A stretch of 64,000 nt of DNA, from the NCBI RefSeq assembly GCF_001647285.1, contig NZ_LRML01000002.1, positions 310,001-374,000 of the forward strand, in the 5' to 3' direction. The notes under the pieces are model-generated. The model saw nothing but the letters and a program-made list of their open reading frames with translations, was not told the DNA's origin and searched no databases. Shown here piece by piece: positions 1-64,000 of this stretch. The translations under genes were made by a program, and so were the position numbers. Positions within the stretch are counted from its first letter, which is position 1. Each line of letters opens with the position of its first letter. Origin of the DNA: Rufibacter roseus. Lineage in GTDB: Bacteria > Bacteroidota > Bacteroidia > Cytophagales > Hymenobacteraceae.

Positions 1-360
1 GCTTTAGTTGCCGGTTTAACGCGCCAACAGATCTACCAGCATGCGGCGGCGGCGGCAGCCAAATATGAGCAACTGCGCGGTCGTGTTACCAGTGCACCTG
101 ATGAAGTGCTGGCTAAGGCTGTCATATTGTATCCTAACCCAACTTCGGGCGGAGTAAGTATTACCCTTCCCACCGCCCTGCAGAAATCACCTCTTACTAT
201 TCAGTTGGTAGACAGTAAAGGAAAAACTGTACACACTACTTCGTTTTCTCAAGCGGAGGTTGCCAATCTGAACACTGCTCATTTACCAAACGGCCTGTAT
301 TTTGTCAGAATCAGCTCAAAGGATAAAGTAGTTGTGAAAAAGCTGTTAATTCAGCGGTAG
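1..360 (+). CDS. T9SS type A cargo protein, C-terminal fragment
   Basis: The reading frame is open from the first base of the window, so this is the 3' end of a longer gene. The last ~80 residues form a Por secretion system (type IX) type A sorting domain: LYPNPTSGG near the start, then beta-strand pairs, then LPNGLYFVRI and a short basic end (KKLLIQR). Such domains carry secreted proteins across the outer membrane and are then removed. The alanine-rich stretch before it gives no clue to the function of the missing body. The sorting-domain call is firm; the cargo's role is unknown. Confidence 0.85.
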   Translation, partial: ALVAGLTRQQIYQHAAAAAAKYEQLRGRVTSAPDEVLAKAVILYPNPTSGGVSITLPTALQKSPLTIQLVDSKGKTVHTTSFSQAEVANLNTAHLPNGLYFVRISSKDKVVVKKLLIQR

Positions 361-395
361 AGGAAGAGATATCAATATCTTTTAACATAATACGG

Positions 396-435
396 CTGTT
401 TTAGCCCTTTTTTTGCCAAAACAGCTCTAAAACAG
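396..435. repeat. 40-bp palindrome (Pal40), copy 1
   Basis: One copy of the window-wide palindrome whose consensus is CTGTTTTAGGCCTGTTTTTC plus its reverse complement. This copy has both outer arms (CTGTTTTAG / CTAAAACAG). Its right arm is also the left outer arm of the terminator that follows, so the two structures share bases. Confidence 0.75.
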
Positions 436-474
436 AAGAGGCAGCCAATTGGCTGCCTCTTCTGTTTTAGAGCT
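423..474. terminator. bidirectional terminator with 24-bp perfect arms
   Basis: Bases 423-446 and 451-474 are exact reverse complements around an AATT loop. The core stem is AAGAGGCAGCC/GGCTGCCTCTT; the outer part (AGCTCTAAAACAG) comes from the Pal40 arm. It lies between two genes that converge, the T9SS cargo gene and aconitase, so it can serve both. Confidence 0.85.
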
Positions 475-484
475 GAAATTCAGC

Positions 485-2761
485 TTATGCATTTTGCTGT
501 TGCAAACGAATCAAGTTAAGTGCAGATCCTGCTTTAAACCACTCAATCTGTCCTTGGTTATAGGTGTGGTTCGCTTCAAAGGTGTGGGTTGTACCATCTT
601 TGTGGGTAAGTTTCACCTGCAACGGAACACCAGGTGCGAAGCTGGTCAAACCGATCACATCTATCAAATCTGCTTCTTGTACCAGATCATAGTCTGCTTT
701 GTTGGCAAACGTAAGCGCCAGCATGCCTTGCTTTTTCAGGTTGGTTTCGTGAATACGGGCGAAAGATTTCACCAATACCACTTTCACCCCTAAATGACGA
801 GGCTCCATGGCCGCGTGCTCACGAGAAGATCCTTCTCCGTAGTTCTCATCACCGACAACTACGGTTCCGATTCCTGCAGCTTTATAAGTCCGGGCAACCT
901 GAGGAACCTCATCGTACCCTTCGCCTTGCATCAGGAAGTTCTTCACGCTGTTAGCTTCACCGTTAAATGCGTTGATGGCACCAATCAGCATGTTGTTGGA
1001 AATGTTATCTAAGTGACCACGGTATTTCAACCACGGACCGGCCATGGAAATATGGTCAGTAGTACACTTACCCTGTGCTTTGATCAACAGACGCAAACCA
1101 GTATAGTCTTGTCCGTTCCAAGGCTGGAATGGCTCTAACAACTGCAGACGGTCTGAAGTAGGGTCTACTACCACTTCCACTTTGCTGCTGTCTTCTGCTG
1201 GCGCAACATAACCGGCGTCTTCAGCGGCAAAACCTTTTTCTGGGTATTCAATACCGCGCGGCTCATCTAAACGAACAGCCTCACCGTTTTTGTTTATCAA
1301 CGTATCGGTTAACGGGTTAAACGTTAAGTCACCGGCAATGGCGAAGGCGGTCACTATCTCTGGAGAGGCCACAAACGCGTGGGTGTTAGGGTTACCGTCG
1401 TTCCGCTTGGCAAAGTTACGGTTGAACGAAGTGATGATGGAGTTTTTGCGTTTTGGGTCATCAGTATGACGTGCCCACTGGCCAATACAAGGTCCGCAGG
1501 CATTTGCCAGCACTACTCCACCAATCTCAGAGAATTTCTCCAAAATACCATCGCGTTCAGCAGTGTAACGCACTACTTCAGAACCTGGAGTAATAGTGTA
1601 TTCTGCCTTCACGGTGAGTCCTTTCTCTACCGCTTGCTGCGCCAGAGAGGCGGCACGGGTAAGGTCTTCATAGGAAGAGTTGGTGCAGGAACCGATCAAG
1701 CCTACTTCCAGCTCCTGTGGCCAGCCATGTTCACGAACGGCAGCGGCAAACTCAGAAATTGGCCAGGCAGCGTCTGGTGTAAACGGTCCGTTCACGTGCG
1801 GCTCCAAGGTGCTCAGGTCAATCTCGATCAATTGGTCATAGAAAGCGGCTGGGTCAGCATACACCTCATCATCGGCACGTAAGTGCTCGGCAACCTGGTC
1901 AGCTAGATCAGCAATTTCAGCACGCTCAGTGGCGTACAAATACTTGCTCATTTCTTGGTCATAGGCGAAAACAGAGGTAGTAGCCCCAATTTCAGCACCC
2001 ATGTTACAAATGGTGGCTTTACCAGTACAAGAGATAGTGTTAGCTCCTTCGCCGAAGTATTCAACAATGGCTCCGGTACCACCTTTCACGGTCAAAATAC
2101 CAGCCACTTTCAAGATTACGTCTTTGGGTGCTGTCCAACCACTCATTTTACCGGTCAGTTTCACGCCAATCACCTTAGGGAATTTCAGCTCCCAGGCCAT
2201 ACCGGCCATAACGTCCACGGCATCGGCACCGCCCACACCAATGGCGATCATACCAACTCCACCGGCGTTAGGCGTGTGAGAGTCGGTACCGATCATCATA
2301 CCACCCGGAAATGCATAATTCTCTTGCACCACGGTGTGAATGATACCAGCACCTGGCTTCCAGAACCCTATGCCGTATTTATTAGAAACAGAGGCCAGGA
2401 AATCATACACCTCTTTGTTTTCAGAATAAGCGTCGGCCAAATCTTGATCGGCACCCACACGGGCCTGAATTAAGTGGTCACAGTGTACGGAAGACGGAAC
2501 GGCTACTTTAGCTTTACCCGCCTGCATAAACTGCAACAAAGCCATTTGGGCGGTAGCATCTTGCATGGCTACGCGGTCTGGCGCGAAATCCACGTAAGAC
2601 TTACCACGCTCATAGGCCTCGGTTGCAGCACCGTTGTATAAGTGGGCGTATAGAATTTTCTCGGTTTGGGTTAAAGGTCGGCCTACTGCCTTACGTGCTG
2701 CGGCAATCCGGTCGCCCAGTTGCGCATACACTCCTTTGATCATGTCTACATCAAATGCCAT
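485..2761 (-). CDS. acn: aconitate hydratase
   Basis: Aconitase of 758 residues, interconverting citrate and isocitrate in the TCA cycle with a [4Fe-4S] cluster. Visible marks are [20 protein letters not shown] near residue 160, [10 protein letters not shown] (cluster Cys) near 358 and ACGPCIGQW (two more cluster Cys) near 422. The C-terminal swivel domain carries [15 protein letters not shown]. The length fits the mitochondrial-type/AcnA family used by Bacteroidota. It stands alone with its own promoter and a strong terminator; other TCA genes here are sdhCAB at 15.4-18.9 kb. Confidence 0.97.
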
Positions 2762-2805
2762 AGATCTGCTTAGTATTATTTAAGTTCAGTTGCTTACGTC
2801 GCGCA

Positions 2806-2837
2806 CAAATGTCGCAAACAGAACACTTTTACACAAA
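2806..2837 (-). promoter_or_regulatory. candidate aconitase promoter
   Basis: Read leftward, GACATTTG (2813-2806) is one base from the Bacteroidota -7 motif TAnnTTTG, and TTTG at 2837-2834 sits 24 bases upstream, a fitting -33 element. The leader to the aconitase ATG would be about 45 bases. Confidence 0.45.
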
Positions 2838-2905
2838 CTTTAAATTGTGACTCTTCTATATAAAGGTTTTCTGGTATTGGTAAAGCAAAATAAACGTCCT
2901 TGCCT

Positions 2906-2913
2906 TACATTTG
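2906..2913 (+). promoter_or_regulatory. -7 promoter element of the TlpA-like gene
   Basis: TACATTTG matches TAnnTTTG exactly and ends only four bases before the ATG at 2918. Transcription would start at or just before the start codon, giving a nearly leaderless mRNA. A TTG start at 2900 would lie inside or upstream of this promoter and is therefore not used here. Confidence 0.5.
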
Positions 2914-2917
2914 TAAA

Positions 2918-4162
2918 ATGATGTATCGACACCTTTTCCAAAGATATTACCATTCATTCCTTTTACTTTTTGCTTTAGCGCTCACCTCCTGCTCCCAATC
3001 TTCTTCTCAGCTACCTTCTGGCTCATGGCGGGGCGTTATACAGGTAAATGACCAGCCCATGCCCTTCAATTTTGAAGTGTCTGAAAAAGATGGACTTCAG
3101 GTGGCTCATTTAATAAACGGAGATGAGCGAATTTTGATTAATGAAATTTCTGAAACCGGCGACAGTGTACGCCTGGAGATGCATATTTTTGACGCTTACC
3201 TCATTGCCAAAGTTGAGAAAGGCCATTTAAATGGGCGTTGGGTGCGCCAAGACCAAGCACAACCTTATAGTCTGCCTTTTACTGCCGAGCACGGTAAAAC
3301 CTACCGTTTTTCTCAGAACGCGGCAAAACCAGCCATGGAGGTAACAGGCAAGTGGGAAGTTCATTTCACCGCCGAGGATGGTACTACAAAACCAGCCATC
3401 GGCGAATTCAAACAAGAGGGCAATGCACTAACCGGTACCTTTCTGACTACCACCGGCGATTACCGCTACCTGCAGGGCCAGATAGATGGCAGCACCCTTC
3501 GCCTCTCAGTCTTTGACGGAGCCCACGCGTATCTGTTTACAGCCCAGGCACAGGCAGACAATTCCCTTGCCGGCGATTTCTACTATGGCCAAGACGGACA
3601 TGAGAGTTGGACGGCCAAACGCAATCCTGATTTCAAGCTCGCCTCAGCAGACTCGTTAACTTTTCTTAAGCCCGGTCATGAGCGTCTTTCCTTTACTTTT
3701 CCAAATTTGAAAGGCCAGCCTGTCTCTCTATCGGACCCTCAGTTCCAGAACAAAGTGGTAGTGGTGCAGATTTTCGGGTCATGGTGCCCCAACTGTATGG
3801 ATGAGACTAAGTTCTTAGCTTCTTGGTATGAAAAAAACAAAAGCCGTGGTATTGAGGTGGTAGGGCTTGGCTATGAAGTCAGCCCAGAGTTTGAGAAAGC
3901 CAAAACGCGCATAGAAAAAATGCGCGACCGTTTAGGCGTTTCGTACCCGTTATTAGTGGCCGGTACCAAAGACAAAGAAAAAGTGGCGGAGTCATTGCCA
4001 GCCCTGAACCATGTACTCTCTTTCCCTACCACCATTTTCATAGACAAACAAGGCAAAGTACGTAAAATACATACTGGCTTCTCTGGCCCTGGCACTGGCA
4101 AATACTATGAGGATTTTGTGCAGGAGTTCAATAAGACCATTGACCAACTGGTGGCGGAATAA
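2918..4162 (+). CDS. TlpA-family thioredoxin-like lipoprotein
   Basis: Predicted envelope thiol-disulfide protein of about 414 residues. The N-terminus is a lipoprotein signal (hydrophobic stretch then LTSC), so it should be anchored in the periplasm. Residues ~30-230 are beta-rich with no family I can name. The C-terminal third is a TlpA/AhpC-TSA-like domain with FGSWCPNCMDE, where WCPNC is the redox CxxC, followed later by the cis-Pro region FPTTIFID. Two ATGs (2918, 2921) are possible starts; both keep the signal. Likely a reductase for oxidised cysteines or cytochrome c maturation, but the substrate cannot be read from the sequence. Confidence 0.85.
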   Translation: MMYRHLFQRYYHSFLLLFALALTSCSQSSSQLPSGSWRGVIQVNDQPMPFNFEVSEKDGLQVAHLINGDERILINEISETGDSVRLEMHIFDAYLIAKVEKGHLNGRWVRQDQAQPYSLPFTAEHGKTYRFSQNAAKPAMEVTGKWEVHFTAEDGTTKPAIGEFKQEGNALTGTFLTTTGDYRYLQGQIDGSTLRLSVFDGAHAYLFTAQAQADNSLAGDFYYGQDGHESWTAKRNPDFKLASADSLTFLKPGHERLSFTFPNLKGQPVSLSDPQFQNKVVVVQIFGSWCPNCMDETKFLASWYEKNKSRGIEVVGLGYEVSPEFEKAKTRIEKMRDRLGVSYPLLVAGTKDKEKVAESLPALNHVLSFPTTIFIDKQGKVRKIHTGFSGPGTGKYYEDFVQEFNKTIDQLVAE

Positions 4163-4183
4163 TGATTACTCCATCAGCCTTTT

Positions 4184-4223
4184 GTGTTTTTGGCTTTGTT
4201 TTAAGAAAACAGCTAAAAAACAG
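4184..4223. repeat. Pal40 copy 2
   Basis: GTGTTTTTGGCTTTGTTTTA followed by AGAAAACAGCTAAAAAACAG. It lies between the convergent TlpA-like gene and the broken DinB-family gene, starting 21 bases after the TlpA stop. Confidence 0.65.
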
Positions 4224-4233
4224 AAACAAAAAA

Positions 4234-4800
4234 CTAAAGCATGGCTTTACTTGCAACTGAGCGTTGTAGACGCAACACTTCTTTTGACTGCTCCAAATGC
4301 CTTTGTTCATGCGCTATGAGAATATTAAAAGCAGTGGCCAGCCGGTAGACAATCCAGCGGTTGGCTGGTGAGGAAATAACGGTGTCTTTGGCTACTAAAT
4401 CTGTGCTAGAAACAATAAGCTGTTTCAGATGAGTTTGGTGCTGTACAAACCTCTCTACCACGTCTCCTGGTATATCGCTAACAGTAGGCTCCCATACAGG
4501 AAAAGTTTTGGTCTTTTTCCTGTTTTCGGGCTGAACGGCATTAAGTAACATCTTCCCAAAAAGATTGACAAGCACATTTAACTTACCAGTAAACGGCACT
4601 TTGAAAGACCCCTCCCTCACTTGCTGAATGATTGGAAAATAGCTTTGGTTCAGCACCATCAGGTGATCTAAGTTCTGGGCAATACTCTATGCTTCATCGC
4701 CAGGTTTCCAGTTTAGCTCCTCCTGTGAAAGACCAGAAAAGACTGATTGGAATTCATGGGTTAGTCTATCAATTTCCTGAGGCCATTTTTCTTTTTGCAT
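4234..4800 (-). pseudogene. DinB-family protein gene with one in-frame amber codon
   Basis: Reading from the ATG at 4800 gives a DinB-like four-helix protein of 188 codons, interrupted once by TAG at 4689-4687 (codon 38). The residues on both sides fit the family without a break: LNWKPGDEA, then stop, then SIAQNLDHL. In DinB relatives this place is normally Trp (K-W-S-I-A-x-x-x-x-H-L), and TGG to TAG is a single base change. The rest is intact, including the metal-site-like HEQRHLEQ near the C-terminus. A shorter product could start at the ATG at 4659, but it would lack helix 1. A sequencing error or amber suppression cannot be excluded. Confidence 0.8.
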
Positions 4801-5039
4801 GTTGCATGTGTTTAGTACCTACAGTAGTTTATTCTAGCCTGGTCATATTGGATATCCATTACAAGCTTATTGCATGGCAAAGGCCTTGACTAACACGGAT
4901 GAATGGTTCAGAACCGCCATTAAGTATACAAGAGCCAGACACTCTTCCTTCTGTTAGCAACACAGCTGAAGAAACAGTATCATGGCTTCTTGAAGATTAT
5001 AAATGTCTAGAGGAGTAGATTTGTAGCTAAACCAAGCTA

Positions 5040-6326
5040 TTATCTGTTTGCTACCTTACTTAGTACTTTTTTGAATTTAGCCACCACTCTCGTAGCTAAA
5101 CCTGGAACTTCATCATGGTGGTTGAGCATATTAGAGAGATTCTCAAATTTCACGAATTTCGAGAAGCCGCTGGTACCCCTGAACTGGATGCGTCCGTTAA
5201 CATGGGTGGTATTGAAACCCCAGTCAAACTTTGTACAGTACTGAAGCACATCACTGGATACTTCAATGTCAGCGGGTGTCTGGTTTTCTTTTTCCTGCAA
5301 ACCCTTCCAGGAAAGGCTCACAGTACGGTCATGGTCTGTTAGATATATGTTCAACTCACCAGCCTTTTTTAGCCTGTTGAATAATTTAGGATTAGCAGAG
5401 AACTTGCTGGTAAATTTCTCTCCAGTGGCAAGCAACTCGTTTAAAGCAACCGTATTGGTTTTGCAAAGCTTGGGGCTGTTCCTTACAACTTCATAATGTT
5501 GGTTCCACGCAGCTATTGACCTTTCTGAATTAGTATAAGCTTGGCTAGGGTCCCAGCTTTCGTTCATGTATAAAACTACCGGCTCTACTGTACCCTTGCT
5601 TTTATAGTAATCATATACGTTACCCACCTTATTTATCTCATCGTTCATGTAGTAGTTCTCTTCATGGCAGAAATAAATAAAACTGGCCATTGGCAGCAGA
5701 TACTTGGGCTTGAACTGGGTTATCTGTGTATCTATCTGCTTAAACTTTTTCTCCACGGCCTGTTTCCTTTTATGCGGCTCATTCTTATTGCCTTCATACT
5801 GCCCATAAGAGAATTGGGTGAGTAATACTGAAATATCACCGGTTAGATCATGCACGCTTTTAGCCTCTGCCCTGGTGTCAATGACACAGTCATTTGTATT
5901 GAGAACGGTTATGTCTTTGTGCTTCACGCATAGCCATGAATCATGGTCAAACGGATTGCACAAAATCTTAAAATCTTTCCCCAGCTCATACCATTTGTCT
6001 TTTTTAAGCTCGATGATTTCCTTAAAATTCAACTTTTTCAGAAAGCCAATTACCTTCTTATCTGTTGTCTCCTGAAAAAGAATTGTAATATTCTTCCGGT
6101 ACTTTTCATCAATATTCTTGATGTTGGGAGGATAGAAATGATCTGGATGCTCGTGCGAAAACCATATGTAATTTATCTTCTCAAAGTCATCAAACGTGAA
6201 TTTTGACTCAGCAATCAAATTCCACCCATCATGGAAAACAGGGTCTTTCAGCCAAGGGTCACAAATCATGTGAATATCTTCATGGTGAAAGATTACAGAG
6301 GCATGATTCACAAATTCTATTTTCAT
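5040..6326 (-). CDS. metallo-beta-lactamase-fold hydrolase, AT-rich gene
   Basis: Protein of 428 residues. The N-terminal ~230 residues are a metallo-beta-lactamase fold of the UlaG-like type: NHASVIF, DPWL, then WFSHEHPDHF, the HxHxDH metal site, near residue 57. Further possible metal ligands follow at NPFDHDSW. The C-terminal ~190 residues are not recognised; a similar layout occurs in CMP-sialic-acid hydroxylase-like MBL proteins, but the Rieske part is not visible. The gene is clearly richer in A+T than its neighbours and stands alone, which suggests acquisition from elsewhere. The substrate is unknown. Confidence 0.75.
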   Translation of the reverse strand: MKIEFVNHASVIFHHEDIHMICDPWLKDPVFHDGWNLIAESKFTFDDFEKINYIWFSHEHPDHFYPPNIKNIDEKYRKNITILFQETTDKKVIGFLKKLNFKEIIELKKDKWYELGKDFKILCNPFDHDSWLCVKHKDITVLNTNDCVIDTRAEAKSVHDLTGDISVLLTQFSYGQYEGNKNEPHKRKQAVEKKFKQIDTQITQFKPKYLLPMASFIYFCHEENYYMNDEINKVGNVYDYYKSKGTVEPVVLYMNESWDPSQAYTNSERSIAAWNQHYEVVRNSPKLCKTNTVALNELLATGEKFTSKFSANPKLFNRLKKAGELNIYLTDHDRTVSLSWKGLQEKENQTPADIEVSSDVLQYCTKFDWGFNTTHVNGRIQFRGTSGFSKFVKFENLSNMLNHHDEVPGLATRVVAKFKKVLSKVANR

Positions 6327-6554
6327 GTTGCGGAGTAGTAGTTGATACAGAGTAATTCATTGAAGGGTAAAGCGCCAAGCTTTCTAGTAAACTATATAAA
6401 GGCAAAGGCATAAACCGAGTATGAAGATAGACACACTTCCCCCAATTTACAACAGGAACTGTACAGTTGACCTTCTACAATATAATTTTAAAGGAATTAA
6501 TGGAAGGCCTATGCTGGCTGAGCACGGAAAGATTTTAAAGCTTTCAATGATGCT

Positions 6555-7544
6555 TTACTTCTCCCGCTCAATGGTATAGCGGAGCAACTGCTCTAGAGAA
6601 TCTCGGGAAGGAGATTGGGGGAAAGTGTGCAGCAACTGAAGAGCCTCAGCGTGCAGGGCGTTCATTTTCTGGATGGAATATTCTAACCCACCCGATTGCT
6701 TCACGAAATCAATAACGGCGTTGATACGGTCTGTTTTGCCGTTGTTGTTCTTTACGTTGTAGATGACACGGCGCTTGGTGAGCCAGTCGGCTTGTTGCAA
6801 AGCATAGATTAACGGCAGGGTCATCTTCTTCTCTTTGATGTCAATGCCCACCGGTTTTCCTATTTCGGCGGTGCCGTAGTCAAACAAATCGTCTTTAATC
6901 TGAAAGGCTAAACCTACTTTCTCGCCAAACAGGCGGGCTCGCTCCACGGTCTCCGCATCTGCCCCCACCGATGATACACCTACGGCGCAGCAGGAGGCTA
7001 TCAAAGAAGCGGTCTTCTGACGGATGATGTCAAAATATACATCTTCTGTGATGTCCAGTCGGCGGGCTTTCTCCATTTGCAGCAGCTCACCCTCGCTCAT
7101 TTCGCGCACGGCGTTGCTCACAATTTTCAGGAGCCCGAAATCATCATGGTTCAAAGAGAGCAACAATCCTTTTGAGAGCAGGTAATCGCCCACCAGCACG
7201 GCAATCTTGTTTTTCCAGAGAGCATTGACTGAGAAGAAACCGCGGCGGTAATTGGCTTCGTCCACCACGTCATCATGCACCAAGGTAGCGGTGTGCAGCA
7301 GTTCAATAAGGGCAGCGCCGCGGTAGGTGGCATCTTCAATTTGTTCCTGAATGAGCTTGGCCATAAAGAAAACGAACATAGGGCGCATTTGCTTTCCCTT
7401 CCGTTTCACAATATAGCCCATGATCTTGTCCAGCAGCAACACGTTTGATTGCATAGACTGCCGAAACTTCTTTTCGAAGGCCTGCATCTCCGCCGCAATC
7501 GGGGCTTGTATCTGGTCTAATGGGCTGCTCATTTCGGTTTGCAA
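6555..7544 (-). CDS. trans-polyprenyl diphosphate synthase
   Basis: Enzyme of ~329 residues that extends allylic diphosphates with IPP; in this phylum the long-chain product normally serves the menaquinone side chain. Both Asp-rich motifs are present: LVHDDVVDEA (first DDxxD, followed by RRG) near residue 95 and QIKDDLFDY (second DDxxD) near 217. KTASL and GKPVGIDIKEKKMTLPL also fit. Length agrees with the IspB/HepT family. A second ATG four codons downstream is an equally possible start. It is divergent from the alpha/beta hydrolase gene. The chain length of the product cannot be read off. Confidence 0.93.
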   Translation of the reverse strand: MQTEMSSPLDQIQAPIAAEMQAFEKKFRQSMQSNVLLLDKIMGYIVKRKGKQMRPMFVFFMAKLIQEQIEDATYRGAALIELLHTATLVHDDVVDEANYRRGFFSVNALWKNKIAVLVGDYLLSKGLLLSLNHDDFGLLKIVSNAVREMSEGELLQMEKARRLDITEDVYFDIIRQKTASLIASCCAVGVSSVGADAETVERARLFGEKVGLAFQIKDDLFDYGTAEIGKPVGIDIKEKKMTLPLIYALQQADWLTKRRVIYNVKNNNGKTDRINAVIDFVKQSGGLEYSIQKMNALHAEALQLLHTFPQSPSRDSLEQLLRYTIEREK

Positions 7545-7638
7545 TATTACAAGCCTGCGCCCTGTAAAACAAACCGCCGGTTTGGTTTTACCGTTAATCA
7601 GGCGTTACTTCGCTTCTTTTCCATACTTTCTTCTGCTT

Positions 7639-8499
7639 ATGCTGCAACGCGCCGATTTTCTCCTCTCCTCGCCCCATGGCCGTGACTTCGCTGTTGATGC
7701 CCGTTGGCTGCAAGACGGCAACGCAAAACCGGTGGTGGTGTTTGTGCATGGCTTCAAAGGTTTTAAAGATTGGGGACATTTTGATCTGCTCGCTGACTTT
7801 TTTGCCCAACACGGTTTTGTGTTTCTCAAGCTCAACCTGTCGCACAATGGTGTAGAGCCCGACGGCAAAGACCTCTCTAACATGGAGGCTTTCGGCAACA
7901 ACAACTTTTGTATTGAGCTGGATGATGTAAAAACCCTGCTGGATTATGTACAGGCAGGCCCAAAGGAGATTCAGGCGGAGGAAATGGAGGTCAACTACCT
8001 GTTCCTGGTCGGGCACAGCCGCGGCGGCGGATTGGTCTTACTAAAAGCAGCCGAAGACGAACGGGTGAGCGGTGTAGCCACTTGGTCTGCTATCAGTGAT
8101 ATAGACCAGCGGTGGTCTACGGAGTTTATGGAAAAGTGGAAGCGCGACGGGGTGCAGTACGTGCTGAATGGCCGCACCGGCCGGCAAATGCCGCTGTATT
8201 ACCAGTTGGTAGAGAATTGCCAAGCTAACAAAAAGCGATTGGACATTGCCAAAGCCACCGAGAGGCTACAGGTTCCGGTACTAATTATTCATGGTGAGCG
8301 AGACGAAACCGTTCCTGTTCAAATGGCTCATGACCTGCACGCCTGCAACCCGTATGCGGAACTGTACCTCATTCCGGAGGCAAACCACTCCTTCGGCGGA
8401 AGCCATCCTTTTACCGGAACAGCGCTTCCTGCCGCCGCCAGAGAAGCTGCCCAAAAGACCAATACATTTTTCCAGAACGCTGTAGAGCACCACTCATGA
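7639..8499 (+). CDS. alpha/beta hydrolase
   Basis: Cytoplasmic serine hydrolase of 286 residues. HGFKGFKDW is the oxyanion-hole strand, VGHSRGGG holds the nucleophile Ser, GERDETVP carries the acid and EANHSFGG the catalytic His. The start is placed at the ATG at 7639: sequence upstream in frame overlaps the divergent prenyl synthase gene and has no family features. Its stop overlaps the folK start by four bases (ATGA), so the two are translated from one message. Relatives are annotated as esterases or dienelactone-hydrolase-like; no substrate can be assigned. Confidence 0.88.
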   Translation: MLQRADFLLSSPHGRDFAVDARWLQDGNAKPVVVFVHGFKGFKDWGHFDLLADFFAQHGFVFLKLNLSHNGVEPDGKDLSNMEAFGNNNFCIELDDVKTLLDYVQAGPKEIQAEEMEVNYLFLVGHSRGGGLVLLKAAEDERVSGVATWSAISDIDQRWSTEFMEKWKRDGVQYVLNGRTGRQMPLYYQLVENCQANKKRLDIAKATERLQVPVLIIHGERDETVPVQMAHDLHACNPYAELYLIPEANHSFGGSHPFTGTALPAAAREAAQKTNTFFQNAVEHHS

Positions 8500-8978
8500 A
8501 ACCACTTTTCTTGCTATTAGGCAGCAACCTGGGTGATAGAGAAGCCTATTTGCGCCAAGCAGAAATGCGTTTATCGGGTGTTTTCGGAAAAATAGCCCAA
8601 AAATCGAAGCTCTACGAAACGGCTGCCTGGGGTGTCACGGATCAACCTCCTTTTCTAAACCAAGTGCTGGCGTTTTCCACAAATATTCCTCCGCTGGAGG
8701 CATTGAAGCACACCCAGCAAATTGAGCTAGACCTGGGCCGTATCCGGAAAGAACGCTGGGGCGCCAGAGTGTTGGATATAGATTTGTTGTTCTACGGAGA
8801 TGAAACATTAATTCTGCCCGAGCTGATTCTCCCCCACCCTCAACTACACCTGCGTCGGTTCACGCTGATGCCTCTGGCTGAAATTGCGCCAGACTATGAG
8901 CACCCTGTGCTGCACAAAACGGTAGCAGAGCTGCTTCAAGATTGTCCGGATGAGCTGGAAGTGAAGGCTCTTAATTAA
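8496..8978 (+). CDS. folK: 6-hydroxymethyl-dihydropterin pyrophosphokinase
   Basis: HPPK, 160 residues, transferring pyrophosphate from ATP to hydroxymethyl-dihydropterin in folate synthesis. Diagnostic segments are LLGSNLGDRE at the start, KLYETAAWG, FLNQVL, RKERWGARVLDIDLLFYG (ATP/Mg site) and LPHPQLHLRRF. It overlaps the preceding hydrolase gene by four bases. A Pal40-like stretch falls inside it, but the residues there (GVFGKIAQKSKLYET) fit the family, so it may be chance. Confidence 0.96.
   Translation: MKPLFLLLGSNLGDREAYLRQAEMRLSGVFGKIAQKSKLYETAAWGVTDQPPFLNQVLAFSTNIPPLEALKHTQQIELDLGRIRKERWGARVLDIDLLFYGDETLILPELILPHPQLHLRRFTLMPLAEIAPDYEHPVLHKTVAELLQDCPDELEVKALN
8567..8606. repeat. possible Pal40 copy inside folK
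   Basis: GCGTTTATCGGGTGTTTTCG followed by GAAAAATAGCCCAAAAATCG keeps the Pal40 length and the right arm. The encoded residues match ordinary FolK sequence, so this may be a chance match rather than an insertion. Confidence 0.35.
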
Positions 8979-9382
8979 TTTGCTAATTTTTTAATGTGCT
9001 ATTACTTTGATTTTAGAAACGTATATGGCAGCAGAAGAATTGGTGGATTCTGTTTTAGGCTCCTTTTCAGAAAAGAAGGTCAAAAACAGCTTAACATGTT
9101 GAATTACTTATGCCTGTCTCTTTCCCCATGAGCGGAGCCTGCAAAAAAAGTAGCCAAAACTGAGAGTAGGAAACAGTGAACAGGAACAGGAACAGGGAAC
9201 AATGAGCAGTCGCCGTTGTTGGTGTTATCACCAACAACTAATATTGCTTTAGGACTATATTACCAGCAGGTGTAAACATCCCCCTCCCCCCTTCAAAGTG
9301 GGAATACAAAATAAACTGACTGTAAACTTTCTTACTGACCGAAGTTTATACTCCTCCGGAATCTAAATAGAAGTTTAGCTCA
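8979..9382. other. intergenic region with several short repeats
   Basis: Gap of 404 bases between convergent folK and the sugar dehydratase gene. It holds one Pal40, a half copy (AAAAAAAGTAGCCAAAACTG, near 9142-9161), a degenerate CAGGAACAGGAACAGG run (9181-9196), a 10-bp-arm hairpin GTTGTTGGTG-TTAT-CACCAACAAC (9215-9238) that could terminate either gene, and a C-rich stretch near 9280. No convincing open frame was seen. Confidence 0.7.
9050..9089. repeat. Pal40 copy 3
   Basis: CTGTTTTAGGCTCCTTTTCA followed by GAAAAGAAGGTCAAAAACAG; both outer arms are intact. It sits about 70 bases after the folK stop. Confidence 0.75.
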
Positions 9383-11284
9383 TCAAATATCAAACTTCTG
9401 GTACACCGAGTTTTGGCTTACATACTCGGGCACCAGTTGCTTCATTTTCCTGATCACGGCTACATTGTTCTGAGAGCTAAAGAGGCTTACCAAATTCTGG
9501 ATCTCCTGCAGCACCAATGTACTTTTCGGGGCAGGCATAAGAGCTAAGCTGATCAGCGGGTGCTGTGTAGGCTGAAGGGCTTCGTGCTGGTGCACCAGCT
9601 CTTCCTCCAGCTTTTCACCCGGGCGAAGACCAGTGTACACCAATTGAATGTCTTTACCCAAAGTAAGTCCTGAGAGCTTGATCATTTTTTTGGCTAAATC
9701 CACAATCTTGATGGAATCGCCCATGTTAAAGATGTAGATTTCGCCCCCCTTGCCCATAGCAGAAGCCTCCAGCACCAGTTGACAGGCCTCCTGTATGGTC
9801 ATGAAATACCTTGAAATGTCTGGATGGGTAACCGTAAGCGGACCACCCTCTAAAATCTGTTTTCTGAAACGTGGAATAACAGACCCGGTGCTGCCCAATA
9901 CATTTCCGAAACGGGTAGTAACAAACTTAGTCTGCTGATTGCCTGAGTCACGAAGATAATGGTCAAGTGCCTGCACATACATTTCGCAGAGGCGTTTTGA
10001 AGCTCCCATTACACTGGTAGGGTTTACGGCCTTGTCCGTTGAGAGCAGTACAAACTTTTGCACCTGGTACTTCACTGCCAGATCTGCCAGAATCTTTGTA
10101 CCCAAAATATTGGTATTGAGCGACTCAGTCGGGTTTTCCTCCATCACAGGCACGTGCTTGTAGGCAGCACAGTGAAAAACCAGATCTGGCTGAAAAGTCT
10201 TGAACACGGCTTCCATGCGAGCTTCATTGCAAATGTCGCCCAAAACCATCTCAAAATTCAGTTTTAAATAAAGCTCCGTTAGCTCCAGTTCAAGATCATA
10301 CAGGGCAGATTCTGCCTGGTCTAGCAGCACCAGCTGCTTAGGTTTGAACTGAATCAATTGCCGCACCAACTCCGATCCAATGGACCCTGCCGCCCCTGTT
10401 ATCAGTACAGTCCTGTTTTGTAGTTCTTGGTGCAGCGCTGGGGAATCCAGCTTCACGGCTGGTCTACCTAACACATCTTCAATACGCACCTCCCTGATCT
10501 GCCTGAAACTCAATTCCCCGTTAATCCACTTATATACAGGTGGAACCACCAATACCTGAACCCCAGCCCTGAGGCACGACTCCACCAATTGTTTCCGCCT
10601 GGCAACGGTCAACTGCTGTACCGCCAGAATAAGCAAATCAGCTTGTAAATTCTTTAACTGCTCCGCTAAAGTCTGTTTAGGAGTTTGTATGGACACCCCG
10701 TTTATACCCAATCCCTGCTTCTTCCTATCGTCATCTAAAAAGGAGACAATGTGGTAGTAAGTCCCCATGTCTTGCTGCAGCGTTCTGAGGGTGATACTTC
10801 CTACTTCCCCGGCTCCAAAAATGACCACATTCACTTTTTTGGAGAGGCTGTGGTTTTGCTCGTAGTGCACAATTTTTGCCCATACCCGCAGCAAAGACAG
10901 CAGCACCAGACTGATGATATAATCTATAAGCAGTATAGAGATGGGAATAAAATTCTGGTAGCCAAATACCTTGTTGTACACCAGCTGAGCCGCAACTAAC
11001 AGAGCGGAGGTACTAGACAAAGCAAAGAAAAGCTTCCGGAGGTCCTCCAGGCTGGAGTAGCGCAGAATGCCTGTATAGGTTTTAGTATATAAGAAAGCCA
11101 CCACGCGCACCACCAGCACAATAGGCAGCATCTGGGTGAAAGAAAGCGTAGTATACACCTGCAAATCAAAGTTGAACCGGAGCAGGTAGGCAATAAAAAA
11201 AGACAAGGCACATAAACAGACATCCAGCCCGAACACCAGTTGCTTTGGCATTTTCTGACTAAAAAGCTGTTGTATGTACCTCAT
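9383..11284 (-). CDS. membrane-bound nucleotide-sugar 4,6-dehydratase/epimerase (FlaA1/PglF/CapD type)
   Basis: Protein of 633 residues. The first ~130 residues hold four hydrophobic helices. A Rossmann-like domain follows (VVIFGAGEVGSI near 155), then the catalytic SDR domain starting at ITGAAGSIGSEL (NAD-binding TGxxGSIG) near 295. LLSTDKAVNPTSVMGASKR carries the family's active-site segment, with Met in the place of the usual catalytic Tyr, as in WbpM/FlaA1 relatives. The expected role is conversion of UDP-N-acetylhexosamines for capsule, O-antigen or glycan synthesis at the inner membrane. There is no glycan gene cluster next to it here. Confidence 0.9.
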   Translation of the reverse strand: MRYIQQLFSQKMPKQLVFGLDVCLCALSFFIAYLLRFNFDLQVYTTLSFTQMLPIVLVVRVVAFLYTKTYTGILRYSSLEDLRKLFFALSSTSALLVAAQLVYNKVFGYQNFIPISILLIDYIISLVLLSLLRVWAKIVHYEQNHSLSKKVNVVIFGAGEVGSITLRTLQQDMGTYYHIVSFLDDDRKKQGLGINGVSIQTPKQTLAEQLKNLQADLLILAVQQLTVARRKQLVESCLRAGVQVLVVPPVYKWINGELSFRQIREVRIEDVLGRPAVKLDSPALHQELQNRTVLITGAAGSIGSELVRQLIQFKPKQLVLLDQAESALYDLELELTELYLKLNFEMVLGDICNEARMEAVFKTFQPDLVFHCAAYKHVPVMEENPTESLNTNILGTKILADLAVKYQVQKFVLLSTDKAVNPTSVMGASKRLCEMYVQALDHYLRDSGNQQTKFVTTRFGNVLGSTGSVIPRFRKQILEGGPLTVTHPDISRYFMTIQEACQLVLEASAMGKGGEIYIFNMGDSIKIVDLAKKMIKLSGLTLGKDIQLVYTGLRPGEKLEEELVHQHEALQPTQHPLISLALMPAPKSTLVLQEIQNLVSLFSSQNNVAVIRKMKQLVPEYVSQNSVYQKFDI

Positions 11285-11310
11285 CTTTATATGTTTCCTC
11301 TCTTGAACCC

Positions 11311-12186
11311 TTAACCTACCTGCGAGGTTTCAGCATTTTTGTCAATTTTTTTCACCAGCCCCTGCAGCACTTTGCCCGGACCACATTCAACAAATAACGT
11401 TGCACCATCAGCAATCATTTGCTGTACAGACTGGGTCCAACGTACTGGGGCGGTAAGCTGACGAATAAGATTTTCCTGAATTTCTTTAGGATCAGTGTGT
11501 GGTTTAGCGTCTACGTTCTGGTATACTGGGCAGATTCCTTCTTTAAACTCAGTAGCTTTTATTGCCTCTTCTAATTCCGCTTCGGCTGATTTCATTAACG
11601 GAGAGTGGAAAGCACCGCCAACAGGCAATACCAAGGCACGCTTAGCACCGGCTGCTTTCATGCGCTCACATGCTTCCTCCACTCCTTTTATGGAGCCAGA
11701 AATTACCAATTGACCCGGGCAGTTGTAATTGGCCGCCACCACTACATCTTCTACCTCAGCGCAAATTTGCTCAACTTTTTCATCTTCTAGACCAAGTATA
11801 GCGGCCATGGTAGAGGGTTGTTCTTCACAGGCTTTTTGCATGGCCAATGCCCTCTTTGACACCAGGCGCAAGGCATCTTCAAAAGCCAATACTTTATTTG
11901 CCACTAACGCTGAAAACTCACCCAAGGAGTGTCCAGCTACCATTTCCGGGGCAAAATCCTGCGCCACTGCTGCTTGAATGACCGAGTGCAGGAAAATAGC
12001 CGGTTGGGTAACTTTAGTTTGCTTTAGTTCTTCATCGGTTCCACTAAACATAACATCTGTAATTCGGAAACCTAAAATATCATTGGCTTTTTCAAATAAT
12101 TCTTTTGCAGTCTGGTGCTGTTCATAAAGGTCTTTGCCCATGCCTACAAATTGGGAGCCCTGACCAGGGAAAACGTATGCTTTCAT
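11311..12186 (-). CDS. fabD: malonyl-CoA:ACP transacylase
   Basis: FabD, 291 residues, loading malonyl groups onto acyl carrier protein for fatty acid synthesis. PGQGSQFVGMG opens the protein, VAGHSLGEFSAL carries the nucleophile Ser near residue 88, GAFHSPLM holds the catalytic His, and VECGPGKVLQGL closes the fold. It lies 26 bases upstream of the sugar dehydratase gene, so the two may be cotranscribed although unrelated in function. A Pal40 copy occupies its probable 5' leader. Confidence 0.97.
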   Translation of the reverse strand: MKAYVFPGQGSQFVGMGKDLYEQHQTAKELFEKANDILGFRITDVMFSGTDEELKQTKVTQPAIFLHSVIQAAVAQDFAPEMVAGHSLGEFSALVANKVLAFEDALRLVSKRALAMQKACEEQPSTMAAILGLEDEKVEQICAEVEDVVVAANYNCPGQLVISGSIKGVEEACERMKAAGAKRALVLPVGGAFHSPLMKSAEAELEEAIKATEFKEGICPVYQNVDAKPHTDPKEIQENLIRQLTAPVRWTQSVQQMIADGATLFVECGPGKVLQGLVKKIDKNAETSQVG

Positions 12187-12207
12187 AGTAGAGGTTGTTT
12201 AGTGTGT

Positions 12208-12247
12208 GTGTTTTGGGCCTTTTTTTATAAAAACAAGCCAAAAACAG
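12208..12247. repeat. Pal40 copy 4, in the fabD leader
   Basis: GTGTTTTGGGCCTTTTTTTA followed by TAAAAACAAGCCAAAAACAG. If the promoter at 12270-12277 is real, this palindrome is transcribed as a hairpin in the fabD 5' untranslated region. Confidence 0.75.
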
Positions 12248-12269
12248 TTTTCTGTTAAAGTCAAAGAAG

Positions 12270-12277
12270 CAAAGATA
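12270..12277 (-). promoter_or_regulatory. candidate fabD -7 element
   Basis: Leftward TATCTTTG matches TAnnTTTG exactly. No clear -33 TTG is found at the right distance. The leader to fabD would be about 75-80 bases and would contain Pal40. Confidence 0.4.
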
Positions 12278-12281
12278 TAAA

Positions 12282-12316
12282 AATGGCACCCATTCTTTAA
12301 CAGAACAGGTGCCATT
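12282..12316 (-). terminator. terminator after the type B T9SS gene
   Basis: AATGGCACC and GGTGCCATT form a 9-bp stem, and the leftward strand continues with TTTTTAT, giving an intrinsic terminator for the gene ending at 12335. The fabD -7 element follows at once. Confidence 0.75.
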
Positions 12317-12334
12317 CTCTGGAAAGTAAGGTTT

Positions 12335-15049
12335 CTAATGAACTATTTCCACCCAACCTTTGAATGTTCTTCGGTCTGGCTCTGGGCTTCTACCATAGAA
12401 TTCAACTTCCACCTGATAGAAATACGTGCCGTCTGATAAAGCCTTTCCATTATCTGTCACTCCTCTCCAGTTCAGCCCGGGCTCTTCCGTTCCTTCAAAC
12501 ACCTTTACTCCCCAACGGTTGTACACCTGCAACTTAGCTGATTTTATAAATGCGGCTCCTTGTTTTGGGGTGAACACATCATTTATTCCATCATTGTTAG
12601 GTGTGAAAATGTTAGGAAGAATAAAGATGATACAGTTGTCTTTACATACAGTGTTGCTTGGCTCGCTTTCGTTCCCGAAGAAATCAGTGGCAGTTACCAT
12701 GTAGCACCCAGAATAAAAGAGCAGATTCTGGTGGATGTACGACATATCTTCCACCGTGGCGATGGCTCTGAACTCTCCATCATCCGTCTCTCTATAGTAG
12801 AGAGTATAGAAGTCTATCAAGGAAGGGTCACAGCCAGCGGTTAATTCCCAAGTCAGAATATTTTGAAATGGAGGGCCAGTAGGTTCAAAGTTTTCATCGC
12901 ATACCAGCGGGTCTATGCTGAGCACCGGCACACAGGGCCTGGAGAAGCAGTTAATTTGGCTATAGTTTTCTGTTACGCTTGGCAACCTCGGATTAGTAAA
13001 AGTGCCTCTGGTTATCACATATGCGCAGTAATTCTCTCCTTCTACCAAAGGTACTTCACGGCTAAAGGTACCGCTTGTAGTAGTAGCCAAAGCACTGTCG
13101 TAGCGCACAAATTCATCAGAACCTGGCAATTTAAGATATACTACGTGGTACAGTGGGTTTGCATCAGAAGAGGTACTGGCATTGTTCCAAGGCACATTGT
13201 ACGTCCACTGCAACTGCATGGTAGACGCATTGGCAACAGCATTTAACCGTACACTTGACGCTGAGGAAGAATCTACTAATACTGTTGGTTCGCCTACGTT
13301 GGCCGAATGATACATCTCAATACGGTAAACATAGGCATTTTCTTCAGTATTTAGATTTGTGTCGGTAAAAACAGTATCATTCAGGTCATTGCTGGTAAAT
13401 ACTTCCGTAAACTGAGCGGCTGGCTCACGGCTCTGGCCAACTGTACGTAGTAATCGGTACTGGAAAGGCGGGGTTAGCGTGGTCACTATGGCACCCGGCT
13501 TACTCCATTCCACTCTTATTTGACCATTGGTGGTACTGGTTTGTTGTACACTCACCTTAGTCATTGCAATAGACTCTAGTGTGGCGCAAACTTCATTAGA
13601 GGCAATACTTTCACCTCTTCCTGGCTCAGGAAAACCAGCATAGATCCGGTAACAGTAGGTACGGTTACGCTCTAAGCCCGCACCATTATTATCATCTAAA
13701 AAGGTAACCACTCCTGCATTTACCTGCCCCACCAAGGTATAACCCGCCGAGGCAGGAATACCGGTATCACAGGTAGAAGGGTCAAAGCCAGATGGCCCCT
13801 CCTTTCGGTAAATGTACATTGTTTCAGCGTTAGGGCAGGTATAGTTCTCCCAGGTAAGCCTAATGCTGTTACTGCTGGCTGGAACTGCCAGAGTCAAGAC
13901 TGGCGGCGGGGCTACCACGGTTATACGCCACGGCTGCAAGTCTACTAACCTAATACCCGAAGGAGGTCTGTCTTCTGCCCGAAACACCACCTGGTAAGGC
14001 TCACGGCGGATATCAGAACAACTGGTCTGCCAATTAAACACATGGGTAGTGTCATTCACGCTGGGGAAAGTAGCAGGGGGCAACATGCTGCCAACCGCTT
14101 CCATTACAATTGGGTGACGGTCAGGATCTGTAGCTCTGATGGTGTCTCTAATAAATGTACCGGCTATGATACAGGTATCTCTGGGGATAATGAGCCTGGG
14201 GGGTTGGTTAGGGTCTTCACGCACGAAGATCTGCATGTCACGGATTACCTGACCAATCAGGCGGTTATCGCGCCATTCTTCTACCACAAAGGCTATATTG
14301 AATTCACCTATGACACCAGGAGTATTCCAGGTAACCTGACCGGTTCTAGTGTTCAGGGTGAAACCAACGGGAGCGCCCTGCCTGGTTGTACCAAGAAATT
14401 GCTCTAAACCTCTATACCCGGGTGCTATTTGGGGAATTGGGTTTCCGCAGGCATTCCAGGTGCCTTCAATGCGGGGTTGCAGCATTTTGAACGACAATGA
14501 GTCACCATCTGGGTCATAGGCGCCCGGATTATGGACGAAAACCTGGTTTCGTGCGGCTAAGTCAATAGGTTCATACTGCAGAATAGGGGATCGGTTAATA
14601 CCCAGAAAAGGATCAATGGTAACAGTTGACTGCAGAAAGAAGGTTTGCTGCACCGAGTTTGAAAGGTTGATAATACCTCCATTCCGATTTTCCCCTATAT
14701 AAGAAACCGTAAATGTGCCAGCGCCACCATAGGTGTGTTCAAAATAGAACTCGTTGACCTGGGTGTTGTTCTGCCCGTTCTGAAGCTCATATTTTCTGCC
14801 CAACTCTACCCTTTGGCTTGTGCAATCACCAAAATGCAGGGTAGCATGTGTATCTTCAAAGCCCCCCAGCACTGTGTAGGTAATAAGGGTGAACCTGAAT
14901 TTCAAATAGTTGTTCGGGTCACTTTCAGAGTATATGTTACCAGCACGTATGTGTGTAGCCTGGGCATCCGGAGCCATTGAAAGCAGTAACAGGAACAGCC
15001 CTCCAAAAAGGGAAAGCCAGGCCTTTTTTGTCCGTAGAGTTAAAGGCAT
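12335..15049 (-). CDS. large secreted protein with T9SS type B (gliding motility-associated) C-terminal domain
   Basis: Secreted protein of ~904 residues. The start is set at the ATG at 15049 because a signal peptide follows directly (basic MPLTLRTKK, then a hydrophobic run ending APDAQA). An in-frame start 18 codons upstream would bury it. The body contains cadherin/PKD-like beta domains and segments resembling fibronectin type III folds. The C-terminus is the CHU_C/type B sorting domain: NIFTPNNDGINDVFTP, then VYNRWGVKVFE, then LSDGTYFYQVE. Such proteins are exported by the Por system and usually end up on the surface. No catalytic motif is visible; adhesin or matrix protein is a guess. Confidence 0.88.
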   Translation of the reverse strand: MPLTLRTKKAWLSLFGGLFLLLLSMAPDAQATHIRAGNIYSESDPNNYLKFRFTLITYTVLGGFEDTHATLHFGDCTSQRVELGRKYELQNGQNNTQVNEFYFEHTYGGAGTFTVSYIGENRNGGIINLSNSVQQTFFLQSTVTIDPFLGINRSPILQYEPIDLAARNQVFVHNPGAYDPDGDSLSFKMLQPRIEGTWNACGNPIPQIAPGYRGLEQFLGTTRQGAPVGFTLNTRTGQVTWNTPGVIGEFNIAFVVEEWRDNRLIGQVIRDMQIFVREDPNQPPRLIIPRDTCIIAGTFIRDTIRATDPDRHPIVMEAVGSMLPPATFPSVNDTTHVFNWQTSCSDIRREPYQVVFRAEDRPPSGIRLVDLQPWRITVVAPPPVLTLAVPASSNSIRLTWENYTCPNAETMYIYRKEGPSGFDPSTCDTGIPASAGYTLVGQVNAGVVTFLDDNNGAGLERNRTYCYRIYAGFPEPGRGESIASNEVCATLESIAMTKVSVQQTSTTNGQIRVEWSKPGAIVTTLTPPFQYRLLRTVGQSREPAAQFTEVFTSNDLNDTVFTDTNLNTEENAYVYRIEMYHSANVGEPTVLVDSSSASSVRLNAVANASTMQLQWTYNVPWNNASTSSDANPLYHVVYLKLPGSDEFVRYDSALATTTSGTFSREVPLVEGENYCAYVITRGTFTNPRLPSVTENYSQINCFSRPCVPVLSIDPLVCDENFEPTGPPFQNILTWELTAGCDPSLIDFYTLYYRETDDGEFRAIATVEDMSYIHQNLLFYSGCYMVTATDFFGNESEPSNTVCKDNCIIFILPNIFTPNNDGINDVFTPKQGAAFIKSAKLQVYNRWGVKVFEGTEEPGLNWRGVTDNGKALSDGTYFYQVEVEFYGRSPEPDRRTFKGWVEIVH

Positions 15050-15073
15050 AGAGTATAGGTTAGCATGCAAGAA

Positions 15074-15081
15074 CAAAGATA
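15074..15081 (-). promoter_or_regulatory. candidate -7 element of the type B T9SS gene
   Basis: Leftward TATCTTTG fits TAnnTTTG; transcription would begin about 18 bases before the ATG at 15049. A second match, TACATTTG, lies at 15099-15092. Neither has a clear -33 element. Confidence 0.4.
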
Positions 15082-15311
15082 GAAGAATCTGCAAATGTAC
15101 CACCGGTTGGTATTTTAGGCAGCCTTAAATTGGTTTTGAGCGTATGGGCACAGGAGTATAACGAAATATGCAAGTCTCTGTTGTAAACTTTGCCAGCAAA
15201 TATCGTTTTTAAGCTATTTTTAGTTAAAAGAGATATAATTGTCTATTTTTCTGATGGTGCCTTGTGCAACAAAACGTGCAATTTAGATTTGTTCAAAATA
15301 ATATAAGGCAA

Positions 15312-15342
15312 TTGCTTGTAAAAGCATCGGCATGTACCTTTG
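15312..15342 (+). promoter_or_regulatory. sdhCAB promoter
   Basis: TACCTTTG at 15335-15342 is an exact TAnnTTTG; TTG at 15312-15314 is placed well as the -33 element. The leader to sdhC is about 50 bases. Confidence 0.55.
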
Positions 15343-15395
15343 GCAAGATTTAACCAATCCTAACACTCCTTTTTTATCAACCTTAACACAACAAA

Positions 15396-16082
15396 ATGAG
15401 TTGGTTTACTAAAACGTTTACCAGTACCATCGGCCGCAAGGTTCTGGTGTCTGTGACTGGGCTGTTTCTCTGCTCTTTTTTGGTGGTGCACCTGGTGGGC
15501 AACTTGCAGTTATTCAATGAGACAGGTGATGCCTTCAACATCTATTCCCACTTTATGGCTACAAACCCTATTATCCGCACCATGGAAATTGTGCTGGTGC
15601 TGGGCTTTGGTTTCCATATTTATGAGGCACTGGTGCTTACCCGCAGAAACCAGAATGTGCGTAAAGTAGATTATGCCTACAACCGTCCGGAGGATAACAG
15701 CAATTGGTCATCGCGTAACATGGGCCTTTTGGGTACTGTGATTCTGGTGTTCCTGATCATTCACTTGTACAACTTCTTCTGGCGTGCCCGTTTTGGCGAG
15801 CCTAACCTGATCCCGATAGAAGGTACAGAATATGATGACCTATATTCTGTGGTGGTACAGTCTTTCCACTTATGGTGGTACGTACTGATCTATGTGCTGG
15901 GCCAGATTGCTTTAGGCTTTCACCTGTACCATGGGTTCCAGAGCGCATTCCAAACTTTGGGACTAAACCATAAGAAATACACCCCGTTCATTCAGAAATT
16001 TGGTGCTTTCTTTTCTATAGTGGTGCCTGCTGGCTTTGCCTCCATGCCACTTTATTTTTTCATCAAAGACGTTGTTTTGTAA
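15396..16082 (+). CDS. sdhC: succinate dehydrogenase cytochrome b subunit
   Basis: Membrane anchor of complex II, 228 residues, of the single-subunit b-type found in Bacteroidota and epsilon/delta groups. Hydrophobic helices lie near residues 15-35, 60-80, 108-128, 155-175 and 200-225. Histidines at VVHLVG, FHIYEA, IIHLYN and FHLYHG are the expected haem ligands. It starts MSWFTKTFTSTIGRKVL, as in relatives. It passes electrons from SdhB to menaquinone. First gene of sdhCAB; sdhA starts 12 bases after its stop. Confidence 0.95.
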   Translation: MSWFTKTFTSTIGRKVLVSVTGLFLCSFLVVHLVGNLQLFNETGDAFNIYSHFMATNPIIRTMEIVLVLGFGFHIYEALVLTRRNQNVRKVDYAYNRPEDNSNWSSRNMGLLGTVILVFLIIHLYNFFWRARFGEPNLIPIEGTEYDDLYSVVVQSFHLWWYVLIYVLGQIALGFHLYHGFQSAFQTLGLNHKKYTPFIQKFGAFFSIVVPAGFASMPLYFFIKDVVL

Positions 16083-16094
16083 TAAGCGAACGCT

Positions 16095-18008
16095 ATGATT
16101 CTAGATTCTAAGATTCCCGAAGGGCCATTGGCCGAAAAATGGGACAAGCATAAATTCAATGTGAAGCTGGTAAACCCAGCCAACAAGCGTAAATACGACA
16201 TTATTGTAGTAGGAACCGGTCTGGCTGGAGCCTCAGCTGCCGCTACTTTAGCCGAACTTGGTTACAACGTAAAGGCATTCTGTTTTCAGGATAGCCCAAG
16301 ACGTGCGCACTCTATTGCCGCGCAAGGGGGTATTAATGCCGCTAAAAACTACCAGAACGATGGTGACAGCGTGTACCGCCTGTTCTATGACACCATTAAA
16401 GGTGGTGACTACCGTGCCCGCGAGGCAAACGTGTACCGCTTGGCGCAGGTGAGTGTGAACATCATTGACCAGTGTGTGGCACAAGGCGTTCCGTTTGCCC
16501 GTGAATATGGCGGATTGCTGGCAAACCGCTCTTTTGGTGGTGCTCAAGTAAGCCGGACGTTCTACGCCCGGGGCCAAACCGGACAGCAGTTGCTTTTAGG
16601 TGCTTACTCAGCGCTTAACCGCCAGATTGCTTACGGCAAAGTGAAGATGTACCCTCGCACCGAGATGCTGGATCTGGTAATGGTAGATGGCAAAGCCCGT
16701 GGAATTGTGACTCGCCACTTGATTACCGGTGAAATTCAGTCCCACAGTGCTCATGCTGTTATCTTGGCAACTGGCGGATACGGAAACGTGTTCTTCCTTT
16801 CTACGAACGCCATGGGCTCTAACGCCACGGCAGCTTGGAGAGCCTACAAAAAAGGAGCTTTGTTCGCGAACCCTTGCTTTACCCAAATTCACCCTACTTG
16901 TATTCCGGTATCTGGCGGTTATCAGTCTAAACTGACCCTGATGTCTGAGTCACTGCGGAACGATGGACGGGTGTGGGTACCGAAAGCAGTAGGTGACAAC
17001 CGTGCCCCTGGCGATATTCCTGAGGCAGAGCGTGATTACTTCTTAGAGCGCAAATATCCATCTTTCGGTAACCTGGTACCACGTGACGTGGCTTCACGTA
17101 ACGCCAAATTAGCGTGCGACGAAGGACGCGGCGTAGGAACAACCAAACTGGCTGTTTACCTTGATTTTGCCGATGCAATTAAGCGAGACGGACTAGATGC
17201 CATCAGCCAAAAGTATGGTAACCTATTCGAGATGTACGCCAAGATTACTGGTGAAAACCCGTATGAGCAGCCAATGCGCATTTACCCGGCGGTACACTAT
17301 ACCATGGGTGGACTTTGGGTTGATTATAACCTCATGACCACTGTGCCAGGTTTATATGCTACCGGTGAGTGCAACTTCTCTGACCACGGTGCTAACCGCT
17401 TAGGTGCCTCTGCCCTTATGCAAGGTCTGGCCGATGGTTACTTCGTGATTCCTTACACCATTGGTGATTATTTGGCACAAATGCCAGCTGCTCGTATTGA
17501 ACCTACTCACCCCGCCTTTAAAGAAGCAGAAGCTGCGGTACGTGCCGACGTGGACCGATTATTAAGCATCAATGGTACCCGTACCGTAGATGAATTCCAT
17601 AAGGCTTTAGGTCAAATCATGTGGGATTACTGCGGAATGGCACGTAACGCCGAAGGCTTGCAGTTCGCTAAAAAGGAAATTCAGAAACTTCGTGCTGAGT
17701 TCTGGAACGATGTGAAAGTAGTTGGTACGAACGAGGAACTAAACATAACCCTTGAGAAAGCTGGTCGTGTTGCTGACTTCCTGGAACTAGGTGAACTGAT
17801 GGTTGATGATGCCCTGAACCGCAATGAATCTTGCGGTGGTCACTTTCGTGAAGAATACCAGACACCTGAAAACGAAGCTCTCCGTGATGACGAAAACTAC
17901 ACGTATGTAGCCGCCTGGGAGTATACTGGCCCTAACCAACAGCCGGCACTTCATAAAGAGGAGCTGAAGTTTGAAAACGTGAAACTGACGCAGAGAAGCT
18001 ACAAATAA
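16095..18008 (+). CDS. sdhA: succinate dehydrogenase flavoprotein subunit
   Basis: Catalytic subunit, 637 residues, oxidising succinate to fumarate. [19 protein letters not shown] is the FAD Rossmann motif, [13 protein letters not shown] carries the His that binds FAD covalently, and HPTCIP, RNDGRVW and [14 protein letters not shown] complete the substrate and FAD sites. The length fits the Bacteroidota type. It is cotranscribed with sdhC. The usual close spacing to sdhB is broken by an AT-rich inverted repeat. Confidence 0.97.
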
Positions 18009-18112
18009 TTAATTAAAAATTAGAAATTAAAAATTAGAAATGGGTTTCAATTAGAAACGGCTTCCATCTCTTTCCTTAATTTCTAATTCATAATTTTTAA
18101 TTTCTAATTAGA
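18009..18112. repeat. AT-rich inverted repeat between sdhA and sdhB
   Basis: About 104 bases in which AATTAAAAATTAGAAATT-type sequence on the left (18010-18043) is mirrored on the right (18074-18110) by CTTAATTTCTAATTCATAAT-type sequence. The central spacer is GC-richer. It separates two genes of one operon. A related AT-rich repeat occurs at 52760-52984. Confidence 0.75.
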
Positions 18113-18118
18113 AAGAAA

Positions 18119-18901
18119 ATGGCTGGTAATAATCCTAACAGCAAACCAATGAACCTAACGCTTAAGGTGTGGAGACAGAAAAACACCAAGGCTACTGGTA
18201 GGCTGGAAACATATCAAGTTAAAGATATCTCCCCGGAAATGTCTTTCCTGGAGATGCTGGACGTATTAAACGAAGATTTGCTCCGCAGCGGGCAAGACCC
18301 CATAGCATTTGACCACGACTGCCGCGAAGGTATTTGCGGTATGTGCAGCCTGTACATTAACGGTAGAGCCCACGGCCCTGAGCGTGGCACTACCACTTGT
18401 CAGTTGCACATGCGTAAGTTCGCAGATGGTGACACCATCACCATTGAACCCTGGAGAGCCACTCCATTCCCAATCCTGAAGGACTTGGCCGTTGACCGTT
18501 CTGCCCTTGACCGGATTCAACAGGCAGGTGGCTATATCTCTGTAAACACAGGGGGGGTGCCTGATGCCAACGAGATTCCAATTCCAAAATCTATTGCAGA
18601 TAAAGCATTTGATGCAGCAACCTGTATTCAGTGCGGAGCCTGTGTAGCGGCCTGTAAGAATGGTTCTGCCATGCTCTTTACCTCTGCCAAGGTTTCTCAG
18701 TTAGCCATGTTGCCACAGGGCAAGGTAGAGCGTAAAACACGTGTAGAAAACATGGTAGCTCAAATGGACATTGAAGGCTTTGGTTCTTGTACCAATATTG
18801 GCTCTTGCGCCGCTGAGTGCCCAGTAGGTATCTCTTTAGAGAATATAGCCATGTTGAACCGTGAGTTCATATCGGCTAAACTCACTTCAGAGAACTTATA
18901 A
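18119..18901 (+). CDS. sdhB: succinate dehydrogenase iron-sulfur subunit
   Basis: Electron-transfer subunit, 260 residues. [15 protein letters not shown] and the later Cys of TTTCQLHM bind the [2Fe-2S] cluster. [14 protein letters not shown] and [16 protein letters not shown] hold the other two clusters. It links SdhA to SdhC at the membrane. The start follows the AT-rich repeat by six bases, so translation must re-initiate or use its own site. A hairpin terminator closes the operon. Confidence 0.96.
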
Positions 18902-18927
18902 GTATTTTCTTAGCTTAGCTATTTTAG

Positions 18928-18960
18928 AAAGCGAAGTCCTGCACAAGGGCTTCGCTTTTG
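18928..18960 (+). terminator. sdhCAB terminator
   Basis: AAGCGAAGTCC pairs with GGGCTTCGCTT (one G-T pair) and is followed by TTTTGTTTT, a typical intrinsic terminator. Its T-tract runs straight into the left arm of a Pal40 copy. Confidence 0.8.
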
Positions 18961-18997
18961 TTTTAGCCTTGCTTTTGGCAAAACAGGCCTAAAACAC
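18958..18997. repeat. Pal40 copy 5
   Basis: TTGTTTTAGCCTTGCTTTTG followed by GCAAAACAGGCCTAAAACAC. It directly abuts the sdh terminator. Confidence 0.75.
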
Positions 18998-19247
18998 AGC
19001 AGCTTATATTAATTTGAGAAGTAAGTGCATAAACCAGTGTTTTTGTCAAACAAGGCTATTCTGGATATGACAAGGCTTTACAAGCAACGCCTTCTAAAAA
19101 GCTTGTTGTTTCTACTGGTAGGAGTTGGTTCTTTTAGATGAACAATAGTATTGGTGAAACAATAACGTTATAAACTTTTACTTATCAGAAAGTTTAGAAA
19201 ACAAGAACAACTTGCCTCTTCAACAGTTAAAGGGTAAATTGCCTCAA

Positions 19248-19772
19248 ATGATACTAATTATATCAGGTACTAATAGACCTAACTCCATCACTTTACAAAT
19301 TGCCAAACTTTACCAAGGGCTACTGAATAGAAGCGGACAGGATTCAAAGATTCTTGATCTACAGGATCTGCCTCTAGATTTTGCCTCCCCCACCCTTTAT
19401 ACAAAAGATCTGTACTCGCAAGAGTTCCTTGCGTTACGCGCTGCAGTAGCCTCTGCCAATAAAATTGTGTTCATTGTGCCAGAGTATAACTGCTCTTATC
19501 CGGGGGTACTGAAGGCGTTTATTGATGGTTTAGAATATCCGGCCGCTTTAAAAAGGAAAAAGGGCGCGTTAGTAGGTCTTTCTACAGGCAGCCAGGGTGG
19601 CAACATTGCCTTAAGCCATCTAACTGATGTCTTGCATTACTGCGGTCTGCATGTGCTTGCACAGAAGCCTCGGCTGCCGTTTGTGCATAAACATTTGGCG
19701 GATGGGCAGCTTACCAACCCGCTCTACATTCAACTGCTGGAAGAGCAAATAGAAGAGCTCATACATTTTTAG
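19248..19772 (+). CDS. NAD(P)H-dependent FMN reductase family protein
   Basis: Flavodoxin-fold protein of ~174 residues. ISGTNRPNS is the phosphate-binding loop for FMN, PEYNCSYPGVLKAFIDGL is the family hallmark (PEYNxSxPxxLKN-like), and GSQGGNIALSHL fits the third FMN contact. The start is set at the ATG at 19248 because the fold begins at MILIISG; upstream codons have no support. Relatives (ChrR, SsuE, azoreductases) reduce quinones, chromate or flavin; which applies here is unknown. It converges on ftsZ. Confidence 0.88.
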   Translation: MILIISGTNRPNSITLQIAKLYQGLLNRSGQDSKILDLQDLPLDFASPTLYTKDLYSQEFLALRAAVASANKIVFIVPEYNCSYPGVLKAFIDGLEYPAALKRKKGALVGLSTGSQGGNIALSHLTDVLHYCGLHVLAQKPRLPFVHKHLADGQLTNPLYIQLLEEQIEELIHF

Positions 19773-19807
19773 AAGTCCCCCCACCAAGCAAGACTTCACC
19801 ACCTTTA

Positions 19808-19875
19808 TATAAAAAAAGTAGGCCTAAAACAGAGTTCTGTTTTAGGCCTACTTTTTAAAAACTACGCTAAAAACG
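19808..19875. repeat. two overlapping Pal40 units acting as a convergent terminator
   Basis: A right half-unit (AAAAAGTAGGCCTAAAACAG, ending 19834) faces a full unit (19837-19875, CTGTTTTAGGCCTACTTTTT and onward). Together they make a 20-bp perfect stem with a short loop, flanked by A- and T-runs on both sides. Position and shape suit a bidirectional terminator between the FMN reductase gene and ftsZ. Confidence 0.75.
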
Positions 19876-19876
19876 C

Positions 19877-21385
19877 TTAGTCTACATTATCATGTAAAAA
19901 GCGGTTGTCGCCTAATAGCTCATTGTCATCGTTCAAATTGAATCGGGAAATTTGCTGCTCAGCCGACGGCGCTACGTTCTCTAACTGCACATTTCTACGC
20001 AAGTAAGCAGGTACCTCCAATTTCTCTTTGATAGCAGCATCAGTGTTTGTGTCGTTACTTAAACGGCGCAAACGCTCTCTTCTATCACTCATTCTGCTCT
20101 GCAGCTCCCTATTACCTTGTTCAGGAGCCTCTACCAAAGCTTCTTCTTCAAACACAGGCGTGAAGATCTCATTGTTAGAGTCAAGATCAAAAATAATCTT
20201 GCTTGTTTCTGAGGCTGGGGCTGGCTTACGCACAGGATCATTTGCCACTAACTGTGAAGATGAAGTAGGAGGCGTAACCGAATGAGTAGTTACCGCTGGG
20301 GCAACAGGCTCAGTTACTGGTACTGGTGCATTAACTTCAACATTAGGCACTACGGCTTCATCTGAAGTAGCTGTCTCAACTGTTTTTTTTGGCTGTGGCA
20401 GGCTTACAGTATCACGGGCAAAACCAGTGGCAATAACAGTAACTCTAATGCTGGCACCCAAAGAAGAGTCAATACCATGACCAAAGATAACCTCTGAATC
20501 ATCGCCGGCTTTCTCCTGAATGTAATCAGTGATTTCGGTCAACTCATCCATTTCCAGTTCTGCCTGATCACCAGACATAATGGAAAGAAGGATTTTCTGA
20601 GCACCATGAATATCAGTGTTGTTCAGCAATGGAGAAGACAGAGATTCCTCGGCGGCACGAAGAGCGCGGTTCTCACCTTCAGTAATGGCAGATCCCATTA
20701 CGGCGGCACCAGAGTCTTTCATGACTGTTTTCACGTCTTCAAAGTCCACATTCACCTCAGAGGTTACCGTAATAATTTCGGCAATACTCTTGGCGGCGGT
20801 GGTTAAGACGTTATCAGCTTTGGCAAATGCAGCTCTAATAGGCAAATTGCCAAACATCTCGCGCAATTTATCATTCAGGATAACTAGTACGGTATCGCAG
20901 TTCTCGCTGAGTTCTTTAATACCATTATCGGCAGCAGTGCGTTTCTTCTTACCTTCAAAAGCAAAAGGAGCAGTTACTATACCCACCGTAAGAATATCCA
21001 TCTCTTTGGCTACTTTGGCAATAACCGGGGCAGCACCGGTACCGGTACCCCCTCCCATTCCGGCGGTGATGAACACCATTTTAGTATGGGCGCCTAACAG
21101 CTCACGGATTTCCTCTTTGCTTTCTAAGGCCGCTTGTTTGCCACGCTCCGGGTTGGCCCCTGCTCCCAGACCTTCGGTCAGGGTAGTACCAATCTGAAGT
21201 TTATTGGGCACGCTGCTGCTTTTCAACGCCTGTTCATCGGTATTGCACACCACAAACTCCACATCTTTAATGCCCTGATTGAACATGTGGTTCACGGCAT
21301 TACTTCCTCCTCCGCCAACACCAATTACTTTGATAATTGACTTGGAGTGTGATGGCACATCAAATTTGTACGATGAAAAACTCAT
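19877..21385 (-). CDS. ftsZ: cell division GTPase FtsZ
   Basis: Tubulin-like GTPase forming the division ring, 502 residues, longer than the E. coli protein because of an extended C-terminal tail. Key parts are GVGGGGSNAVNHM, NTDEQAL, the signature GGGTGTGAAPVIA near residue 117, and NVDFEDVKTVM. The tail is Pro/Val/Thr-rich and ends with EVPAYLRRNVQ, which resembles the FtsA-binding peptide, then another ~30 residues. Last gene of the dcw cluster, 19 bases after ftsA. Confidence 0.98.
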   Translation of the reverse strand: MSFSSYKFDVPSHSKSIIKVIGVGGGGSNAVNHMFNQGIKDVEFVVCNTDEQALKSSSVPNKLQIGTTLTEGLGAGANPERGKQAALESKEEIRELLGAHTKMVFITAGMGGGTGTGAAPVIAKVAKEMDILTVGIVTAPFAFEGKKKRTAADNGIKELSENCDTVLVILNDKLREMFGNLPIRAAFAKADNVLTTAAKSIAEIITVTSEVNVDFEDVKTVMKDSGAAVMGSAITEGENRALRAAEESLSSPLLNNTDIHGAQKILLSIMSGDQAELEMDELTEITDYIQEKAGDDSEVIFGHGIDSSLGASIRVTVIATGFARDTVSLPQPKKTVETATSDEAVVPNVEVNAPVPVTEPVAPAVTTHSVTPPTSSSQLVANDPVRKPAPASETSKIIFDLDSNNEIFTPVFEEEALVEAPEQGNRELQSRMSDRRERLRRLSNDTNTDAAIKEKLEVPAYLRRNVQLENVAPSAEQQISRFNLNDDNELLGDNRFLHDNVD

Positions 21386-21404
21386 GTTATTCCTGAATTA
21401 CGCG

Positions 21405-22730
21405 TTAATAGTTCTGTTGTTTGTCATCAAAATCATCAATCAGCATGCCTTTGGTACGCTCAAAGATTTTCTTGAAGAAGTCGCTTCCGCCGCTTGCTTT
21501 GTTCTGAGCAGGCTTGGCTTCGTTTACTGCTTTGGTCTCAGGATTTGTCATCTCGGTGTAACGGTTTACACGTTCATCAATGGCCTGATAGCCTGTCAAC
21601 ACCAATCCAACTGTTGTGGCGTACATTGGGCTCTTCACAGAATCAATCTTGCTCTTACCCAAATGCTCGTTCGGATAACCGATACGGGCATCTAAGCCAG
21701 TTAAATATTCTACTAACTGCACCAGATTCTGCAACTGCGCCCCACCGCCCGTTACCACAATACCTGCGGCCAATTGGTTGGCATACCCGCTTCTAACAAT
21801 TTCTGAGTAAACTAGTTCAACAATTTCCTCCATTCTAGCTTCAATGATAAAAGCAAGATTTTTAAGGGAAATTTCTTTTGGAGTACGGTCGCGAAGGCCT
21901 GGAATAGAAACAATCTCGTTCTCAGAAGCCTCATCAGCAATGGCTTTACCAAAGCGCACCTTTAGTTGCTCCGCCTGGTTTTGCATCACCATACATCCTT
22001 GCTTAATATCAGAAGTTATGATGTTACCACCAAACGGAAGCACCGCTGTATGACGAATTATATTGTCTTTGAAGATTGCCAGGTCAGTTGTACCGCCCCC
22101 AATATCAATCAGAGCCACACCGGCTTCACGCTCTTCATCGCTCAAAACTGACATACAAGATGCCAATGGCTCCAGAATCAGCTGGTCAATTTCTAAACCT
22201 GCACGAGTAACGCATTTATTGATGTTGTTGATGGCGTTAGACTGGGCCGTGATGATGTGGAAGTTGCCTTCTAAGCGTACCCCTGACATACCCACTGGGT
22301 CCATGATACCATCTTCATAGTCTACTTTGTAGTCTTGCGGCATTACATGGATGATCTCGCTGCCCGGAGGAGTCACCAACCGGTACATGTCATTGGTAAG
22401 ACGATTCACGTCTTCCACAGTGATCTCGCTGTCTACTGACGTGCGGGTAATGCTGCCGTTATGCTGTAAACTTTTGATATGCTGACCTGCTATACCAACA
22501 TTCACCACCTTAATGTCAATGCCACTCTGCTCTTCCGCCTGACGGATAGCTTTTTTTATAGCATCAACGGTTTTGTCAATATTGCTTACCATTCCGCGCA
22601 CTACCCCTTCAGAAACAGCCTTACCTAAGCCTAGGATCTCCAGCTTACCGTACTCGTTCTTTCTTCCTACCAGCGCGCAAATCTTGGTTGTTCCAATGTC
22701 TAAGCCTACAACTATTTTGTCGTTCTGCAT
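21405..22730 (-). CDS. ftsA: cell division protein FtsA
   Basis: Actin-like membrane tether of FtsZ, 441 residues. VGLDIGTTKICALVG is phosphate-1, ALIDIGGGTTDLAIF phosphate-2 and GIVVTGGGAQL the adenosine motif. The C-terminal amphipathic helix is FFKKIFERTKGML. It sits 8 bases after ftsQ and 19 before ftsZ, as in most bacteria. Confidence 0.97.
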   Translation of the reverse strand: MQNDKIVVGLDIGTTKICALVGRKNEYGKLEILGLGKAVSEGVVRGMVSNIDKTVDAIKKAIRQAEEQSGIDIKVVNVGIAGQHIKSLQHNGSITRTSVDSEITVEDVNRLTNDMYRLVTPPGSEIIHVMPQDYKVDYEDGIMDPVGMSGVRLEGNFHIITAQSNAINNINKCVTRAGLEIDQLILEPLASCMSVLSDEEREAGVALIDIGGGTTDLAIFKDNIIRHTAVLPFGGNIITSDIKQGCMVMQNQAEQLKVRFGKAIADEASENEIVSIPGLRDRTPKEISLKNLAFIIEARMEEIVELVYSEIVRSGYANQLAAGIVVTGGGAQLQNLVQLVEYLTGLDARIGYPNEHLGKSKIDSVKSPMYATTVGLVLTGYQAIDERVNRYTEMTNPETKAVNEAKPAQNKASGGSDFFKKIFERTKGMLIDDFDDKQQNY

Positions 22731-22738
22731 ATCGTTTT

Positions 22739-23503
22739 CTATTCACAAATAATCTGATCCTTGTACTCTATATTCAGGCGTCCGTATTTTTCCCAGCCTA
22801 CAACCGGTAATACTTCTTTGTAGAAGATGAACAGTTTCCTGAACTTGTCTTCTATCTGCACAGGCTTCCCAAATTCAATATGTTGGTCTCCTACCTGGGT
22901 AAGAAAACTAACCTTTCCTTTGCTGTCTATGTGCATATGGGCCATTTGGGCATTCCAGAAATCATCCTTCTCAACAAATCGCAGTAAAGAAAGATATTTC
23001 ACCCCTACTGAATCCTGAAAAAATGAATCGGCCTTATTCTTAGTAAGTCCAACCCCAACGGTAACCGGAATAACATTAGCTGTATAATGGTTAGATAAAG
23101 GAAGCTGGGCACCTTCTTCATCTATATATACATCTCTATCAGCACTTAACAACCTGGCTATAGGTCGATTTTGCTGCACTTTCACGTTAATGTTACCCGC
23201 CAGATCCCTGAAAACCTCCGCTTCTTTCACAAATTTATGCGTTTTAATCCGCATTTCTAGCTGTTTCAGGTCAATCTCCTCTTTTTTCCTGCCAGTAAGA
23301 GGCTGGGTACCGTTGCGGGTCATCAGAGACAGTATTTCCGGCTCACTAAGAAAGTAATTGTTGTACTCATTATCAATTTTAATATTGACTTTTTTACATA
23401 TTTTTTCTGATTGGCGGCTCTTAGAAAATCCTACCAGAAAAACAAAAATGCCCCCGCAAAAAATAGTAAAAAGTAGGGCTTTAACCTTCCTATTCCAATA
23501 CAT
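22739..23503 (-). CDS. ftsQ: cell division protein FtsQ
   Basis: Bitopic division protein, 254 residues. A short cytoplasmic start (MYWNRKVKA) is followed by one membrane helix (residues ~9-26), then a POTRA-like domain (LSEPEILSLMTRNG to VQQNRPIARL) and the beta domain. Sequence conservation in FtsQ is low, so position in dcw between murC and ftsA is part of the evidence. Its start overlaps the murC end by 14 bases. Confidence 0.9.
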   Translation of the reverse strand: MYWNRKVKALLFTIFCGGIFVFLVGFSKSRQSEKICKKVNIKIDNEYNNYFLSEPEILSLMTRNGTQPLTGRKKEEIDLKQLEMRIKTHKFVKEAEVFRDLAGNINVKVQQNRPIARLLSADRDVYIDEEGAQLPLSNHYTANVIPVTVGVGLTKNKADSFFQDSVGVKYLSLLRFVEKDDFWNAQMAHMHIDSKGKVSFLTQVGDQHIEFGKPVQIEDKFRKLFIFYKEVLPVVGWEKYGRLNIEYKDQIICE

Positions 23504-24899
23504 GGGCTTTCTCCTCCAACAATTTTTTTATCTCCGGAACTAAAGTATCTATATCACCTGCGCCAACAGTGGCTAACACGCTAAAATCCAAATCTTTTCT
23601 TAACGCTTCTATTACCTCATCTTTCCGCAGAAGCTTCTTTTCTTTCACTTCCAAACGGTCAAAGATCAGCTCAGAGGTAACTCCTTCAATGGGCAGCTCT
23701 CTGGCTGGGTAAATATCTAGTAACCATACCTCGTCTGCCAGGTTCAGACTCTCAACAAACCCTTCTAAAAAATCCCTAGTTCGGGTAAACAAGTGGGGCT
23801 GAAACACAACCCTCAGCTTTTTATCTGGATACAATGCTCTGACAGATGTTAGAAAAGCTTCAATCTCTCGGGGGTGGTGAGCATAGTCATCTAAATATAC
23901 AGTTTTTTCTATATCCACCACCTTTTCGAACCGTCTTTTTACGCCCGTATATGCCGAAATACCTGATTTTATTTTCTCTACCGGCACATTCACCAATGAA
24001 ACCGCCTGTGCGGCTGCCAAAGCATTTTCAATGTTGTGGTAGCCGGGTATCTGCAAAGCTGTTTCCGGTAAGTCTAAGTTCCGGCCTTCGGCTGAAAATT
24101 TCATGCTTCCGTCGGCTATTTTTATGTCTTTTGCGTGAAGCTCCTCTTGCTCAAGACCATACCTAATTACCGTCACTGAAGGGTGGACAGCCTGAGCAAT
24201 ATTTGGGTCAGCGGTGTGGTTTAGAAGCAAGAAACCGTGTGGTTTAATCTGGCTCGCAAACTGCTGAAACGACTCTACCAGTGCCTCTTTCTGCCCATAA
24301 ATATCTAAATGATCAGGATCAGTGGAAGTGACCACGGCAATATCTGGGTGCAAGGTCAGAAAGGAGCGGTCGTACTCATCAGCCTCTACCACGCAAATAG
24401 CACGATCTTCTTCAGCATGAGGCAGTAGCAGGTTTGAACCAAGATCAGTGGAGATGCCGCCCAGAAACGCTGAGGTGGAAACTCTGGCATGGTGCAGCAA
24501 GTGCGCTACCATAGAGGAAGTGGTGGTTTTACCATGGGTACCAGCCACTGCAATCAAAAATTGGTCTGCCGTTAGCAAACCCAACACCTGTGAGCGCTTC
24601 AGAATAGTGTAATTTTCGCGCTCCAGATACTGTCTTTGGCTATGCGTTACCGGAATTGCAGGCGTTAAAACAACTAACGTTTCCGCCTTGTTTTTCAAAA
24701 AAGAGGCCGGAATCAGGTTTATGTCATCCACAAAATGAATGTCAGCGCCTTCTTCTTTCAATTTCAGGGTCAAGGGAGTGGGCGTACGGTCAAAACCGGC
24801 CACGGCAAAGCCCTTGGCCAGAAACCAACGTGCCAGGGCACTCATGCCTATGCCTCCAATTCCTAAGAAATAGATATTTTTAAACTGGTGCAGATTCAT
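23490..24899 (-). CDS. murC: UDP-N-acetylmuramate--L-alanine ligase
   Basis: First Mur ligase, 469 residues, adding L-Ala to UDP-MurNAc in the cytoplasm. FLGIGGIGMSALA is the nucleotide-sugar binding start, VAGTHGKTTTSSMVA the ATP loop near residue 118, VVEADEYDRSF the Mg/carbamyl region, and DDYAHHPREI the C-terminal domain motif. A Pal40-like stretch encodes residues of a surface loop near 62-74 (IPASFLKNKAET). Overlaps murG by four bases. Confidence 0.97.
   Translation of the reverse strand: MNLHQFKNIYFLGIGGIGMSALARWFLAKGFAVAGFDRTPTPLTLKLKEEGADIHFVDDINLIPASFLKNKAETLVVLTPAIPVTHSQRQYLERENYTILKRSQVLGLLTADQFLIAVAGTHGKTTTSSMVAHLLHHARVSTSAFLGGISTDLGSNLLLPHAEEDRAICVVEADEYDRSFLTLHPDIAVVTSTDPDHLDIYGQKEALVESFQQFASQIKPHGFLLLNHTADPNIAQAVHPSVTVIRYGLEQEELHAKDIKIADGSMKFSAEGRNLDLPETALQIPGYHNIENALAAAQAVSLVNVPVEKIKSGISAYTGVKRRFEKVVDIEKTVYLDDYAHHPREIEAFLTSVRALYPDKKLRVVFQPHLFTRTRDFLEGFVESLNLADEVWLLDIYPARELPIEGVTSELIFDRLEVKEKKLLRKDEVIEALRKDLDFSVLATVGAGDIDTLVPEIKKLLEEKAHVLE
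24677..24716. repeat. Pal40-like copy inside murC
   Basis: The right half AAAAAAGAGGCCGGAATCAG and the TTGTTTTTC centre match Pal40; the left outer arm is degraded. Read with murC it gives I-P-A-S-F-L-K-N-K-A-E-T, in the same frame as the copies in murD and comEC. Confidence 0.5.
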
Positions 24900-26002
24900 T
24901 TAATCAGCTTTAAAAGTTCATGCACAATGGTTTCAGCGGCATGTGGTTTGGCCAGTTGACCAATGTTTTGGCTCAGCTCTTTTTGCTTTTCCTTGTCTTT
25001 GGCTAAATTAAAAGCGGTGGTCCATAGTTGTTCTGCCGCCTCTGTGTCTTTCACAAACACCGCTGCGTTTCTTTCCACTAATGCCATGGCATTTTTAGTC
25101 TGATGGTCCTCCGCCACGTTAGGCGACGGCACCAAAATGGAAGGCTTCTCTGCCAGGCATAACTCAGAAATGGACAGCGCCCCCGCCCTTGATACCACTA
25201 CATCTGCAGCGGCATAGGCCAAATCCATTCTTTTAATAAAATCAAATGCCTTGATCTGATCGCTTGGGAATGACTTTACTGCTTCTTCAGCGGTAGAGAA
25301 AAATACTTTGCCAGTTTGCCAGATCAGGTTATGTCCCGCCTCCTGAATTCTTTGCAGAGCTGCCTCAGTACTTTGGTTTAAAGTTCTTGCGCCAAGGCTT
25401 CCTCCAATTACCAGAAACGTAAGTCTTTCAGGACTCAGCCCGAAGAAAGACATAGCCTCTGCCCTCTTACCTAACTGGTGCACAATATCGCTCCGCACGG
25501 GGTTGCCGGTTATCACAATTTTTTCCTGCGGAAAATATTTGCTCATACCCTCATGCGCCACACAAACCTTGTCTACTTTGTTGGCCAACAGTTTATTGGT
25601 AATACCCGCATGAGAGTTTTGCTCCTGAATGAGCGTTGGTATTCCCTTTTTAGTAGCGGCATACAGCATGGGTCCGCTGGCATATCCCCCCACCCCTACC
25701 ACGGCATCTGGCTGAAAGTCCTTTATAATTTTATAAGCGTTCCGGATACTGGAAATAACCTTCAGCGGAAAGGACAGATTATCTAATGTTAACCGGCGCT
25801 GCAAACCACTGATCCACAGGCCTATTATTTTATAACCTGCCTCTGGCACCCGCGTCATCTCCATTCGGCCTTTCGCCCCAATGAACAGAATATCTGCGGT
25901 GGGGTGCAGGCGCTTTATTTCATTGGCAATGGCTATGGCCGGATAAATGTGCCCCCCGGTACCGCCCCCGCTAATGATAAACTTTAATGTTTTCTCATGC
26001 AT
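24896..26002 (-). CDS. murG: UDP-GlcNAc:undecaprenyl-PP-MurNAc-pentapeptide transferase
   Basis: GT28 glycosyltransferase making lipid II on the inner face of the membrane, 368 residues. ISGGGTGGHIYPAIAIA is the N-terminal Gly-rich loop, GVGGYASGP and EQNSHAGITNK are acceptor-site motifs, GGSLGARTLN the third Gly-rich loop and SRAGALSISEL the donor site. Start and end overlap ftsW and murC by a few bases, so translation is coupled. Confidence 0.97.
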   Translation of the reverse strand: MHEKTLKFIISGGGTGGHIYPAIAIANEIKRLHPTADILFIGAKGRMEMTRVPEAGYKIIGLWISGLQRRLTLDNLSFPLKVISSIRNAYKIIKDFQPDAVVGVGGYASGPMLYAATKKGIPTLIQEQNSHAGITNKLLANKVDKVCVAHEGMSKYFPQEKIVITGNPVRSDIVHQLGKRAEAMSFFGLSPERLTFLVIGGSLGARTLNQSTEAALQRIQEAGHNLIWQTGKVFFSTAEEAVKSFPSDQIKAFDFIKRMDLAYAAADVVVSRAGALSISELCLAEKPSILVPSPNVAEDHQTKNAMALVERNAAVFVKDTEAAEQLWTTAFNLAKDKEKQKELSQNIGQLAKPHAAETIVHELLKLIK

Positions 26003-27164
26003 GGCTTAGTACGTTTGCTGGTTTGTTCACTGCCGCCTGCTGCTGCAGTTTGGCTTCATGCTCACTGCGGCTCACGCTCAAAATAATTCCGATGGAAATA
26101 CCAGTGAAGATCAACGACGTTCCACCCATACTAAGCAGCGGGAGCGGCAAACCAGTAATTGGACCTAAGCCTACCGCCACCCCCATGTTTACCATGGCCT
26201 GTATGACCAAACTGAAACTCAGCCCCGCCGAGAGCAATCCGCCGAAGGCGCCCAAACTATTTGTTACCGCCACCATGCCTCGATAGAGGAATGCCAGGTA
26301 AAGGAACAGCACAAAGGCACCTCCAATCATGCCGTATTCTTCAATAATAATGGCGTAAATAAAGTCAGAGTAAGGGTGCGGCAGCAAGTTGCGCTGGTCA
26401 GATTGTCCCGGACCTTTCCCAACTACCCCTCCGGTGGCAATGGCTATATAAGACTGCTCTAGCTGGAAAACCGTCTCTTTGGGATCCATGAAATTCTCTA
26501 TCCGGCTGATGGCAGTCTGCATCCGTTGCCCCAAGGTCAAGGCGATGGTTCCGAAAATAGCCCCTACCACTATCATGGTAAAAATTGGTTTCATAGGAAC
26601 ACGACCTATGAACATCAAGAGAATACAGGTCAGGAACAGTAGCAAACCAGTTGAAATGTTACTCATGGCGATGAGTCCGCAAATCAAGCCGCTCCACAAA
26701 AACAGCGGAATAAGAGTTTGCTTTGACTCTATGTTCATCTGGCGCTTGCTCAGAATACTAGCTAGGTAAGAGATCAACGCCAATTTAGCCAAATCTGAGG
26801 GCTGGAAGGTCTGGTTGATTACTGGAATGGTCAACCAGCGGGAAGCTTCATTGATGTTAGAGCCCTTAAGGTAAGTGTAAATGAGCAACGGCACGGAAAA
26901 TATAAGCGCCAGTTGACTCAGTTTAGCATAGTACCGGTAGTTGATTTTATGCGCCAGCCACACAAAAGCCAAGCCCACAAATATGAGCGAGGAGTGCTTG
27001 AACAGATAATACTCTGTATTGCCACCCATTTTTTTATACGCCAGAGTTCCCGTGGCTGAGTAAACCACGGCAATACTGATCAGGCCAAACATAAGTACAA
27101 TTCCCCACAAAATTGGGTCTCCTTTGAGGTTTTCCCTCAGCCAGTTTTTCACAAAAGTCATCAT
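25995..27164 (-). CDS. ftsW: septal peptidoglycan polymerase FtsW
   Basis: SEDS-family glycosyltransferase, 389 residues, with about ten membrane helices. The family signature region is LPHPYSDFIYAIIIEEYGMIGG, followed by GLGPITGLPLPLLSMGGTSL. It polymerises lipid II at the septum together with the transpeptidase FtsI encoded upstream in the same cluster. RodA is the alternative for SEDS proteins, but the position between murD and murG points to FtsW. Confidence 0.93.
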   Translation of the reverse strand: MMTFVKNWLRENLKGDPILWGIVLMFGLISIAVVYSATGTLAYKKMGGNTEYYLFKHSSLIFVGLAFVWLAHKINYRYYAKLSQLALIFSVPLLIYTYLKGSNINEASRWLTIPVINQTFQPSDLAKLALISYLASILSKRQMNIESKQTLIPLFLWSGLICGLIAMSNISTGLLLFLTCILLMFIGRVPMKPIFTMIVVGAIFGTIALTLGQRMQTAISRIENFMDPKETVFQLEQSYIAIATGGVVGKGPGQSDQRNLLPHPYSDFIYAIIIEEYGMIGGAFVLFLYLAFLYRGMVAVTNSLGAFGGLLSAGLSFSLVIQAMVNMGVAVGLGPITGLPLPLLSMGGTSLIFTGISIGIILSVSRSEHEAKLQQQAAVNKPANVLSHA

Positions 27165-28507
27165 ACTCCGGTAGTATTTATAGCAGTCACGGCCTCAGCG
27201 AAAGCGCGGCCGCGGTGTTCATAATTCTTAAACAAATCGAAACTGGCGCAGGCCGGCGATAGTATCACCACATCTCCGGCCTCGGCAAAGCCTTTTGCCA
27301 ACCGAACCGCCTCGTTCACGTCTTGCGTTTCTTCTATTTTGGGGCAGATTTCAGAAAAAGAGGCCAAAATCTTACTGTTGTCTACACCCAAGCATACAAT
27401 TGCCTTTACCTTCTCTTGCACCAGTGGAAACAACGGAGAATAATCGTTGCCTTTGTCTTTGCCGCCTACCACCCAAACAATGGGTTGGTTGATGCCATCT
27501 AGCGCGTACCACACCGCCTCCACGTTGGTAGCTTTTGAGTCGTTGATAAACCGTATGCCATCTATTTCCCCCACCGGCTGTAGCCTATGCTCCGCGTTTT
27601 GAAAAGTGCCCAAGGCTTTTTCGATCTCAGTTGGCGCAATGCCAACCAATAAAGCCGCACCCACGGCCGCCATAGTATTGTATTGGTTATGCTGCCCAAT
27701 AAGCGGTGAAGCAGAAGTATCTATTTTAGCCCTGTTTTCAGGAAAAGAGGCCGAAATCAGACTTCCATTATAGTTAAGCGCCAAACCCTTACTCTCCTTC
27801 AGACCAAAGGGCAACTGCGTACCTGCAACCGAGTGTGCGGAACGGTATTTTTGAATCTCTGCATCATCCTGGTTGAAGAGGAAGTAATCTGCCGAAGTCA
27901 TGTTCTGCGCAATCCGGAATTTGGCCGCCGCATATTTGTCCATGCTGTACTGGTAGCGGTCTAAGTGATCTGGTGTGATGTTCAGCAGAATGGCTATGTG
28001 CGCCCTGAACTGGTACATGTTGTCCAGCTGAAAACTGCTCAGTTCCACCACATAGTAGTCATAGGCGTCTTCCAAAACTTTGGCCGCAAGGCTTTCGCCC
28101 ACGTTTCCGCCCAGAGCCACCTTTAAACCAGCACTTTTCAGGAGGTGGTAAGTCAGCAGTGTGGTGGTGGTTTTGCCGTTAGTTCCGGTTATGCAGATAA
28201 ACTTGCCTGAGGCATAGCGACCCGCAAACTCAATTTCTGAGATAACCGGTATGTTCCGCTCCAGTGCACCCTGAATAACCGGAACTGTGTCAGGAATCCC
28301 TGGACTCTTGATGATTTCATTGGCCTCGTATATCTGCTCCAATGAGTGCGTTCCTTCCTCAAAAGGAATTCCTGCGTCCGCTAACTGCATCCGGAATTTT
28401 TCAGCTATGACACCGAAATCAGATACAAACACGTCATAGCCCTTGGCCTGCGCCAACAAGGCTGCACCCACGCCGCTCTCCCCTGCTCCTAATATGGCTA
28501 ATTTCAT
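27161..28507 (-). CDS. murD: UDP-N-acetylmuramoylalanine--D-glutamate ligase
   Basis: Second Mur ligase, 448 residues, adding D-Glu. ILGAGESGVGAALLA opens domain 1, ITGTNGKTTTTLLTYHLL is the ATP loop near residue 108, LNITPDHLDRY the Mg site, and NDSKATNVEAVWYAL and LSPACASFDLF domain 3. Two Pal40-like stretches fall inside: one in the loop before LIGQHNQYN (SASFPENRAKID), one at SKILASFSEICPKIEE. The second matches ordinary MurD length, so only the first looks insertion-like. Confidence 0.97.
   Translation of the reverse strand: MKLAILGAGESGVGAALLAQAKGYDVFVSDFGVIAEKFRMQLADAGIPFEEGTHSLEQIYEANEIIKSPGIPDTVPVIQGALERNIPVISEIEFAGRYASGKFICITGTNGKTTTTLLTYHLLKSAGLKVALGGNVGESLAAKVLEDAYDYYVVELSSFQLDNMYQFRAHIAILLNITPDHLDRYQYSMDKYAAAKFRIAQNMTSADYFLFNQDDAEIQKYRSAHSVAGTQLPFGLKESKGLALNYNGSLISASFPENRAKIDTSASPLIGQHNQYNTMAAVGAALLVGIAPTEIEKALGTFQNAEHRLQPVGEIDGIRFINDSKATNVEAVWYALDGINQPIVWVVGGKDKGNDYSPLFPLVQEKVKAIVCLGVDNSKILASFSEICPKIEETQDVNEAVRLAKGFAEAGDVVILSPACASFDLFKNYEHRGRAFAEAVTAINTTGV
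27334..27373. repeat. possible Pal40 copy inside murD (3' part)
   Basis: The right half GAAAAAGAGGCCAAAATCTT is close to consensus; the left half is weaker. The encoded segment has normal MurD length and character, so chance or constraint is a real alternative. Confidence 0.4.
27721..27760. repeat. Pal40 copy inside murD (middle)
   Basis: CTATTTTAGCCCTGTTTTCA followed by GGAAAAGAGGCCGAAATCAG: both arms are recognisable. It encodes a loop just before the conserved GQHNxxN segment. Confidence 0.6.
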
Positions 28508-28523
28508 GTTGGTTTTGGTTTAT

Positions 28524-28563
28524 GATTTTTTTATCCCTTTTCTGAAAAACAGGTCAAAAACAG
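28524..28563. repeat. Pal40 copy between mraY and murD
   Basis: GATTTTTTTATCCCTTTTCT followed by GAAAAACAGGTCAAAAACAG. It sits inside the dcw transcript, in the 57-base gap between the mraY stop and the murD start. Confidence 0.75.
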
Positions 28564-28564
28564 C

Positions 28565-29782
28565 TTATCGTAATTTCAGGGTCACCAGCGTCAGAATTGC
28601 TAACATCACTCCTACCGTCCAAAAGCGGGAGACAATTTTAGCCTCATGATAACCTAACTTCTGGTAGTGGTGGTGCAGAGGTGACATTTTAAAGATTCTT
28701 CGTCCCTCTCCATATTTCTTTTTGGTGTACTTGAAGTAGCTCACCTGCAGCATGACAGACAGGTTCTCAACTAAGAAAATACCGCACAGCATAGGAATGA
28801 GCAGCTCCTTGCGCAAAATCAAAGCCAGTACCGCTATGATTCCACCAATGGACAAACTACCAGTATCACCCATGAATACTTGAGCCGGGTAAGAGTTATA
28901 CCAAAGGAAACCAACACAAGCACCCACAAAAGCGGTACAGAAAATCACCAACTCCCCCGTATTCGGTATGTACATGATGTCAAAATAATCGGCGAAGATA
29001 GCGTTACCAGACACCCATGCAAAAGCTGCCAGGGTAGTGCCAATAATAGCCGATGTTCCAGCCGCCAAACCGTCGATGCCGTCAGTAATGTTGGCTCCGT
29101 TTGAGACAGCAGTGATGATAAGAATAACCAGCGGGATGTACAGGAATCGAGCATAAGAACCTAATACCGGACTAGCGAAACTGAAGAAGTTGTGGTAATC
29201 TAGCTCGTTGTTTTTGGTGAAGGGCACGGTGGTGATCATTTTTCTAACATCGGCAAAAGAGCTGCCAACATCAATCGCAGAGGTACCATGATCAGTGAAA
29301 TACTGGCGCACTACCACATCTTCTGAAAAGAAAAGAGTAACTCCCACAATCAGACCCAAACCTACCTGGCCTATAATCTTGAACTTGCCGGCCAAACCTT
29401 CTTTGTTCTTTTTGAATACCTTAATATAGTCATCCAGAAAACCAATGGCGCCTAACCAAATGGTAGAAACCAGCATGAGAATAATGTAAACATTGCTCAA
29501 GCGGGCCAACAAAATGGTAGGCAACAAAATGGCGAGCAAAATGATAAGGCCACCCATGGTAGGAGTTCCCTTCTTTTCCATCTGTCCCTCCAGACCTAAA
29601 TCTCTGATAGATTCACCTACCTGCTTCCGCTGTAGCAGTTTAATAAGGCGCCCACCAAATATCATAGCAATAAGCAACGACAGCAATGCCGCCAAACCAG
29701 CTCTGAACGAGATGTACTGGAACACGCCTGCGCCTAGGACGTCAAACTGTTGGTCTAAGTATCTGAAAAGGTAATAAAGCAT
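28565..29782 (-). CDS. mraY: phospho-MurNAc-pentapeptide transferase
   Basis: Makes lipid I at the cytoplasmic membrane, 405 residues, about ten helices. [27 protein letters not shown] (Asp pair of the active site), [12 protein letters not shown] and [15 protein letters not shown] are the family motifs. The start is set at the ATG at 29782 (MLYYLFRYL); nine extra in-frame codons upstream lack support. Longer than the E. coli protein through an inserted loop around residues 185-210, as is usual in Bacteroidota. Confidence 0.97.
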
Positions 29783-29844
29783 CTGTTTTGGGTTTAGGAT
29801 TAGGAGCATTCATTTATTCCTCCCCTCCATATCAGTCTGTATGT

Positions 29845-31308
29845 CTATTTCTGAAGAAGGGCAAACGCCTCCAACAGTACTTGTTTATCATCAAAGGGCG
29901 ACCGCACGCCTTTTACTTCCTGGTAAGTTTCGTGGCCTTTACCAGCCACCAGAATAATATCCTCGGGCTCAGCCAGCAACACCGCTGTTTTAATGGCCTC
30001 CCTTCTATCTACCACTGACAAGGCTTTTTTAAGATCTGTCGTCTTTACACCGCTTTGCATTTGGTTCAGTATTTCCTGCGGATCTTCGTTTCGCGGATTA
30101 TCAGAGGTCATGATCACGCGGTCGCTCAAGCGAGCGGCCAGGTCCGCCATGACCGGACGCTTAGCGGCATCTCGGTTACCGCCACAGCCTACCACTGTTA
30201 TTACTTTTTGGTCTGGCCTCCGGATCTGCTGAATGGTTTGCAGCACGTTCTCCAGCGCATCTGGCGTATGGGCATAGTCTACAATGCCTGTAATCTGCCC
30301 CTCAGACACCACGTAATCAAACCGGCCAGCGGCTGAAGTAAGACTAGACAAACTGGCCAGCACCTCTTGCGGATCTTCACCCAACAAAATGGCAGAGCCA
30401 TATACCGCCAGCAAATTATAGGCATTGAAGGTACCAATCAGTCGAAACCAAACTTCCTGCCCCTCCAGCTCCAGCTGTAAACCCTGAATGGTGTTATCAA
30501 CCAGGCGGGCTTTAAAATCTGCTTCTTTGCGTAAGGCGTAAGTATATTTCTCGCCTTTGGTGTTTTGCAGCATGACCATGCCTCGTTTGTCATCTGAATT
30601 CACCAGTGCAAACGCTTTTTTAGGCAGCCGGTCGAAGAATAGCTTTTTAGCTTTAATGTACTCGTCAAACGTGCCGTGATAGTCTAGGTGGTCATGGGTG
30701 ATGTTGGTAAAAACCGCACCTGAAAACTTAGCGCCTGTTACGCGGTGCTGCACCAATGCATGTGAACTCACCTCCATGAATGCATGCGTACACCCGGCTT
30801 TTACCATTTGCGCGAATAAGGCCTGCAGCGTAATGGCGTCTGGTGTGGTGTGCGTGGCCGGAATAACGGTTTCGTTGATTTGATTCTGAACCGTAGAAAT
30901 TAGCCCGGTATTGTAGCCTAGTTCTCTGAAAAGCTTGTGCAGCAGCGTCACACAAGTGGTTTTGCCGTTTGTTCCGGTTACGCCAACCAGCTTCAGTTTT
31001 TTAGTTGGGTTGCCATAAAACTCAGCGGCCACCAGCCCCATGGCTTCTGCCACATCCTGCACCTGCACAAAAGCTACATGATCAGGTGTGTTTTGGGGCA
31101 GTTTTTCGCAAAACACGGCAGAAACGCCCTGCTCCACCGCCATTGGTATAAAATCATGACCATCGCGCAGCGTTCCGGGTATGGCAAAGAAAGCCACCCC
31201 AGGTGCAGCCTGGCGGGAATCCATTGTTAACGCAGAAAGCTCGGGGTTAGCGGGCCCGAGCAATTGCGTTGGCTGGAGTACCTGTAGCAGGTTTTCTAGT
31301 TGCGCCAT
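29845..31308 (-). CDS. murE: UDP-MurNAc-tripeptide synthetase, meso-diaminopimelate type
   Basis: Third Mur ligase, 487 residues. MDSRQAAPGVAFFAIPG binds the uridine end, GVTGTNGKTTCVTLLHKLF is the ATP loop near residue 110, TNITHDHLDYHGT the Mg site. SDNPRNEDP holds the DNPR motif that in MurE marks meso-diaminopimelate rather than lysine as substrate, so the cell wall should be of the DAP type. Its start lies 62 bases inside the end of ftsI. A Pal40-like stretch encodes SAVFCEKLPQNT in the N-terminal domain. Confidence 0.97.
   Translation of the reverse strand: MAQLENLLQVLQPTQLLGPANPELSALTMDSRQAAPGVAFFAIPGTLRDGHDFIPMAVEQGVSAVFCEKLPQNTPDHVAFVQVQDVAEAMGLVAAEFYGNPTKKLKLVGVTGTNGKTTCVTLLHKLFRELGYNTGLISTVQNQINETVIPATHTTPDAITLQALFAQMVKAGCTHAFMEVSSHALVQHRVTGAKFSGAVFTNITHDHLDYHGTFDEYIKAKKLFFDRLPKKAFALVNSDDKRGMVMLQNTKGEKYTYALRKEADFKARLVDNTIQGLQLELEGQEVWFRLIGTFNAYNLLAVYGSAILLGEDPQEVLASLSSLTSAAGRFDYVVSEGQITGIVDYAHTPDALENVLQTIQQIRRPDQKVITVVGCGGNRDAAKRPVMADLAARLSDRVIMTSDNPRNEDPQEILNQMQSGVKTTDLKKALSVVDRREAIKTAVLLAEPEDIILVAGKGHETYQEVKGVRSPFDDKQVLLEAFALLQK
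31088..31127. repeat. possible Pal40 copy inside murE
   Basis: GTGTTTTGGGGCAGTTTTTC followed by GCAAAACACGGCAGAAACGC. Both arms are recognisable, but the frame relative to the palindrome differs by one base from the murC, murD and comEC copies. Confidence 0.45.
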
Positions 31309-33400
31309 GTTTACTTAGTGTGATGGTGATGATATTTCCTTTTTGTATTGGCTCTCCTGGTGGAATGCTTTGACTCTCTACTCTTCCCAACCCTATGGCT
31401 CGCACCTTAAGCCCCCGGTTTCCTAACAAAGCAAGTGCGTCTCGCAGGGTCATGTCGCTGACATCGGGTACCTGTAAGTCATTTATCTTAATGGGCTTCA
31501 GGCTTACCGAATGCCGGTTCGTGTCAACTCTCACCCAGTCTTCTGACGGATTTTCAGGATGGGCGCTTACCCCTAGTTTATTACATAATAAGGTTATGTC
31601 TTCCTGGCTGCCAGCATGAAGCACTGGAATTTTAGGGTGCACACCCGCCGGACGACGTACCATTGGTTTATGAATAGCCAGATCTTGTGCATAGGCTTTA
31701 TCAGCTAATTCACGGAATACAGGAGCCGCCACATCGCCACCGTATTGGGCATTTTTGCGTGGACTGTCTATAATCACAATGCAGCTGTACTTTGGCTGAT
31801 CAGCGGGGAAATACCCCACAAAGGAAGTGGAATAGGTTCTGGTGTACTTCCCGTTGATTACTTTACGGGCAGTACCGGTTTTACCAGCCACCTTATAGTC
31901 TTTGCTCCGGACGTTTTTACCGGTACCGTTCTCTACCACCCCTTCCATCATGGCTTTCAGCTGTACCAGTGTCTCTTCAGAGCATATTTTAGGATTCAGC
32001 ACCTTTGCCTCAAACTGCTCCAGCACATCATCGGCACGCTTAATGCTTTTAACAATAATCGGTTGCACCTTCACCCCGTTGTTTGCCACCGCGTTGTAAA
32101 AGGCCAGCGTCTGCAACGGAGAAATCTTTAACTCATAGCCAATAGCCATGGTAGAGAGCGAAGGACGGCTCCAGCTCTTATCTTTTGGTGTTTTGATAAA
32201 TGGAATAGCCTCTCCATTCATTTGAAAGCCCAGCGGCTGGTGCAGGCCGAACTTGTGAAGATAGTCCACGTACTTCTGCGGATCTTTTTCAAACGTCTCT
32301 TGAATCAGCTTGGCCACCCCTACGTTTGAAGACTTCTCAAACACCTCTTGCAGCGTGATCTTGCCATATCCGTGGGTATCGGTTTTCACAGCTCCACCAA
32401 TACGGGCAGAACCAACACCTGTGTCCACAGAATCTTCTAGAGTCAGGTCTGTTTCTTCCAACAGAGCCATCATAGAGGCAAGCTTAAAAGTAGAACCAGG
32501 CTCCGTTCTCCCCTGGTTACCCACCGCATAGTTATAGTCTTCTACATAAACCCCTTCACCCGCACGACCCAAGTTGGCAATAGCTTTGATCCGTCCGGTG
32601 CTTACTTCCATCAAAATCACACAACCATGCGCGGCATCATTGATAGTTAACGCACGGCGTAACGCGCTTTCCGCCACGTCTTGCAGGTTTATGTCAATGG
32701 TGGTTTGAATATCAAAGCCTGGCATAGGCTTTACCTCGGTACCATCATTGATTGGTTTGTTACCTCCTGCCATGCGCTCAAACAACGCCTCACCGTCTTT
32801 GCCGGCTAAATGGCGGTTAAAGCTGTATTCCAGACCCGCTCCATTTTTATCTTCGTTGATAAAACCAATGGTACGTCTGGCCAAAGACCCGAAGGGCAAG
32901 AACCGCCGGTCAATTTTCTCGAAAATCACTCCGCCTTTGTTTTTACCCGCTCTAAAGATTGGCCATTGATTCATCAGCTTCTTATCCTGATAATTGATTA
33001 ATTGACCGTTCAATCTTACGTACCTTCTACCGGCAGCCCTGGCGTTTTTGATTTTCTGACGGTAATAATTTTCCGACCGATCGCCGAAGAACTGGGCTAA
33101 ATAGATGGCCAAAGAATCAACACCTTTATCAAACACGTCTTCTTTAGCAATGGTCGGGTCAAAGGCAACACGGTAAAATGGCAATGACGTCGCCATAATC
33201 CGGTCATCGTCAGAGTAGATGTTCCCGCGCGTGGCCGGAAGGGGCTGGTAATGGAAGCGTTTCTCGTTGGCTATTTCGCGCCAGCGGTCTCCGTCCTTGA
33301 ACTGGATGTAGCCTACCTTGTAAATAATGGCGAACGCAAAAAGACAGATAGCTAAAAAAGCCAGCCGTACGCGCGTTACGATGGACTTCTTAATATTCAT
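31247..33400 (-). CDS. ftsI: septal transpeptidase (penicillin-binding protein) with PASTA domain
   Basis: Division-specific class B PBP, 717 residues. One N-terminal membrane helix (residues ~12-30), a PBP dimer domain, then the transpeptidase with EPGSTFKLASMMAL (SxxK), FEKSSNVGVAKL (SxN) and VAGKTGTARKV (KTG). A PASTA domain follows near the C-terminus (LQVPDVSDMTLRDALALLG to NIITITLS). After PASTA come ~23 further residues rich in Ala, Thr and Arg, encoded where the gene runs into murE. The overlap of 62 bases is longer than usual for dcw genes. Confidence 0.95.
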   Translation of the reverse strand: MNIKKSIVTRVRLAFLAICLFAFAIIYKVGYIQFKDGDRWREIANEKRFHYQPLPATRGNIYSDDDRIMATSLPFYRVAFDPTIAKEDVFDKGVDSLAIYLAQFFGDRSENYYRQKIKNARAAGRRYVRLNGQLINYQDKKLMNQWPIFRAGKNKGGVIFEKIDRRFLPFGSLARRTIGFINEDKNGAGLEYSFNRHLAGKDGEALFERMAGGNKPINDGTEVKPMPGFDIQTTIDINLQDVAESALRRALTINDAAHGCVILMEVSTGRIKAIANLGRAGEGVYVEDYNYAVGNQGRTEPGSTFKLASMMALLEETDLTLEDSVDTGVGSARIGGAVKTDTHGYGKITLQEVFEKSSNVGVAKLIQETFEKDPQKYVDYLHKFGLHQPLGFQMNGEAIPFIKTPKDKSWSRPSLSTMAIGYELKISPLQTLAFYNAVANNGVKVQPIIVKSIKRADDVLEQFEAKVLNPKICSEETLVQLKAMMEGVVENGTGKNVRSKDYKVAGKTGTARKVINGKYTRTYSTSFVGYFPADQPKYSCIVIIDSPRKNAQYGGDVAAPVFRELADKAYAQDLAIHKPMVRRPAGVHPKIPVLHAGSQEDITLLCNKLGVSAHPENPSEDWVRVDTNRHSVSLKPIKINDLQVPDVSDMTLRDALALLGNRGLKVRAIGLGRVESQSIPPGEPIQKGNIITITLSKHGATRKPATGTPANAIARAR

Positions 33401-33821
33401 CTTTCTTTATTACTACTTGAATGGGTGGTGAAGAACTTTCAGCTAAACCAGAAGGGGCCACATTACGGGCTACCTCTGATTGTTTACTGGCCTCCATGTA
33501 ATCTGACTTGAGCGTGGTGTAATCAGCTCGTAAATCTTCTGTATCTCTTTTAGTGCGGTCAATCTGGCGCAGTGTGCGTTCTGCGTAATGGGTGTTGCCA
33601 ATGTAGAACAGCACCACGGTCATCAGAAACAACACTTTAGGCAGGTAGCGCACCGGCAAACCATCCGCGAAAAACCAATCTACTTTGGTGTAGCGGTCCA
33701 GCAACTCAAACAAGCTGGTGCCTTTCTGGCGAGGCGGACGCTCTGGCTCCACCTGTGGCACCTCACGCATGGTGTTCGCCTTTGGCGTGTTTGTTTTCGG
33801 ACGTAAAGTATTGACTGCCAT
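33390..33821 (-). CDS. ftsL: FtsL-like division protein
   Basis: Small bitopic protein, 143 residues: a basic Pro-rich cytoplasmic part of ~65 residues, one membrane helix (VLFLMTVVLFYIG, ~83-97), then a short coiled-coil-like periplasmic part (TLRQIDRTKRDTEDLRADYT). It occupies the ftsL slot between rsmH and ftsI and overlaps ftsI by 11 bases. FtsL is poorly conserved, so the name rests on topology and position. It is expected to bring FtsI/FtsW to the septum. Confidence 0.8.
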   Translation of the reverse strand: MAVNTLRPKTNTPKANTMREVPQVEPERPPRQKGTSLFELLDRYTKVDWFFADGLPVRYLPKVLFLMTVVLFYIGNTHYAERTLRQIDRTKRDTEDLRADYTTLKSDYMEASKQSEVARNVAPSGLAESSSPPIQVVIKKDEY

Positions 33822-33859
33822 ACTTAATCGTAAAAGTGTATTCTATCCCTGCTTCCTCT

Positions 33860-34789
33860 CTATTTTTTTAACGACTCTGGGGTCTCTCTTTTCTCTGCCA
33901 CCCGCAGCTTTGCACTGCGGGACCGATTGTTCTCTTGCAATTCTTGATCACTGGGTACTATGGGCTTTCGCGTCACGGAGTCCAGCGGCTTTATTTCGTT
34001 TCCGAAGAAGTCTTTCTCCACTTCCCCAAAGAATTTGCCTTTGCTGATGTAGTTTTTCACCAGGCGGTCTTCCAGTGAATGGTATGAAATCACGGACAAT
34101 CTACCACCCGGCTTCAAGACCTCCACGGCCTGCTCCAACATCTCCTCCAGGGCTTTCAGTTCATCATTTACCTCAATCCGGAGGGCCTGAAAGACCTGCG
34201 CCAGGTATTTATTTTCCTTACCCTTTGGCGTACAGCCTGCTATGGCTTGCTTAAAATCAGCAATGGTGTCAATTTCTTTTATGTTGCGGGCGCTCACCAC
34301 CTCGCGGGCCAAGGTCTTCGCATTTTTTACCTCCCCGTATAGCCCAAAGATTTTGTGCAGTTGCTCTTCTTCATAGGTATTCACCACCTCTTTGGCCGAC
34401 AAAGGACTGTCTTTGTCCATGCGCATGTCCAGAGGGCCATCAAAACGGGTGGAGAAACCGCGCTCGGCGGTATTGAACTGGTGCGACGAAACGCCCAAAT
34501 CGGCCAGAATGCCGTCTACCTGCCGAGCACCGTACAGGCGCAGGTACTTTTTGAGGTAGCGGAAATTGGCTTTCACAAACGTGAAATTGTCAGAGATAAG
34601 CTTCTCAGACTGCATCTCGGCATCGGTGTCCTGGTCAAAGGAGTATAGCTGCCCTTTGCCCTGCAGTTGCTGCAGAATAAGCGCAGAATGTCCGCCCCCC
34701 CCGAAGGTGACGTCTACATAGATGCCGCCGGGCTTAATGGCCAACGCATCTACCGATTCCTGTAACAAAACGGGCTGGTGATAAGACAT
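33860..34789 (-). CDS. rsmH: 16S rRNA (cytosine-1402-N4) methyltransferase
   Basis: SAM-dependent methyltransferase, 309 residues. MSYHQPVLLQESVDAL, VDVTFGGGGHSALIL (SAM loop), GILADLGVSSHQFN and GGRLSVISYHSLEDRLVKN are all family segments. Formerly mraW. It sits 5 bases after mraZ and starts the body of the dcw cluster. Confidence 0.97.
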   Translation of the reverse strand: MSYHQPVLLQESVDALAIKPGGIYVDVTFGGGGHSALILQQLQGKGQLYSFDQDTDAEMQSEKLISDNFTFVKANFRYLKKYLRLYGARQVDGILADLGVSSHQFNTAERGFSTRFDGPLDMRMDKDSPLSAKEVVNTYEEEQLHKIFGLYGEVKNAKTLAREVVSARNIKEIDTIADFKQAIAGCTPKGKENKYLAQVFQALRIEVNDELKALEEMLEQAVEVLKPGGRLSVISYHSLEDRLVKNYISKGKFFGEVEKDFFGNEIKPLDSVTRKPIVPSDQELQENNRSRSAKLRVAEKRETPESLKK

Positions 34790-34794
34790 GGCCT

Positions 34795-35265
34795 CTATTC
34801 AGTGATAATGGTTGTTGTAGGAGTATCGCCCAGGAATTTCTGCGCCAACTGCGAGAAATTCTGCTGGTCTTTAACTAAGAAATCTTCGTATTTGTCCGGG
34901 TTCCAGATCTCCACCCGGTTGCCGAGCCCCACCACTATGGCTTCTTTCTCAATCTCAGCGTAACGTACCATGGTGCGCGGCAAGATGAAGCGACCTGCGT
35001 TGTCCAGCTCAACTTCGGTGTTGCCCCTGAAGAAGTTCCGCTGGAAATGGCGGTACTCTTCGTTGAACTCATTCAGGCCCGCAACCTTGTCGTAAATCAC
35101 CTTCCATTCCGTTTTGGGGTACAGCACCAGGCATGGCTCAAACCCTCTGGTCAAAACCACTTGGTTTCCAGAAGCTTCCGGAAGGTTGGCTTTGATTTTA
35201 GAAGGCAGCACCAATCTTCCCTTCGGGTCTAGCTTACACTCATATTCGCCGGAGAGGAAGTTCAT
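34795..35265 (-). CDS. mraZ: transcriptional regulator MraZ
   Basis: DNA-binding AbrB-like protein, 156 residues, with two MraZ repeats: MNFLSGEYECKLDPKGRLVL and, near residue 85, GNTEVELDNAGRFILPR. In other bacteria it represses its own dcw promoter. The start at 35265 is chosen because the first repeat begins there; upstream in-frame codons run through the promoter. First gene of the cluster. Confidence 0.95.
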   Translation of the reverse strand: MNFLSGEYECKLDPKGRLVLPSKIKANLPEASGNQVVLTRGFEPCLVLYPKTEWKVIYDKVAGLNEFNEEYRHFQRNFFRGNTEVELDNAGRFILPRTMVRYAEIEKEAIVVGLGNRVEIWNPDKYEDFLVKDQQNFSQLAQKFLGDTPTTTIITE

Positions 35266-35302
35266 GATAAGGTTGGTGGTAACGACAGTTTTAGGTACAA
35301 AA

Positions 35303-35333
35303 CAAAAGTATAAAACCAATTTGTAAAGTCAAC
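35303..35333 (-). promoter_or_regulatory. mraZ/dcw promoter
   Basis: Leftward GGTTGAC (35333-35327 region, TTG at 35332-35330) and TACTTTTG (35310-35303) are spaced 22 bases start to start, a good -33/-7 pair for Bacteroidota. The leader to the mraZ ATG is about 35 bases. Confidence 0.7.
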
Positions 35334-35358
35334 CACTCTTTCCCACTATTTACCACTT

Positions 35359-35405
35359 TGTGGATAAAACATGGTTATCCACCCCACATATCCACATTAT
35401 CCACA
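35359..35405. promoter_or_regulatory. cluster of DnaA-box nonamers
   Basis: Two perfect TTATCCACA nonamers (35359-35367 on the minus strand, 35397-35405 on the plus strand) and two with one mismatch (35375-35383 TTATCCACC, 35388-35396 ATATCCACA) within 47 bases. Two weaker ones follow at 35422-35430 and 35433-35441. They lie 25-95 bases upstream of the -33 element of the dcw promoter. Confidence 0.6.
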
Positions 35406-35489
35406 TATGTTTCCTTCCACTTTGGGATAACTTTTGGATAACATTTGATCCAAAACTAGTAGACTAATGCGTGAAAAAGTGCCAATACG

Positions 35490-35528
35490 CTGTTTTTCAG
35501 CTGTTTTTGCTAAAACATAGCCAAAACG
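35490..35528. repeat. Pal40 copy upstream of the Cys-rich gene
   Basis: CTGTTTTTCAGCTGTTTTTG followed by CTAAAACATAGCCAAAACG (39 bases). The outer arms extend as GC/GC. Confidence 0.65.
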
Positions 35529-35583
35529 CTATCTACAACAGAGCCTGTGGAAGAGAAGTGGTGGAAAGTGGCGCGATTTTCCG

Positions 35584-35591
35584 TAACTTTG
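35584..35591 (+). promoter_or_regulatory. -7 element of the Cys-rich protein gene
   Basis: TAACTTTG is an exact TAnnTTTG ending four bases before the ATG at 35596, the same spacing as at 2906-2918. A nearly leaderless transcript is implied. Confidence 0.45.
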
Positions 35592-35595
35592 CAGC

Positions 35596-36027
35596 ATGCG
35601 TGGGAAACTCCAACACATAGTGCTTCTGGCCATGGCCTTCAGCATTCTGACCGGTTCGGTGGGGATGGCGGCCACGGAACGCTTCTGCGCCATGCTTGGC
35701 ATGGCACCATCGGCTATGGCGGTGGAGAAAATGGAGAAAGCCGGCTGCTGTGCAAAAGAAGAAAAGCCCGTTTGCCCTGATGCCCCCGTGTTAGAGAAGA
35801 AAGACTGTTGCTCCCTTACCACCACTCACCAAAAGCTGGAGGTGGAATCTACCTTAAAGCTCACCAAGGTGGAGATGCTGGCAATTCCTGCTTTCATCTC
35901 TAATCCTTTTCCTTTACCTCCGGTACAAGAGGCTGTTGTACTTAGCACGTGGCCTTTTTACACAGACACCTCGCCTCCGCTGGCGGGCCGTGACCTATTG
36001 CACCGGTTGCACATCCTGAACATTTAG
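35596..36027 (+). CDS. small Cys-rich envelope protein (HYC_CC_PP-like)
   Basis: Protein of 143 residues with an N-terminal signal-like helix (MRGKLQHIVLLAMAFSIL). Cysteines occur as FC (~31), GCC (~50), a single C (~59) and DCC (~70), and PP pairs follow (LPPVQ, SPPLAG). The pattern C-CC-CC-PP resembles a Bacteroidota family known only by that motif and often found beside TonB-dependent receptors for metals. No enzyme motif is present. It is followed at 84 bases by such a receptor and probably belongs with it. Function unknown; metal binding in the periplasm is inference. Confidence 0.7.
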   Translation: MRGKLQHIVLLAMAFSILTGSVGMAATERFCAMLGMAPSAMAVEKMEKAGCCAKEEKPVCPDAPVLEKKDCCSLTTTHQKLEVESTLKLTKVEMLAIPAFISNPFPLPPVQEAVVLSTWPFYTDTSPPLAGRDLLHRLHILNI

Positions 36028-36111
36028 TACTCATTTTTCTCACTGCTGGGCTGAGGCTGCCTTTGCCTGTCTTTCAGCCACTGAAAATGTGTTACTAAAT
36101 GCTTAATTCTA

Positions 36112-38328
36112 ATGTATTTTACTAGATTTTGTGCCTTAAAAAGCACGTTTATATTGCTGGGACTTCTGTTTCCTTTTATAGCCTCGGCACAAACTATTTC
36201 TGGCCGGGTACTGGACCAGAACAACTCCACTCCTCTTATTGGCGCTTCTGTGGTATGGCTAGGTACTAGCCAAGCCTCAAGCACCGATGCGAACGGCTTC
36301 TTTTCTTTTCCCGCCGCCCCTTCCGGCTCTACTGCTTTGGTGGTCAGTTACATTGGCTACAAAGCGGACACAGTGCAGGTACAGGGCCAGTCAAATCTGG
36401 TGGTTCGGCTGAAATCTGAGACTTCTCTGCAGGAAGTTACCGTAACTGGTGAACAAGACCGTTACTCAGCTCTCACCCCCACCAACTCGCAGGTCATTAC
36501 CTCCAAAGACTTGCTGAAATCTGCGTGCTGCAACTTAGCCGAGAGCTTTGAGACGAATGCCTCCGTAGAAGTGACCACTTCTGATGCGGCATCTGGTGCG
36601 CGGCAGATCCAAATGCTTGGCTTGGACGGAGCCTACACCCTCATGACCATTGAAAATGTGCCTGCCTTACGCGGCTTGGCCACTCCGTACCGGTTAAATT
36701 ACCTTTCTGGCACCTACATTGAAGCCATTGACATTATTAAGGGTACTGGCTCGGTGTTGAACGGTTACGAATCTATTTCGGGACAAGTGAATGTACGGTT
36801 GAAGGATCCAGAGAAAACCGACCGCCTGCACGTGAACCTGTACGGCAACAGTATGGCTAAGTGGGATGCCAACGTGAATACTTCGTTCAACCTGACCCCT
36901 AAGCTCAGTTCTGTTCTCATGCTGCACACCGACCAGCTCAGCAACCGCGTGGACAATAATGATGATGGTTTTCTGGATATTCCACTGGGCAAACACTACA
37001 ACGTGTTCAATAAGTGGAAGTACAACCCCGGCAAGCAGGTAATAGCCGAAATAGGCATTCAAGCTCTGCACGAAAGCCGCACCGGCGGACAGGCAAGCTT
37101 CCGCGCAGGCATGGAGCAGGTAGAGGGAAATCCTTACGGTATTGAGTCTGAAACCGACCGCTACAGTGCCTACTCCAAGACCTCTTATACGTTCAAAAAC
37201 AAACCTTACCAGAGCATTGGGCTGATTCTATCAGGTGCACACCATGATTTTGACTCTCATTACGGGCCAAGGGTATACAACGGCTTTCAGAACAGCGGTT
37301 TGACCAATCTTATTTTCCAGTCGGCGTTTGGCAATACCTCGCACACCTATAAGACTGGTTTGAGCTACCAACTGGAAGATTACCAAGAAGAGTTGGCTGG
37401 GCAGTTGTACACCAGAAAAGAGCGGGTTCCTGGGGCTTTTTTTGAATACATCTATCAAAACAGCACCAACCTTACCTTGGTAGGAGGCATTCGCGCCGAC
37501 CACCACAACCTGTTTGGCTGGGTGTACACGCCACGCTTTAACCTGAAGTACGATTTCACCCCGAACACCATTCTGCGTCTGGCGGCGGGCAAAGGCTTCA
37601 GGGTAGCCAATCCAATTGCCGAAAATGTCGCCTCATTGGTAAGTAACCGTGAATTTGTGTTGCAGAACAATTTACAGCCAGAGAAGGCTTGGAATCTGGG
37701 CGGTAGCTTCACCCAATATTTCACGTTAGGCGACCGCCAAGGCGCGTTTATTACCGATTACTACTACACATCCTTCCAGAACCAAGTTGTGCCGGATATG
37801 TACAGCAGCCCTTATCAGGTAATATTCACCAACTTAAATGGCCGCTCCTACTCCAAAAGTTTTCAGGCAGAGGTGCAGTACGAGTTGACGGAACTGTTGG
37901 ATGTAAAAGCCGCCTACAAGTACTTTGATGTGCGTACCACCTACAACGGTCAATTGCTGCAGCGTCCATTCATCCCAAATCACCGGGCGTTTCTTAACCT
38001 AGGCTTTGCGACTCCTTTTGACAAATGGCGGGCCGATGTCACCGCCCAATGGTACGGCCCCAGAACTGTTCCTAACATGGGCCAAGCCACAGACGGAATT
38101 ATCAGAACCCGAACTGTTAGCCCATATGCGGTGTTCAATGGGCAGATCACCCGTGCCTTTAAACTGTGGGAAGTTTATGCCGGCGTAGAGAACATGTTGA
38201 ACTACAAACAAAAAGACCCTATTATTGCCGCCGACCAGCCCTTCAGCCAAAACTTTGACGCTAGCATGGTATGGGCTCCAATCATGGGTAGGGTGATTTA
38301 CGCTGGTCTCCGGTTTACTATAAAATGA
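36112..38328 (+). CDS. TonB-dependent receptor, probably for a metal
   Basis: Outer-membrane receptor, 738 residues. Signal peptide to ASAQ, then a carboxypeptidase-regulatory-like domain (ISGRVLDQNNSTPLIGASV), then the plug (LQEVTVTGEQD, with the Cys pair SACCNLAESFETNASV near residue 142, and GLDGAYTLM), then a 22-strand-type barrel ending in Phe-rich strands (VIYAGLRFTIK). No SusD partner is present, which argues against glycan uptake. The neighbours, a Cys-rich small protein and a secreted HMA protein, suggest copper or another soft metal. Confidence 0.92.
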   Translation: MYFTRFCALKSTFILLGLLFPFIASAQTISGRVLDQNNSTPLIGASVVWLGTSQASSTDANGFFSFPAAPSGSTALVVSYIGYKADTVQVQGQSNLVVRLKSETSLQEVTVTGEQDRYSALTPTNSQVITSKDLLKSACCNLAESFETNASVEVTTSDAASGARQIQMLGLDGAYTLMTIENVPALRGLATPYRLNYLSGTYIEAIDIIKGTGSVLNGYESISGQVNVRLKDPEKTDRLHVNLYGNSMAKWDANVNTSFNLTPKLSSVLMLHTDQLSNRVDNNDDGFLDIPLGKHYNVFNKWKYNPGKQVIAEIGIQALHESRTGGQASFRAGMEQVEGNPYGIESETDRYSAYSKTSYTFKNKPYQSIGLILSGAHHDFDSHYGPRVYNGFQNSGLTNLIFQSAFGNTSHTYKTGLSYQLEDYQEELAGQLYTRKERVPGAFFEYIYQNSTNLTLVGGIRADHHNLFGWVYTPRFNLKYDFTPNTILRLAAGKGFRVANPIAENVASLVSNREFVLQNNLQPEKAWNLGGSFTQYFTLGDRQGAFITDYYYTSFQNQVVPDMYSSPYQVIFTNLNGRSYSKSFQAEVQYELTELLDVKAAYKYFDVRTTYNGQLLQRPFIPNHRAFLNLGFATPFDKWRADVTAQWYGPRTVPNMGQATDGIIRTRTVSPYAVFNGQITRAFKLWEVYAGVENMLNYKQKDPIIAADQPFSQNFDASMVWAPIMGRVIYAGLRFTIK

Positions 38329-38343
38329 TTGCTTCTTAATTGC

Positions 38344-38427
38344 TGATTGTTTGTTGTTGATTGTTCGTCTCCTTATTTATTCTTTTAGGTTGACTCATTC
38401 ATAATAACAATCAACAACTAACAATCA
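38344..38427. repeat. inverted repeat with 22-bp arms next to Pal40
   Basis: TGATTGTTTGTTGTTGATTG-TT (38344-38365) is mirrored at 38406-38427 with one mismatch, around a 40-base spacer. A Pal40 copy begins at the very next base. It lies between the receptor gene and the HMA gene. Confidence 0.7.
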
Positions 38428-38467
38428 ATAAAAATTGGCTTGATTTTGGTAAAACAGCCTGAAAACG
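38428..38467. repeat. Pal40 copy, left arm decayed
   Basis: The right half GTAAAACAGCCTGAAAACG and the TTGGCTTGATTTTG centre are recognisable. It directly abuts the 22-bp-arm inverted repeat. Confidence 0.55.
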
Positions 38468-38518
38468 AACTTTAGAAAAATTCACAACTCTTAACTTCAA
38501 ACTCTTAACTTTTAAAAA

Positions 38519-38872
38519 ATGAAAACCTTAAAAGCTTTCACTCTTTCCTTACTTATGGTGTGCCTATCTACTTTTTCTTTCGCCCAGAGTGGCAAGAATG
38601 GTGAAGTGGTGAAATTTAAAACTTCTGCCGTTTGCGGCATGTGCAAAGCCACCCTTGAGAAAGGCATGGCCTATGAAAAAGGTGTGAGCAAAGCAACCCT
38701 TGATGAAAACACCAAAGTGCTCACCATACAGTACAACGGCACCAAAACCGATGTTGCCAAACTGAGAAAAGCCGTGAATGATTTAGGTTATGACGCTGAT
38801 GACTCACCAGCCACTAAAAGAGCCTATGACCGTTTGGATGACTGCTGCAAGAAAGAAGCTGGCATTCACTAA
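38519..38872 (+). CDS. secreted heavy-metal-associated (HMA) domain protein
   Basis: Protein of 117 residues with a signal peptide (MKTLKAFTLSLLMVCLSTFS, cleavage after FAQ) and one HMA ferredoxin-like fold. The usual metal loop MxCxxC is changed to VCGMCK, and the C-terminus adds DDCCKKE. It is expected in the periplasm or outer membrane lumen, handing a soft metal such as Cu(I) to or from the receptor encoded upstream. Metal identity is inference. A strong terminator follows 23 bases after the stop. Confidence 0.88.
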   Translation: MKTLKAFTLSLLMVCLSTFSFAQSGKNGEVVKFKTSAVCGMCKATLEKGMAYEKGVSKATLDENTKVLTIQYNGTKTDVAKLRKAVNDLGYDADDSPATKRAYDRLDDCCKKEAGIH

Positions 38873-38894
38873 TAGCCGCTGGTTTATTAGAGCA

Positions 38895-38929
38895 AGAAGA
38901 AGGCTGCCCCATCGGGGCAGCCTTCTTCT
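38895..38929 (+). terminator. terminator after the HMA gene
   Basis: AGAAGAAGGCTGCCCC and GGGGCAGCCTTCTTCT form a 16-bp perfect stem with a 3-base loop (ATC), followed by TTTT. It also faces the convergent crtW gene. Confidence 0.88.
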
Positions 38930-38965
38930 TTTGGCCTTTATTCTCTAAAAGTAGCCCCAAAACAG
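38926..38965. repeat. Pal40 copy fused to the HMA terminator
   Basis: TTCTTTTGGCCTTTATTCTC followed by TAAAAGTAGCCCCAAAACAG; its left arm overlaps the terminator's T-tract by four bases. It ends four bases before the crtW stop codon. Confidence 0.65.
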
Positions 38966-38968
38966 CTT

Positions 38969-39673
38969 TTACCTCCCCTTCTCTAGCCGGTCTTTCTCCT
39001 GATAAAGTTTCCACCAAGGCAAATACGGCTTGTCGTGGTGCTCATAATGATACCCAAAAAAGTAGCAGCTTAGAAAAGCCCACAGGTGGTTACGGCCTTG
39101 GGTGCCGGATTTGTGCGGATTGTCTGGGGCATGCTCTCCGCGGTGCGGCAGGTACGTTCCGAAGTAGAACAGCTGAAACGTAGCCAATACGGCTGGCAGC
39201 ATCCAGAACAGAACAATGTTCTCAACCGGAAACCAAAGTTGCAGCAAATGAAAAGTGCCGGCCATGAGCAGAACCTGCACTACGGTTATGTATTGCCTGG
39301 CAAAGCTCAGAAACCAGAGAAAGAAGTTGCCGCCGTGGTAATCTGGATCTTGGTCAGTGGCTACGTGGCGGTGGTGCAAGTGGTGTTTTGGGTAAAGGCG
39401 GCCGTAGTAGTTGTAGGCAAATAAGCCAGCAGTAATAGTACCCACTACTGTATTCAGCTTTTTGTTTCCGGGGGCTACCACGCCGTGCATGGCGTCATGG
39501 GCGGTAATGAAAAGGCCGGTGTACAAGTGCGTCATCAAGAGCACCGCCAGATAAGTAAAGGGGGATGTAAAATCTATAGGCCAGTGCAGCAAAAACCAAA
39601 GGCAACCACTCCAAGCCAGCAAAATGACGAGGGCAATGATGATTCCGGCGTATTTTTGGAAAATCGGCTTCAA
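38969..39673 (-). CDS. crtW: beta-carotene ketolase
   Basis: Membrane di-iron oxygenase of the fatty-acid-desaturase/CrtW group, 234 residues, placing keto groups on the beta-ionone rings. Histidine boxes are TAHDAMHG, HHLHHRHV and FGYHYEHH; the CrtW-like spans FGTYLPHR and PWWKLYQEK support ketolase over desaturase. With CrtZ it would give astaxanthin-type xanthophylls. It is not in the crt operon but one gap away from it on the same strand. A degenerate Pal40-like sequence overlaps its first codons (39639-39678), too weak to list separately. Confidence 0.88.
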   Translation of the reverse strand: MKPIFQKYAGIIIALVILLAWSGCLWFLLHWPIDFTSPFTYLAVLLMTHLYTGLFITAHDAMHGVVAPGNKKLNTVVGTITAGLFAYNYYGRLYPKHHLHHRHVATDQDPDYHGGNFFLWFLSFARQYITVVQVLLMAGTFHLLQLWFPVENIVLFWMLPAVLATFQLFYFGTYLPHRGEHAPDNPHKSGTQGRNHLWAFLSCYFFGYHYEHHDKPYLPWWKLYQEKDRLEKGR

Positions 39674-39712
39674 AACAGGTTTTACTTATAACGTCTCAAT
39701 CTCTACACCTCT

Positions 39713-40066
39713 GCCGCAAGTTTTCAACTTGTGGCTTCCTTGGCGGAAGTTTTCAACTTCCGTGGCTATTGCCTTAGATATACGCAAGTTACAAACTTGC
39801 GCCAAAGTAGCTCCAAGTTGAAGCTGGTGCTGCGGTTTGAGTCCTACTCTCTACAAAAGTTGCTGTCCGTTGCTGTTTGGAGTCTTCCGCAGGGTGACTC
39901 CAAACTTTATTATAAATGGAAGTCTCCGACTTCCTGGCAGCCACCGAGCAAAAACCATTGCCATTTATTTATTTTCGTTTCAAAGAAACTGAATACCACC
40001 TTGGCCGGAACAGAGTTCCTCCTGATTCATCACAAGTTTGGAGTCATCCTTCGGAAGACTCCAAAC
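39713..40066. repeat. array of six hairpins in two sequence families
   Basis: Hairpins: GCCGCAAGTT/AACTTGTGGC (39713-39735), CGGAAGTT/AACTTCCG (39744-39762), CGCAAGTT/AACTTGCG (39783-39801), GTTTGGAGTC/GACTCCAAAC (39875-39905), GGAAGTC/GACTTCC (39918-39934) and GTTTGGAGTC/GACTCCAAAC (40036-40066). Three share the AAGTT/AACTT stem base with 3-base loops; the fourth and sixth have identical 10-bp stems with 11-base loops that differ. Confidence 0.8.
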
Positions 40067-40104
40067 AGCTGCCCCCCTCAATTCAGTCCACAAATTCCAG
40101 CAAT

Positions 40105-40144
40105 CTCATTTTCAGCCTACTTTTATTAAACTAGCCAAAAATAG
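40105..40144. repeat. Pal40 copy after ispH
   Basis: CTCATTTTCAGCCTACTTTT followed by ATTAAACTAGCCAAAAATAG. Moderately degenerate, 40 bases downstream of the ispH stop. Confidence 0.5.
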
Positions 40145-40184
40145 AAATTCCACATTTCTCCTATCATGTTACATGATACCAAAA

Positions 40185-41030
40185 CTAAAACCCCAGCAAA
40201 GCCTCACGCACTTCTTCCATGAGCCACATAGGCGTGGAGGTGGCGCCGCAGATGCCAATAGTCTCCCCTTCCGTAAACCACTCGGGCTGAAGCTCTTCTA
40301 CTTTAGATACAAAAAAAGTGTTAGGGTTAGTGTCTTTGCATACCTGGTACAGCACCTTACCGTTCGATGATTTGGTGCCTGAAACAAACACCACCTTGTC
40401 AAACTTCTGGGCGAACAGGCGGAGCTCTTTGTCACGGTTAGAGACTTGGCGGCAGATAGTGTCATTGGCGTTCACAGCGTGTCCTCTGCTCTCTAATTCG
40501 CTTTTTATGCGGTAAAAGTTGTTGGTGCTCTTAGTAGTTTGACTGTAGAGCGTGATGTTCTGGGGAAGTTCGTGCCGGAGCAATTCATCAAGGTTTTCAA
40601 AAACCACAGCTTCATTATTCGTCTGGCCCAACAAGCCTAATACCTCGGCATGGCCGTGCTTGCCATATATAAAAATCTGCTCCTGTTTATCAAAAGAAGT
40701 TTTAATGCGGTTCTGGAGTTTTAGAACTACGGGGCAAGAAGCATCTACTAAGGTGAGGTTATTTTCTAAGGCCGTTTGATAAGTAGATGGAGGCTCGCCG
40801 TGGGCTCTGATTAAAACAGCTTCGTTCTGTAGAGTTTTAAGCGTTTCATAGTTAATGATGCGGAGACCTTTGTTCTGCAAGCGCTCCACCTCTTCGTCGT
40901 TGTGTACAATATCTCCAAGGCAATACAAATACCCTTGCTCTTCCAGCAGGTCCTCGGCCATTTGTATGGCGTAAATAACCCCGAAGCAGAAGCCAGAGTT
41001 TGAATCGATATGTACCAGCAGTTGACGCAT
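40185..41030 (-). CDS. ispH: 4-hydroxy-3-methylbut-2-enyl diphosphate reductase
   Basis: Last enzyme of the MEP isoprenoid pathway, 281 residues, a [4Fe-4S] protein that makes IPP and DMAPP. Cluster Cys are in NSGFCFGVIYA, VDASCPVVLKL and IGICGATSTPMW; RAHGEPPS and TKSSNGK are further family segments. It is the last gene of the crtI-crtB-orf-crtY-ispH operon, five bases after crtY, so isoprenoid precursor supply is tied to carotenoid synthesis. Confidence 0.96.
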   Translation of the reverse strand: MRQLLVHIDSNSGFCFGVIYAIQMAEDLLEEQGYLYCLGDIVHNDEEVERLQNKGLRIINYETLKTLQNEAVLIRAHGEPPSTYQTALENNLTLVDASCPVVLKLQNRIKTSFDKQEQIFIYGKHGHAEVLGLLGQTNNEAVVFENLDELLRHELPQNITLYSQTTKSTNNFYRIKSELESRGHAVNANDTICRQVSNRDKELRLFAQKFDKVVFVSGTKSSNGKVLYQVCKDTNPNTFFVSKVEELQPEWFTEGETIGICGATSTPMWLMEEVREALLGF

Positions 41031-41035
41031 GTTAC

Positions 41036-41743
41036 TTAAACAAAATTTGGCGCAGGTTTGTTTGCCGTAACTCCCGCTATTTGCTTTAAATTTTCATAAA
41101 AGAAAATGGTCATCAGCAGCAGAAGGAGCGAATACATGGTGTCTTCGGCCGGAATAGTGCCAATGCGCAGGCCAACATTGTGGTCATTGTTATACCACAC
41201 CACTGGCAGGGCCGTTAGTACTCCGTTCACTAGCAGAAAGGGCACCAAATGCACCAGGTACGCCAGATAAAAACGGCCGAGGTTCCAATAGCCAAATCGC
41301 CAGAGATACAGCAAGAGCAACACCGGCACCAGCAAACAGGTGAGCATGGTGTACCAGCGCCCCCAAAAGACCACGGCCACCGCCAGATTCCCGAGGATGA
41401 GCAACCAGGTAATGACTGGGGCAGCAGGCTGAAGCCATTCGCGCTTTACGTACGTATTCAGGCATTCATAAATAAACATGCAGGCATAAGGCACCGTCAC
41501 GAAAAAAAGAACTTCCTCCAGAGGCATTTCGCCAAGGTAAAAGCCTATCAGATAGTCGGGGTTAAAGCCCCAAATGCCGTAGTGAGTAAAATACTGGTCC
41601 CAGATAACAAACAGCAGACCAGTAATGGCCATGGCAGGAAACAAGTAGCGCCAGTTGGTATAAAAGTGGACGCGCCGGTCAAAAGATAAGACCAACGGAA
41701 AAAAGATGGTGAACAGGTTCAGGTATAGGTACAAATTGTTCAT
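41036..41743 (-). CDS. crtY: lycopene beta-cyclase, fused CrtYc-CrtYd type
   Basis: Integral membrane protein, 235 residues, with two lycopene-cyclase repeats of the heterodimeric/fungal type joined in one chain. Each carries the short acidic PxE(E) motif: MPLEEVLFF (~77) and IPAEDTMYS (~205). About seven hydrophobic helices. It cyclises lycopene to beta-carotene. Overlaps the preceding small gene by four bases. Confidence 0.9.
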   Translation of the reverse strand: MNNLYLYLNLFTIFFPLVLSFDRRVHFYTNWRYLFPAMAITGLLFVIWDQYFTHYGIWGFNPDYLIGFYLGEMPLEEVLFFVTVPYACMFIYECLNTYVKREWLQPAAPVITWLLILGNLAVAVVFWGRWYTMLTCLLVPVLLLLYLWRFGYWNLGRFYLAYLVHLVPFLLVNGVLTALPVVWYNNDHNVGLRIGTIPAEDTMYSLLLLLMTIFFYENLKQIAGVTANKPAPNFV

Positions 41744-42270
41744 AGTTTCAGGTTTTCCACCTGTCGGCGCTCCTCTCCGGTCACTAAGTCTTTCCGGAGC
41801 AGGAAGTCCTTCATTATTTTCACTGATTCATTGGGTATACCAGACTTGGGGTGTTTCAGCAAAGCGGCCATGAATACTTTTTTGTCCTCTTCCAAATTGC
41901 TGCTCATGTTTAGGTACCGTGGAATATAGTTTTCTATTGAAAACCGCAGAAAACGAACTTCAGCGTTATTGGGGTTCAATTGAACCGCTTCATCAAAAAT
42001 ACTGGCGGAGGCGCGCAGGTATTTTATTTTAGAATAAGGGCTCCAGACATGTTTGGCCATAATGGCGTTAGAAACCGCCTTATACCCTACCGTTACCGGG
42101 TTCTTGCCCTTGTACTTTTGCATCAGCTCATGAAACTCCTCGGCTATGTCTTCGTCTTTGGCAGCGGTTTGGTAGTAGTTCACCAAAGCAGTATGGGCGT
42201 ATGGGTCTTTTGCCTGCCCTATTGGGGCAATGAACAAAAATATAGAGAGGAGAAACGAATTCAGGTACAT
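41740..42270 (-). CDS. conserved secreted protein of the crt operon, unknown function
   Basis: Protein of 176 residues with an N-terminal signal peptide (MYLNSFLLSIFLFIAPIGQA) and a helical body with TPR-like spacing (SASIFDEAVQLNPNNAEVRF). It has no catalytic motif that I recognise. It overlaps crtY by four bases and crtB by one, so it is translated with them. Similar small proteins occur at this place in other Bacteroidota crt clusters, as far as I recall; this is not proof of a pigment role. Confidence 0.75.
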   Translation of the reverse strand: MYLNSFLLSIFLFIAPIGQAKDPYAHTALVNYYQTAAKDEDIAEEFHELMQKYKGKNPVTVGYKAVSNAIMAKHVWSPYSKIKYLRASASIFDEAVQLNPNNAEVRFLRFSIENYIPRYLNMSSNLEEDKKVFMAALLKHPKSGIPNESVKIMKDFLLRKDLVTGEERRQVENLKL

Positions 42271-43124
42271 TAAATAGAATTAAGCTGGTACTTTATATAC
42301 GAGCCTACCAGTAGGGCAAGTTTCGTATTATCAGGCACTCTTACGCGTTCTTCCAAAATATGGGCGGCTGGCAGCTGCTTTATTTTTTTAAAAAGCTTCA
42401 GGTAATATATGTACGCCAAGTACACGCCTAGCCGTGCTCCACGTGGCAAATTTAAAATGCCTTGGTAAGCCTTATCGAAGTCCTGCTGAATTTCAGCCTC
42501 TATTTCTTCTTTGTCTTGGTTGCAAAAAGAGAGGTAATCTACTTTTGGGAAATACACTCTGCCCCTATCATGGTAATCGCTCCGGATGTCCCTCAGAAAA
42601 TTCACTTTCTGAAAAGCCGCTCCCAAAGCGCAGGCTCCTTCTTTAAGGCGGTCAAACATAGCACCATCACCTTCGCAAAACACGCGCAGGCACATCAGGC
42701 CAACCACTTCGGCTGAGCCATAGATATACTCTTTGTATAGGTCACAGTCATAGAGATGGTCATCTAAATCCATGGCCATGCTGTTCAGGAAGGCATCTAT
42801 AAAAGAGCGGTCAATCTGGTATTGGTGCACCACCATCTGGAATGCGTGCAACACTGGGTTCAGACTAATTCTCTCCTCCAGAGCCTGATAGGTCTCCTGC
42901 CGGAACCGATTTAGCAAACTGGCTTTGTCATGCTCGTGAAAGGTGTCTACAATTTCATCAGCAAATCTTACGAAACCATAGATAGCGTATATAGGGTCAT
43001 GAAAGCGCGGGTGCAGGGTTTTGATGCCCAAGGTAAAAGAGGTGCTGTAGCGCTGCGTGATAAGCTTGCTACACTCCAGCGTAGTGGCATCAAAAAGGTT
43101 CATGTGCGACAGCATCTTCATCAT
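42270..43124 (-). CDS. crtB: phytoene synthase
   Basis: Squalene/phytoene synthase family, 284 residues, condensing two GGPP to phytoene. YAIYGFVRFADEIVDTF carries the first Asp-rich site (DEIVD), and LGAAFQKVNFLRDIRSDYHDRGR the second (RDIRSD) with the GRVYFP segment. Directly abuts crtI. Squalene synthase is excluded by the neighbours rather than by a single residue. Confidence 0.95.
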   Translation of the reverse strand: MMKMLSHMNLFDATTLECSKLITQRYSTSFTLGIKTLHPRFHDPIYAIYGFVRFADEIVDTFHEHDKASLLNRFRQETYQALEERISLNPVLHAFQMVVHQYQIDRSFIDAFLNSMAMDLDDHLYDCDLYKEYIYGSAEVVGLMCLRVFCEGDGAMFDRLKEGACALGAAFQKVNFLRDIRSDYHDRGRVYFPKVDYLSFCNQDKEEIEAEIQQDFDKAYQGILNLPRGARLGVYLAYIYYLKLFKKIKQLPAAHILEERVRVPDNTKLALLVGSYIKYQLNSI

Positions 43125-44633
43125 TTAAACGGCTAACGTTTTTTCCTGCGGAGCGAATTCTTTCAGTACTTCCTGGGCCACCACCTGACCAGAAATAAGC
43201 GAAGGTGGGACTCCTGGGCCCGGCACAGTCAGCTGACCCGTGTAAAACAGGTTTTTTACTTTTTTACTTTTTAAGCTGGGCTTCAACACCGCCGTCTGCA
43301 GCAGGGTATTAGCCAACCCGTAGGCATTGCCCTTGAACGCGTGGTAATCTTTAATAAAGTCTTGGTGCGCGTACGTTCTCTTATAAATTACGTGCGGGCG
43401 TATTTGCTGCTTCGTCAACTTCTCTAGCCGCGCCATCACCAACTGGTAATAATGCTCTCTTATGGTTTCAGTGTCTTCTAAATCAGGGGCCACCGGAATA
43501 AGGACAAACAAGTTTTCTTTCCCTTCTGGGGCAACGCTTGGGTCAGTCATAGAGGGCACAGAAACATAGAACAGCGGCTTTTTCGGCCAGGCTGGATTGG
43601 TATATATCTCCTCAGCGTGCGGCCCGAAATCCTCGTCGAAAAAAAGATTATGGTGCTGCAGCCCGTGTAGTTTTTTATTTATACCCAGATAAAATATAAG
43701 CGACGATGGTGCCATCACGCGCTCGTTCCAGTATTTATCTGAATAACTACGGTAAGCAGGCGGCAACAGTTTGGTTTCCAGATGATGGTAGTCGGCTCCG
43801 CCAATGACCACATCAGTATCGTATGCCCCTTTGGAAGTAATAACTTTAGAGATGGAGCCACCGCTGAATTCAAGATTTCGCACCTCCTCCCCTAGTTTGA
43901 GAACGACCCCTTGCTCCTGTGCCAACTGCACCATGCCCTCCACTATTTTGTGCATGCCGCCCATTGGGTACCAGGTACCCAGAGCCATATCAGCATAGTT
44001 CATAAGGCTGTAAAGGGCAGGGGTATTTTCTGCCAGAGCCCCCAGAAACAGCACCGGAAACTCCATGAGCTGAATCAGTTTAGGGTGCTTGAAGAACTTT
44101 CGAACGTGCTTGTGCATACTCTGAAACACATCCAGCTTCAGCACGCCCACCAGTAGTTTAAGGTCAATGAATTCAGTGAGGGAGCGGCTGGGTTTATAAA
44201 CCAATTGGTTGATGCCTACCTCATATTTATAGGCAGCCTGCTTTAGAAACTCCCGCAGCTTTTGCCCTGAACCCGGCTCCAATGATTCAAACATCTCTTC
44301 CAAGTCTTTCATCTGAGCAGGCACTTCCATGATATCGCCTTCTCCAAAGAGCACCTGGTAAGAAGGGTCCAGCCGGACCAGCTCATAATAGTCAGAGACG
44401 TTTTTGCCGAATTTTTGGAAAAACAGCTCAAAAACGTCTGGCATCCAGTACCAGCTCGGTCCCATGTCAAAAGTAAATCCTTCGGCCTGAAAAACTCTGG
44501 CCCTGCCACCTGGCACTTCATTTTTCTCGAGACAAGTAACCGCATATCCAGCTTGGGCTAAACTAGCCGCCGCCGACAAACCCGCAAATCCCGCTCCTAT
44601 TACTATTACTTTCTTCTTGGGCGAATCTGACAT
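43125..44633 (-). CDS. crtI: phytoene desaturase
   Basis: FAD-dependent CrtI, 502 residues, making lycopene by desaturating phytoene. VIGAGFAGLSAAASLAQAG is the dinucleotide site, GPSWYWMPDVFE a CrtI hallmark, and FYTGQLTVPGPGVPPSLISG the C-terminal signature. First gene of the crt operon. A Pal40-like palindrome overlaps the conserved segment VFELFFQKFGKN; since these residues fit the family it is not an insertion. Confidence 0.96.
   Translation of the reverse strand: MSDSPKKKVIVIGAGFAGLSAAASLAQAGYAVTCLEKNEVPGGRARVFQAEGFTFDMGPSWYWMPDVFELFFQKFGKNVSDYYELVRLDPSYQVLFGEGDIMEVPAQMKDLEEMFESLEPGSGQKLREFLKQAAYKYEVGINQLVYKPSRSLTEFIDLKLLVGVLKLDVFQSMHKHVRKFFKHPKLIQLMEFPVLFLGALAENTPALYSLMNYADMALGTWYPMGGMHKIVEGMVQLAQEQGVVLKLGEEVRNLEFSGGSISKVITSKGAYDTDVVIGGADYHHLETKLLPPAYRSYSDKYWNERVMAPSSLIFYLGINKKLHGLQHHNLFFDEDFGPHAEEIYTNPAWPKKPLFYVSVPSMTDPSVAPEGKENLFVLIPVAPDLEDTETIREHYYQLVMARLEKLTKQQIRPHVIYKRTYAHQDFIKDYHAFKGNAYGLANTLLQTAVLKPSLKSKKVKNLFYTGQLTVPGPGVPPSLISGQVVAQEVLKEFAPQEKTLAV
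44398..44437. repeat. Pal40-like palindrome inside crtI
   Basis: ACGTTTTTGCCGAATTTTTG followed by GAAAAACAGCTCAAAAACGT; with one more pair the outer stem is AGACGTTTTTG/CAAAAACGTCT. It encodes residues conserved in CrtI, so codon choice or chance, not insertion, should explain it. Confidence 0.4.
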
Positions 44634-44775
44634 GTGGGCAATGGTTGTGAAATAGTGGGAAATGTTGATAAAGAATCAAGACTTCTGAAATAACTAAAAA
44701 CCAATATACGTATCTCTACCTTTAAAAGCTGCTGAGATGGCCCCAGTTTCTTAAATAAAAGAGGGTTGCGAAGAA

Positions 44776-45291
44776 TTAATCGCCGTAAGCGTACACGTGT
44801 AGTTTCTGCTTCAGCTCTTTGCGAGCCAGGTGTATGCGGTTTTTGACTGTACCAATGGGCAGCTCTAATTTCTCTGAAATCTCTAAATACTTGTAGCCTA
44901 CGTAGTACATCATGAAAGGCACCCTGAATTCTTCGGGCAGCAATTCAATGGCTTTATATATGTCATTTAAAGCAAATTCACCTGAGGCCCGATTAGAATC
45001 TGTCATTTTGGTGTCTAGCGGAGAAAACTGGAAATGCTCTGTAGTGTCTAAGGAGCTGGTGCGCTTTGTTACCTTGTTGTAATGATTGATAAACGTATTG
45101 CGCATGATGGTGTAAAGCCAGGCCTTTAGGTTAGTACCTGCTCTGAATTTATCGCGGTTGGCAAACGCCTTCAGCAGGGTCTCCTGCACCAGGTCCTTTG
45201 CATCATCAGCATCGCGGGTAAGATTATAAGCAGCTGGCCGAAGTGCCGGTGCAAGCTTCTCAACAACAGAGGTAAATTCTAGTGCAGTCAT
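44776..45291 (-). CDS. ECF-type RNA polymerase sigma factor
   Basis: Sigma-70 family, 171 residues, with region 2 ([21 protein letters not shown] and [19 protein letters not shown]) and region 4 ([25 protein letters not shown], then [17 protein letters not shown]). The start is at the ATG at 45291 (MTALEF). No anti-sigma gene is adjacent. It lies 142 bases upstream of crtI on the same strand and downstream of a CarH-like regulator. In Myxococcus and Streptomyces, ECF sigma factors drive light-induced crt genes; the same role here is inference. Confidence 0.92.
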
Positions 45292-45493
45292 TTTGTTTAA
45301 CGTTTTAGGTAAAACATTAAACAACATTACGAAAACTTCTCATCTTTAGGTTAACTTTTATTAAGATATTTTCTATGGTTATTCAATAGAATCTATAAAA
45401 ACACCTATTCCTACTCCTACACATTGGAATACGCTATATTCTATTCAGGAATTTCGTTTAAGAAATAACAAACAGAGTGCAACAAAAGTCAAA

Positions 45494-45511
45494 GAACAAC
45501 ACGTGTTGTTC
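45494..45511. promoter_or_regulatory. perfect 18-bp palindrome, candidate operator
   Basis: GAACAACACGTGTTGTTC reads the same on both strands. It lies about 200 bases upstream of the ECF sigma start codon. It is not a hairpin terminator (no T-tract, no loop) and is a typical shape for a dimeric regulator's site. Confidence 0.5.
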
Positions 45512-45779
45512 CCTCCCAAGAATGGTCACTAGTATCAATAGTAAAAAGCGCCCTATGCACTGCTCAAACATTCATAAAAAAGACGTTTGATCAATCAAGG
45601 GTAAGGAGAGGTGTACCGGAATTACAGGAATTCGAGCTGTTACCCGGCAAAAATTCATCATTAAAGGCAGACTAATATAAACTCCTTAAATGGCTGCTCC
45701 AGGAATAAAACAACATTTTACAGCAGAGGCTGTGTGGAGGAACTTATAGTTATAAGTTAGGATAAGCTTAAAAGAAAAA

Positions 45780-45801
45780 GCACCAATAGTAGAATTGGTG
45801 C
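45780..45801 (-). terminator. terminator of the crtZ-carH unit
   Basis: GCACCAAT and ATTGGTGC pair around a 6-base loop; the leftward strand then runs TTTTTCTTTT. It follows the carH-like stop codon by 30 bases. Confidence 0.75.
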
Positions 45802-45830
45802 AGATGGATTATTTTGTAGGTGAATAGATT

Positions 45831-46724
45831 TTAAGCTGCCTGTTTCTCCTGCAGCCATATTTCTAAGTCTTCAATAGTTTTAATTAGCTTCACTTTTTCG
45901 GGCAGGGAAGTTTGGTTGTAATACTGCACCAAAGCTCCGCTGACCAGCACTTGGCGCACTGAAGCTTTTTCCACCAACTCTTCAATAAATTCAGAAACAG
46001 AAATTCTCGGGTTCACTGTGGTAAAAACTGAAAAGATGTAGTCTGGCTTAAATTGCTCAGTTGCTTTTAGTAAGTCCGGGAGCGGCAGGTGCTGACCTAA
46101 ATACAAGGTGGCATAACCAGCTGAACGTAACAAGTAATGGGCAAACAACAACGCCAGTTCATGTAATTCTCCTTCGGGCAGCGCTAGAATGACCTTAGGC
46201 GCATGCGGCACCTGCTGAATGGGAAGTCCGTCAATGGCCACCAGCATTTTCTGCCGTATCAACTGGCTCATGAAATGCTCGTGTGCGGGGGTAATGTTGG
46301 CAGTTTGCCATAGCAGGCCAATCTTGTGCAGAAAAGGGTACATTACCTGTCTCACGGAAGTAGAAAAGCCCAACTGTAAAATGGCTCGGTTCAGAATCCT
46401 CTCAAACAGCACCTCGTCCAATTCCACCATGGCCACAATCAGCTGATTGATGAAATGCTCCTGCCCTAACTCTGCATCTGTCAAGGTTAATACTTCTTTG
46501 GCAATTTGCTCAGGTGGCAGTTGGGCAATTTTAGAGATTTTATACCCCTCTTGGTACAGCAACGTTACGTTCAGCAGGTTCTTCAAATCTGCGTCATCGT
46601 AGTATCTGATGTTAGTGTCGGTTCGTTTTGGCTGCAGCAGCTGGTACCGCTGCTCCCAAATCCGGAGGGTGTGGGCTTTTATGCCCGAAAGATGTTCTAA
46701 CTCTTTGATAGAGTAATGCGCCAC
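45831..46724 (-). CDS. MerR-family regulator with B12-binding domain (CarH/LitR-like photoreceptor)
   Basis: Protein of 297 residues. Residues 1-70 are a MerR helix-turn-helix (IKAHTLRIWEQRYQLLQPKR). Residues ~85-170 are a cobalamin cap domain with W139 followed after nine residues by E149-H150, the Wx9EH motif of adenosylcobalamin photoreceptors. Residues ~175-295 are a B12-binding Rossmann domain with PEGELHELA, where H188 is in place to be the lower cobalt ligand; the usual following Gly is Ala. In the known family, dark-state tetramers repress carotenoid genes and light breaks them up. It is 26 bases after crtZ, which fits this role. Confidence 0.88.
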   Translation of the reverse strand: MAHYSIKELEHLSGIKAHTLRIWEQRYQLLQPKRTDTNIRYYDDADLKNLLNVTLLYQEGYKISKIAQLPPEQIAKEVLTLTDAELGQEHFINQLIVAMVELDEVLFERILNRAILQLGFSTSVRQVMYPFLHKIGLLWQTANITPAHEHFMSQLIRQKMLVAIDGLPIQQVPHAPKVILALPEGELHELALLFAHYLLRSAGYATLYLGQHLPLPDLLKATEQFKPDYIFSVFTTVNPRISVSEFIEELVEKASVRQVLVSGALVQYYNQTSLPEKVKLIKTIEDLEIWLQEKQAA

Positions 46725-46750
46725 AGCAGAGAGTGTTTTAAAAGGTAAAG

Positions 46751-47203
46751 CTAACGTTTACGCCGTGCAATTTTAAAGAATTTTGGGTGCACCCACAGCA
46801 TTCCAAACGATTCTGAGCCGTCTCGCCCTTTGGTTTTGTGGTGTACTTTATGGGCAATATCCAGAGCGCGGAGGTAGGTGTTCTTTGTTTTCCCAAACAA
46901 TTTCAGCCGCCGATGGATAAACAGGTCATGCACCAGAAAGTAGGCTGCCCCGTAGAGCGAGATTCCTGTCCCAATCCAGAACCTATAATCCATGGTTTCT
47001 GAGCCATAAATAAAGCACAGTGCCGCAATTACCCCGTAAAACGCAAAAGAGACATCGTTCAACTCAAACGGATGGTTGTGTGGCTTGTGGTGCGATTCAT
47101 GAATGTTCCACAGCGGGCCGTGCAGCACGTATTTGTGCACCGCCCAAGCTACTAACTCCATCACTATAAAAGTCCCTAAAACTATCGCCGCGTTCGTCAG
47201 CAT
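46751..47203 (-). CDS. crtZ: beta-carotene 3-hydroxylase
   Basis: Di-iron membrane hydroxylase, 150 residues, adding OH to beta-ionone rings. Histidine boxes are AVHKYVLHG, HESHHKPH, HDLFIHRR and HKVHHKTKG, in the order and spacing of CrtZ. About four hydrophobic segments. It forms a leftward unit with the carH-like gene. With crtW it would give astaxanthin or related ketocarotenoids. Confidence 0.94.
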   Translation of the reverse strand: MLTNAAIVLGTFIVMELVAWAVHKYVLHGPLWNIHESHHKPHNHPFELNDVSFAFYGVIAALCFIYGSETMDYRFWIGTGISLYGAAYFLVHDLFIHRRLKLFGKTKNTYLRALDIAHKVHHKTKGRDGSESFGMLWVHPKFFKIARRKR

Positions 47204-47327
47204 ATTTTCTTAACCAAGTGGCAATGGTAATGTTTAAAATTTATTTTAGACACAAGATGTAAGACACAAGACTCAAGATTTTAGAATCAGCATTGATGAC
47301 TCAGAGCTTAAGACTCAGAACTCTTTT

Positions 47328-47408
47328 ATGGCGTGCGCCCTAAAGGGTCGGGCTATCCGCTACAAGTCCTCGCTATCGCTCCGGGCTTTCCACTCCTATC
47401 CCTCACGC
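47328..47408. repeat. GC-rich repeat with GCGTG/CACGC ends
   Basis: It starts with GCGTGCGCCCTAAAGGGTCG and ends with CTATCCCTCACGC. From memory, very similar GGGTCGGGCT...CCCTCACGC units recur in many Flavobacteriia and Cytophagia genomes; I could not compare them here. The short inverted ends suggest a mobile or recombinogenic repeat. Confidence 0.55.
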
Positions 47409-47412
47409 AAAA

Positions 47413-47452
47413 CTATTTTTGACATGTTTTTCAGAAAGCAGCCCTAAAACAC
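47413..47452. repeat. Pal40 copy upstream of crtZ
   Basis: CTATTTTTGACATGTTTTTC followed by AGAAAGCAGCCCTAAAACAC; five bases after the GC-rich repeat. Confidence 0.65.
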
Positions 47453-47489
47453 CTACTCAACTCAAGACTCGCGACTCAGGACTCAATTG

Positions 47490-48302
47490 TTACCACGTCA
47501 GCGGTTCCTTGTCTAAGAACGACTGTATTCCGCGTTGGCAGTCTTCCGTGCTTCTGGCCAAGGCATTACGCTCAGCCGCGTATTCCAAGGCGTCTTTTAA
47601 AGGGAGTTGCTGTACCCGGGCAATCATTTCTTTCGTTACTTCCATTGACTGACCGGAATTCTGCACACACAGCCTTTGCGCCAGTTCTAGTACCCGTTCT
47701 GACAGCTCTTCCTCCGGCACCACTTCATTGATCAGACCAATGGTTTTAGCTCTTTCCGCCGAGATCAAATCACCGGTGAGCAGCAGTTCTTTAGCGCGGG
47801 CCTCTCCTATTTTACGCAGCAAGAACACTTTTACAATGGCCGGAAGAAAACCAATCTTTACTTCAGTGTAACCAAATTTGGCAGAAGGCACTGTGAATGA
47901 AAAATCGCAGACAGTTGCCAAGCCGCACCCGCCGGCTATGGCATGGCCATGCACTTGCGCAATTACTACCTTTTTGAGGGTGTAAATCTGGTAAAAGAGC
48001 TGCATGAGGTGCGTAGAATCCTCCAGGTTTTCCTGAAAGGTGTTGTGCTGCAGCTTTTGCAGATACTCTAAATCCGCCCCGGCGCAAAACACTGGACCAA
48101 CTGCCTTCAATATGACTACTTTACAGTTTTCATCAAACTCAGCGTGGTCAAAAGCTTTTTTCAGCTCCGTTACCACTTCATCATTCAGGGCGTTTCGTTT
48201 TTCGGGTCGGTTTAAAGTTATGTAGGCTACACGGTCAGTACATTCGTAGCTGATGTAGCGCAAAGCAAGTGTTTCTGTTGTTGTCATGGTGTCGTCTGTC
48301 AT
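47490..48302 (-). CDS. enoyl-CoA hydratase/isomerase family protein
   Basis: Crotonase-fold protein, ~270 residues from the ATG at 48302 (a second ATG at 48287 is equally possible). AYITLNRPEKRNALND, CAGADLEYL (oxyanion hole), HGHAIAGGCGLATVCD and FGYTEVKIGFLPAIV (catalytic Glu region) are present. Relatives act in leucine degradation (methylglutaconyl-CoA hydratase) or fatty acid oxidation; the exact substrate is not clear. Frame continues upstream to 48467, into the end of comEC, but those residues have no family match. Confidence 0.9.
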   Translation of the reverse strand: MTDDTMTTTETLALRYISYECTDRVAYITLNRPEKRNALNDEVVTELKKAFDHAEFDENCKVVILKAVGPVFCAGADLEYLQKLQHNTFQENLEDSTHLMQLFYQIYTLKKVVIAQVHGHAIAGGCGLATVCDFSFTVPSAKFGYTEVKIGFLPAIVKVFLLRKIGEARAKELLLTGDLISAERAKTIGLINEVVPEEELSERVLELAQRLCVQNSGQSMEVTKEMIARVQQLPLKDALEYAAERNALARSTEDCQRGIQSFLDKEPLTW

Positions 48303-48445
48303 ACTGAAGTTTACGCAGCATCTGATTGAAAGATAAGAAAGATGGCTGAAAATGACTACTCCCTGCTGGTAAAGGTGACTTAAAGCCAAAAGGCCTCCTT
48401 GCCGATTTTCCAGTGCACATCCGGTTCTTTCATAACAGCTTGCCA

Positions 48446-50587
48446 TCACTTTAGTTTTAGTTTCCATGCTCCTTCCGTTTCCAGCTCATGTACCCTATAG
48501 CCAGCAGCACGAAGTTCTGCCGCCTTCTGTTGCGTGTATCTTCTGGAATTCGTTTGATCCAGTATGATAAGGTTTGTTTTAAATGTATTCTGCAGATGGG
48601 TTACCGGAGCCCACACATTATGCTGCAACACAAGTACCTCCACTTGAACGGGCACTTTTAGGTCTTTTGGAAGTTTTTCAAGCCACAGTATTCGCTTTTG
48701 GCGCCACACCAGAAGCTTGTTATTTGAAGGAAGTTCCTGATAGACTACTTGCTGTTTTAGGTCAGTTTTTAGGAAAATGGCCCCAAAACGAATTTCTTTT
48801 TCAACTCCTCTGGCCCACCAGTGCGGCTGCACAGTATAGACGAATTGTTGCGGCTGGGCGTAAAATGCTGAATCAGCTACCAAGAAAGCACTTCTTCCGT
48901 TTATGACACTGGCGGCACTACTTCCGTTTATGACACTGGCGGCACTACTTCGGCGAGAGCTGTAGATGACAAGTTCCTGATTCTGACGCTGACGCTTCGC
49001 CTCCGCTATTTCAGTACCTGATAGAAAAGCAACGCATAAAGCCATTATCCCCAACCACGAGAGGTGCTTTTGATAGATAAACAGAAATAGCGCACCAATG
49101 AGAAGGTACAGAACCAGCACCTGCCCTGGCGTTATCACAAATCCATCAAGCACCGCGTTAGGCCACTGCTCCACCACGCGAAGCCCTTCGTTCAGTAACC
49201 AGAGAATCCAGAACAGAGGCTTAACGGCAAGGGTAGCCAAGGCAGGCACCGGAGAAACCACCATAAACAGAATTCCAGCATACAGCGCAAAGGTGGCCAA
49301 CGGCACCGCAAACAGATTAGAAACACCAAAATAAACCGGAAACTGATGGAAGTAGTACAGGCTAAGCGGCGACGTAGCCAGCTGCGCCGCCACCGACAAG
49401 GTAAACAGTTGCCAGACATACCCCAGCCACCTGTTTTTGGGCTCCCATATCTTTGACAGTCTTGGTTGCAGGAGAACGATGCCTGCTACCGCCGCAAATG
49501 AAAGTTGAAAACCCACATCTAATAAAAGGTTTGGCTCATACAGCAACAACACAAAAGCTGCCACCGCCAAAGAATTCATCACAGAGGCTCTCCTGCTCAA
49601 AATAAAACCCATTTCAACAATGGTAAACATGGTCACAGAACGCAGCACTGATGGGGCCATACCCGTAAGGAAAGCATAAAACCACAGCACTGAAATTAGG
49701 AAAGCGCCAACTAAAAGCCTCCCTCCCCTGCGTTGCCTCAGTTGCCTGAATAGAAAAAGAAGCAAGGCGTAAAACGTACCCACATGCAAACCACTTACCG
49801 CTAGCACGTGCATGGTACCGGTTCGGGAATACGTATTTCGGAGCACCACATCTACATCATCTTTCACGCCTAACACCAACGCCCGTGCTATGGCCAACTC
49901 ACGTTTTTCAGGCAGGTACTGCCTGAATGCCTCTTCTAACTTCCTTCTCACTTTATAACTTAAAGCCCTGATAGAGGATGGCGGTTGCTGCCCCAGCAGC
50001 AGAAAGCGCTCAGGCGTTAAAAATTCTTGCCACTGAATATGTTTTCGTTGCAGAAACTGCCTATAGTTGAACTGGAAAGGATTATTGGGTGGCGGTGGCT
50101 CCTCTAAAGAACCATAAACCAGCAATTGTTCACCATAGCGCAGGGCATCGGCCTCGAAGGAACGAGGGAAAGAAAGCGCTACCTTACCGCTAGCTGCAGA
50201 CCATTTACCGGCAGAATCTCGCACGGCATAGAGTGCGCCTACTGTTGTCACCGAAGCGGGCTTCACAGAAACTCCTTCTACAAGAGTAACAGCGTAATTC
50301 ATGATTGCCCCCTGAGACACAGGTAGAGTTTTAGGGGTGTTTTTTAAAAAAGTAGCCCAAAACGATAGTGCTGTAATGGCAGCTAATGCAGTTACCCCTG
50401 CCCACCTCCGTCTGCGCCCCAAAGGTCGTTTCTTGACATACCAAAAGGTTACCAGAAACAATAGCACAAAAAAAGCGGCCACCTCTCCGGCCCAGGCGAA
50501 ATCACGACCTACTAAGTGAGCCAGAAGAATTCCACCTACAAAGCAAACCAACGGTCGCCACAGTCCGGTAACAGCGCGTTTAGGCAT
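48446..50587 (-). CDS. comEC: ComEC/Rec2-family DNA uptake channel
   Basis: Polytopic membrane protein, 713 residues. An N-terminal DUF4131-type part is followed by the Competence domain (MHVLAVSGLHVGTFYALLLF near residue 265, then LTGMAPSVLRSVTM). The C-terminal metallo-beta-lactamase domain seen in Firmicutes is absent, as in many Bacteroidota. The soluble tail holds an exact 9-residue tandem repeat (SSAASVING twice) and two Pal40 copies interrupt the gene in frame (FLKNTPKT early, FLKTDLKQ late). Role: passage of single-stranded DNA across the inner membrane in natural transformation. Confidence 0.92.
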   Translation of the reverse strand: MPKRAVTGLWRPLVCFVGGILLAHLVGRDFAWAGEVAAFFVLLFLVTFWYVKKRPLGRRRRWAGVTALAAITALSFWATFLKNTPKTLPVSQGAIMNYAVTLVEGVSVKPASVTTVGALYAVRDSAGKWSAASGKVALSFPRSFEADALRYGEQLLVYGSLEEPPPPNNPFQFNYRQFLQRKHIQWQEFLTPERFLLLGQQPPSSIRALSYKVRRKLEEAFRQYLPEKRELAIARALVLGVKDDVDVVLRNTYSRTGTMHVLAVSGLHVGTFYALLLFLFRQLRQRRGGRLLVGAFLISVLWFYAFLTGMAPSVLRSVTMFTIVEMGFILSRRASVMNSLAVAAFVLLLYEPNLLLDVGFQLSFAAVAGIVLLQPRLSKIWEPKNRWLGYVWQLFTLSVAAQLATSPLSLYYFHQFPVYFGVSNLFAVPLATFALYAGILFMVVSPVPALATLAVKPLFWILWLLNEGLRVVEQWPNAVLDGFVITPGQVLVLYLLIGALFLFIYQKHLSWLGIMALCVAFLSGTEIAEAKRQRQNQELVIYSSRRSSAASVINGSSAASVINGRSAFLVADSAFYAQPQQFVYTVQPHWWARGVEKEIRFGAIFLKTDLKQQVVYQELPSNNKLLVWRQKRILWLEKLPKDLKVPVQVEVLVLQHNVWAPVTHLQNTFKTNLIILDQTNSRRYTQQKAAELRAAGYRVHELETEGAWKLKLK
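48751..48790. repeat. Pal40 copy in the 3' part of comEC
   Basis: GCTGTTTTAGGTCAGTTTTT followed by AGGAAAATGGCCCCAAAACG. Read with comEC it gives R-F-G-A-I-F-L-K-T-D-L-K-Q, same frame as the murC copy. Confidence 0.65.
48894..48947. repeat. 27-bp perfect tandem duplication in comEC
   Basis: Two identical 27-base units beginning CTTCCGTTTATGACACTGGC run head to tail. They add nine residues in frame, so the protein is not broken. A fresh slippage product is likely, since the copies have not diverged. Confidence 0.9.
50326..50365. repeat. Pal40 copy in the 5' part of comEC
   Basis: GAGTTTTAGGGGTGTTTTTT followed by AAAAAAGTAGCCCAAAACGA. Encodes S-F-W-A-T-F-L-K-N-T-P-K-T between the first membrane helices and the periplasmic domain. 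Confidence 0.7.
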
Positions 50588-50759
50588 TCAACTATATTCA
50601 AATCAAAACCACAAAGGCCACTGGCAGCCTTACCCTTATGCTTACGGCTAAGCGTAATTCAGGATATTTGAAAGGAATATCATAGTTATGACAGAAAATG
50701 ACGTTTTTCTACTCTCCTTGTTTATTCTTTATAGAGAAGCCATTTATAAACACAAAAAA

Positions 50760-50799
50760 GCGTTTTGGGGCTGCTTTTTACAAAACAACTCCAAAACGC
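50760..50799. repeat. Pal40 copy between comEC and phoH
   Basis: GCGTTTTGGGGCTGCTTTTT followed by ACAAAACAACTCCAAAACGC; the outer stem AGCGTTTTGG/CCAAAACGCT is perfect. It lies 33 bases downstream of the phoH stop. Confidence 0.75.
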
Positions 50800-50831
50800 T
50801 TCATATTTATTCAATGGTTAACTCTGTAGCC

Positions 50832-51872
50832 TTAGTCTTCGTGGCGGCGGAAGTTCTGACGACGGCGCGGAGCATCTTGCCCCTGTGTTTCATTTTTCTC
50901 ACGCTCTTCACGCTCTTTCTGCCGTTGCTCGTCTAGTTTAGAGTAGGCATCTACAATGCGTTTCACCAAAGGGTGACGAATCACGTCTTCAGTTCGCATA
51001 TCTACAAAACCAATGCCTTTCACGTCTTTCAATATGCTCATGGCCTCTATCAAGCCAGATTTCTGGTTACGCGGCAAGTCAATTTGGGTGCGGTCACCGT
51101 TGATCATCACTTTAGAAGTGGGTCCCATACGCGTCATGAACATCTTGATCTGCATAGGTGTGGTATTTTGAGCCTCGTCAAGCAGAACAAAAGCATTGTT
51201 AAGCGTACGACCGCGCATGTAAGCCAGTGGAGCAATCTCTATTACTTTGTTCTCATAGTAATATTTAAGCTTCTCTACCGGAATCATTTCTTCCAATGCG
51301 TCATAGATGGGGCGCAGATACGGGTCTACTTTGTCTTTCATGTCACCGGGCAAGAAACCAAGGCTTTCCCCTGCCTCCACCACCGGACGTGAAATGATAA
51401 TCTTCTTTACTTCCTTATTCTTTAGCGCACGCACCGCCATTGCCACCGAAATAAAGGTTTTACCGGTACCGGCTGGCCCTAAGGCAAACACCAGATCGTT
51501 TTTGGCAATGGCCTCCACCAGTTTCTGCTGGCTAGGAGTTTTAGCCTTTATCACGCCGCCCTTGCTGCCGTACACAATTACATCTGGGCTGGTAATGACC
51601 ACGTCATCTTCAAAGTCATTATCGGCGGTTAAGAATTTATGTACGCTCTTATCCGTGATTTTCCCGTATTGGTGATAATGCTCTATCAGCGAAGAAAGAA
51701 TTTCGTGAATTTTAGTGATTTCAGGCGTTTGCCCCTGAATCTTGATCTCGTTGCCGCGCGAAATAATTTTGCTGCTCGGGAAAGCGGCGGCCAACTGTTT
51801 TATGTTTTGGTTATCGAGGCCCAGGAAATCTACTAACGAGATATCCTCCAGGGTTATAGTTTTTTCTACCAA
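50832..51872 (-). CDS. phoH: PhoH-family ATPase
   Basis: P-loop protein of 346 residues. An N-terminal KH-like segment is followed by the PhoH domain: ALGPAGTGKTFISVAMAV (Walker A) near residue 133, ISRPVVEAGESLGFLPGD, and VLLDEAQNTTPMQIKMF (Walker B). The tail is highly charged (EEREKNETQG) and Arg-rich at the end. The family is linked to RNA metabolism; YbeZ is the nearest well-known relative. A divergent gene starts 109 bases upstream. Confidence 0.94.
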   Translation of the reverse strand: MVEKTITLEDISLVDFLGLDNQNIKQLAAAFPSSKIISRGNEIKIQGQTPEITKIHEILSSLIEHYHQYGKITDKSVHKFLTADNDFEDDVVITSPDVIVYGSKGGVIKAKTPSQQKLVEAIAKNDLVFALGPAGTGKTFISVAMAVRALKNKEVKKIIISRPVVEAGESLGFLPGDMKDKVDPYLRPIYDALEEMIPVEKLKYYYENKVIEIAPLAYMRGRTLNNAFVLLDEAQNTTPMQIKMFMTRMGPTSKVMINGDRTQIDLPRNQKSGLIEAMSILKDVKGIGFVDMRTEDVIRHPLVKRIVDAYSKLDEQRQKEREEREKNETQGQDAPRRRQNFRRHED

Positions 51873-51924
51873 AGGCTATGATGGTTTTAAATTAGGTTTA
51901 TTCGTCGTTCTACTGAAAATATAG

Positions 51925-51948
51925 TAGTTTTGTTTTAAGACAAATATA
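51925..51948. promoter_or_regulatory. possible divergent -7 elements for phoH and the SAM hydrolase gene
   Basis: Rightward TAGTTTTG (51925-51932) and leftward TATATTTG (51948-51941) both fit TAnnTTTG and overlap head to head. Neither has a clear -33 partner, so this is a suggestion only. Confidence 0.35.
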
Positions 51949-51981
51949 GGAATATTAAAGTTCTTCTGACCGACCGTTCCG

Positions 51982-52761
51982 ATGGGTTTTCTCACCTTTT
52001 TATCAGACTTCGGCACAACGGACCATTACGTGGCCTCCGTGAAAGCCAAAATACTGACGCTCAAGCCAGAGCAAGTGATTGTTGACATTTCACACGACGT
52101 TGAACCGTTCAACATTGCGCATGGCCTGCACGTCATCAATTCCGTCTTCCAGGACTTTCCGGAGGGCACGGTTCACCTTTTGGCAGTAGACACCCACGGG
52201 AGCAAAAGCGGCCGTTACCAGGCGGCTCTCTATAAAGGCCACTATTTTGTCTGCGCCGACAACGGTTTACTTTCCTTGCTTACCGAAGGAGACCCACGCC
52301 AGTTAGTAGACTTGCCCCCTATGCATGACACGTCTTCTCCAGCCCGTGATATTTTAGCTCCGGCCGCAGTGGCTTTGGCAAATGGCTCTAACATGGCTGA
52401 AATAGGTGAACTAGCCGATGGAATGGTGCAACTCATTAACCGCCAACTCCGCCTAAACGACCACTCTATTATAGGTCATGTGGTGCACGTTGACCACTAT
52501 GGCAACCTGATCACCGACATTACCCGCGACAGCGTAGATGCCATTGGCCACGGCCGCCACTTTACTATTCACTTTAACCGTGAAGTAATTGACCGCGTGA
52601 GCACCCGCTACAACCAACCCGGCGAAGGCGATTGTGTGGCTCTGTTCAACCGCCAAGGCTACTTAACCATTGGAATCAACAAAGGCCACGCTTCTGAACT
52701 GTTGGGCATGTTCTTTGACTCTCCGGTGGAAGTACACTTTGTCCCAGACCCGGTGGAGTAA
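51982..52761 (+). CDS. SAM hydroxide adenosyltransferase family protein
   Basis: DUF62 family, 259 residues, related to bacterial fluorinases and chlorinases; ordinary members split S-adenosylmethionine with water into adenosine and methionine. Marks are LSDFGTTDHYVASVKAKIL at the N-terminus (SAM-binding Asp), DISHDVEPFNI, VDTHGSKSGRY, and a C-terminal domain with HVDHYGNLITDI. Its physiological role is not settled in general. It stands alone. Confidence 0.92.
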   Translation: MGFLTFLSDFGTTDHYVASVKAKILTLKPEQVIVDISHDVEPFNIAHGLHVINSVFQDFPEGTVHLLAVDTHGSKSGRYQAALYKGHYFVCADNGLLSLLTEGDPRQLVDLPPMHDTSSPARDILAPAAVALANGSNMAEIGELADGMVQLINRQLRLNDHSIIGHVVHVDHYGNLITDITRDSVDAIGHGRHFTIHFNREVIDRVSTRYNQPGEGDCVALFNRQGYLTIGINKGHASELLGMFFDSPVEVHFVPDPVE

Positions 52762-52984
52762 TTAAGAATTGAGAATTAGGAATTAAGAATGGGGGATCTA
52801 TTAATTTTTAATTTTCCGTCAGCACCACTTCCTCGTATGTTTTCGTCTGTTTTTCTAAAAGCAGACCGAAAACATACGAGGAAAGAAGAACAATAGGTGC
52901 CTGTTGAATGCCATAGCCATATGATCTTTCTCTTCTTTCCAAGATCAATTTTTAATTATTAATTCCTAATTCTTAATTAATTAC
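52760..52984. repeat. AT-rich inverted repeat holding a Pal40 in its middle
   Basis: GAATTAGGAATTAAG-type sequence at the left end (52760-52790) is mirrored by TTAATTCCTAATTCTTAATT at the right end (52956-52978). Between them lies a Pal40 copy with an extended stem, plus ~60 bases without features. Fills the whole gap between two rightward genes. Confidence 0.7.
52831..52881. repeat. Pal40 copy with extended 15-bp outer stem
   Basis: CCTCGTATGTTTTCG (52831-52845) and CGAAAACATACGAGG (52867-52881) are exact reverse complements. The central GTCTG/CAGAC and TTTTTCTAAAA keep the Pal40 layout. The arms are a variant of consensus with matching changes on both sides, i.e. compensatory. Confidence 0.8.
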
Positions 52985-52985
52985 A

Positions 52986-53279
52986 ATGTTGTTGATACGA
53001 GTGGTGCGCATGACCTTTCAGGAGGATAAAGTGCAGGAGTTCCTGGAGATTTTCAAAGCTTCCAGAGACAAGATTCGCTCCTTCACGGGGGGCCAGCGCG
53101 TAGACCTGCTCCAGGATTATAACTTGCCTAACGTGTACAGCACCTACAGCCTCTGGGACTCTGAAGACGCCCTCAACCACTACCGTAAATCTGCCCTGTT
53201 TGGCTCCGTCTGGAAACCGACCAAGGCTCTTTTCGCTGAGCCCGCTCAGGCTTTCTCATTTAAACCCACAGAGCTATAA
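52986..53279 (+). CDS. antibiotic biosynthesis monooxygenase (ABM) family protein
   Basis: Small ferredoxin-like dimer protein, 97 residues: MLLIRVVRMTFQEDKVQEFL, then a helix, LLQDYNLPNVYSTYSLWDSE, and the C-terminal WKPTKALFAEPAQAFSF. Family members include quinol monooxygenases and haem-degrading enzymes, but many have unknown function. No catalytic residue can be picked out with confidence. It probably has its own promoter within the AT-rich repeat region. Confidence 0.8.
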   Translation: MLLIRVVRMTFQEDKVQEFLEIFKASRDKIRSFTGGQRVDLLQDYNLPNVYSTYSLWDSEDALNHYRKSALFGSVWKPTKALFAEPAQAFSFKPTEL

Positions 53280-53350
53280 CTCCCACTATTTGTAGATAAA
53301 GTATTTAAATTATATAGCTTTGAAGGGTGCTAAGGCTATTTTACTTACTT

Positions 53351-53394
53351 CTAATCATTCTCTAATCTGCCTCTAATCACCCTCTAATACGGTC
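53351..53394 (+). promoter_or_regulatory. four 11-bp direct repeats, candidate response-regulator sites
   Basis: Units CTAATCATTCT, CTAATCTGCCT, CTAATCACCCT and CTAATACGGTC follow head to tail with a period of exactly 11. They end four bases before the -7 element of the efflux operon and cover its -33 region. OmpR/PhoB-type regulators bind such helically phased direct repeats. Confidence 0.65.
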
Positions 53395-53398
53395 ACTC

Positions 53399-53406
53399 TA
53401 CCTTTG
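53399..53406 (+). promoter_or_regulatory. -7 element of the czcCBA operon
   Basis: TACCTTTG fits TAnnTTTG. There is no TTG at -33; the direct repeats lie there instead, as expected for an activator-dependent promoter. Leader about 20 bases. Confidence 0.6.
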
Positions 53407-53430
53407 GGCATTCTTCAATTAGAATAACCC

Positions 53431-54741
53431 ATGAGAGTACCCATTTATATTTCTGCGCTGGGCTTGCTTAGTCTTCTGCACCAGCCGCTCCAAGCGCAGC
53501 CTGCTTCCCCGTCATCTGCTCCCACCATAGCCACCATTGACTCTTTGCGCCTTACCCTAACGCAGGCAGAGCAGTTGTTTCAGGAGCGAAATTTGCCCTT
53601 GCTGGCACAGAAGTCAGCTATTGAGGCATCAAGGGCAGCTATCCTGCAGGCCAGGCTATTTGAGAACCCCGTGCTGACGGTAGACCAAGGCGTATACAAT
53701 CCAGAAAACAGACGGTACTTTGATGTTAGCCGGAACGGGCAAACGCTATTGCAACTAGAGCAGCTGGTGTACTTAGCTGGCAAACGAAACAAGCGGGTGC
53801 AGGTAGAATCGCTGGAGAGCCAGCTCACCGAGCAGGATTATTTTGATTTGCTGCGCACGCTCCGATTCACCTTGCGCACCAATATGGTGGAGCTGTTTTA
53901 CCAACAGCAGGCCCTGAGGGTACTGCGGGAAAGAACACAGACGGTGCAACAGTTGGTCACAGCGTTAGATGAGCAGTACCAGAAAGGAAATATTCCCCTC
54001 AAAGAAATTACCCGACTAAAAGCACTTCTGTTCCAGCTGGGAAATCAGCAACTCACCCTGTTACACGAGATAGAAGTAACCCAGACGGAGCTTAGGCTAC
54101 TGACCCGGACTCCGGCCACCACGGTGCTGGTTCCTGCTCTGGAAGAAGCGACTTTAAACACGGTCACTCCTTTCCAACTCACCTTTTCCCAACTGCTGGA
54201 AACGGCGCACGAAAACCGGTTTGATTTAAAAGCCGCCCAGACCATGGTGCAGCTGCAAGACGCTAACCTTAATCTGCAAAAGGCTTTGGCGGTGCCCGAC
54301 ATCACCATCAGCGCCAACTATGACCGTTTGAGTAACTACATCCGAGATTATGTTGGGGTAGGTTTTTCAATACCCCTGCCCCTCTGGAACCGCAACCAAG
54401 GGAACATCAACGTGGCGCGGCACCAGATAACCCAAAGCCAGCACCTGTTAGAGCAGCAGCAACTTACCGTGGAGACGGAGGTAATGCAGGCGTTCAAAAA
54501 AGCGCAGGAGGCCCAGCAGTTCTACAACTCCTTTGACCCCAATTTCCGCCAGGATTTTGACCGGCTTCTAGACGGAGTTACCTCCAATTTTATGCGCCGC
54601 AACATCAGTTTGATTGAATTTCTGGATTACTACGAAACCTATACGGACAGCATGACCCAACTGCTGGAGCTAAGCACCAACCGCCTACGGGCTTTGGAGG
54701 AAATCAACTTTGTCGTGGGAAAGCCTGTCATCACCTACTAA
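53431..54741 (+). CDS. TolC-family outer membrane efflux protein (CzcC-like)
   Basis: Outer-membrane channel of a heavy-metal RND system, 436 residues. Signal peptide to LQAQ, then two repeats of long coiled-coil helices (LRLTLTQAEQLFQERNLPLL starts the first; FSQLLETAHENRFDLKAAQT the second). IPLPLWNRNQGNINVARHQ is a common CzcC-type segment. First gene of a three-gene operon, 20 bases before the adaptor gene. Confidence 0.92.
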   Translation: MRVPIYISALGLLSLLHQPLQAQPASPSSAPTIATIDSLRLTLTQAEQLFQERNLPLLAQKSAIEASRAAILQARLFENPVLTVDQGVYNPENRRYFDVSRNGQTLLQLEQLVYLAGKRNKRVQVESLESQLTEQDYFDLLRTLRFTLRTNMVELFYQQQALRVLRERTQTVQQLVTALDEQYQKGNIPLKEITRLKALLFQLGNQQLTLLHEIEVTQTELRLLTRTPATTVLVPALEEATLNTVTPFQLTFSQLLETAHENRFDLKAAQTMVQLQDANLNLQKALAVPDITISANYDRLSNYIRDYVGVGFSIPLPLWNRNQGNINVARHQITQSQHLLEQQQLTVETEVMQAFKKAQEAQQFYNSFDPNFRQDFDRLLDGVTSNFMRRNISLIEFLDYYETYTDSMTQLLELSTNRLRALEEINFVVGKPVITY

Positions 54742-54761
54742 AATTCTCTAGTTAAAATATT

Positions 54762-55874
54762 ATGAAAAACAAGATAACCGCACCGCTCCTGCTCTCTTTA
54801 CTGGCTGGCTGCTCTTTCTTCTTTGCCTGCTCAGAAGATAAAAAATCCATTGCCGTTGACGCACTGGCAGAACAGGAGCTCTGCCTCACCGACACCCTCG
54901 CTCAGCTGATCAAGCTAGACTCAGCCCGTCTGCAATCTGTGAACAATCAGTTGCAGTTGGTGGGTAAAATTGCCTTAGACGAAAAGAAGGTTTTTAAGAT
55001 ATTCCCGCTGGTGGGCGGGCACGTGCAAGCTGTGAAAGTAGAACTTGGTGATTATGTTCAGAAAGGCCAAACGTTAGCAGTGATCCGCAGCAGTGAGATA
55101 GCTGAATTTGAACAACAGCGCATTGGGGCGCAGTCAGCCCTGCAAGTAGCCCAAAAGAACTTGGACGTAGCCAAAGACATGGCAAAATCTGGACTTGTTT
55201 CTGAACAGGAGGTATTAGCGGCGCAACGTGAGAAAGACATGGCCGATGCAGAAGTGCAGCGCATGAAGCAAATCTTCAGCATTTACAGCATTGGCAAAGG
55301 ATCAGAATATGTGGTGAAAGCGCCCTCTGCTGGGTTTGTGGTGGAGAAGAACGTGAACGTAGACATGCAGATTCGCTCAGACAACGACACCAACCTATTC
55401 ACCATCTCCAGCATGAATGAAATCTGGGTCATGGCCAACGTGTTTGAGTCTGACATTGCCAAGGTGAAAGAGGGCTACACCGCCCACGTCACCACCCTCA
55501 GTTACCCAGATAAAGTCTTACATGGCAAGATTGATAAGATCTTCAACGTGCTGGACCCCGACTCAAGAACCATGAAAGTTCGGGTACGGCTAGACAATCC
55601 TGACTTCTCACTCAAGCCTGAAATGTTCGCGAACATCAGAATTGAATACCCCGAAAACAAACAACTCATGGCCATACCAGCCCATGCCCTTGTCTTTGAC
55701 CAAAGCAAAAACTATGTGATGGTGTTCCGCAAGCGCTGTGATGTGGAGCAGCGCGAGGTGAAACTATACCAAACCGTGGGACAGACAGCCTACATACAAA
55801 GCGGCTTAGAAGCAGGTGAGCAGGTGGTGAGCAAATACCCGTTGCTGGTTTACAATGCCTCCAAAGCGAAATAG
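54762..55874 (+). CDS. RND efflux periplasmic adaptor (CzcB-like) lipoprotein
   Basis: Membrane fusion protein, 370 residues. The N-terminus has a lipobox-like LLAGC and a second possible one at FFAC. A barrel-sandwich hybrid with GGHVQAVKVELGDYVQKGQT, a helical hairpin (~110-170) and VKAPSAGFVVEKNVNVDMQI follow, then a beta-barrel domain. It links the inner-membrane pump to the CzcC-like channel. No N-terminal His-rich metal-binding extension is seen. Confidence 0.92.
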   Translation: MKNKITAPLLLSLLAGCSFFFACSEDKKSIAVDALAEQELCLTDTLAQLIKLDSARLQSVNNQLQLVGKIALDEKKVFKIFPLVGGHVQAVKVELGDYVQKGQTLAVIRSSEIAEFEQQRIGAQSALQVAQKNLDVAKDMAKSGLVSEQEVLAAQREKDMADAEVQRMKQIFSIYSIGKGSEYVVKAPSAGFVVEKNVNVDMQIRSDNDTNLFTISSMNEIWVMANVFESDIAKVKEGYTAHVTTLSYPDKVLHGKIDKIFNVLDPDSRTMKVRVRLDNPDFSLKPEMFANIRIEYPENKQLMAIPAHALVFDQSKNYVMVFRKRCDVEQREVKLYQTVGQTAYIQSGLEAGEQVVSKYPLLVYNASKAK

Positions 55875-55898
55875 CCAAATCCGCATTACCAAAGTAGG

Positions 55899-55938
55899 GC
55901 GTTTTGGACCTGTTTTCAGTAAAACGGGTCCAAAACAG
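55899..55938. repeat. Pal40 copy inside the czc operon
   Basis: GCGTTTTGGACCTGTTTTCA followed by GTAAAACGGGTCCAAAACAG; GTTTTGGACC/GGTCCAAAAC is a perfect inner stem. It stands between the adaptor and pump genes and so should be in the polycistronic mRNA. Confidence 0.78.
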
Positions 55939-56015
55939 AAACAAAAGCAAATACCTTACTGCCTGTTTTAAAGAGGCACTGAGGTTAATCTATATCTGTA
56001 GAACAGTATTTCCAG

Positions 56016-59000
56016 ATGAATTCTTTTATCAAAAATATCATTGCATTCTCGCTCAAGAACCGGTTTCTGGTCTTTTTCATGACCTTTGGAATTGTGGTGG
56101 CGGGAGTAATCAGTTTTCTGCACACGCCTATTGAGGCCTTCCCAGACGTGACCAATACACGTGTGCAAATTATTACCCAATGGCCCGGCCGAAGCGCCGA
56201 GGAAGTAGAAAAGTTTGTGACCATTCCTATTGAGGTGGAAATGAACGTGGTGCCTAAAAAAACCAGCCTGCGCTCTATCTCCCTCTTCGGGCTTTCTGTG
56301 GTGACTATGATTTTTGAAGACGAGGTAGATGATTTCCACGCCCGTCAGCTCGTGGCCAACCAATTGGCCACCGTGAATCTACCAGAAGGAATTGATGCCG
56401 AAATGCAGCCCTCGGCGGGTCCCACCGGAGAAATTTTCCGCTACACCCTGGAAAGCAAAACCAAAGATGTACGTGAACTAAAAACCATACAAGACTGGGT
56501 GATTGACCGCAAGCTGAAGGGCGTACCGGGCATTGCCGATGTGGTGAGCTTTGGGGGCGAGGTAAAAACCTACGAGGTGAGCGTAGACCCCAGCCTGATT
56601 GGGAAATATGACATTACCGCCCCAGACGTATATGAAGCCATTGCCAAGAGCAACCTAAATGTGGGCGGTGATGTCATTGAGAAAAACGGACAGGCGTACG
56701 TGGTGCGTGGCATTGGCCAGCTCAACAACATTGCCGAGATTGAGAACGTGATGGTGACCGACCGTCAGGGAGTGCCAGTCCTCATTAAGAACGTGGCCAC
56801 CGTAGAAGAGTCTCATTTGCCTAACCTTGGCTACGTGGGCCGCGACGAGCAAACCAACCTGGTGGAAGGCATTGTAGTGATGCGCAAAAACGAAAACCCC
56901 AGTGAGGTACTAGCGGCTCTAAAAAACAAGATAACTGAGCTGAACGACGTGGTGCTGCCGGATGATGTGAAGATTGTGCCTTTCTATGACCGCTCTGAGC
57001 TCATTGGCTTCACCACTAAAACTGTAACCCACAACCTTTTGGAAGGAATTGTGCTGGTGACCGTGATTGTGTTCCTCTTCATGGCAGATTGGCGCACCAC
57101 CCTCACGGTAGCCATTATAATTCCCCTAGCCCTGCTTTTTGCTTTTGTGTGTATGCGCCTGAAGGGTATGTCAGCCAATCTGCTTTCTATGGGCGCCATT
57201 GACTTCGGAATTATCATAGACGGGGCGGTGGTGATGGTGGAAGGTTTATTTGTGGTGTTGGATAAGAAAGCGCATGAACTGGGTATGAAACGCTTCAACG
57301 CCCTTTCTAAGCGCGGCATCATCAAGAAAACCGCTGTAGACCTGGGTAAATCTATCTTCTTCTCTAAGCTGATCATCATTACTGCATTGCTGCCCATCTT
57401 CGCTTTCCAGAAGGTAGAGGGTAAAATGTTCTCGCCACTGGCATACACGCTGGGATTTGCTTTATTAGGGGCGCTGTTCTTCACACTTACTCTGGTGCCG
57501 GTAATCAGCAGCATGTTATTGAACAAGAACGTGCGCGAGAAGCACAACCCGTTTGTGAACTTCATCAACAAATATGTCTTCCAAGGCTTCTCGTTCACCT
57601 ACCGGAATAAGCGGGGTAGTCTTGTAGTGGCCATGGTGGTCATGGCGCTGGGGCTGTACATGTTCAAGTTTCTGGGCTCAGAGTTCTTGCCGCAGTTAAA
57701 CGAAGGGGCGGTCTACGTACGGGCCAGTATGCCTATGAGCACCTCATTAGAACAGTCTGTGGAGATGACGGAGAAAATACGCCGCACCATAGGTGCTTTT
57801 GACGAGGTGAAGCAGGTCATGTCGCAGACCGGACGCCCCAATGACGGCACTGACCCTACCGGTTTCTTTAACATTGAGCTGCACGTAGACCTTAAACCAA
57901 AAGATGACTGGCAGCGCAAAATTTCCAAAGAAGAGCTTATTCAGGAGATGCAGACTAAACTGGCCGCCTACCAGGGCATCAGCTTCAACTTCTCCCAACC
58001 TATCATGGACAACGTGGAAGAGGCGGTGTCTGGGGTAAAAGGCTCTATGGCCGTGAAAGTCTTCGGGGATAACTTGCAGCGGCTGGAGGTGCTGGGAGAC
58101 AGCGTGTACAACGTGCTCCATAAGATTGAGGGAATTGATGATCTAGGCGTGATCAACCTCATTGGCCAACCAGAAATGCGCATAGAGCTAGACCAGCAAC
58201 GCATGGCCTCTTATGGCGTCTCCCCGACTGATGCCCAGGCTGTGATTGAAATGGCTATTGGCGGTAAAGGCGCCAGCAGTCTGTATGAAGGCGAGCGCAA
58301 GTTTGACATCAGAATCAGGTATCAGAAGGAGTTTCGTGATAATGAGGCACAACTGGCAAACCTGAGGGTGCCCACGAGTCACGGCGGCAATATTTCGCTC
58401 AAAGAGATTGCTGAAATCAGCACCGTTACCGGCCCGGCCTTTGTGTACCGCGAAGACAATGCGCGCTTCATAGCTGTGAAATTTTCGGTAAGAGGCCGTG
58501 ACCTGGGCAGCACCATTCAGGAAGCGCAGGAAAAAGTAGAGCAGGCCATTCACTTAGACAAAGGAATGCATCTGGAGTGGAAAGGCGAGTTTGAGAACCA
58601 GATCAGGGCAACTGATAGGCTGATGCAGGTAGTACCCGTTAGCCTGGTGCTTATCTTCCTGATTCTATTTGCCTTGTTTGGAAACGGTAAAGATGCGGCG
58701 CTGGTGATTTTGAACGTGCCGTTTGCCTTGATTGGCGGTATTCTGGCTCTGTGGCTCACCAATACAAACTTCAGTATTTCAGCTGGGGTTGGTTTTATAG
58801 CTCTATTTGGTATTTGCGTGCAGAATGGGGTAATTCTGATCACTGTATTCAAGAAAAACCTGGAGGAACAATTGCCTCTGATGCAGGCTATCAAAGAAGG
58901 CGTGGCAGAGCGTACGCGTCCGGTGGTGATGACCGCCATGATGGCCGCCATTGGTTTGGTGCCTGCCGCCCTTTCTACTGGTATTGGCTCTGAGACGCAG

Positions 59001-59159
59001 AAACCGCTGGCCATTGTAGTAATTGGAGGCCTCATTAGCGCCACCATTCTGACCCTGCTTATTTTCCCGCTGCTCTTTGACAGCGTGTACAAGAGAACAC
59101 TCAAAAATAAACAAACCAAATACCGGGCAGCCCAGCTAGAAGAGGCTGTGCCTGCTTAA
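56016..59159 (+). CDS. czcA: heavy-metal RND efflux pump (CzcA-like)
   Basis: Inner-membrane proton/metal antiporter, 1047 residues, with 12 membrane helices in two groups and two large periplasmic loops. PIEAFPDVTNTRVQI, ITQWPGRSAEEVEKFVT and the later VSGVKGSMAVKVFGD fit the HME-RND family. The helix-4 motif is DFGIIIDGAVVMVEG: the DFG/DGA form marks divalent-cation exporters (Co, Zn, Cd, Ni) as opposed to the copper/silver form, and the usual final Asn is Gly. CusA-type function is therefore less likely. Regulated probably by the adjacent two-component system. Confidence 0.94.
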   Translation: MNSFIKNIIAFSLKNRFLVFFMTFGIVVAGVISFLHTPIEAFPDVTNTRVQIITQWPGRSAEEVEKFVTIPIEVEMNVVPKKTSLRSISLFGLSVVTMIFEDEVDDFHARQLVANQLATVNLPEGIDAEMQPSAGPTGEIFRYTLESKTKDVRELKTIQDWVIDRKLKGVPGIADVVSFGGEVKTYEVSVDPSLIGKYDITAPDVYEAIAKSNLNVGGDVIEKNGQAYVVRGIGQLNNIAEIENVMVTDRQGVPVLIKNVATVEESHLPNLGYVGRDEQTNLVEGIVVMRKNENPSEVLAALKNKITELNDVVLPDDVKIVPFYDRSELIGFTTKTVTHNLLEGIVLVTVIVFLFMADWRTTLTVAIIIPLALLFAFVCMRLKGMSANLLSMGAIDFGIIIDGAVVMVEGLFVVLDKKAHELGMKRFNALSKRGIIKKTAVDLGKSIFFSKLIIITALLPIFAFQKVEGKMFSPLAYTLGFALLGALFFTLTLVPVISSMLLNKNVREKHNPFVNFINKYVFQGFSFTYRNKRGSLVVAMVVMALGLYMFKFLGSEFLPQLNEGAVYVRASMPMSTSLEQSVEMTEKIRRTIGAFDEVKQVMSQTGRPNDGTDPTGFFNIELHVDLKPKDDWQRKISKEELIQEMQTKLAAYQGISFNFSQPIMDNVEEAVSGVKGSMAVKVFGDNLQRLEVLGDSVYNVLHKIEGIDDLGVINLIGQPEMRIELDQQRMASYGVSPTDAQAVIEMAIGGKGASSLYEGERKFDIRIRYQKEFRDNEAQLANLRVPTSHGGNISLKEIAEISTVTGPAFVYREDNARFIAVKFSVRGRDLGSTIQEAQEKVEQAIHLDKGMHLEWKGEFENQIRATDRLMQVVPVSLVLIFLILFALFGNGKDAALVILNVPFALIGGILALWLTNTNFSISAGVGFIALFGICVQNGVILITVFKKNLEEQLPLMQAIKEGVAERTRPVVMTAMMAAIGLVPAALSTGIGSETQKPLAIVVIGGLISATILTLLIFPLLFDSVYKRTLKNKQTKYRAAQLEEAVPA

Positions 59160-59216
59160 TTTTTTCATTGGTTTAACAGTTCCTATTGTTTAGTTGTGTT
59201 TGTTTTTTTTGAGTGA

Positions 59217-59243
59217 AAAGAGGTGGCTTCTGGCCACCTCTTT
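59217..59243. terminator. terminator after czcA, possibly bidirectional
   Basis: AAAGAGGTGGC and GCCACCTCTTT pair around a 5-base loop and are followed by TATTTTA; upstream A's could serve the opposite strand. It separates czcA from the convergent two-component genes. Confidence 0.82.
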
Positions 59244-59258
59244 TATTTTACATTCCTT

Positions 59259-59298
59259 CTGTTTTAAACCTATTTTTCGTAAAACAGGCTAAAAACAG
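59259..59298. repeat. Pal40 copy between czcA and the sensor kinase
   Basis: CTGTTTTAAACCTATTTTTC followed by GTAAAACAGGCTAAAAACAG; both outer arms intact. Confidence 0.75.
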
Positions 59299-59383
59299 AA
59301 CATTGTCTTATACCCTATTGCTCTACCAAACCTCTATGACACAGAAGCCCCTCCTACTGGCGCGGAGCAGTACCAGTAAACTT

Positions 59384-60748
59384 TTAAATTGATGGAAGAA
59401 CCATGACAACGGTAGTACCCACTTGTAACGTGGACGTCAATTTGATCCTGCCCCCGTGTAGCCTGAAAATCTTTTCTGCCATAGTGAGTCCTATACCGGT
59501 ACCGTTGTTAAACCTGGCGTTGTTGGCGCGGTAAAAGGGCTCCATGACTCTTTCCATTTCACCCTCTGGAATTCCAATACCCTGGTCCTGCACGGTTACC
59601 TCTACCTGCTGCGCCTGCCATTTTACCGCCACGCTCACCCGTTGGTGATCAGAGAATTTAGAGGCATTCTCCAGCACATTCTTGAAGGCTATCTGCAATA
59701 AGCTCCTGTTGCCATACACCGTCAGCACGTCTGGATCTTGCGGCAACGAGGAAAGGTCTATTTGAATCTGGTTCTGGGGGAGAGAATACTTTAATTCGGC
59801 TTTCACCTCCAGGAGCACTTCATCTATACGAACCCGGTCTTTCTTTACCTCCTGCTCATCAAACCCAGTCTGGGCCAGGAGAATTAAATCGGCGGTTAGT
59901 TTCTCCAGCCGTTCGGTTTCTTTCTGTAGCGTTTGGAGAGAAGCTTTGTATTCAGCCGGGGTGCGGTCTTGCATTAACGTCACCTCAAGTTCTCCGCTGA
60001 TAGCAGTCAGCGGGTTACGGAGCTCGTGAGAAGCGTTGGCGATAAAACTTTTCTGCATGTAGAAAGAAGTATCCAGGCGCTCCAGCATTTGGTTAAAGGT
60101 ATTCACAAGGTCTGCAATCTCATCACGGGTTGGCCGTTCCTTTACCCGCAGGTGCAGGTTAGAAGCTCTTATTTTATTTACCTCCTGCACAATGGCCACA
60201 ATGGGTTGCAGTACTTTTCTGGCGAAAAAATGCCCTGCTAACACCATCACCAGGCACCCCAGCAGTACACTGATGATCAGCACTTCCCGCAGGTTCACCA
60301 ATTTACTTGCTCCGGTTACGTCTTTGGCTGTAACAATAACATAGAAGTCTCCTTCATTGTCTTCATACCAAAGGCCTATTCCCTGCAGGTCTTCAAGCCA
60401 AAACTCTACCTCCCGTTCATTCTTTATTTTTTGGAATATTCTTTCCGGAATGGCAATGCCTGCGGTGTCTGTGGCCACATGTAATTTTCTATTATGGTCA
60501 TAGATGGCAAATTTTTCATCAGAGAGACTCTGAAAAAACTTACGTCTGGTCTTCTGAATGCGCTGTGCACTGAACTCATCTTGCTCCAGGTACATATGTG
60601 CCGCAACAATTCCCCTGTCCATTAACCGCTGGAAGTACTGGCGCCGGGTAAACTGCTCCGCTACCAGATAAATAAAGCTCCCCATGATAATGAGCACCAC
60701 GGTGGTGAGTCCGGCAAACGTGAGGGTTAACTGGTTTCTGAAATTCAT
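59384..60748 (-). CDS. sensor histidine kinase
   Basis: HAMP-type transmembrane kinase, 454 residues. Membrane helices lie at ~8-30 and ~155-173 with a ~120-residue periplasmic sensor between, then HAMP, the H-box ANASHELRNPLTAISGE (H241), N-box KNVLENASKFSD, VQDQGIGIPEGE and GTGIGLTMAEKI. It overlaps the response regulator by four bases. Placed against the czc operon; metal sensing as in CzcS/CusS is inference. No obvious metal-ligand cluster of His or Cys is seen in the periplasmic loop. Confidence 0.93.
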   Translation of the reverse strand: MNFRNQLTLTFAGLTTVVLIIMGSFIYLVAEQFTRRQYFQRLMDRGIVAAHMYLEQDEFSAQRIQKTRRKFFQSLSDEKFAIYDHNRKLHVATDTAGIAIPERIFQKIKNEREVEFWLEDLQGIGLWYEDNEGDFYVIVTAKDVTGASKLVNLREVLIISVLLGCLVMVLAGHFFARKVLQPIVAIVQEVNKIRASNLHLRVKERPTRDEIADLVNTFNQMLERLDTSFYMQKSFIANASHELRNPLTAISGELEVTLMQDRTPAEYKASLQTLQKETERLEKLTADLILLAQTGFDEQEVKKDRVRIDEVLLEVKAELKYSLPQNQIQIDLSSLPQDPDVLTVYGNRSLLQIAFKNVLENASKFSDHQRVSVAVKWQAQQVEVTVQDQGIGIPEGEMERVMEPFYRANNARFNNGTGIGLTMAEKIFRLHGGRIKLTSTLQVGTTVVMVLPSI

Positions 60749-61428
60749 GCGTTCTCCGGCTCCTTCAGCATATAGCCCATGCCCACCACTGTGTGCAGCA
60801 ACTTGGCAGAAAAATCTTTGTCAATTTTGTTACGGAGGTAATTCACGTAAACATCCACCACGTTAGAGCTTAAGTCGAAATTGAGGTCCCACACGTTTTC
60901 CAGCAAGTCTACCCGTGACAGAACTTTCCCCTGTTTCTTCAAGAAAAACTCTAGCAAAGCGAATTCTCGGGCCGTGAGGTTTATATCCTTGCCTGCCCTC
61001 TTCACCTCTTTGGTATCTAAGTTCATGCTCAAATCTCCGGCGCGCAGCATATTGCTGGCAGTAACCATGCCTGTGCGCCGTGATAGCGCCCGCACCCGAG
61101 CCAGTAGCTCTTTAAATTTGAAGGGTTTAGGCAGGTAATCATCTGCTCCGGCCTCTAAGCCATCTACAATGTCTTCGGTGGTGCCTAAGGCCGTCAGCAG
61201 TAAAATTGGCGTCCGTAGCTGTTCCTGACGTAACTGGCGGCAAAGGTCAAGACCGCTAAGATTTGGCAAAATGATATCCATGACAATGACAGAGTACTCA
61301 TTCTGTAAAGCTAGCCTCTTCCCCATGCTACCATCGTAAGCCACTTCTACTTCAAACGTCTGTTCCTGCAAGCCTCGCTTTATAAACGCTGCCACGTTGG
61401 GCTCATCTTCAATGACTAATACCTTCAT
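60745..61428 (-). CDS. OmpR/PhoB-family response regulator
   Basis: Regulator of 227 residues. Receiver domain with IEDEP, phospho-acceptor D51 in VIVMDIILPNLSG, and LPKPFKFKELLARV (conserved Lys). The C-terminal winged helix includes LTAREFALLEFFLKKQGKV and VDVYVNYLRNKID. It is the first gene of a two-gene unit with the kinase. The 11-bp direct repeats in front of czcC are good candidate targets. Confidence 0.95.
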   Translation of the reverse strand: MKVLVIEDEPNVAAFIKRGLQEQTFEVEVAYDGSMGKRLALQNEYSVIVMDIILPNLSGLDLCRQLRQEQLRTPILLLTALGTTEDIVDGLEAGADDYLPKPFKFKELLARVRALSRRTGMVTASNMLRAGDLSMNLDTKEVKRAGKDINLTAREFALLEFFLKKQGKVLSRVDLLENVWDLNFDLSSNVVDVYVNYLRNKIDKDFSAKLLHTVVGMGYMLKEPENA

Positions 61429-61735
61429 TCTTTTGGGCTAATAACACTACTCTTGTGAACATTTTCTTAGGGAAATATTCAAAGAGAAGAGATGTCTGTA
61501 AAACTAAAGAATTAGAAAGGATATGAAAAGTAGCTTTTCATAACAGAACCTGTTATAACATTACCCCTTTTGTTCATCAAGACACAAGGCACTAAACATA
61601 TAATTCTTCCCTTTGCCCATTAAACCATATCAGTAATAAGCTTCACTTAGAACAATTCATCAGGAAAGGAGTACTTTTACCAAGTCTATGGCACAAGCAT
61701 TGGCTATTTAAACCAATACCATCATTTTGGACACT
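61429..61735. other. divergent intergenic region with two adjoining palindromes
   Basis: 307 bases between the response regulator gene and hscB. It holds TATGAAAAG-TAG-CTTTTCATA (61522-61542), which overlaps ATAACAG-AAC-CTGTTAT (61540-61556). No exact TAnnTTTG was placed with confidence for either direction; TACTTTTA near 61672 is a near match for hscB. Confidence 0.55.
61522..61556. promoter_or_regulatory. tandem palindromes, candidate operator
   Basis: A 9-bp-arm and a 7-bp-arm palindrome, each with a 3-base centre, overlap by three bases. They lie ~100 bases upstream of the response regulator start. Lack of T-tract after the first argues against a terminator. Confidence 0.45.
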
Positions 61736-62275
61736 ATGAATTATTTTGAGTTTTATAACCTACCGGAAAGCTTTCTACCAGATGAGAAGGCTATTCAAAC
61801 CAAATACTACGCCCTCAGCCGTGAGTTCCACCCCGACTTTTACACCATGGAGCCGCCCGAGAAGCAGCAGGAAATTTTGGAGAAGTCAACGCTTAACACC
61901 AACGCCTACCGCACCCTTTCCAATTTTGACCGCCGCATGCAGTATATTCTGGAGCAGCACGGATTATTGGAGGAAGGTGGGCAAAACGACCTGCCCCAGG
62001 ATTTTCTGGCAGAGGTAATGGAGCTAAACGAGCAGCTGATGGAACTGGAGATGGATCCAGATTCAACCCAATTCAAGATTGTCTCTGACCAAACCGGCGA
62101 AATTGAGGGTTACCTGAAGGCGGAAATTTGGCCTGTACTGGAAAACTATGAAAACTTACCGCCTGAGGCTCAGGAAGAAGCCTTGAAACAGGTAAAAAAT
62201 TATTACCTAAAGCAGCGTTACCTCTTGCGTATTAAGGAATCATTAAATAAGTTTGCACCCTCTTCTGACGAATAA
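61736..62275 (+). CDS. hscB: Fe-S cluster assembly co-chaperone HscB
   Basis: J-type co-chaperone, 179 residues. The N-terminal J domain has YFEFYNLPESF and the HPD motif in REFHPDFY; the C-terminal three-helix part binds the scaffold IscU in known systems. The start is the ATG at 61736 rather than the TTG three codons earlier. No isc/suf or hscA gene is nearby in this window. Confidence 0.9.
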   Translation: MNYFEFYNLPESFLPDEKAIQTKYYALSREFHPDFYTMEPPEKQQEILEKSTLNTNAYRTLSNFDRRMQYILEQHGLLEEGGQNDLPQDFLAEVMELNEQLMELEMDPDSTQFKIVSDQTGEIEGYLKAEIWPVLENYENLPPEAQEEALKQVKNYYLKQRYLLRIKESLNKFAPSSDE

Positions 62276-62276
62276 A

Positions 62277-62316
62277 GCGTTTCTCGCCTAGTTTTTCAGA
62301 ATCTACCGAAAAGTAG
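62277..62316. repeat. Pal40 copy between hscB and tRNA-Leu, degenerate
   Basis: GCGTTTCTCGCCTAGTTTTT followed by CAGAATCTACCGAAAAGTAG. Layout and length fit but the right arm is decayed. It is the last copy before the accessory-looking segment. Confidence 0.45.
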
Positions 62317-62321
62317 CAATT

Positions 62322-62405
62322 GCCCAGGTGGCGGAATCGGTAGACGCGTTGGTCTCAAACACCAATATCTTCACGGATGTGCCGGTTCGACTCCGGCCCT
62401 GGGTA
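62322..62405 (+). tRNA. tRNA-Leu (anticodon CAA)
   Basis: 84 bases with acceptor arms GCCCAGG/CCTGGGT, D-loop AATCGGTAGAC, anticodon stem TTGGT/ACCAA around CTCAAAC (anticodon CAA), a long variable arm as in type II tRNAs, and TTCGACTCC in the T-arm. The 3' CCA is not encoded. It reads UUG codons. Confidence 0.95.
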
Positions 62406-62417
62406 CATTTAACGAAT

Positions 62418-62454
62418 AGAAAGCCTTGTAAATCAATGATTTGCAAGGCTTTCT
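62418..62454 (+). terminator. terminator after tRNA-Leu
   Basis: AGAAAGCCTTG and CAAGGCTTTCT form an 11-bp stem that extends inward through TAAATCA/TGATTTG with one mismatch, followed by TGTTTT. Confidence 0.8.
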
Positions 62455-62461
62455 TGTTTTC

Positions 62462-62480
62462 AGGGGACACTTTAGGGGAC
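62462..62480 (+). repeat. AGGGGAC direct repeats 3' of the tRNA
   Basis: AGGGGAC at 62462-62468 and 62474-62480, five bases apart, ~57 bases past the tRNA end. The layout recalls integrase arm-type sites beside tRNA attachment sites, but no integrase gene is in view. Confidence 0.4.
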
Positions 62481-62777
62481 GGTTTTAGCTCTTTTACTTT
62501 TTGTAAAAGCCACACTAAGGAGAATCGTGATAAAACGTTAAGGTAGAATACTTAAGAAAAGTGAACTTACTAAATCATATATAGTATATTCGGCAGTGCA
62601 GTTACGATTATCTGTCAATTTATACAATAAACCGTATGTTTAGCTCAATACATATTGCAGATAAACCGAACAACTCCGTATATCCTCTAGTTAGCACAAA
62701 ATTAAAGTAAACTAGACTTATAGAAATATACATAATTGGGCTATATTCAGAGAGTTTTCTGTCTAATGCTCTAATTA

Positions 62778-62819
62778 CATTAAAAATCCCTTCAGATATT
62801 ACCGAAAGGATTTTTAATG
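62778..62819 (-). terminator. terminator of the GNAT gene
   Basis: CATTAAAAATCC and GGATTTTTAATG are exact 12-base arms around an 18-base loop, starting 12 bases after the GNAT stop codon in the leftward direction. Confidence 0.7.
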
Positions 62820-62830
62820 CATTGGAAAAC

Positions 62831-63319
62831 TTAACTATCATTAAGTTTTTTTTCCATATAAGCGGTCCCCGTTAAGACTACTGGTTGATAGGGTGGGATT
62901 TCTACAAATCCAAATGAACGATACAGTTCTTTTGCCTTTGTAAGACTGGGAATTACCTCCAGACGTAGAGCATCAAATTTTAATATCTTCGCTTCCTCAA
63001 TAGCCCTTTTCAATAATTGGGCACCAATCTTAAATTGGCGAAACGCTGGTCGTACATAAAATCTTTTCAATTCCGAGATTGCTGGTTCTGATTCTCGGAT
63101 TGCAACACAGCCAACGGCTACTTCATTTGAGTAAGCTAGTAGTAAGGCTCCTTTCGGAGGGGTATATTGTTCTGGCAAAGCATTTAATTCAGCCTCAAAG
63201 TTTGGAAATCCTGCATTAAAATCTATAGCATTTGCGTACTCTTGAAATAACTGGCGGCCATCATTAAACTCCAGACTAGAATTTGCTACGACCAATTTTA
63301 TCAAATTTAAATTTTCCAT
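62831..63319 (-). CDS. GNAT-family N-acetyltransferase
   Basis: Acetyl-CoA-dependent acetyltransferase, 162 residues. VAVGCVAIRESEPAISELKR is the strand pair before the acetyl-CoA loop, RPAFRQFKIGAQLL is the modified R/QxxGxG/A loop, and KELYRSFGFVEIPPY closes the fold. The N-terminal SSLEFNDGRQLFQEYANAI resembles putative GNATs annotated near transport genes. Base composition is more A+T-rich than the core genes. Substrate unknown. Confidence 0.88.
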   Translation of the reverse strand: MENLNLIKLVVANSSLEFNDGRQLFQEYANAIDFNAGFPNFEAELNALPEQYTPPKGALLLAYSNEVAVGCVAIRESEPAISELKRFYVRPAFRQFKIGAQLLKRAIEEAKILKFDALRLEVIPSLTKAKELYRSFGFVEIPPYQPVVLTGTAYMEKKLNDS

Positions 63320-63350
63320 CAGTTTTAGTTTGAAGGTTCTTAGCTCCTGT

Positions 63351-64000
63351 TTATCGTTCTTTTCTTGAAAAGTAAGTTGCCCCTATGCTGGCTATAATGA
63401 CACAAATAATCGATAACCATTGGGCAAGGCTCAGGTATTCTTTCAGAAAAAGCAAACCGGAAAGTGCGCCAAATGCGGGATGTAAACTCATCAGGATACC
63501 AAAGGTTTTGGAGGGAAGTAGCCGAAGTGCACCCATCTCTAAAGTAAAGGGAATAGCACTAGTTAAAAAGGCAACTGCAACTCCTATCAACAAAAGAGGT
63601 ACATTTAAGGCAGCTAATCCTCCACTGAAAATTCCAAAAGGTAAAACAAGTGCGGAAGCAAATATCATTCCTACAGCTACAGCATCCCCACTTTTCATGA
63701 TTTGAGACACCTTTCCCCCTAATACTATATAGCCAGCCCATAAGGCTCCGGCCAATAAAGCCAGAGCAACACCTAGTAAATCAACATTATTGTTTTGCCA
63801 GGGAGCAATAAGGGCTATCCCTAAACAAGCTAAAAGCACCCAAAGCAAATCAAGCAGTTTTCTTGACCCTACCAACGCTAAAACCAATGGCCCTGTAAAC
63901 TCAATAGTAACTCCCAGACCTAATGGTATGCGTTTTATGGCTAAGTAAAATACCAGATTCATAGCACCCAGGCAGGTGCCGTAGGCAAGGCAGTATACCC
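63351..64000 (-). CDS. EamA/RhtA-type exporter, N-terminus beyond the window
   Basis: The frame stays open to the right edge (AYGTCLGAMNLVFYLAI precedes the internal Met at 63962), so the gene continues outside. At least eight hydrophobic helices remain of a ten-helix DMT-superfamily transporter. IPLGLGVTIEFTGPLVLAL and EMGALRLLPSKTFGILMSLHPAFGAL fit the RhtA (threonine/homoserine exporter) branch. It is 31 bases upstream of the GNAT gene on the same strand, probably one transcript. Confidence 0.85.
   Translation of the reverse strand, partial: VYCLAYGTCLGAMNLVFYLAIKRIPLGLGVTIEFTGPLVLALVGSRKLLDLLWVLLACLGIALIAPWQNNNVDLLGVALALLAGALWAGYIVLGGKVSQIMKSGDAVAVGMIFASALVLPFGIFSGGLAALNVPLLLIGVAVAFLTSAIPFTLEMGALRLLPSKTFGILMSLHPAFGALSGLLFLKEYLSLAQWLSIICVIIASIGATYFSRKER

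Follow-up and report, generated by a model that had tools for sequence, protein, structure and literature searches.

What are the palindromes that recur between the genes of a 64,000-nucleotide stretch of the Rufibacter roseus genome (the window), and what keeps them in place? A preliminary description had reported them as a dense family, here called Pal40. This family is real: all 17 intergenic coordinates listed earlier scored 19-50 bits, at most one base off. Pal40 is a mirror-symmetric DNA site of 40 letters that is abundant in Rufibacter. In each half, two T-tract boxes (YGTTTT-NRRSC-TGTTTT) are spaced by one helical turn; the halves join at a 4-bp dyad without conservation, and the core measures 36 bp. 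The copies had been called perfect-consensus palindromes, which was wrong, as none equals the consensus and the best agrees at 34 of 40 positions. Using a symmetric matrix (36 bits in the window genome, G000) and a threshold of at least 6 bits, we found 29 sites in the window, namely the 17 listed, nine strong unlisted copies and three weak ones (730, 15203 and 19793). When the window was resampled fifty times with a third-order Markov model, there were 0.8 matches of at least 6 bits per resampling, none of at least 20 bits and a top score of 16.3. The pattern GTTTTN7TTTTN4AAAAN7AAAAC, with up to three mismatches, had 24 window matches (two of them shifted duplicates) compared to 0.15 in shuffled sequence. 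In 464 kb of the window genome the matrix recovered 160 sites, versus 5 in resampled DNA, and a contiguous 400 kb held 131. This corresponds to about 1,700 copies per genome, close to the roughly 2000 per 5 Mb guessed before. Over the whole window genome the box pattern matched exactly 374 times and its reversed control not once. The preliminary description knew of no Bacteroidota family with this consensus, and our searches likewise turned up no account of Pal40.

Convergent gaps in the window hold copies at 396-435 (3' of the aconitase gene; 44.1 bits, 15 of 18 positions paired), 4184-4223 (42.9 bits), 9050-9089 (43.0 bits), 19837-19876 (39.9 bits), 38926-38965 (31.3 bits) and 59259-59298 (49.0 bits). 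Tandem gaps carry those at 12208-12247 (49.5 bits), 18958-18997 (42.9 bits), 38429-38468 (degenerate, 19.3 bits), 40106-40145 (23.1 bits), 47413-47452 (43.7 bits) and, within an RND efflux operon, 55899-55938 (44.7 bits). Further copies lie between murD and the next gene (28524-28563, 33.9 bits), in a divergent gap (35490-35529, 35.1 bits), 3' of phoH (50760-50799, 40.7 bits; likewise 3' of phoH in three of five named relatives), 3' of the SAM-hydroxide adenosyltransferase gene (52836-52875, 28.8 bits) and, as a degenerate copy, directly 3' of an hscB-like gene (62277-62316, 20.0 bits). One unlisted copy (39639-39678, 31.3 bits) sits near a desaturase gene start, where it overlaps the 5' end of the longest reading frame. 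Conservation at orthologous gaps, proposed earlier as a check, was evident: the gaps of the copies at 38429, 38926 and 39639 are occupied in all 16 species, the last by recognizably the same copy in 13. Of the 16 species, 15 have a site in the 19837 gap, with weak copies of 15.3 and 12.7 bits in G002 and G011; the 28524 gap is occupied in 12 and the divergent 35490 gap in only four.

Sites are densest between convergent genes (34 over 35 gaps), and the nearest stop codon is a median 30.5-53.5 bp away in five species. Both observations would suit hairpins in RNA by which transcripts are terminated or protected at gene 3' ends, as would a small excess of arm covariation in tandem and convergent gaps, where 101 of 513 copies have at least 16 of 18 pairs. 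We nevertheless regard hairpins as very unlikely. Divergent gaps also carry sites (15 over 35 gaps), and the T-run expected 3' of a terminator, in gene sense, is absent in G000, G008 and G004; G006 and G012 show T in weak excess, at 0.30-0.48 across the first seven positions. The earlier view that these are not standard terminators holds. Nor do Pal40 and ordinary terminators avoid each other in the window genome, in which a simple finder placed such terminators at 20 of 36 convergent 3' ends that have Pal40 and 4 of 10 that lack it, and at 9 of 64 tandem ends that have it and 7 of 72 that lack it (reverse-strand control, 32 of 182). Copies in coding sequence pair no better than chance (8.54 versus 8.88), yet several are conserved. 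The preliminary claim that pairing is kept thus applies in part, to the small excess in intergenic copies; it does not extend to coding copies, and the 17 listed copies range from 7 to 15 pairs of 18.

All but one of the nine strong unlisted copies were called within genes. One of these lies in a called coding sequence at 8567-8606 (33.9 bits). The copy at codon 68 of a MurC-type ligase gene (24677-24716, 33.6 bits) is found in 14 of the 15 species with the gene, with a synonymous identity of 0.79 versus 0.47 in the rest of the gene. The two copies in murD lie at codon 385 (27334-27373, 32.7 bits; 14/15 species; 0.75 versus 0.51) and codon 256 (27721-27760, 42.1 bits; 15/15; 0.84 versus 0.51, with an amino acid identity of just 0.49). 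The copy at codon 67 of murE (31088-31127, 34.9 bits; 0.85 versus 0.51) is present in 16/16 species, and that at codon 72 of a phytoene-desaturase-like gene (44398-44437, 36.4 bits; 0.77 versus 0.45) in 14/16, mostly in weaker form (16-27 bits). In comEC one copy lies near the 3' end (48752-48791, 42.8 bits), at the same place in all six named or own Rufibacter genes, and another at nucleotide 222 (50326-50365, 35.2 bits), in the same codons of all six genes including our own and absent from five aligned outgroup genes. Five coding locations are thus occupied in 14-16 of 15-16 species; 14 of 31 coding locations are found in a single species only. For the five coding sites that were selected on the window genome alone, by a score of at least 20 bits, synonymous identity exceeded that of the rest of the gene by a mean of 0.31, compared to 0.007 (sd 0.129) at 1,000 decoys. 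Such long, information-rich sites at fixed in-gene addresses under DNA-level selection are unusual in bacteria.

The same addresses speak against a mobile repeat of REP/MITE type that a RAYT or another transposase would spread, one of the readings proposed in the preliminary description, and we give it almost no credence. Compared to five outgroup genes, the length around the two comEC sites changes by -9 and by +18 nt at most, rather than by +40, so that the conserved codons arose without a 40-bp insertion, and orthologous positions are filled in nearly all species. Like the REPs of the GTAG and CGTC families described with RAYTs, Pal40 is a short, abundant and mostly intergenic palindrome, but none of 48 matrix columns contains a GTAG or CGTC end tag. 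CGTC REPs without a dedicated transposase have been reported in Bacteroidetes (PMC3733652). Y1 transposase matches occur in 15 of 16 Rufibacter genomes, yet G007, with 256 exact sites, has no such match. The suggested search for a RAYT with matching ends gave a divided answer: four RAYT-type loci hold other inverted repeats, whereas Pal40 is about twofold denser in six own Y1 loci (14 in 19.3 kb; 725 versus 336 per Mb; Poisson P 0.007). A site on at least one side is no more frequent for Y1 genes (5/6) than for size-matched genes (39/49); sites on both sides were seen for 3/6 and 8/49, respectively (P 0.06). Of the earlier interpretation, the abundant family and its distinction from standard terminators stand, and the mobile repeat is not supported.

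Pal40 is confined to one genus. The box pattern is present in 16 of 16 Rufibacter genomes examined (10-820 exact copies each) and in three of 188 other family genomes, with one copy each; a syntenic 40 kb holds 14-46 sites in every species. A phage-like contig carries Pal40 sites as well. Some dialects are common to sister species and some mark one species. In G012 a different inner box has 471 exact copies, compared to 0-2 in other species, and this dialect also appears at some orthologous coding sites, such as the MurC-type site; at murE codon 67 it is present in part only. Conservation at orthologous codons, synonymous constraint and the G012 dialect together imply that duplex DNA is read in trans by a factor that co-evolves with the sites. 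Sixteen species with many common addresses and differing dialects constitute a natural experiment in which a DNA-binding specificity and well over 1,000 sites change together.

A reader of this kind could also belong to a DNA-uptake system. Here DNA with Pal40 would be favored in uptake or transfer and then recombined, and molecular drive would build up sites by point mutation wherever they are tolerated and keep them in line with the dialect of a receptor. We consider this unlikely, though it accounts for several features. Pal40 shows the over-representation and lineage dialects of a DNA uptake sequence. Its information content, which varies among species from about 19 to 52 bits, is in excess of need, and its density is 345-786 sites per Mb in five species. 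Very many copies in and outside genes, and dialects even at orthologous sites, resemble the DUS of Neisseriaceae as described (PMC3630211), and the copies on the phage-like contig parallel the accumulation of USS of Pasteurellaceae in prophages (PMC6776037). One species is reported to have DUS arranged as pairs with dyad symmetry (PMC3630211). On the contrary, Pal40 is a 36-40 bp dyad and mainly intergenic, with an in-gene share of 0-27% in five species compared to the 65% and 35% given for H. influenzae and N. gonorrhoeae (PMC1939737). A search covering the pilus-type route found no T2SS/type IV pilus ATPase (PF00437) above the cut-off in any of the 16 Rufibacter genomes. The uptake signals known to us are short and none is palindromic, unlike Pal40, and we know of no report of competence in Rufibacter. 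Nucleoid-protein sites and uptake or segregation signals, the other part of the earlier proposal, fared better than mobile repeats, except that a segregation signal is disfavored by the flat density along the single-contig genome G006, where 20 kb held 7-11 sites at each of 14 points.

The DNA of Pal40 is predicted to be curved by about 60 degrees, the modelled mean bend being 53.5-66.6 degrees versus 19.2-21.9 in shuffled sites (six species). AT content is modulated in phase beyond the core, near a 10-bp period and most strongly 24-46 bp from the dyad; this was significant in three of five species and neither in G000 and G012 nor at coding sites. Strong sites of a type IIA topoisomerase (gyrase or topoisomerase IV) would lie where transcription piles up supercoils, which the peak density of Pal40 between convergent genes would suit, and would have phased AT/GC in their flanks to about 65 bp. 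The E. coli gyrase motif is reported to have a symmetric 36-bp center with a 4-bp stagger and periodic flanks (PMC6379681), and the symmetric bent core of Pal40 with its unconserved 4-bp middle is similar. We still judge topoisomerase sites to be rather improbable. The gyrase motif is degenerate and spans 130 bp, while Pal40 is sharp and limited to the genus. The AT peaks of the flanks, at 21-22 and 30 bp, do not continue the phase of the core T-tracts and die away past about 60 bp. All 29 genomes searched have two GyrA/ParC-type matches with no genus-specific extra one, and Rufibacter GyrA looks ordinary (N-domain identity 84-86% to two sister genera).

On balance, we think it just probable that Pal40 sites are bent symmetric sites of a genus-specific chromosome-architecture factor. 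Such a putative factor would read the duplex symmetrically, most simply as a dimer, and most likely bend or wrap it and thereby organize the chromosome. Sites are tolerated chiefly in gaps, most densely between convergent genes, and some lie inside genes. Several observations count against this architectural reading. To our knowledge, nucleoid-protein sites hold far less information, and the 20.9-51.7 bits of Pal40 exceed the information required to specify so many sites by a factor of about two to four and a half. Packaging would favor even spacing: within 20-kb stretches spacing was even in G000, G006 and G004 and not in G012 and G008, and evenness in the window genome was not significant over the contiguous 400 kb (P 0.17). 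Arm covariation in intergenic copies exceeds what dimer binding alone would require. Correlations of 0.20-0.23 between the two boxes of one half, against 0.06 between the outer boxes of opposite halves, fit the proposed reading, but the halves are not clearly separate units: an outer box correlates at 0.12-0.17 with the opposite inner box, and this pair is the most enriched (GTTTT-N15-AAAAC, 115 versus 85 for the outer pair). Profile searches turned up no candidate for the factor: neither HU (PF00216; one or two matches per genome inside and outside Rufibacter) nor ParB (PF02195) was genus-specific. A parS/Noc site was set aside because each of the 16 Rufibacter genomes has one ParB_N match and no additional ParB/Noc paralogue.

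More tentatively, and with some doubt, Pal40 might be a chromosome-marking code of the genus's own, in which more than 1,000 long bent symmetric sites arose by point mutation in the common ancestor, kept fixed addresses even where they shaped protein sequence and were rewritten genome-wide when the specificity of the reader changed. If true, this would add to bacterial chromosome organization a layer resembling nucleosome positioning, with a dedicated protein of its own. Rufibacter also lends itself to studying the selection behind architectural or transfer signals that span a genome. HIP1 of cyanobacteria is likewise an abundant lineage palindrome that also occurs in genes; it measures 8 bp and is without phased T-tracts, whereas Pal40 carries them in both halves.

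The Pal40 family was first recognized in the preliminary description, and a symmetric matrix assigns 19-50 bits to each of the 17 copies listed there, confirming that the family is present. The window (64 kb, 46.6% G+C) was resampled 50 times with a Markov model, and no hit of at least 20 bits was obtained. A scan of 464 kb of the same genome, comprising the window and 400 contiguous kb from another contig, recovered 160 sites with a matrix of 36 bits total information, compared to 5 in resampled DNA. Above 12 bits these numbers were 148 of the 160 and one, respectively. The density of 345 sites per Mb corresponds to about 1,700 sites in the 5.12 Mb genome. The exact pattern GTTTTN7TTTTN4AAAAN7AAAAC matched 374 times across the whole genome, while the reversed control did not match at all (0).

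Each half of the site reads YGTTTT-NRRSC-TGTTTT, with a box spacing of 11 bp and four unconserved bases at the dyad. Box quality correlated within halves (0.20-0.23), less between outer and inner boxes of opposite halves (0.12-0.17) and least between the two outer boxes (0.06). Given these values, the subdivision of the site into two halves is no more than a suggestion. With a dinucleotide wedge model, mean bends came to 53.5-66.6 degrees in six species, compared to 19.2-21.9 degrees in shuffled sites. In three of five species, flanking AT content was modulated in phase with the dyad, most strongly at a distance of 24-46 bp; this figure comes from species sets analyzed apart, the initial periodicity result having pooled orthologous sites. 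Phased modulation outside the core was not significant in the window genome or in G012, another species of the 16-member Rufibacter set.

The box pattern was found in all 16 Rufibacter genomes, with 10-820 exact copies. A low exact count does not mean absence, since species-adapted matrices detected 14-46 sites per species in the syntenic 40 kb of all 16 species. Six species carry sharp sites of 30-49 bits, reaching 52 bits in G012. Weaker (19-26 bits) and mostly more numerous sites occur in nine species, which make up a single clade when the tree is midpoint-rooted; G001 (25 bits) groups in the tree with the sharp-site species. Among 188 family members outside the genus, three genomes had a single match to the pattern, and a control match occurred in one. 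For PhoH, the closest named relatives are five Rufibacter species (91-93% identity), followed by Pontibacter (at most 82%), the window's own record possibly being excluded. No palindrome judged of the same strength was found in Pontibacter, Hymenobacter, Adhaeribacter, Spirosoma and Dyadobacter loci, where the scan covered one orthologous region per locus. Hymenobacter loci showed enrichments up to z 22, which probably reflect shared genes, the loci being one orthologous region each. When one 181-base gap was searched against plasmids, 16 short, weak matches were obtained, none covering more than 80% of the query. Searches of open-licence PubMed Central papers showed no description of the motif.

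Several coding sites are held at orthologous codons. In the syntenic 40 kb, occupancy was 16/16 species in murE, 15/15 and 14/15 in murD, 14/15 in the MurC-type ligase gene and 14/16 in the phytoene-desaturase-like gene; 14 of 31 coding locations were confined to a single species. Three gaps contained Pal40 in 16/16 species, a gap being scored as occupied regardless of which copy fills it and some calls being weak (e.g., G002 and G011 in gap r01-r02). The comEC site falls on identical codons in each of the six Rufibacter genes examined, and the local length difference to five outgroup genes was -9 and at most +18 nt, not +40. Five coding sites, chosen from the window genome alone (at least 20 bits, at least ten orthologues), had a synonymous identity to relatives of 0.75-0.85 compared to 0.45-0.51 in the remaining gene. 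The mean excess of 0.31 was not reached in any of 20,000 resamplings; for 1,000 decoy sites from 200 column-permuted matrices the mean excess was 0.007 (sd 0.129). At murD codon 256 amino-acid identity was only 0.49 compared to 0.83 elsewhere, and hence the DNA is held there and not the protein. A further coding location, r09 (codon 323), is occupied in 12/16 species and lacking in the window genome; it lies outside the five-site test set and has a low synonymous identity against the window genome (50/190). Judged from these sequence comparisons, several coding Pal40 sites are selected as DNA.

Species also differ in their box sequence. In G012 the inner box reads CTCATTT instead of CTGTTTT, with 471 exact copies compared to 0-2 in the 15 others, and G005 and the sister species G007 and G013 have variants of their own. 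At orthologous coding sites the G012 dialect is complete in the MurC-type ligase gene, present in a single half of the site at murD codon 385 and only partial at murE codon 67. The first matrix detected no G012 coding sites in 140 kb; a shrunken matrix detected seven in the syntenic 40 kb. A trans-acting specificity is the simplest explanation for such in-place rewriting.

A mobile repeat of the REP/MITE kind was disfavored after testing. Y1 transposase counts did not track Pal40 counts across genomes, and the RAYT-type loci searched contained inverted repeats other than Pal40. Among the six Y1 loci of the window genome (L105-L110), those of L105, L107 and L108 have long inverted repeats, of kinds unrelated to one another, on both sides of the gene, and that of L106 has some on one side. 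Unexpectedly, Pal40 density around these six genes is about twice the background. One 39-kb phage-like contig (IMGVR_UViG_2839759663_000002) has one exact and three one-mismatch matches, so mobile DNA carries sites too. It was the sole hit when a collection of viral sequences was searched with a stricter pattern.

Hairpin formation was addressed by arm pairing, excluding species groups with fewer than five sites. Out of 18 pairs, tandem copies form 12.06 compared to 11.35 expected from column composition (n=361), convergent copies 12.26 compared to 11.78 (n=125), divergent copies 11.33 compared to 11.09 (n=58) and coding copies 8.54 compared to 8.88 (n=214). Gap copies thus covary modestly more than expected, and coding copies do not. 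This excess may stem from repair by template switching or from a secondary function in RNA. We read Pal40 as not primarily a hairpin. An ordinary terminator was likewise disfavored after testing. At L106:2694-2739, a classical terminator-like hairpin has a T-run that overlaps a Pal40 site in its left arm. Rfam at gathering thresholds matched one tRNA and nothing else in the whole window, disfavoring a known RNA family. The tRNA gene lies at 62322-62405, six bases beyond the last Pal40 site.

Placement was counted for 150 sites of at least 10 bits in the 464 kb, with genes called by a simple in-house caller that missed murE in the window. Convergent gaps held 34 sites over 35 gaps, tandem gaps 83 over 201 and divergent gaps 15 over 35; 15 sites lay inside genes and three at edges. 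In tandem gaps of at least 120 bp, sites occupy the upstream portion (median relative position 0.26, n=83). The single-contig G006 genome has a flat density of 7-11 sites per 20 kb at 14 points. Spacing appeared even within 20-kb stretches of the window genome, which was not upheld across contiguous 400 kb.

A chromosome-architecture protein is the putative reader that best fits symmetry, bend and placement, and we rank it first. A genus-specific HU and a ParB/Noc paralogue are disfavored as readers, as neither HU nor ParB has a genus-specific extra copy. Ranked second, an uptake-like drive would fit the excess information and the dialects; a pilus-type ATPase above the cut-off was not found in the 16 Rufibacter genomes. 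Third, sites for a type IIA topoisomerase would fit the dyad and the flanks, and an extra such enzyme is disfavored because its subunits have no genus-specific extra copy. The acidic GyrA C-terminal tail is longer in four species (G003, G004, G008 and G014; loci L231 and L238-L240) than in seven other Rufibacter GyrA proteins that were compared, and these four species are part of the weak-site clade. Separately, a MerR/B12-binding regulator at 45831-46724 of the window adjoins carotenoid genes, and its composition is that of a light-sensing repressor of the CarH type.
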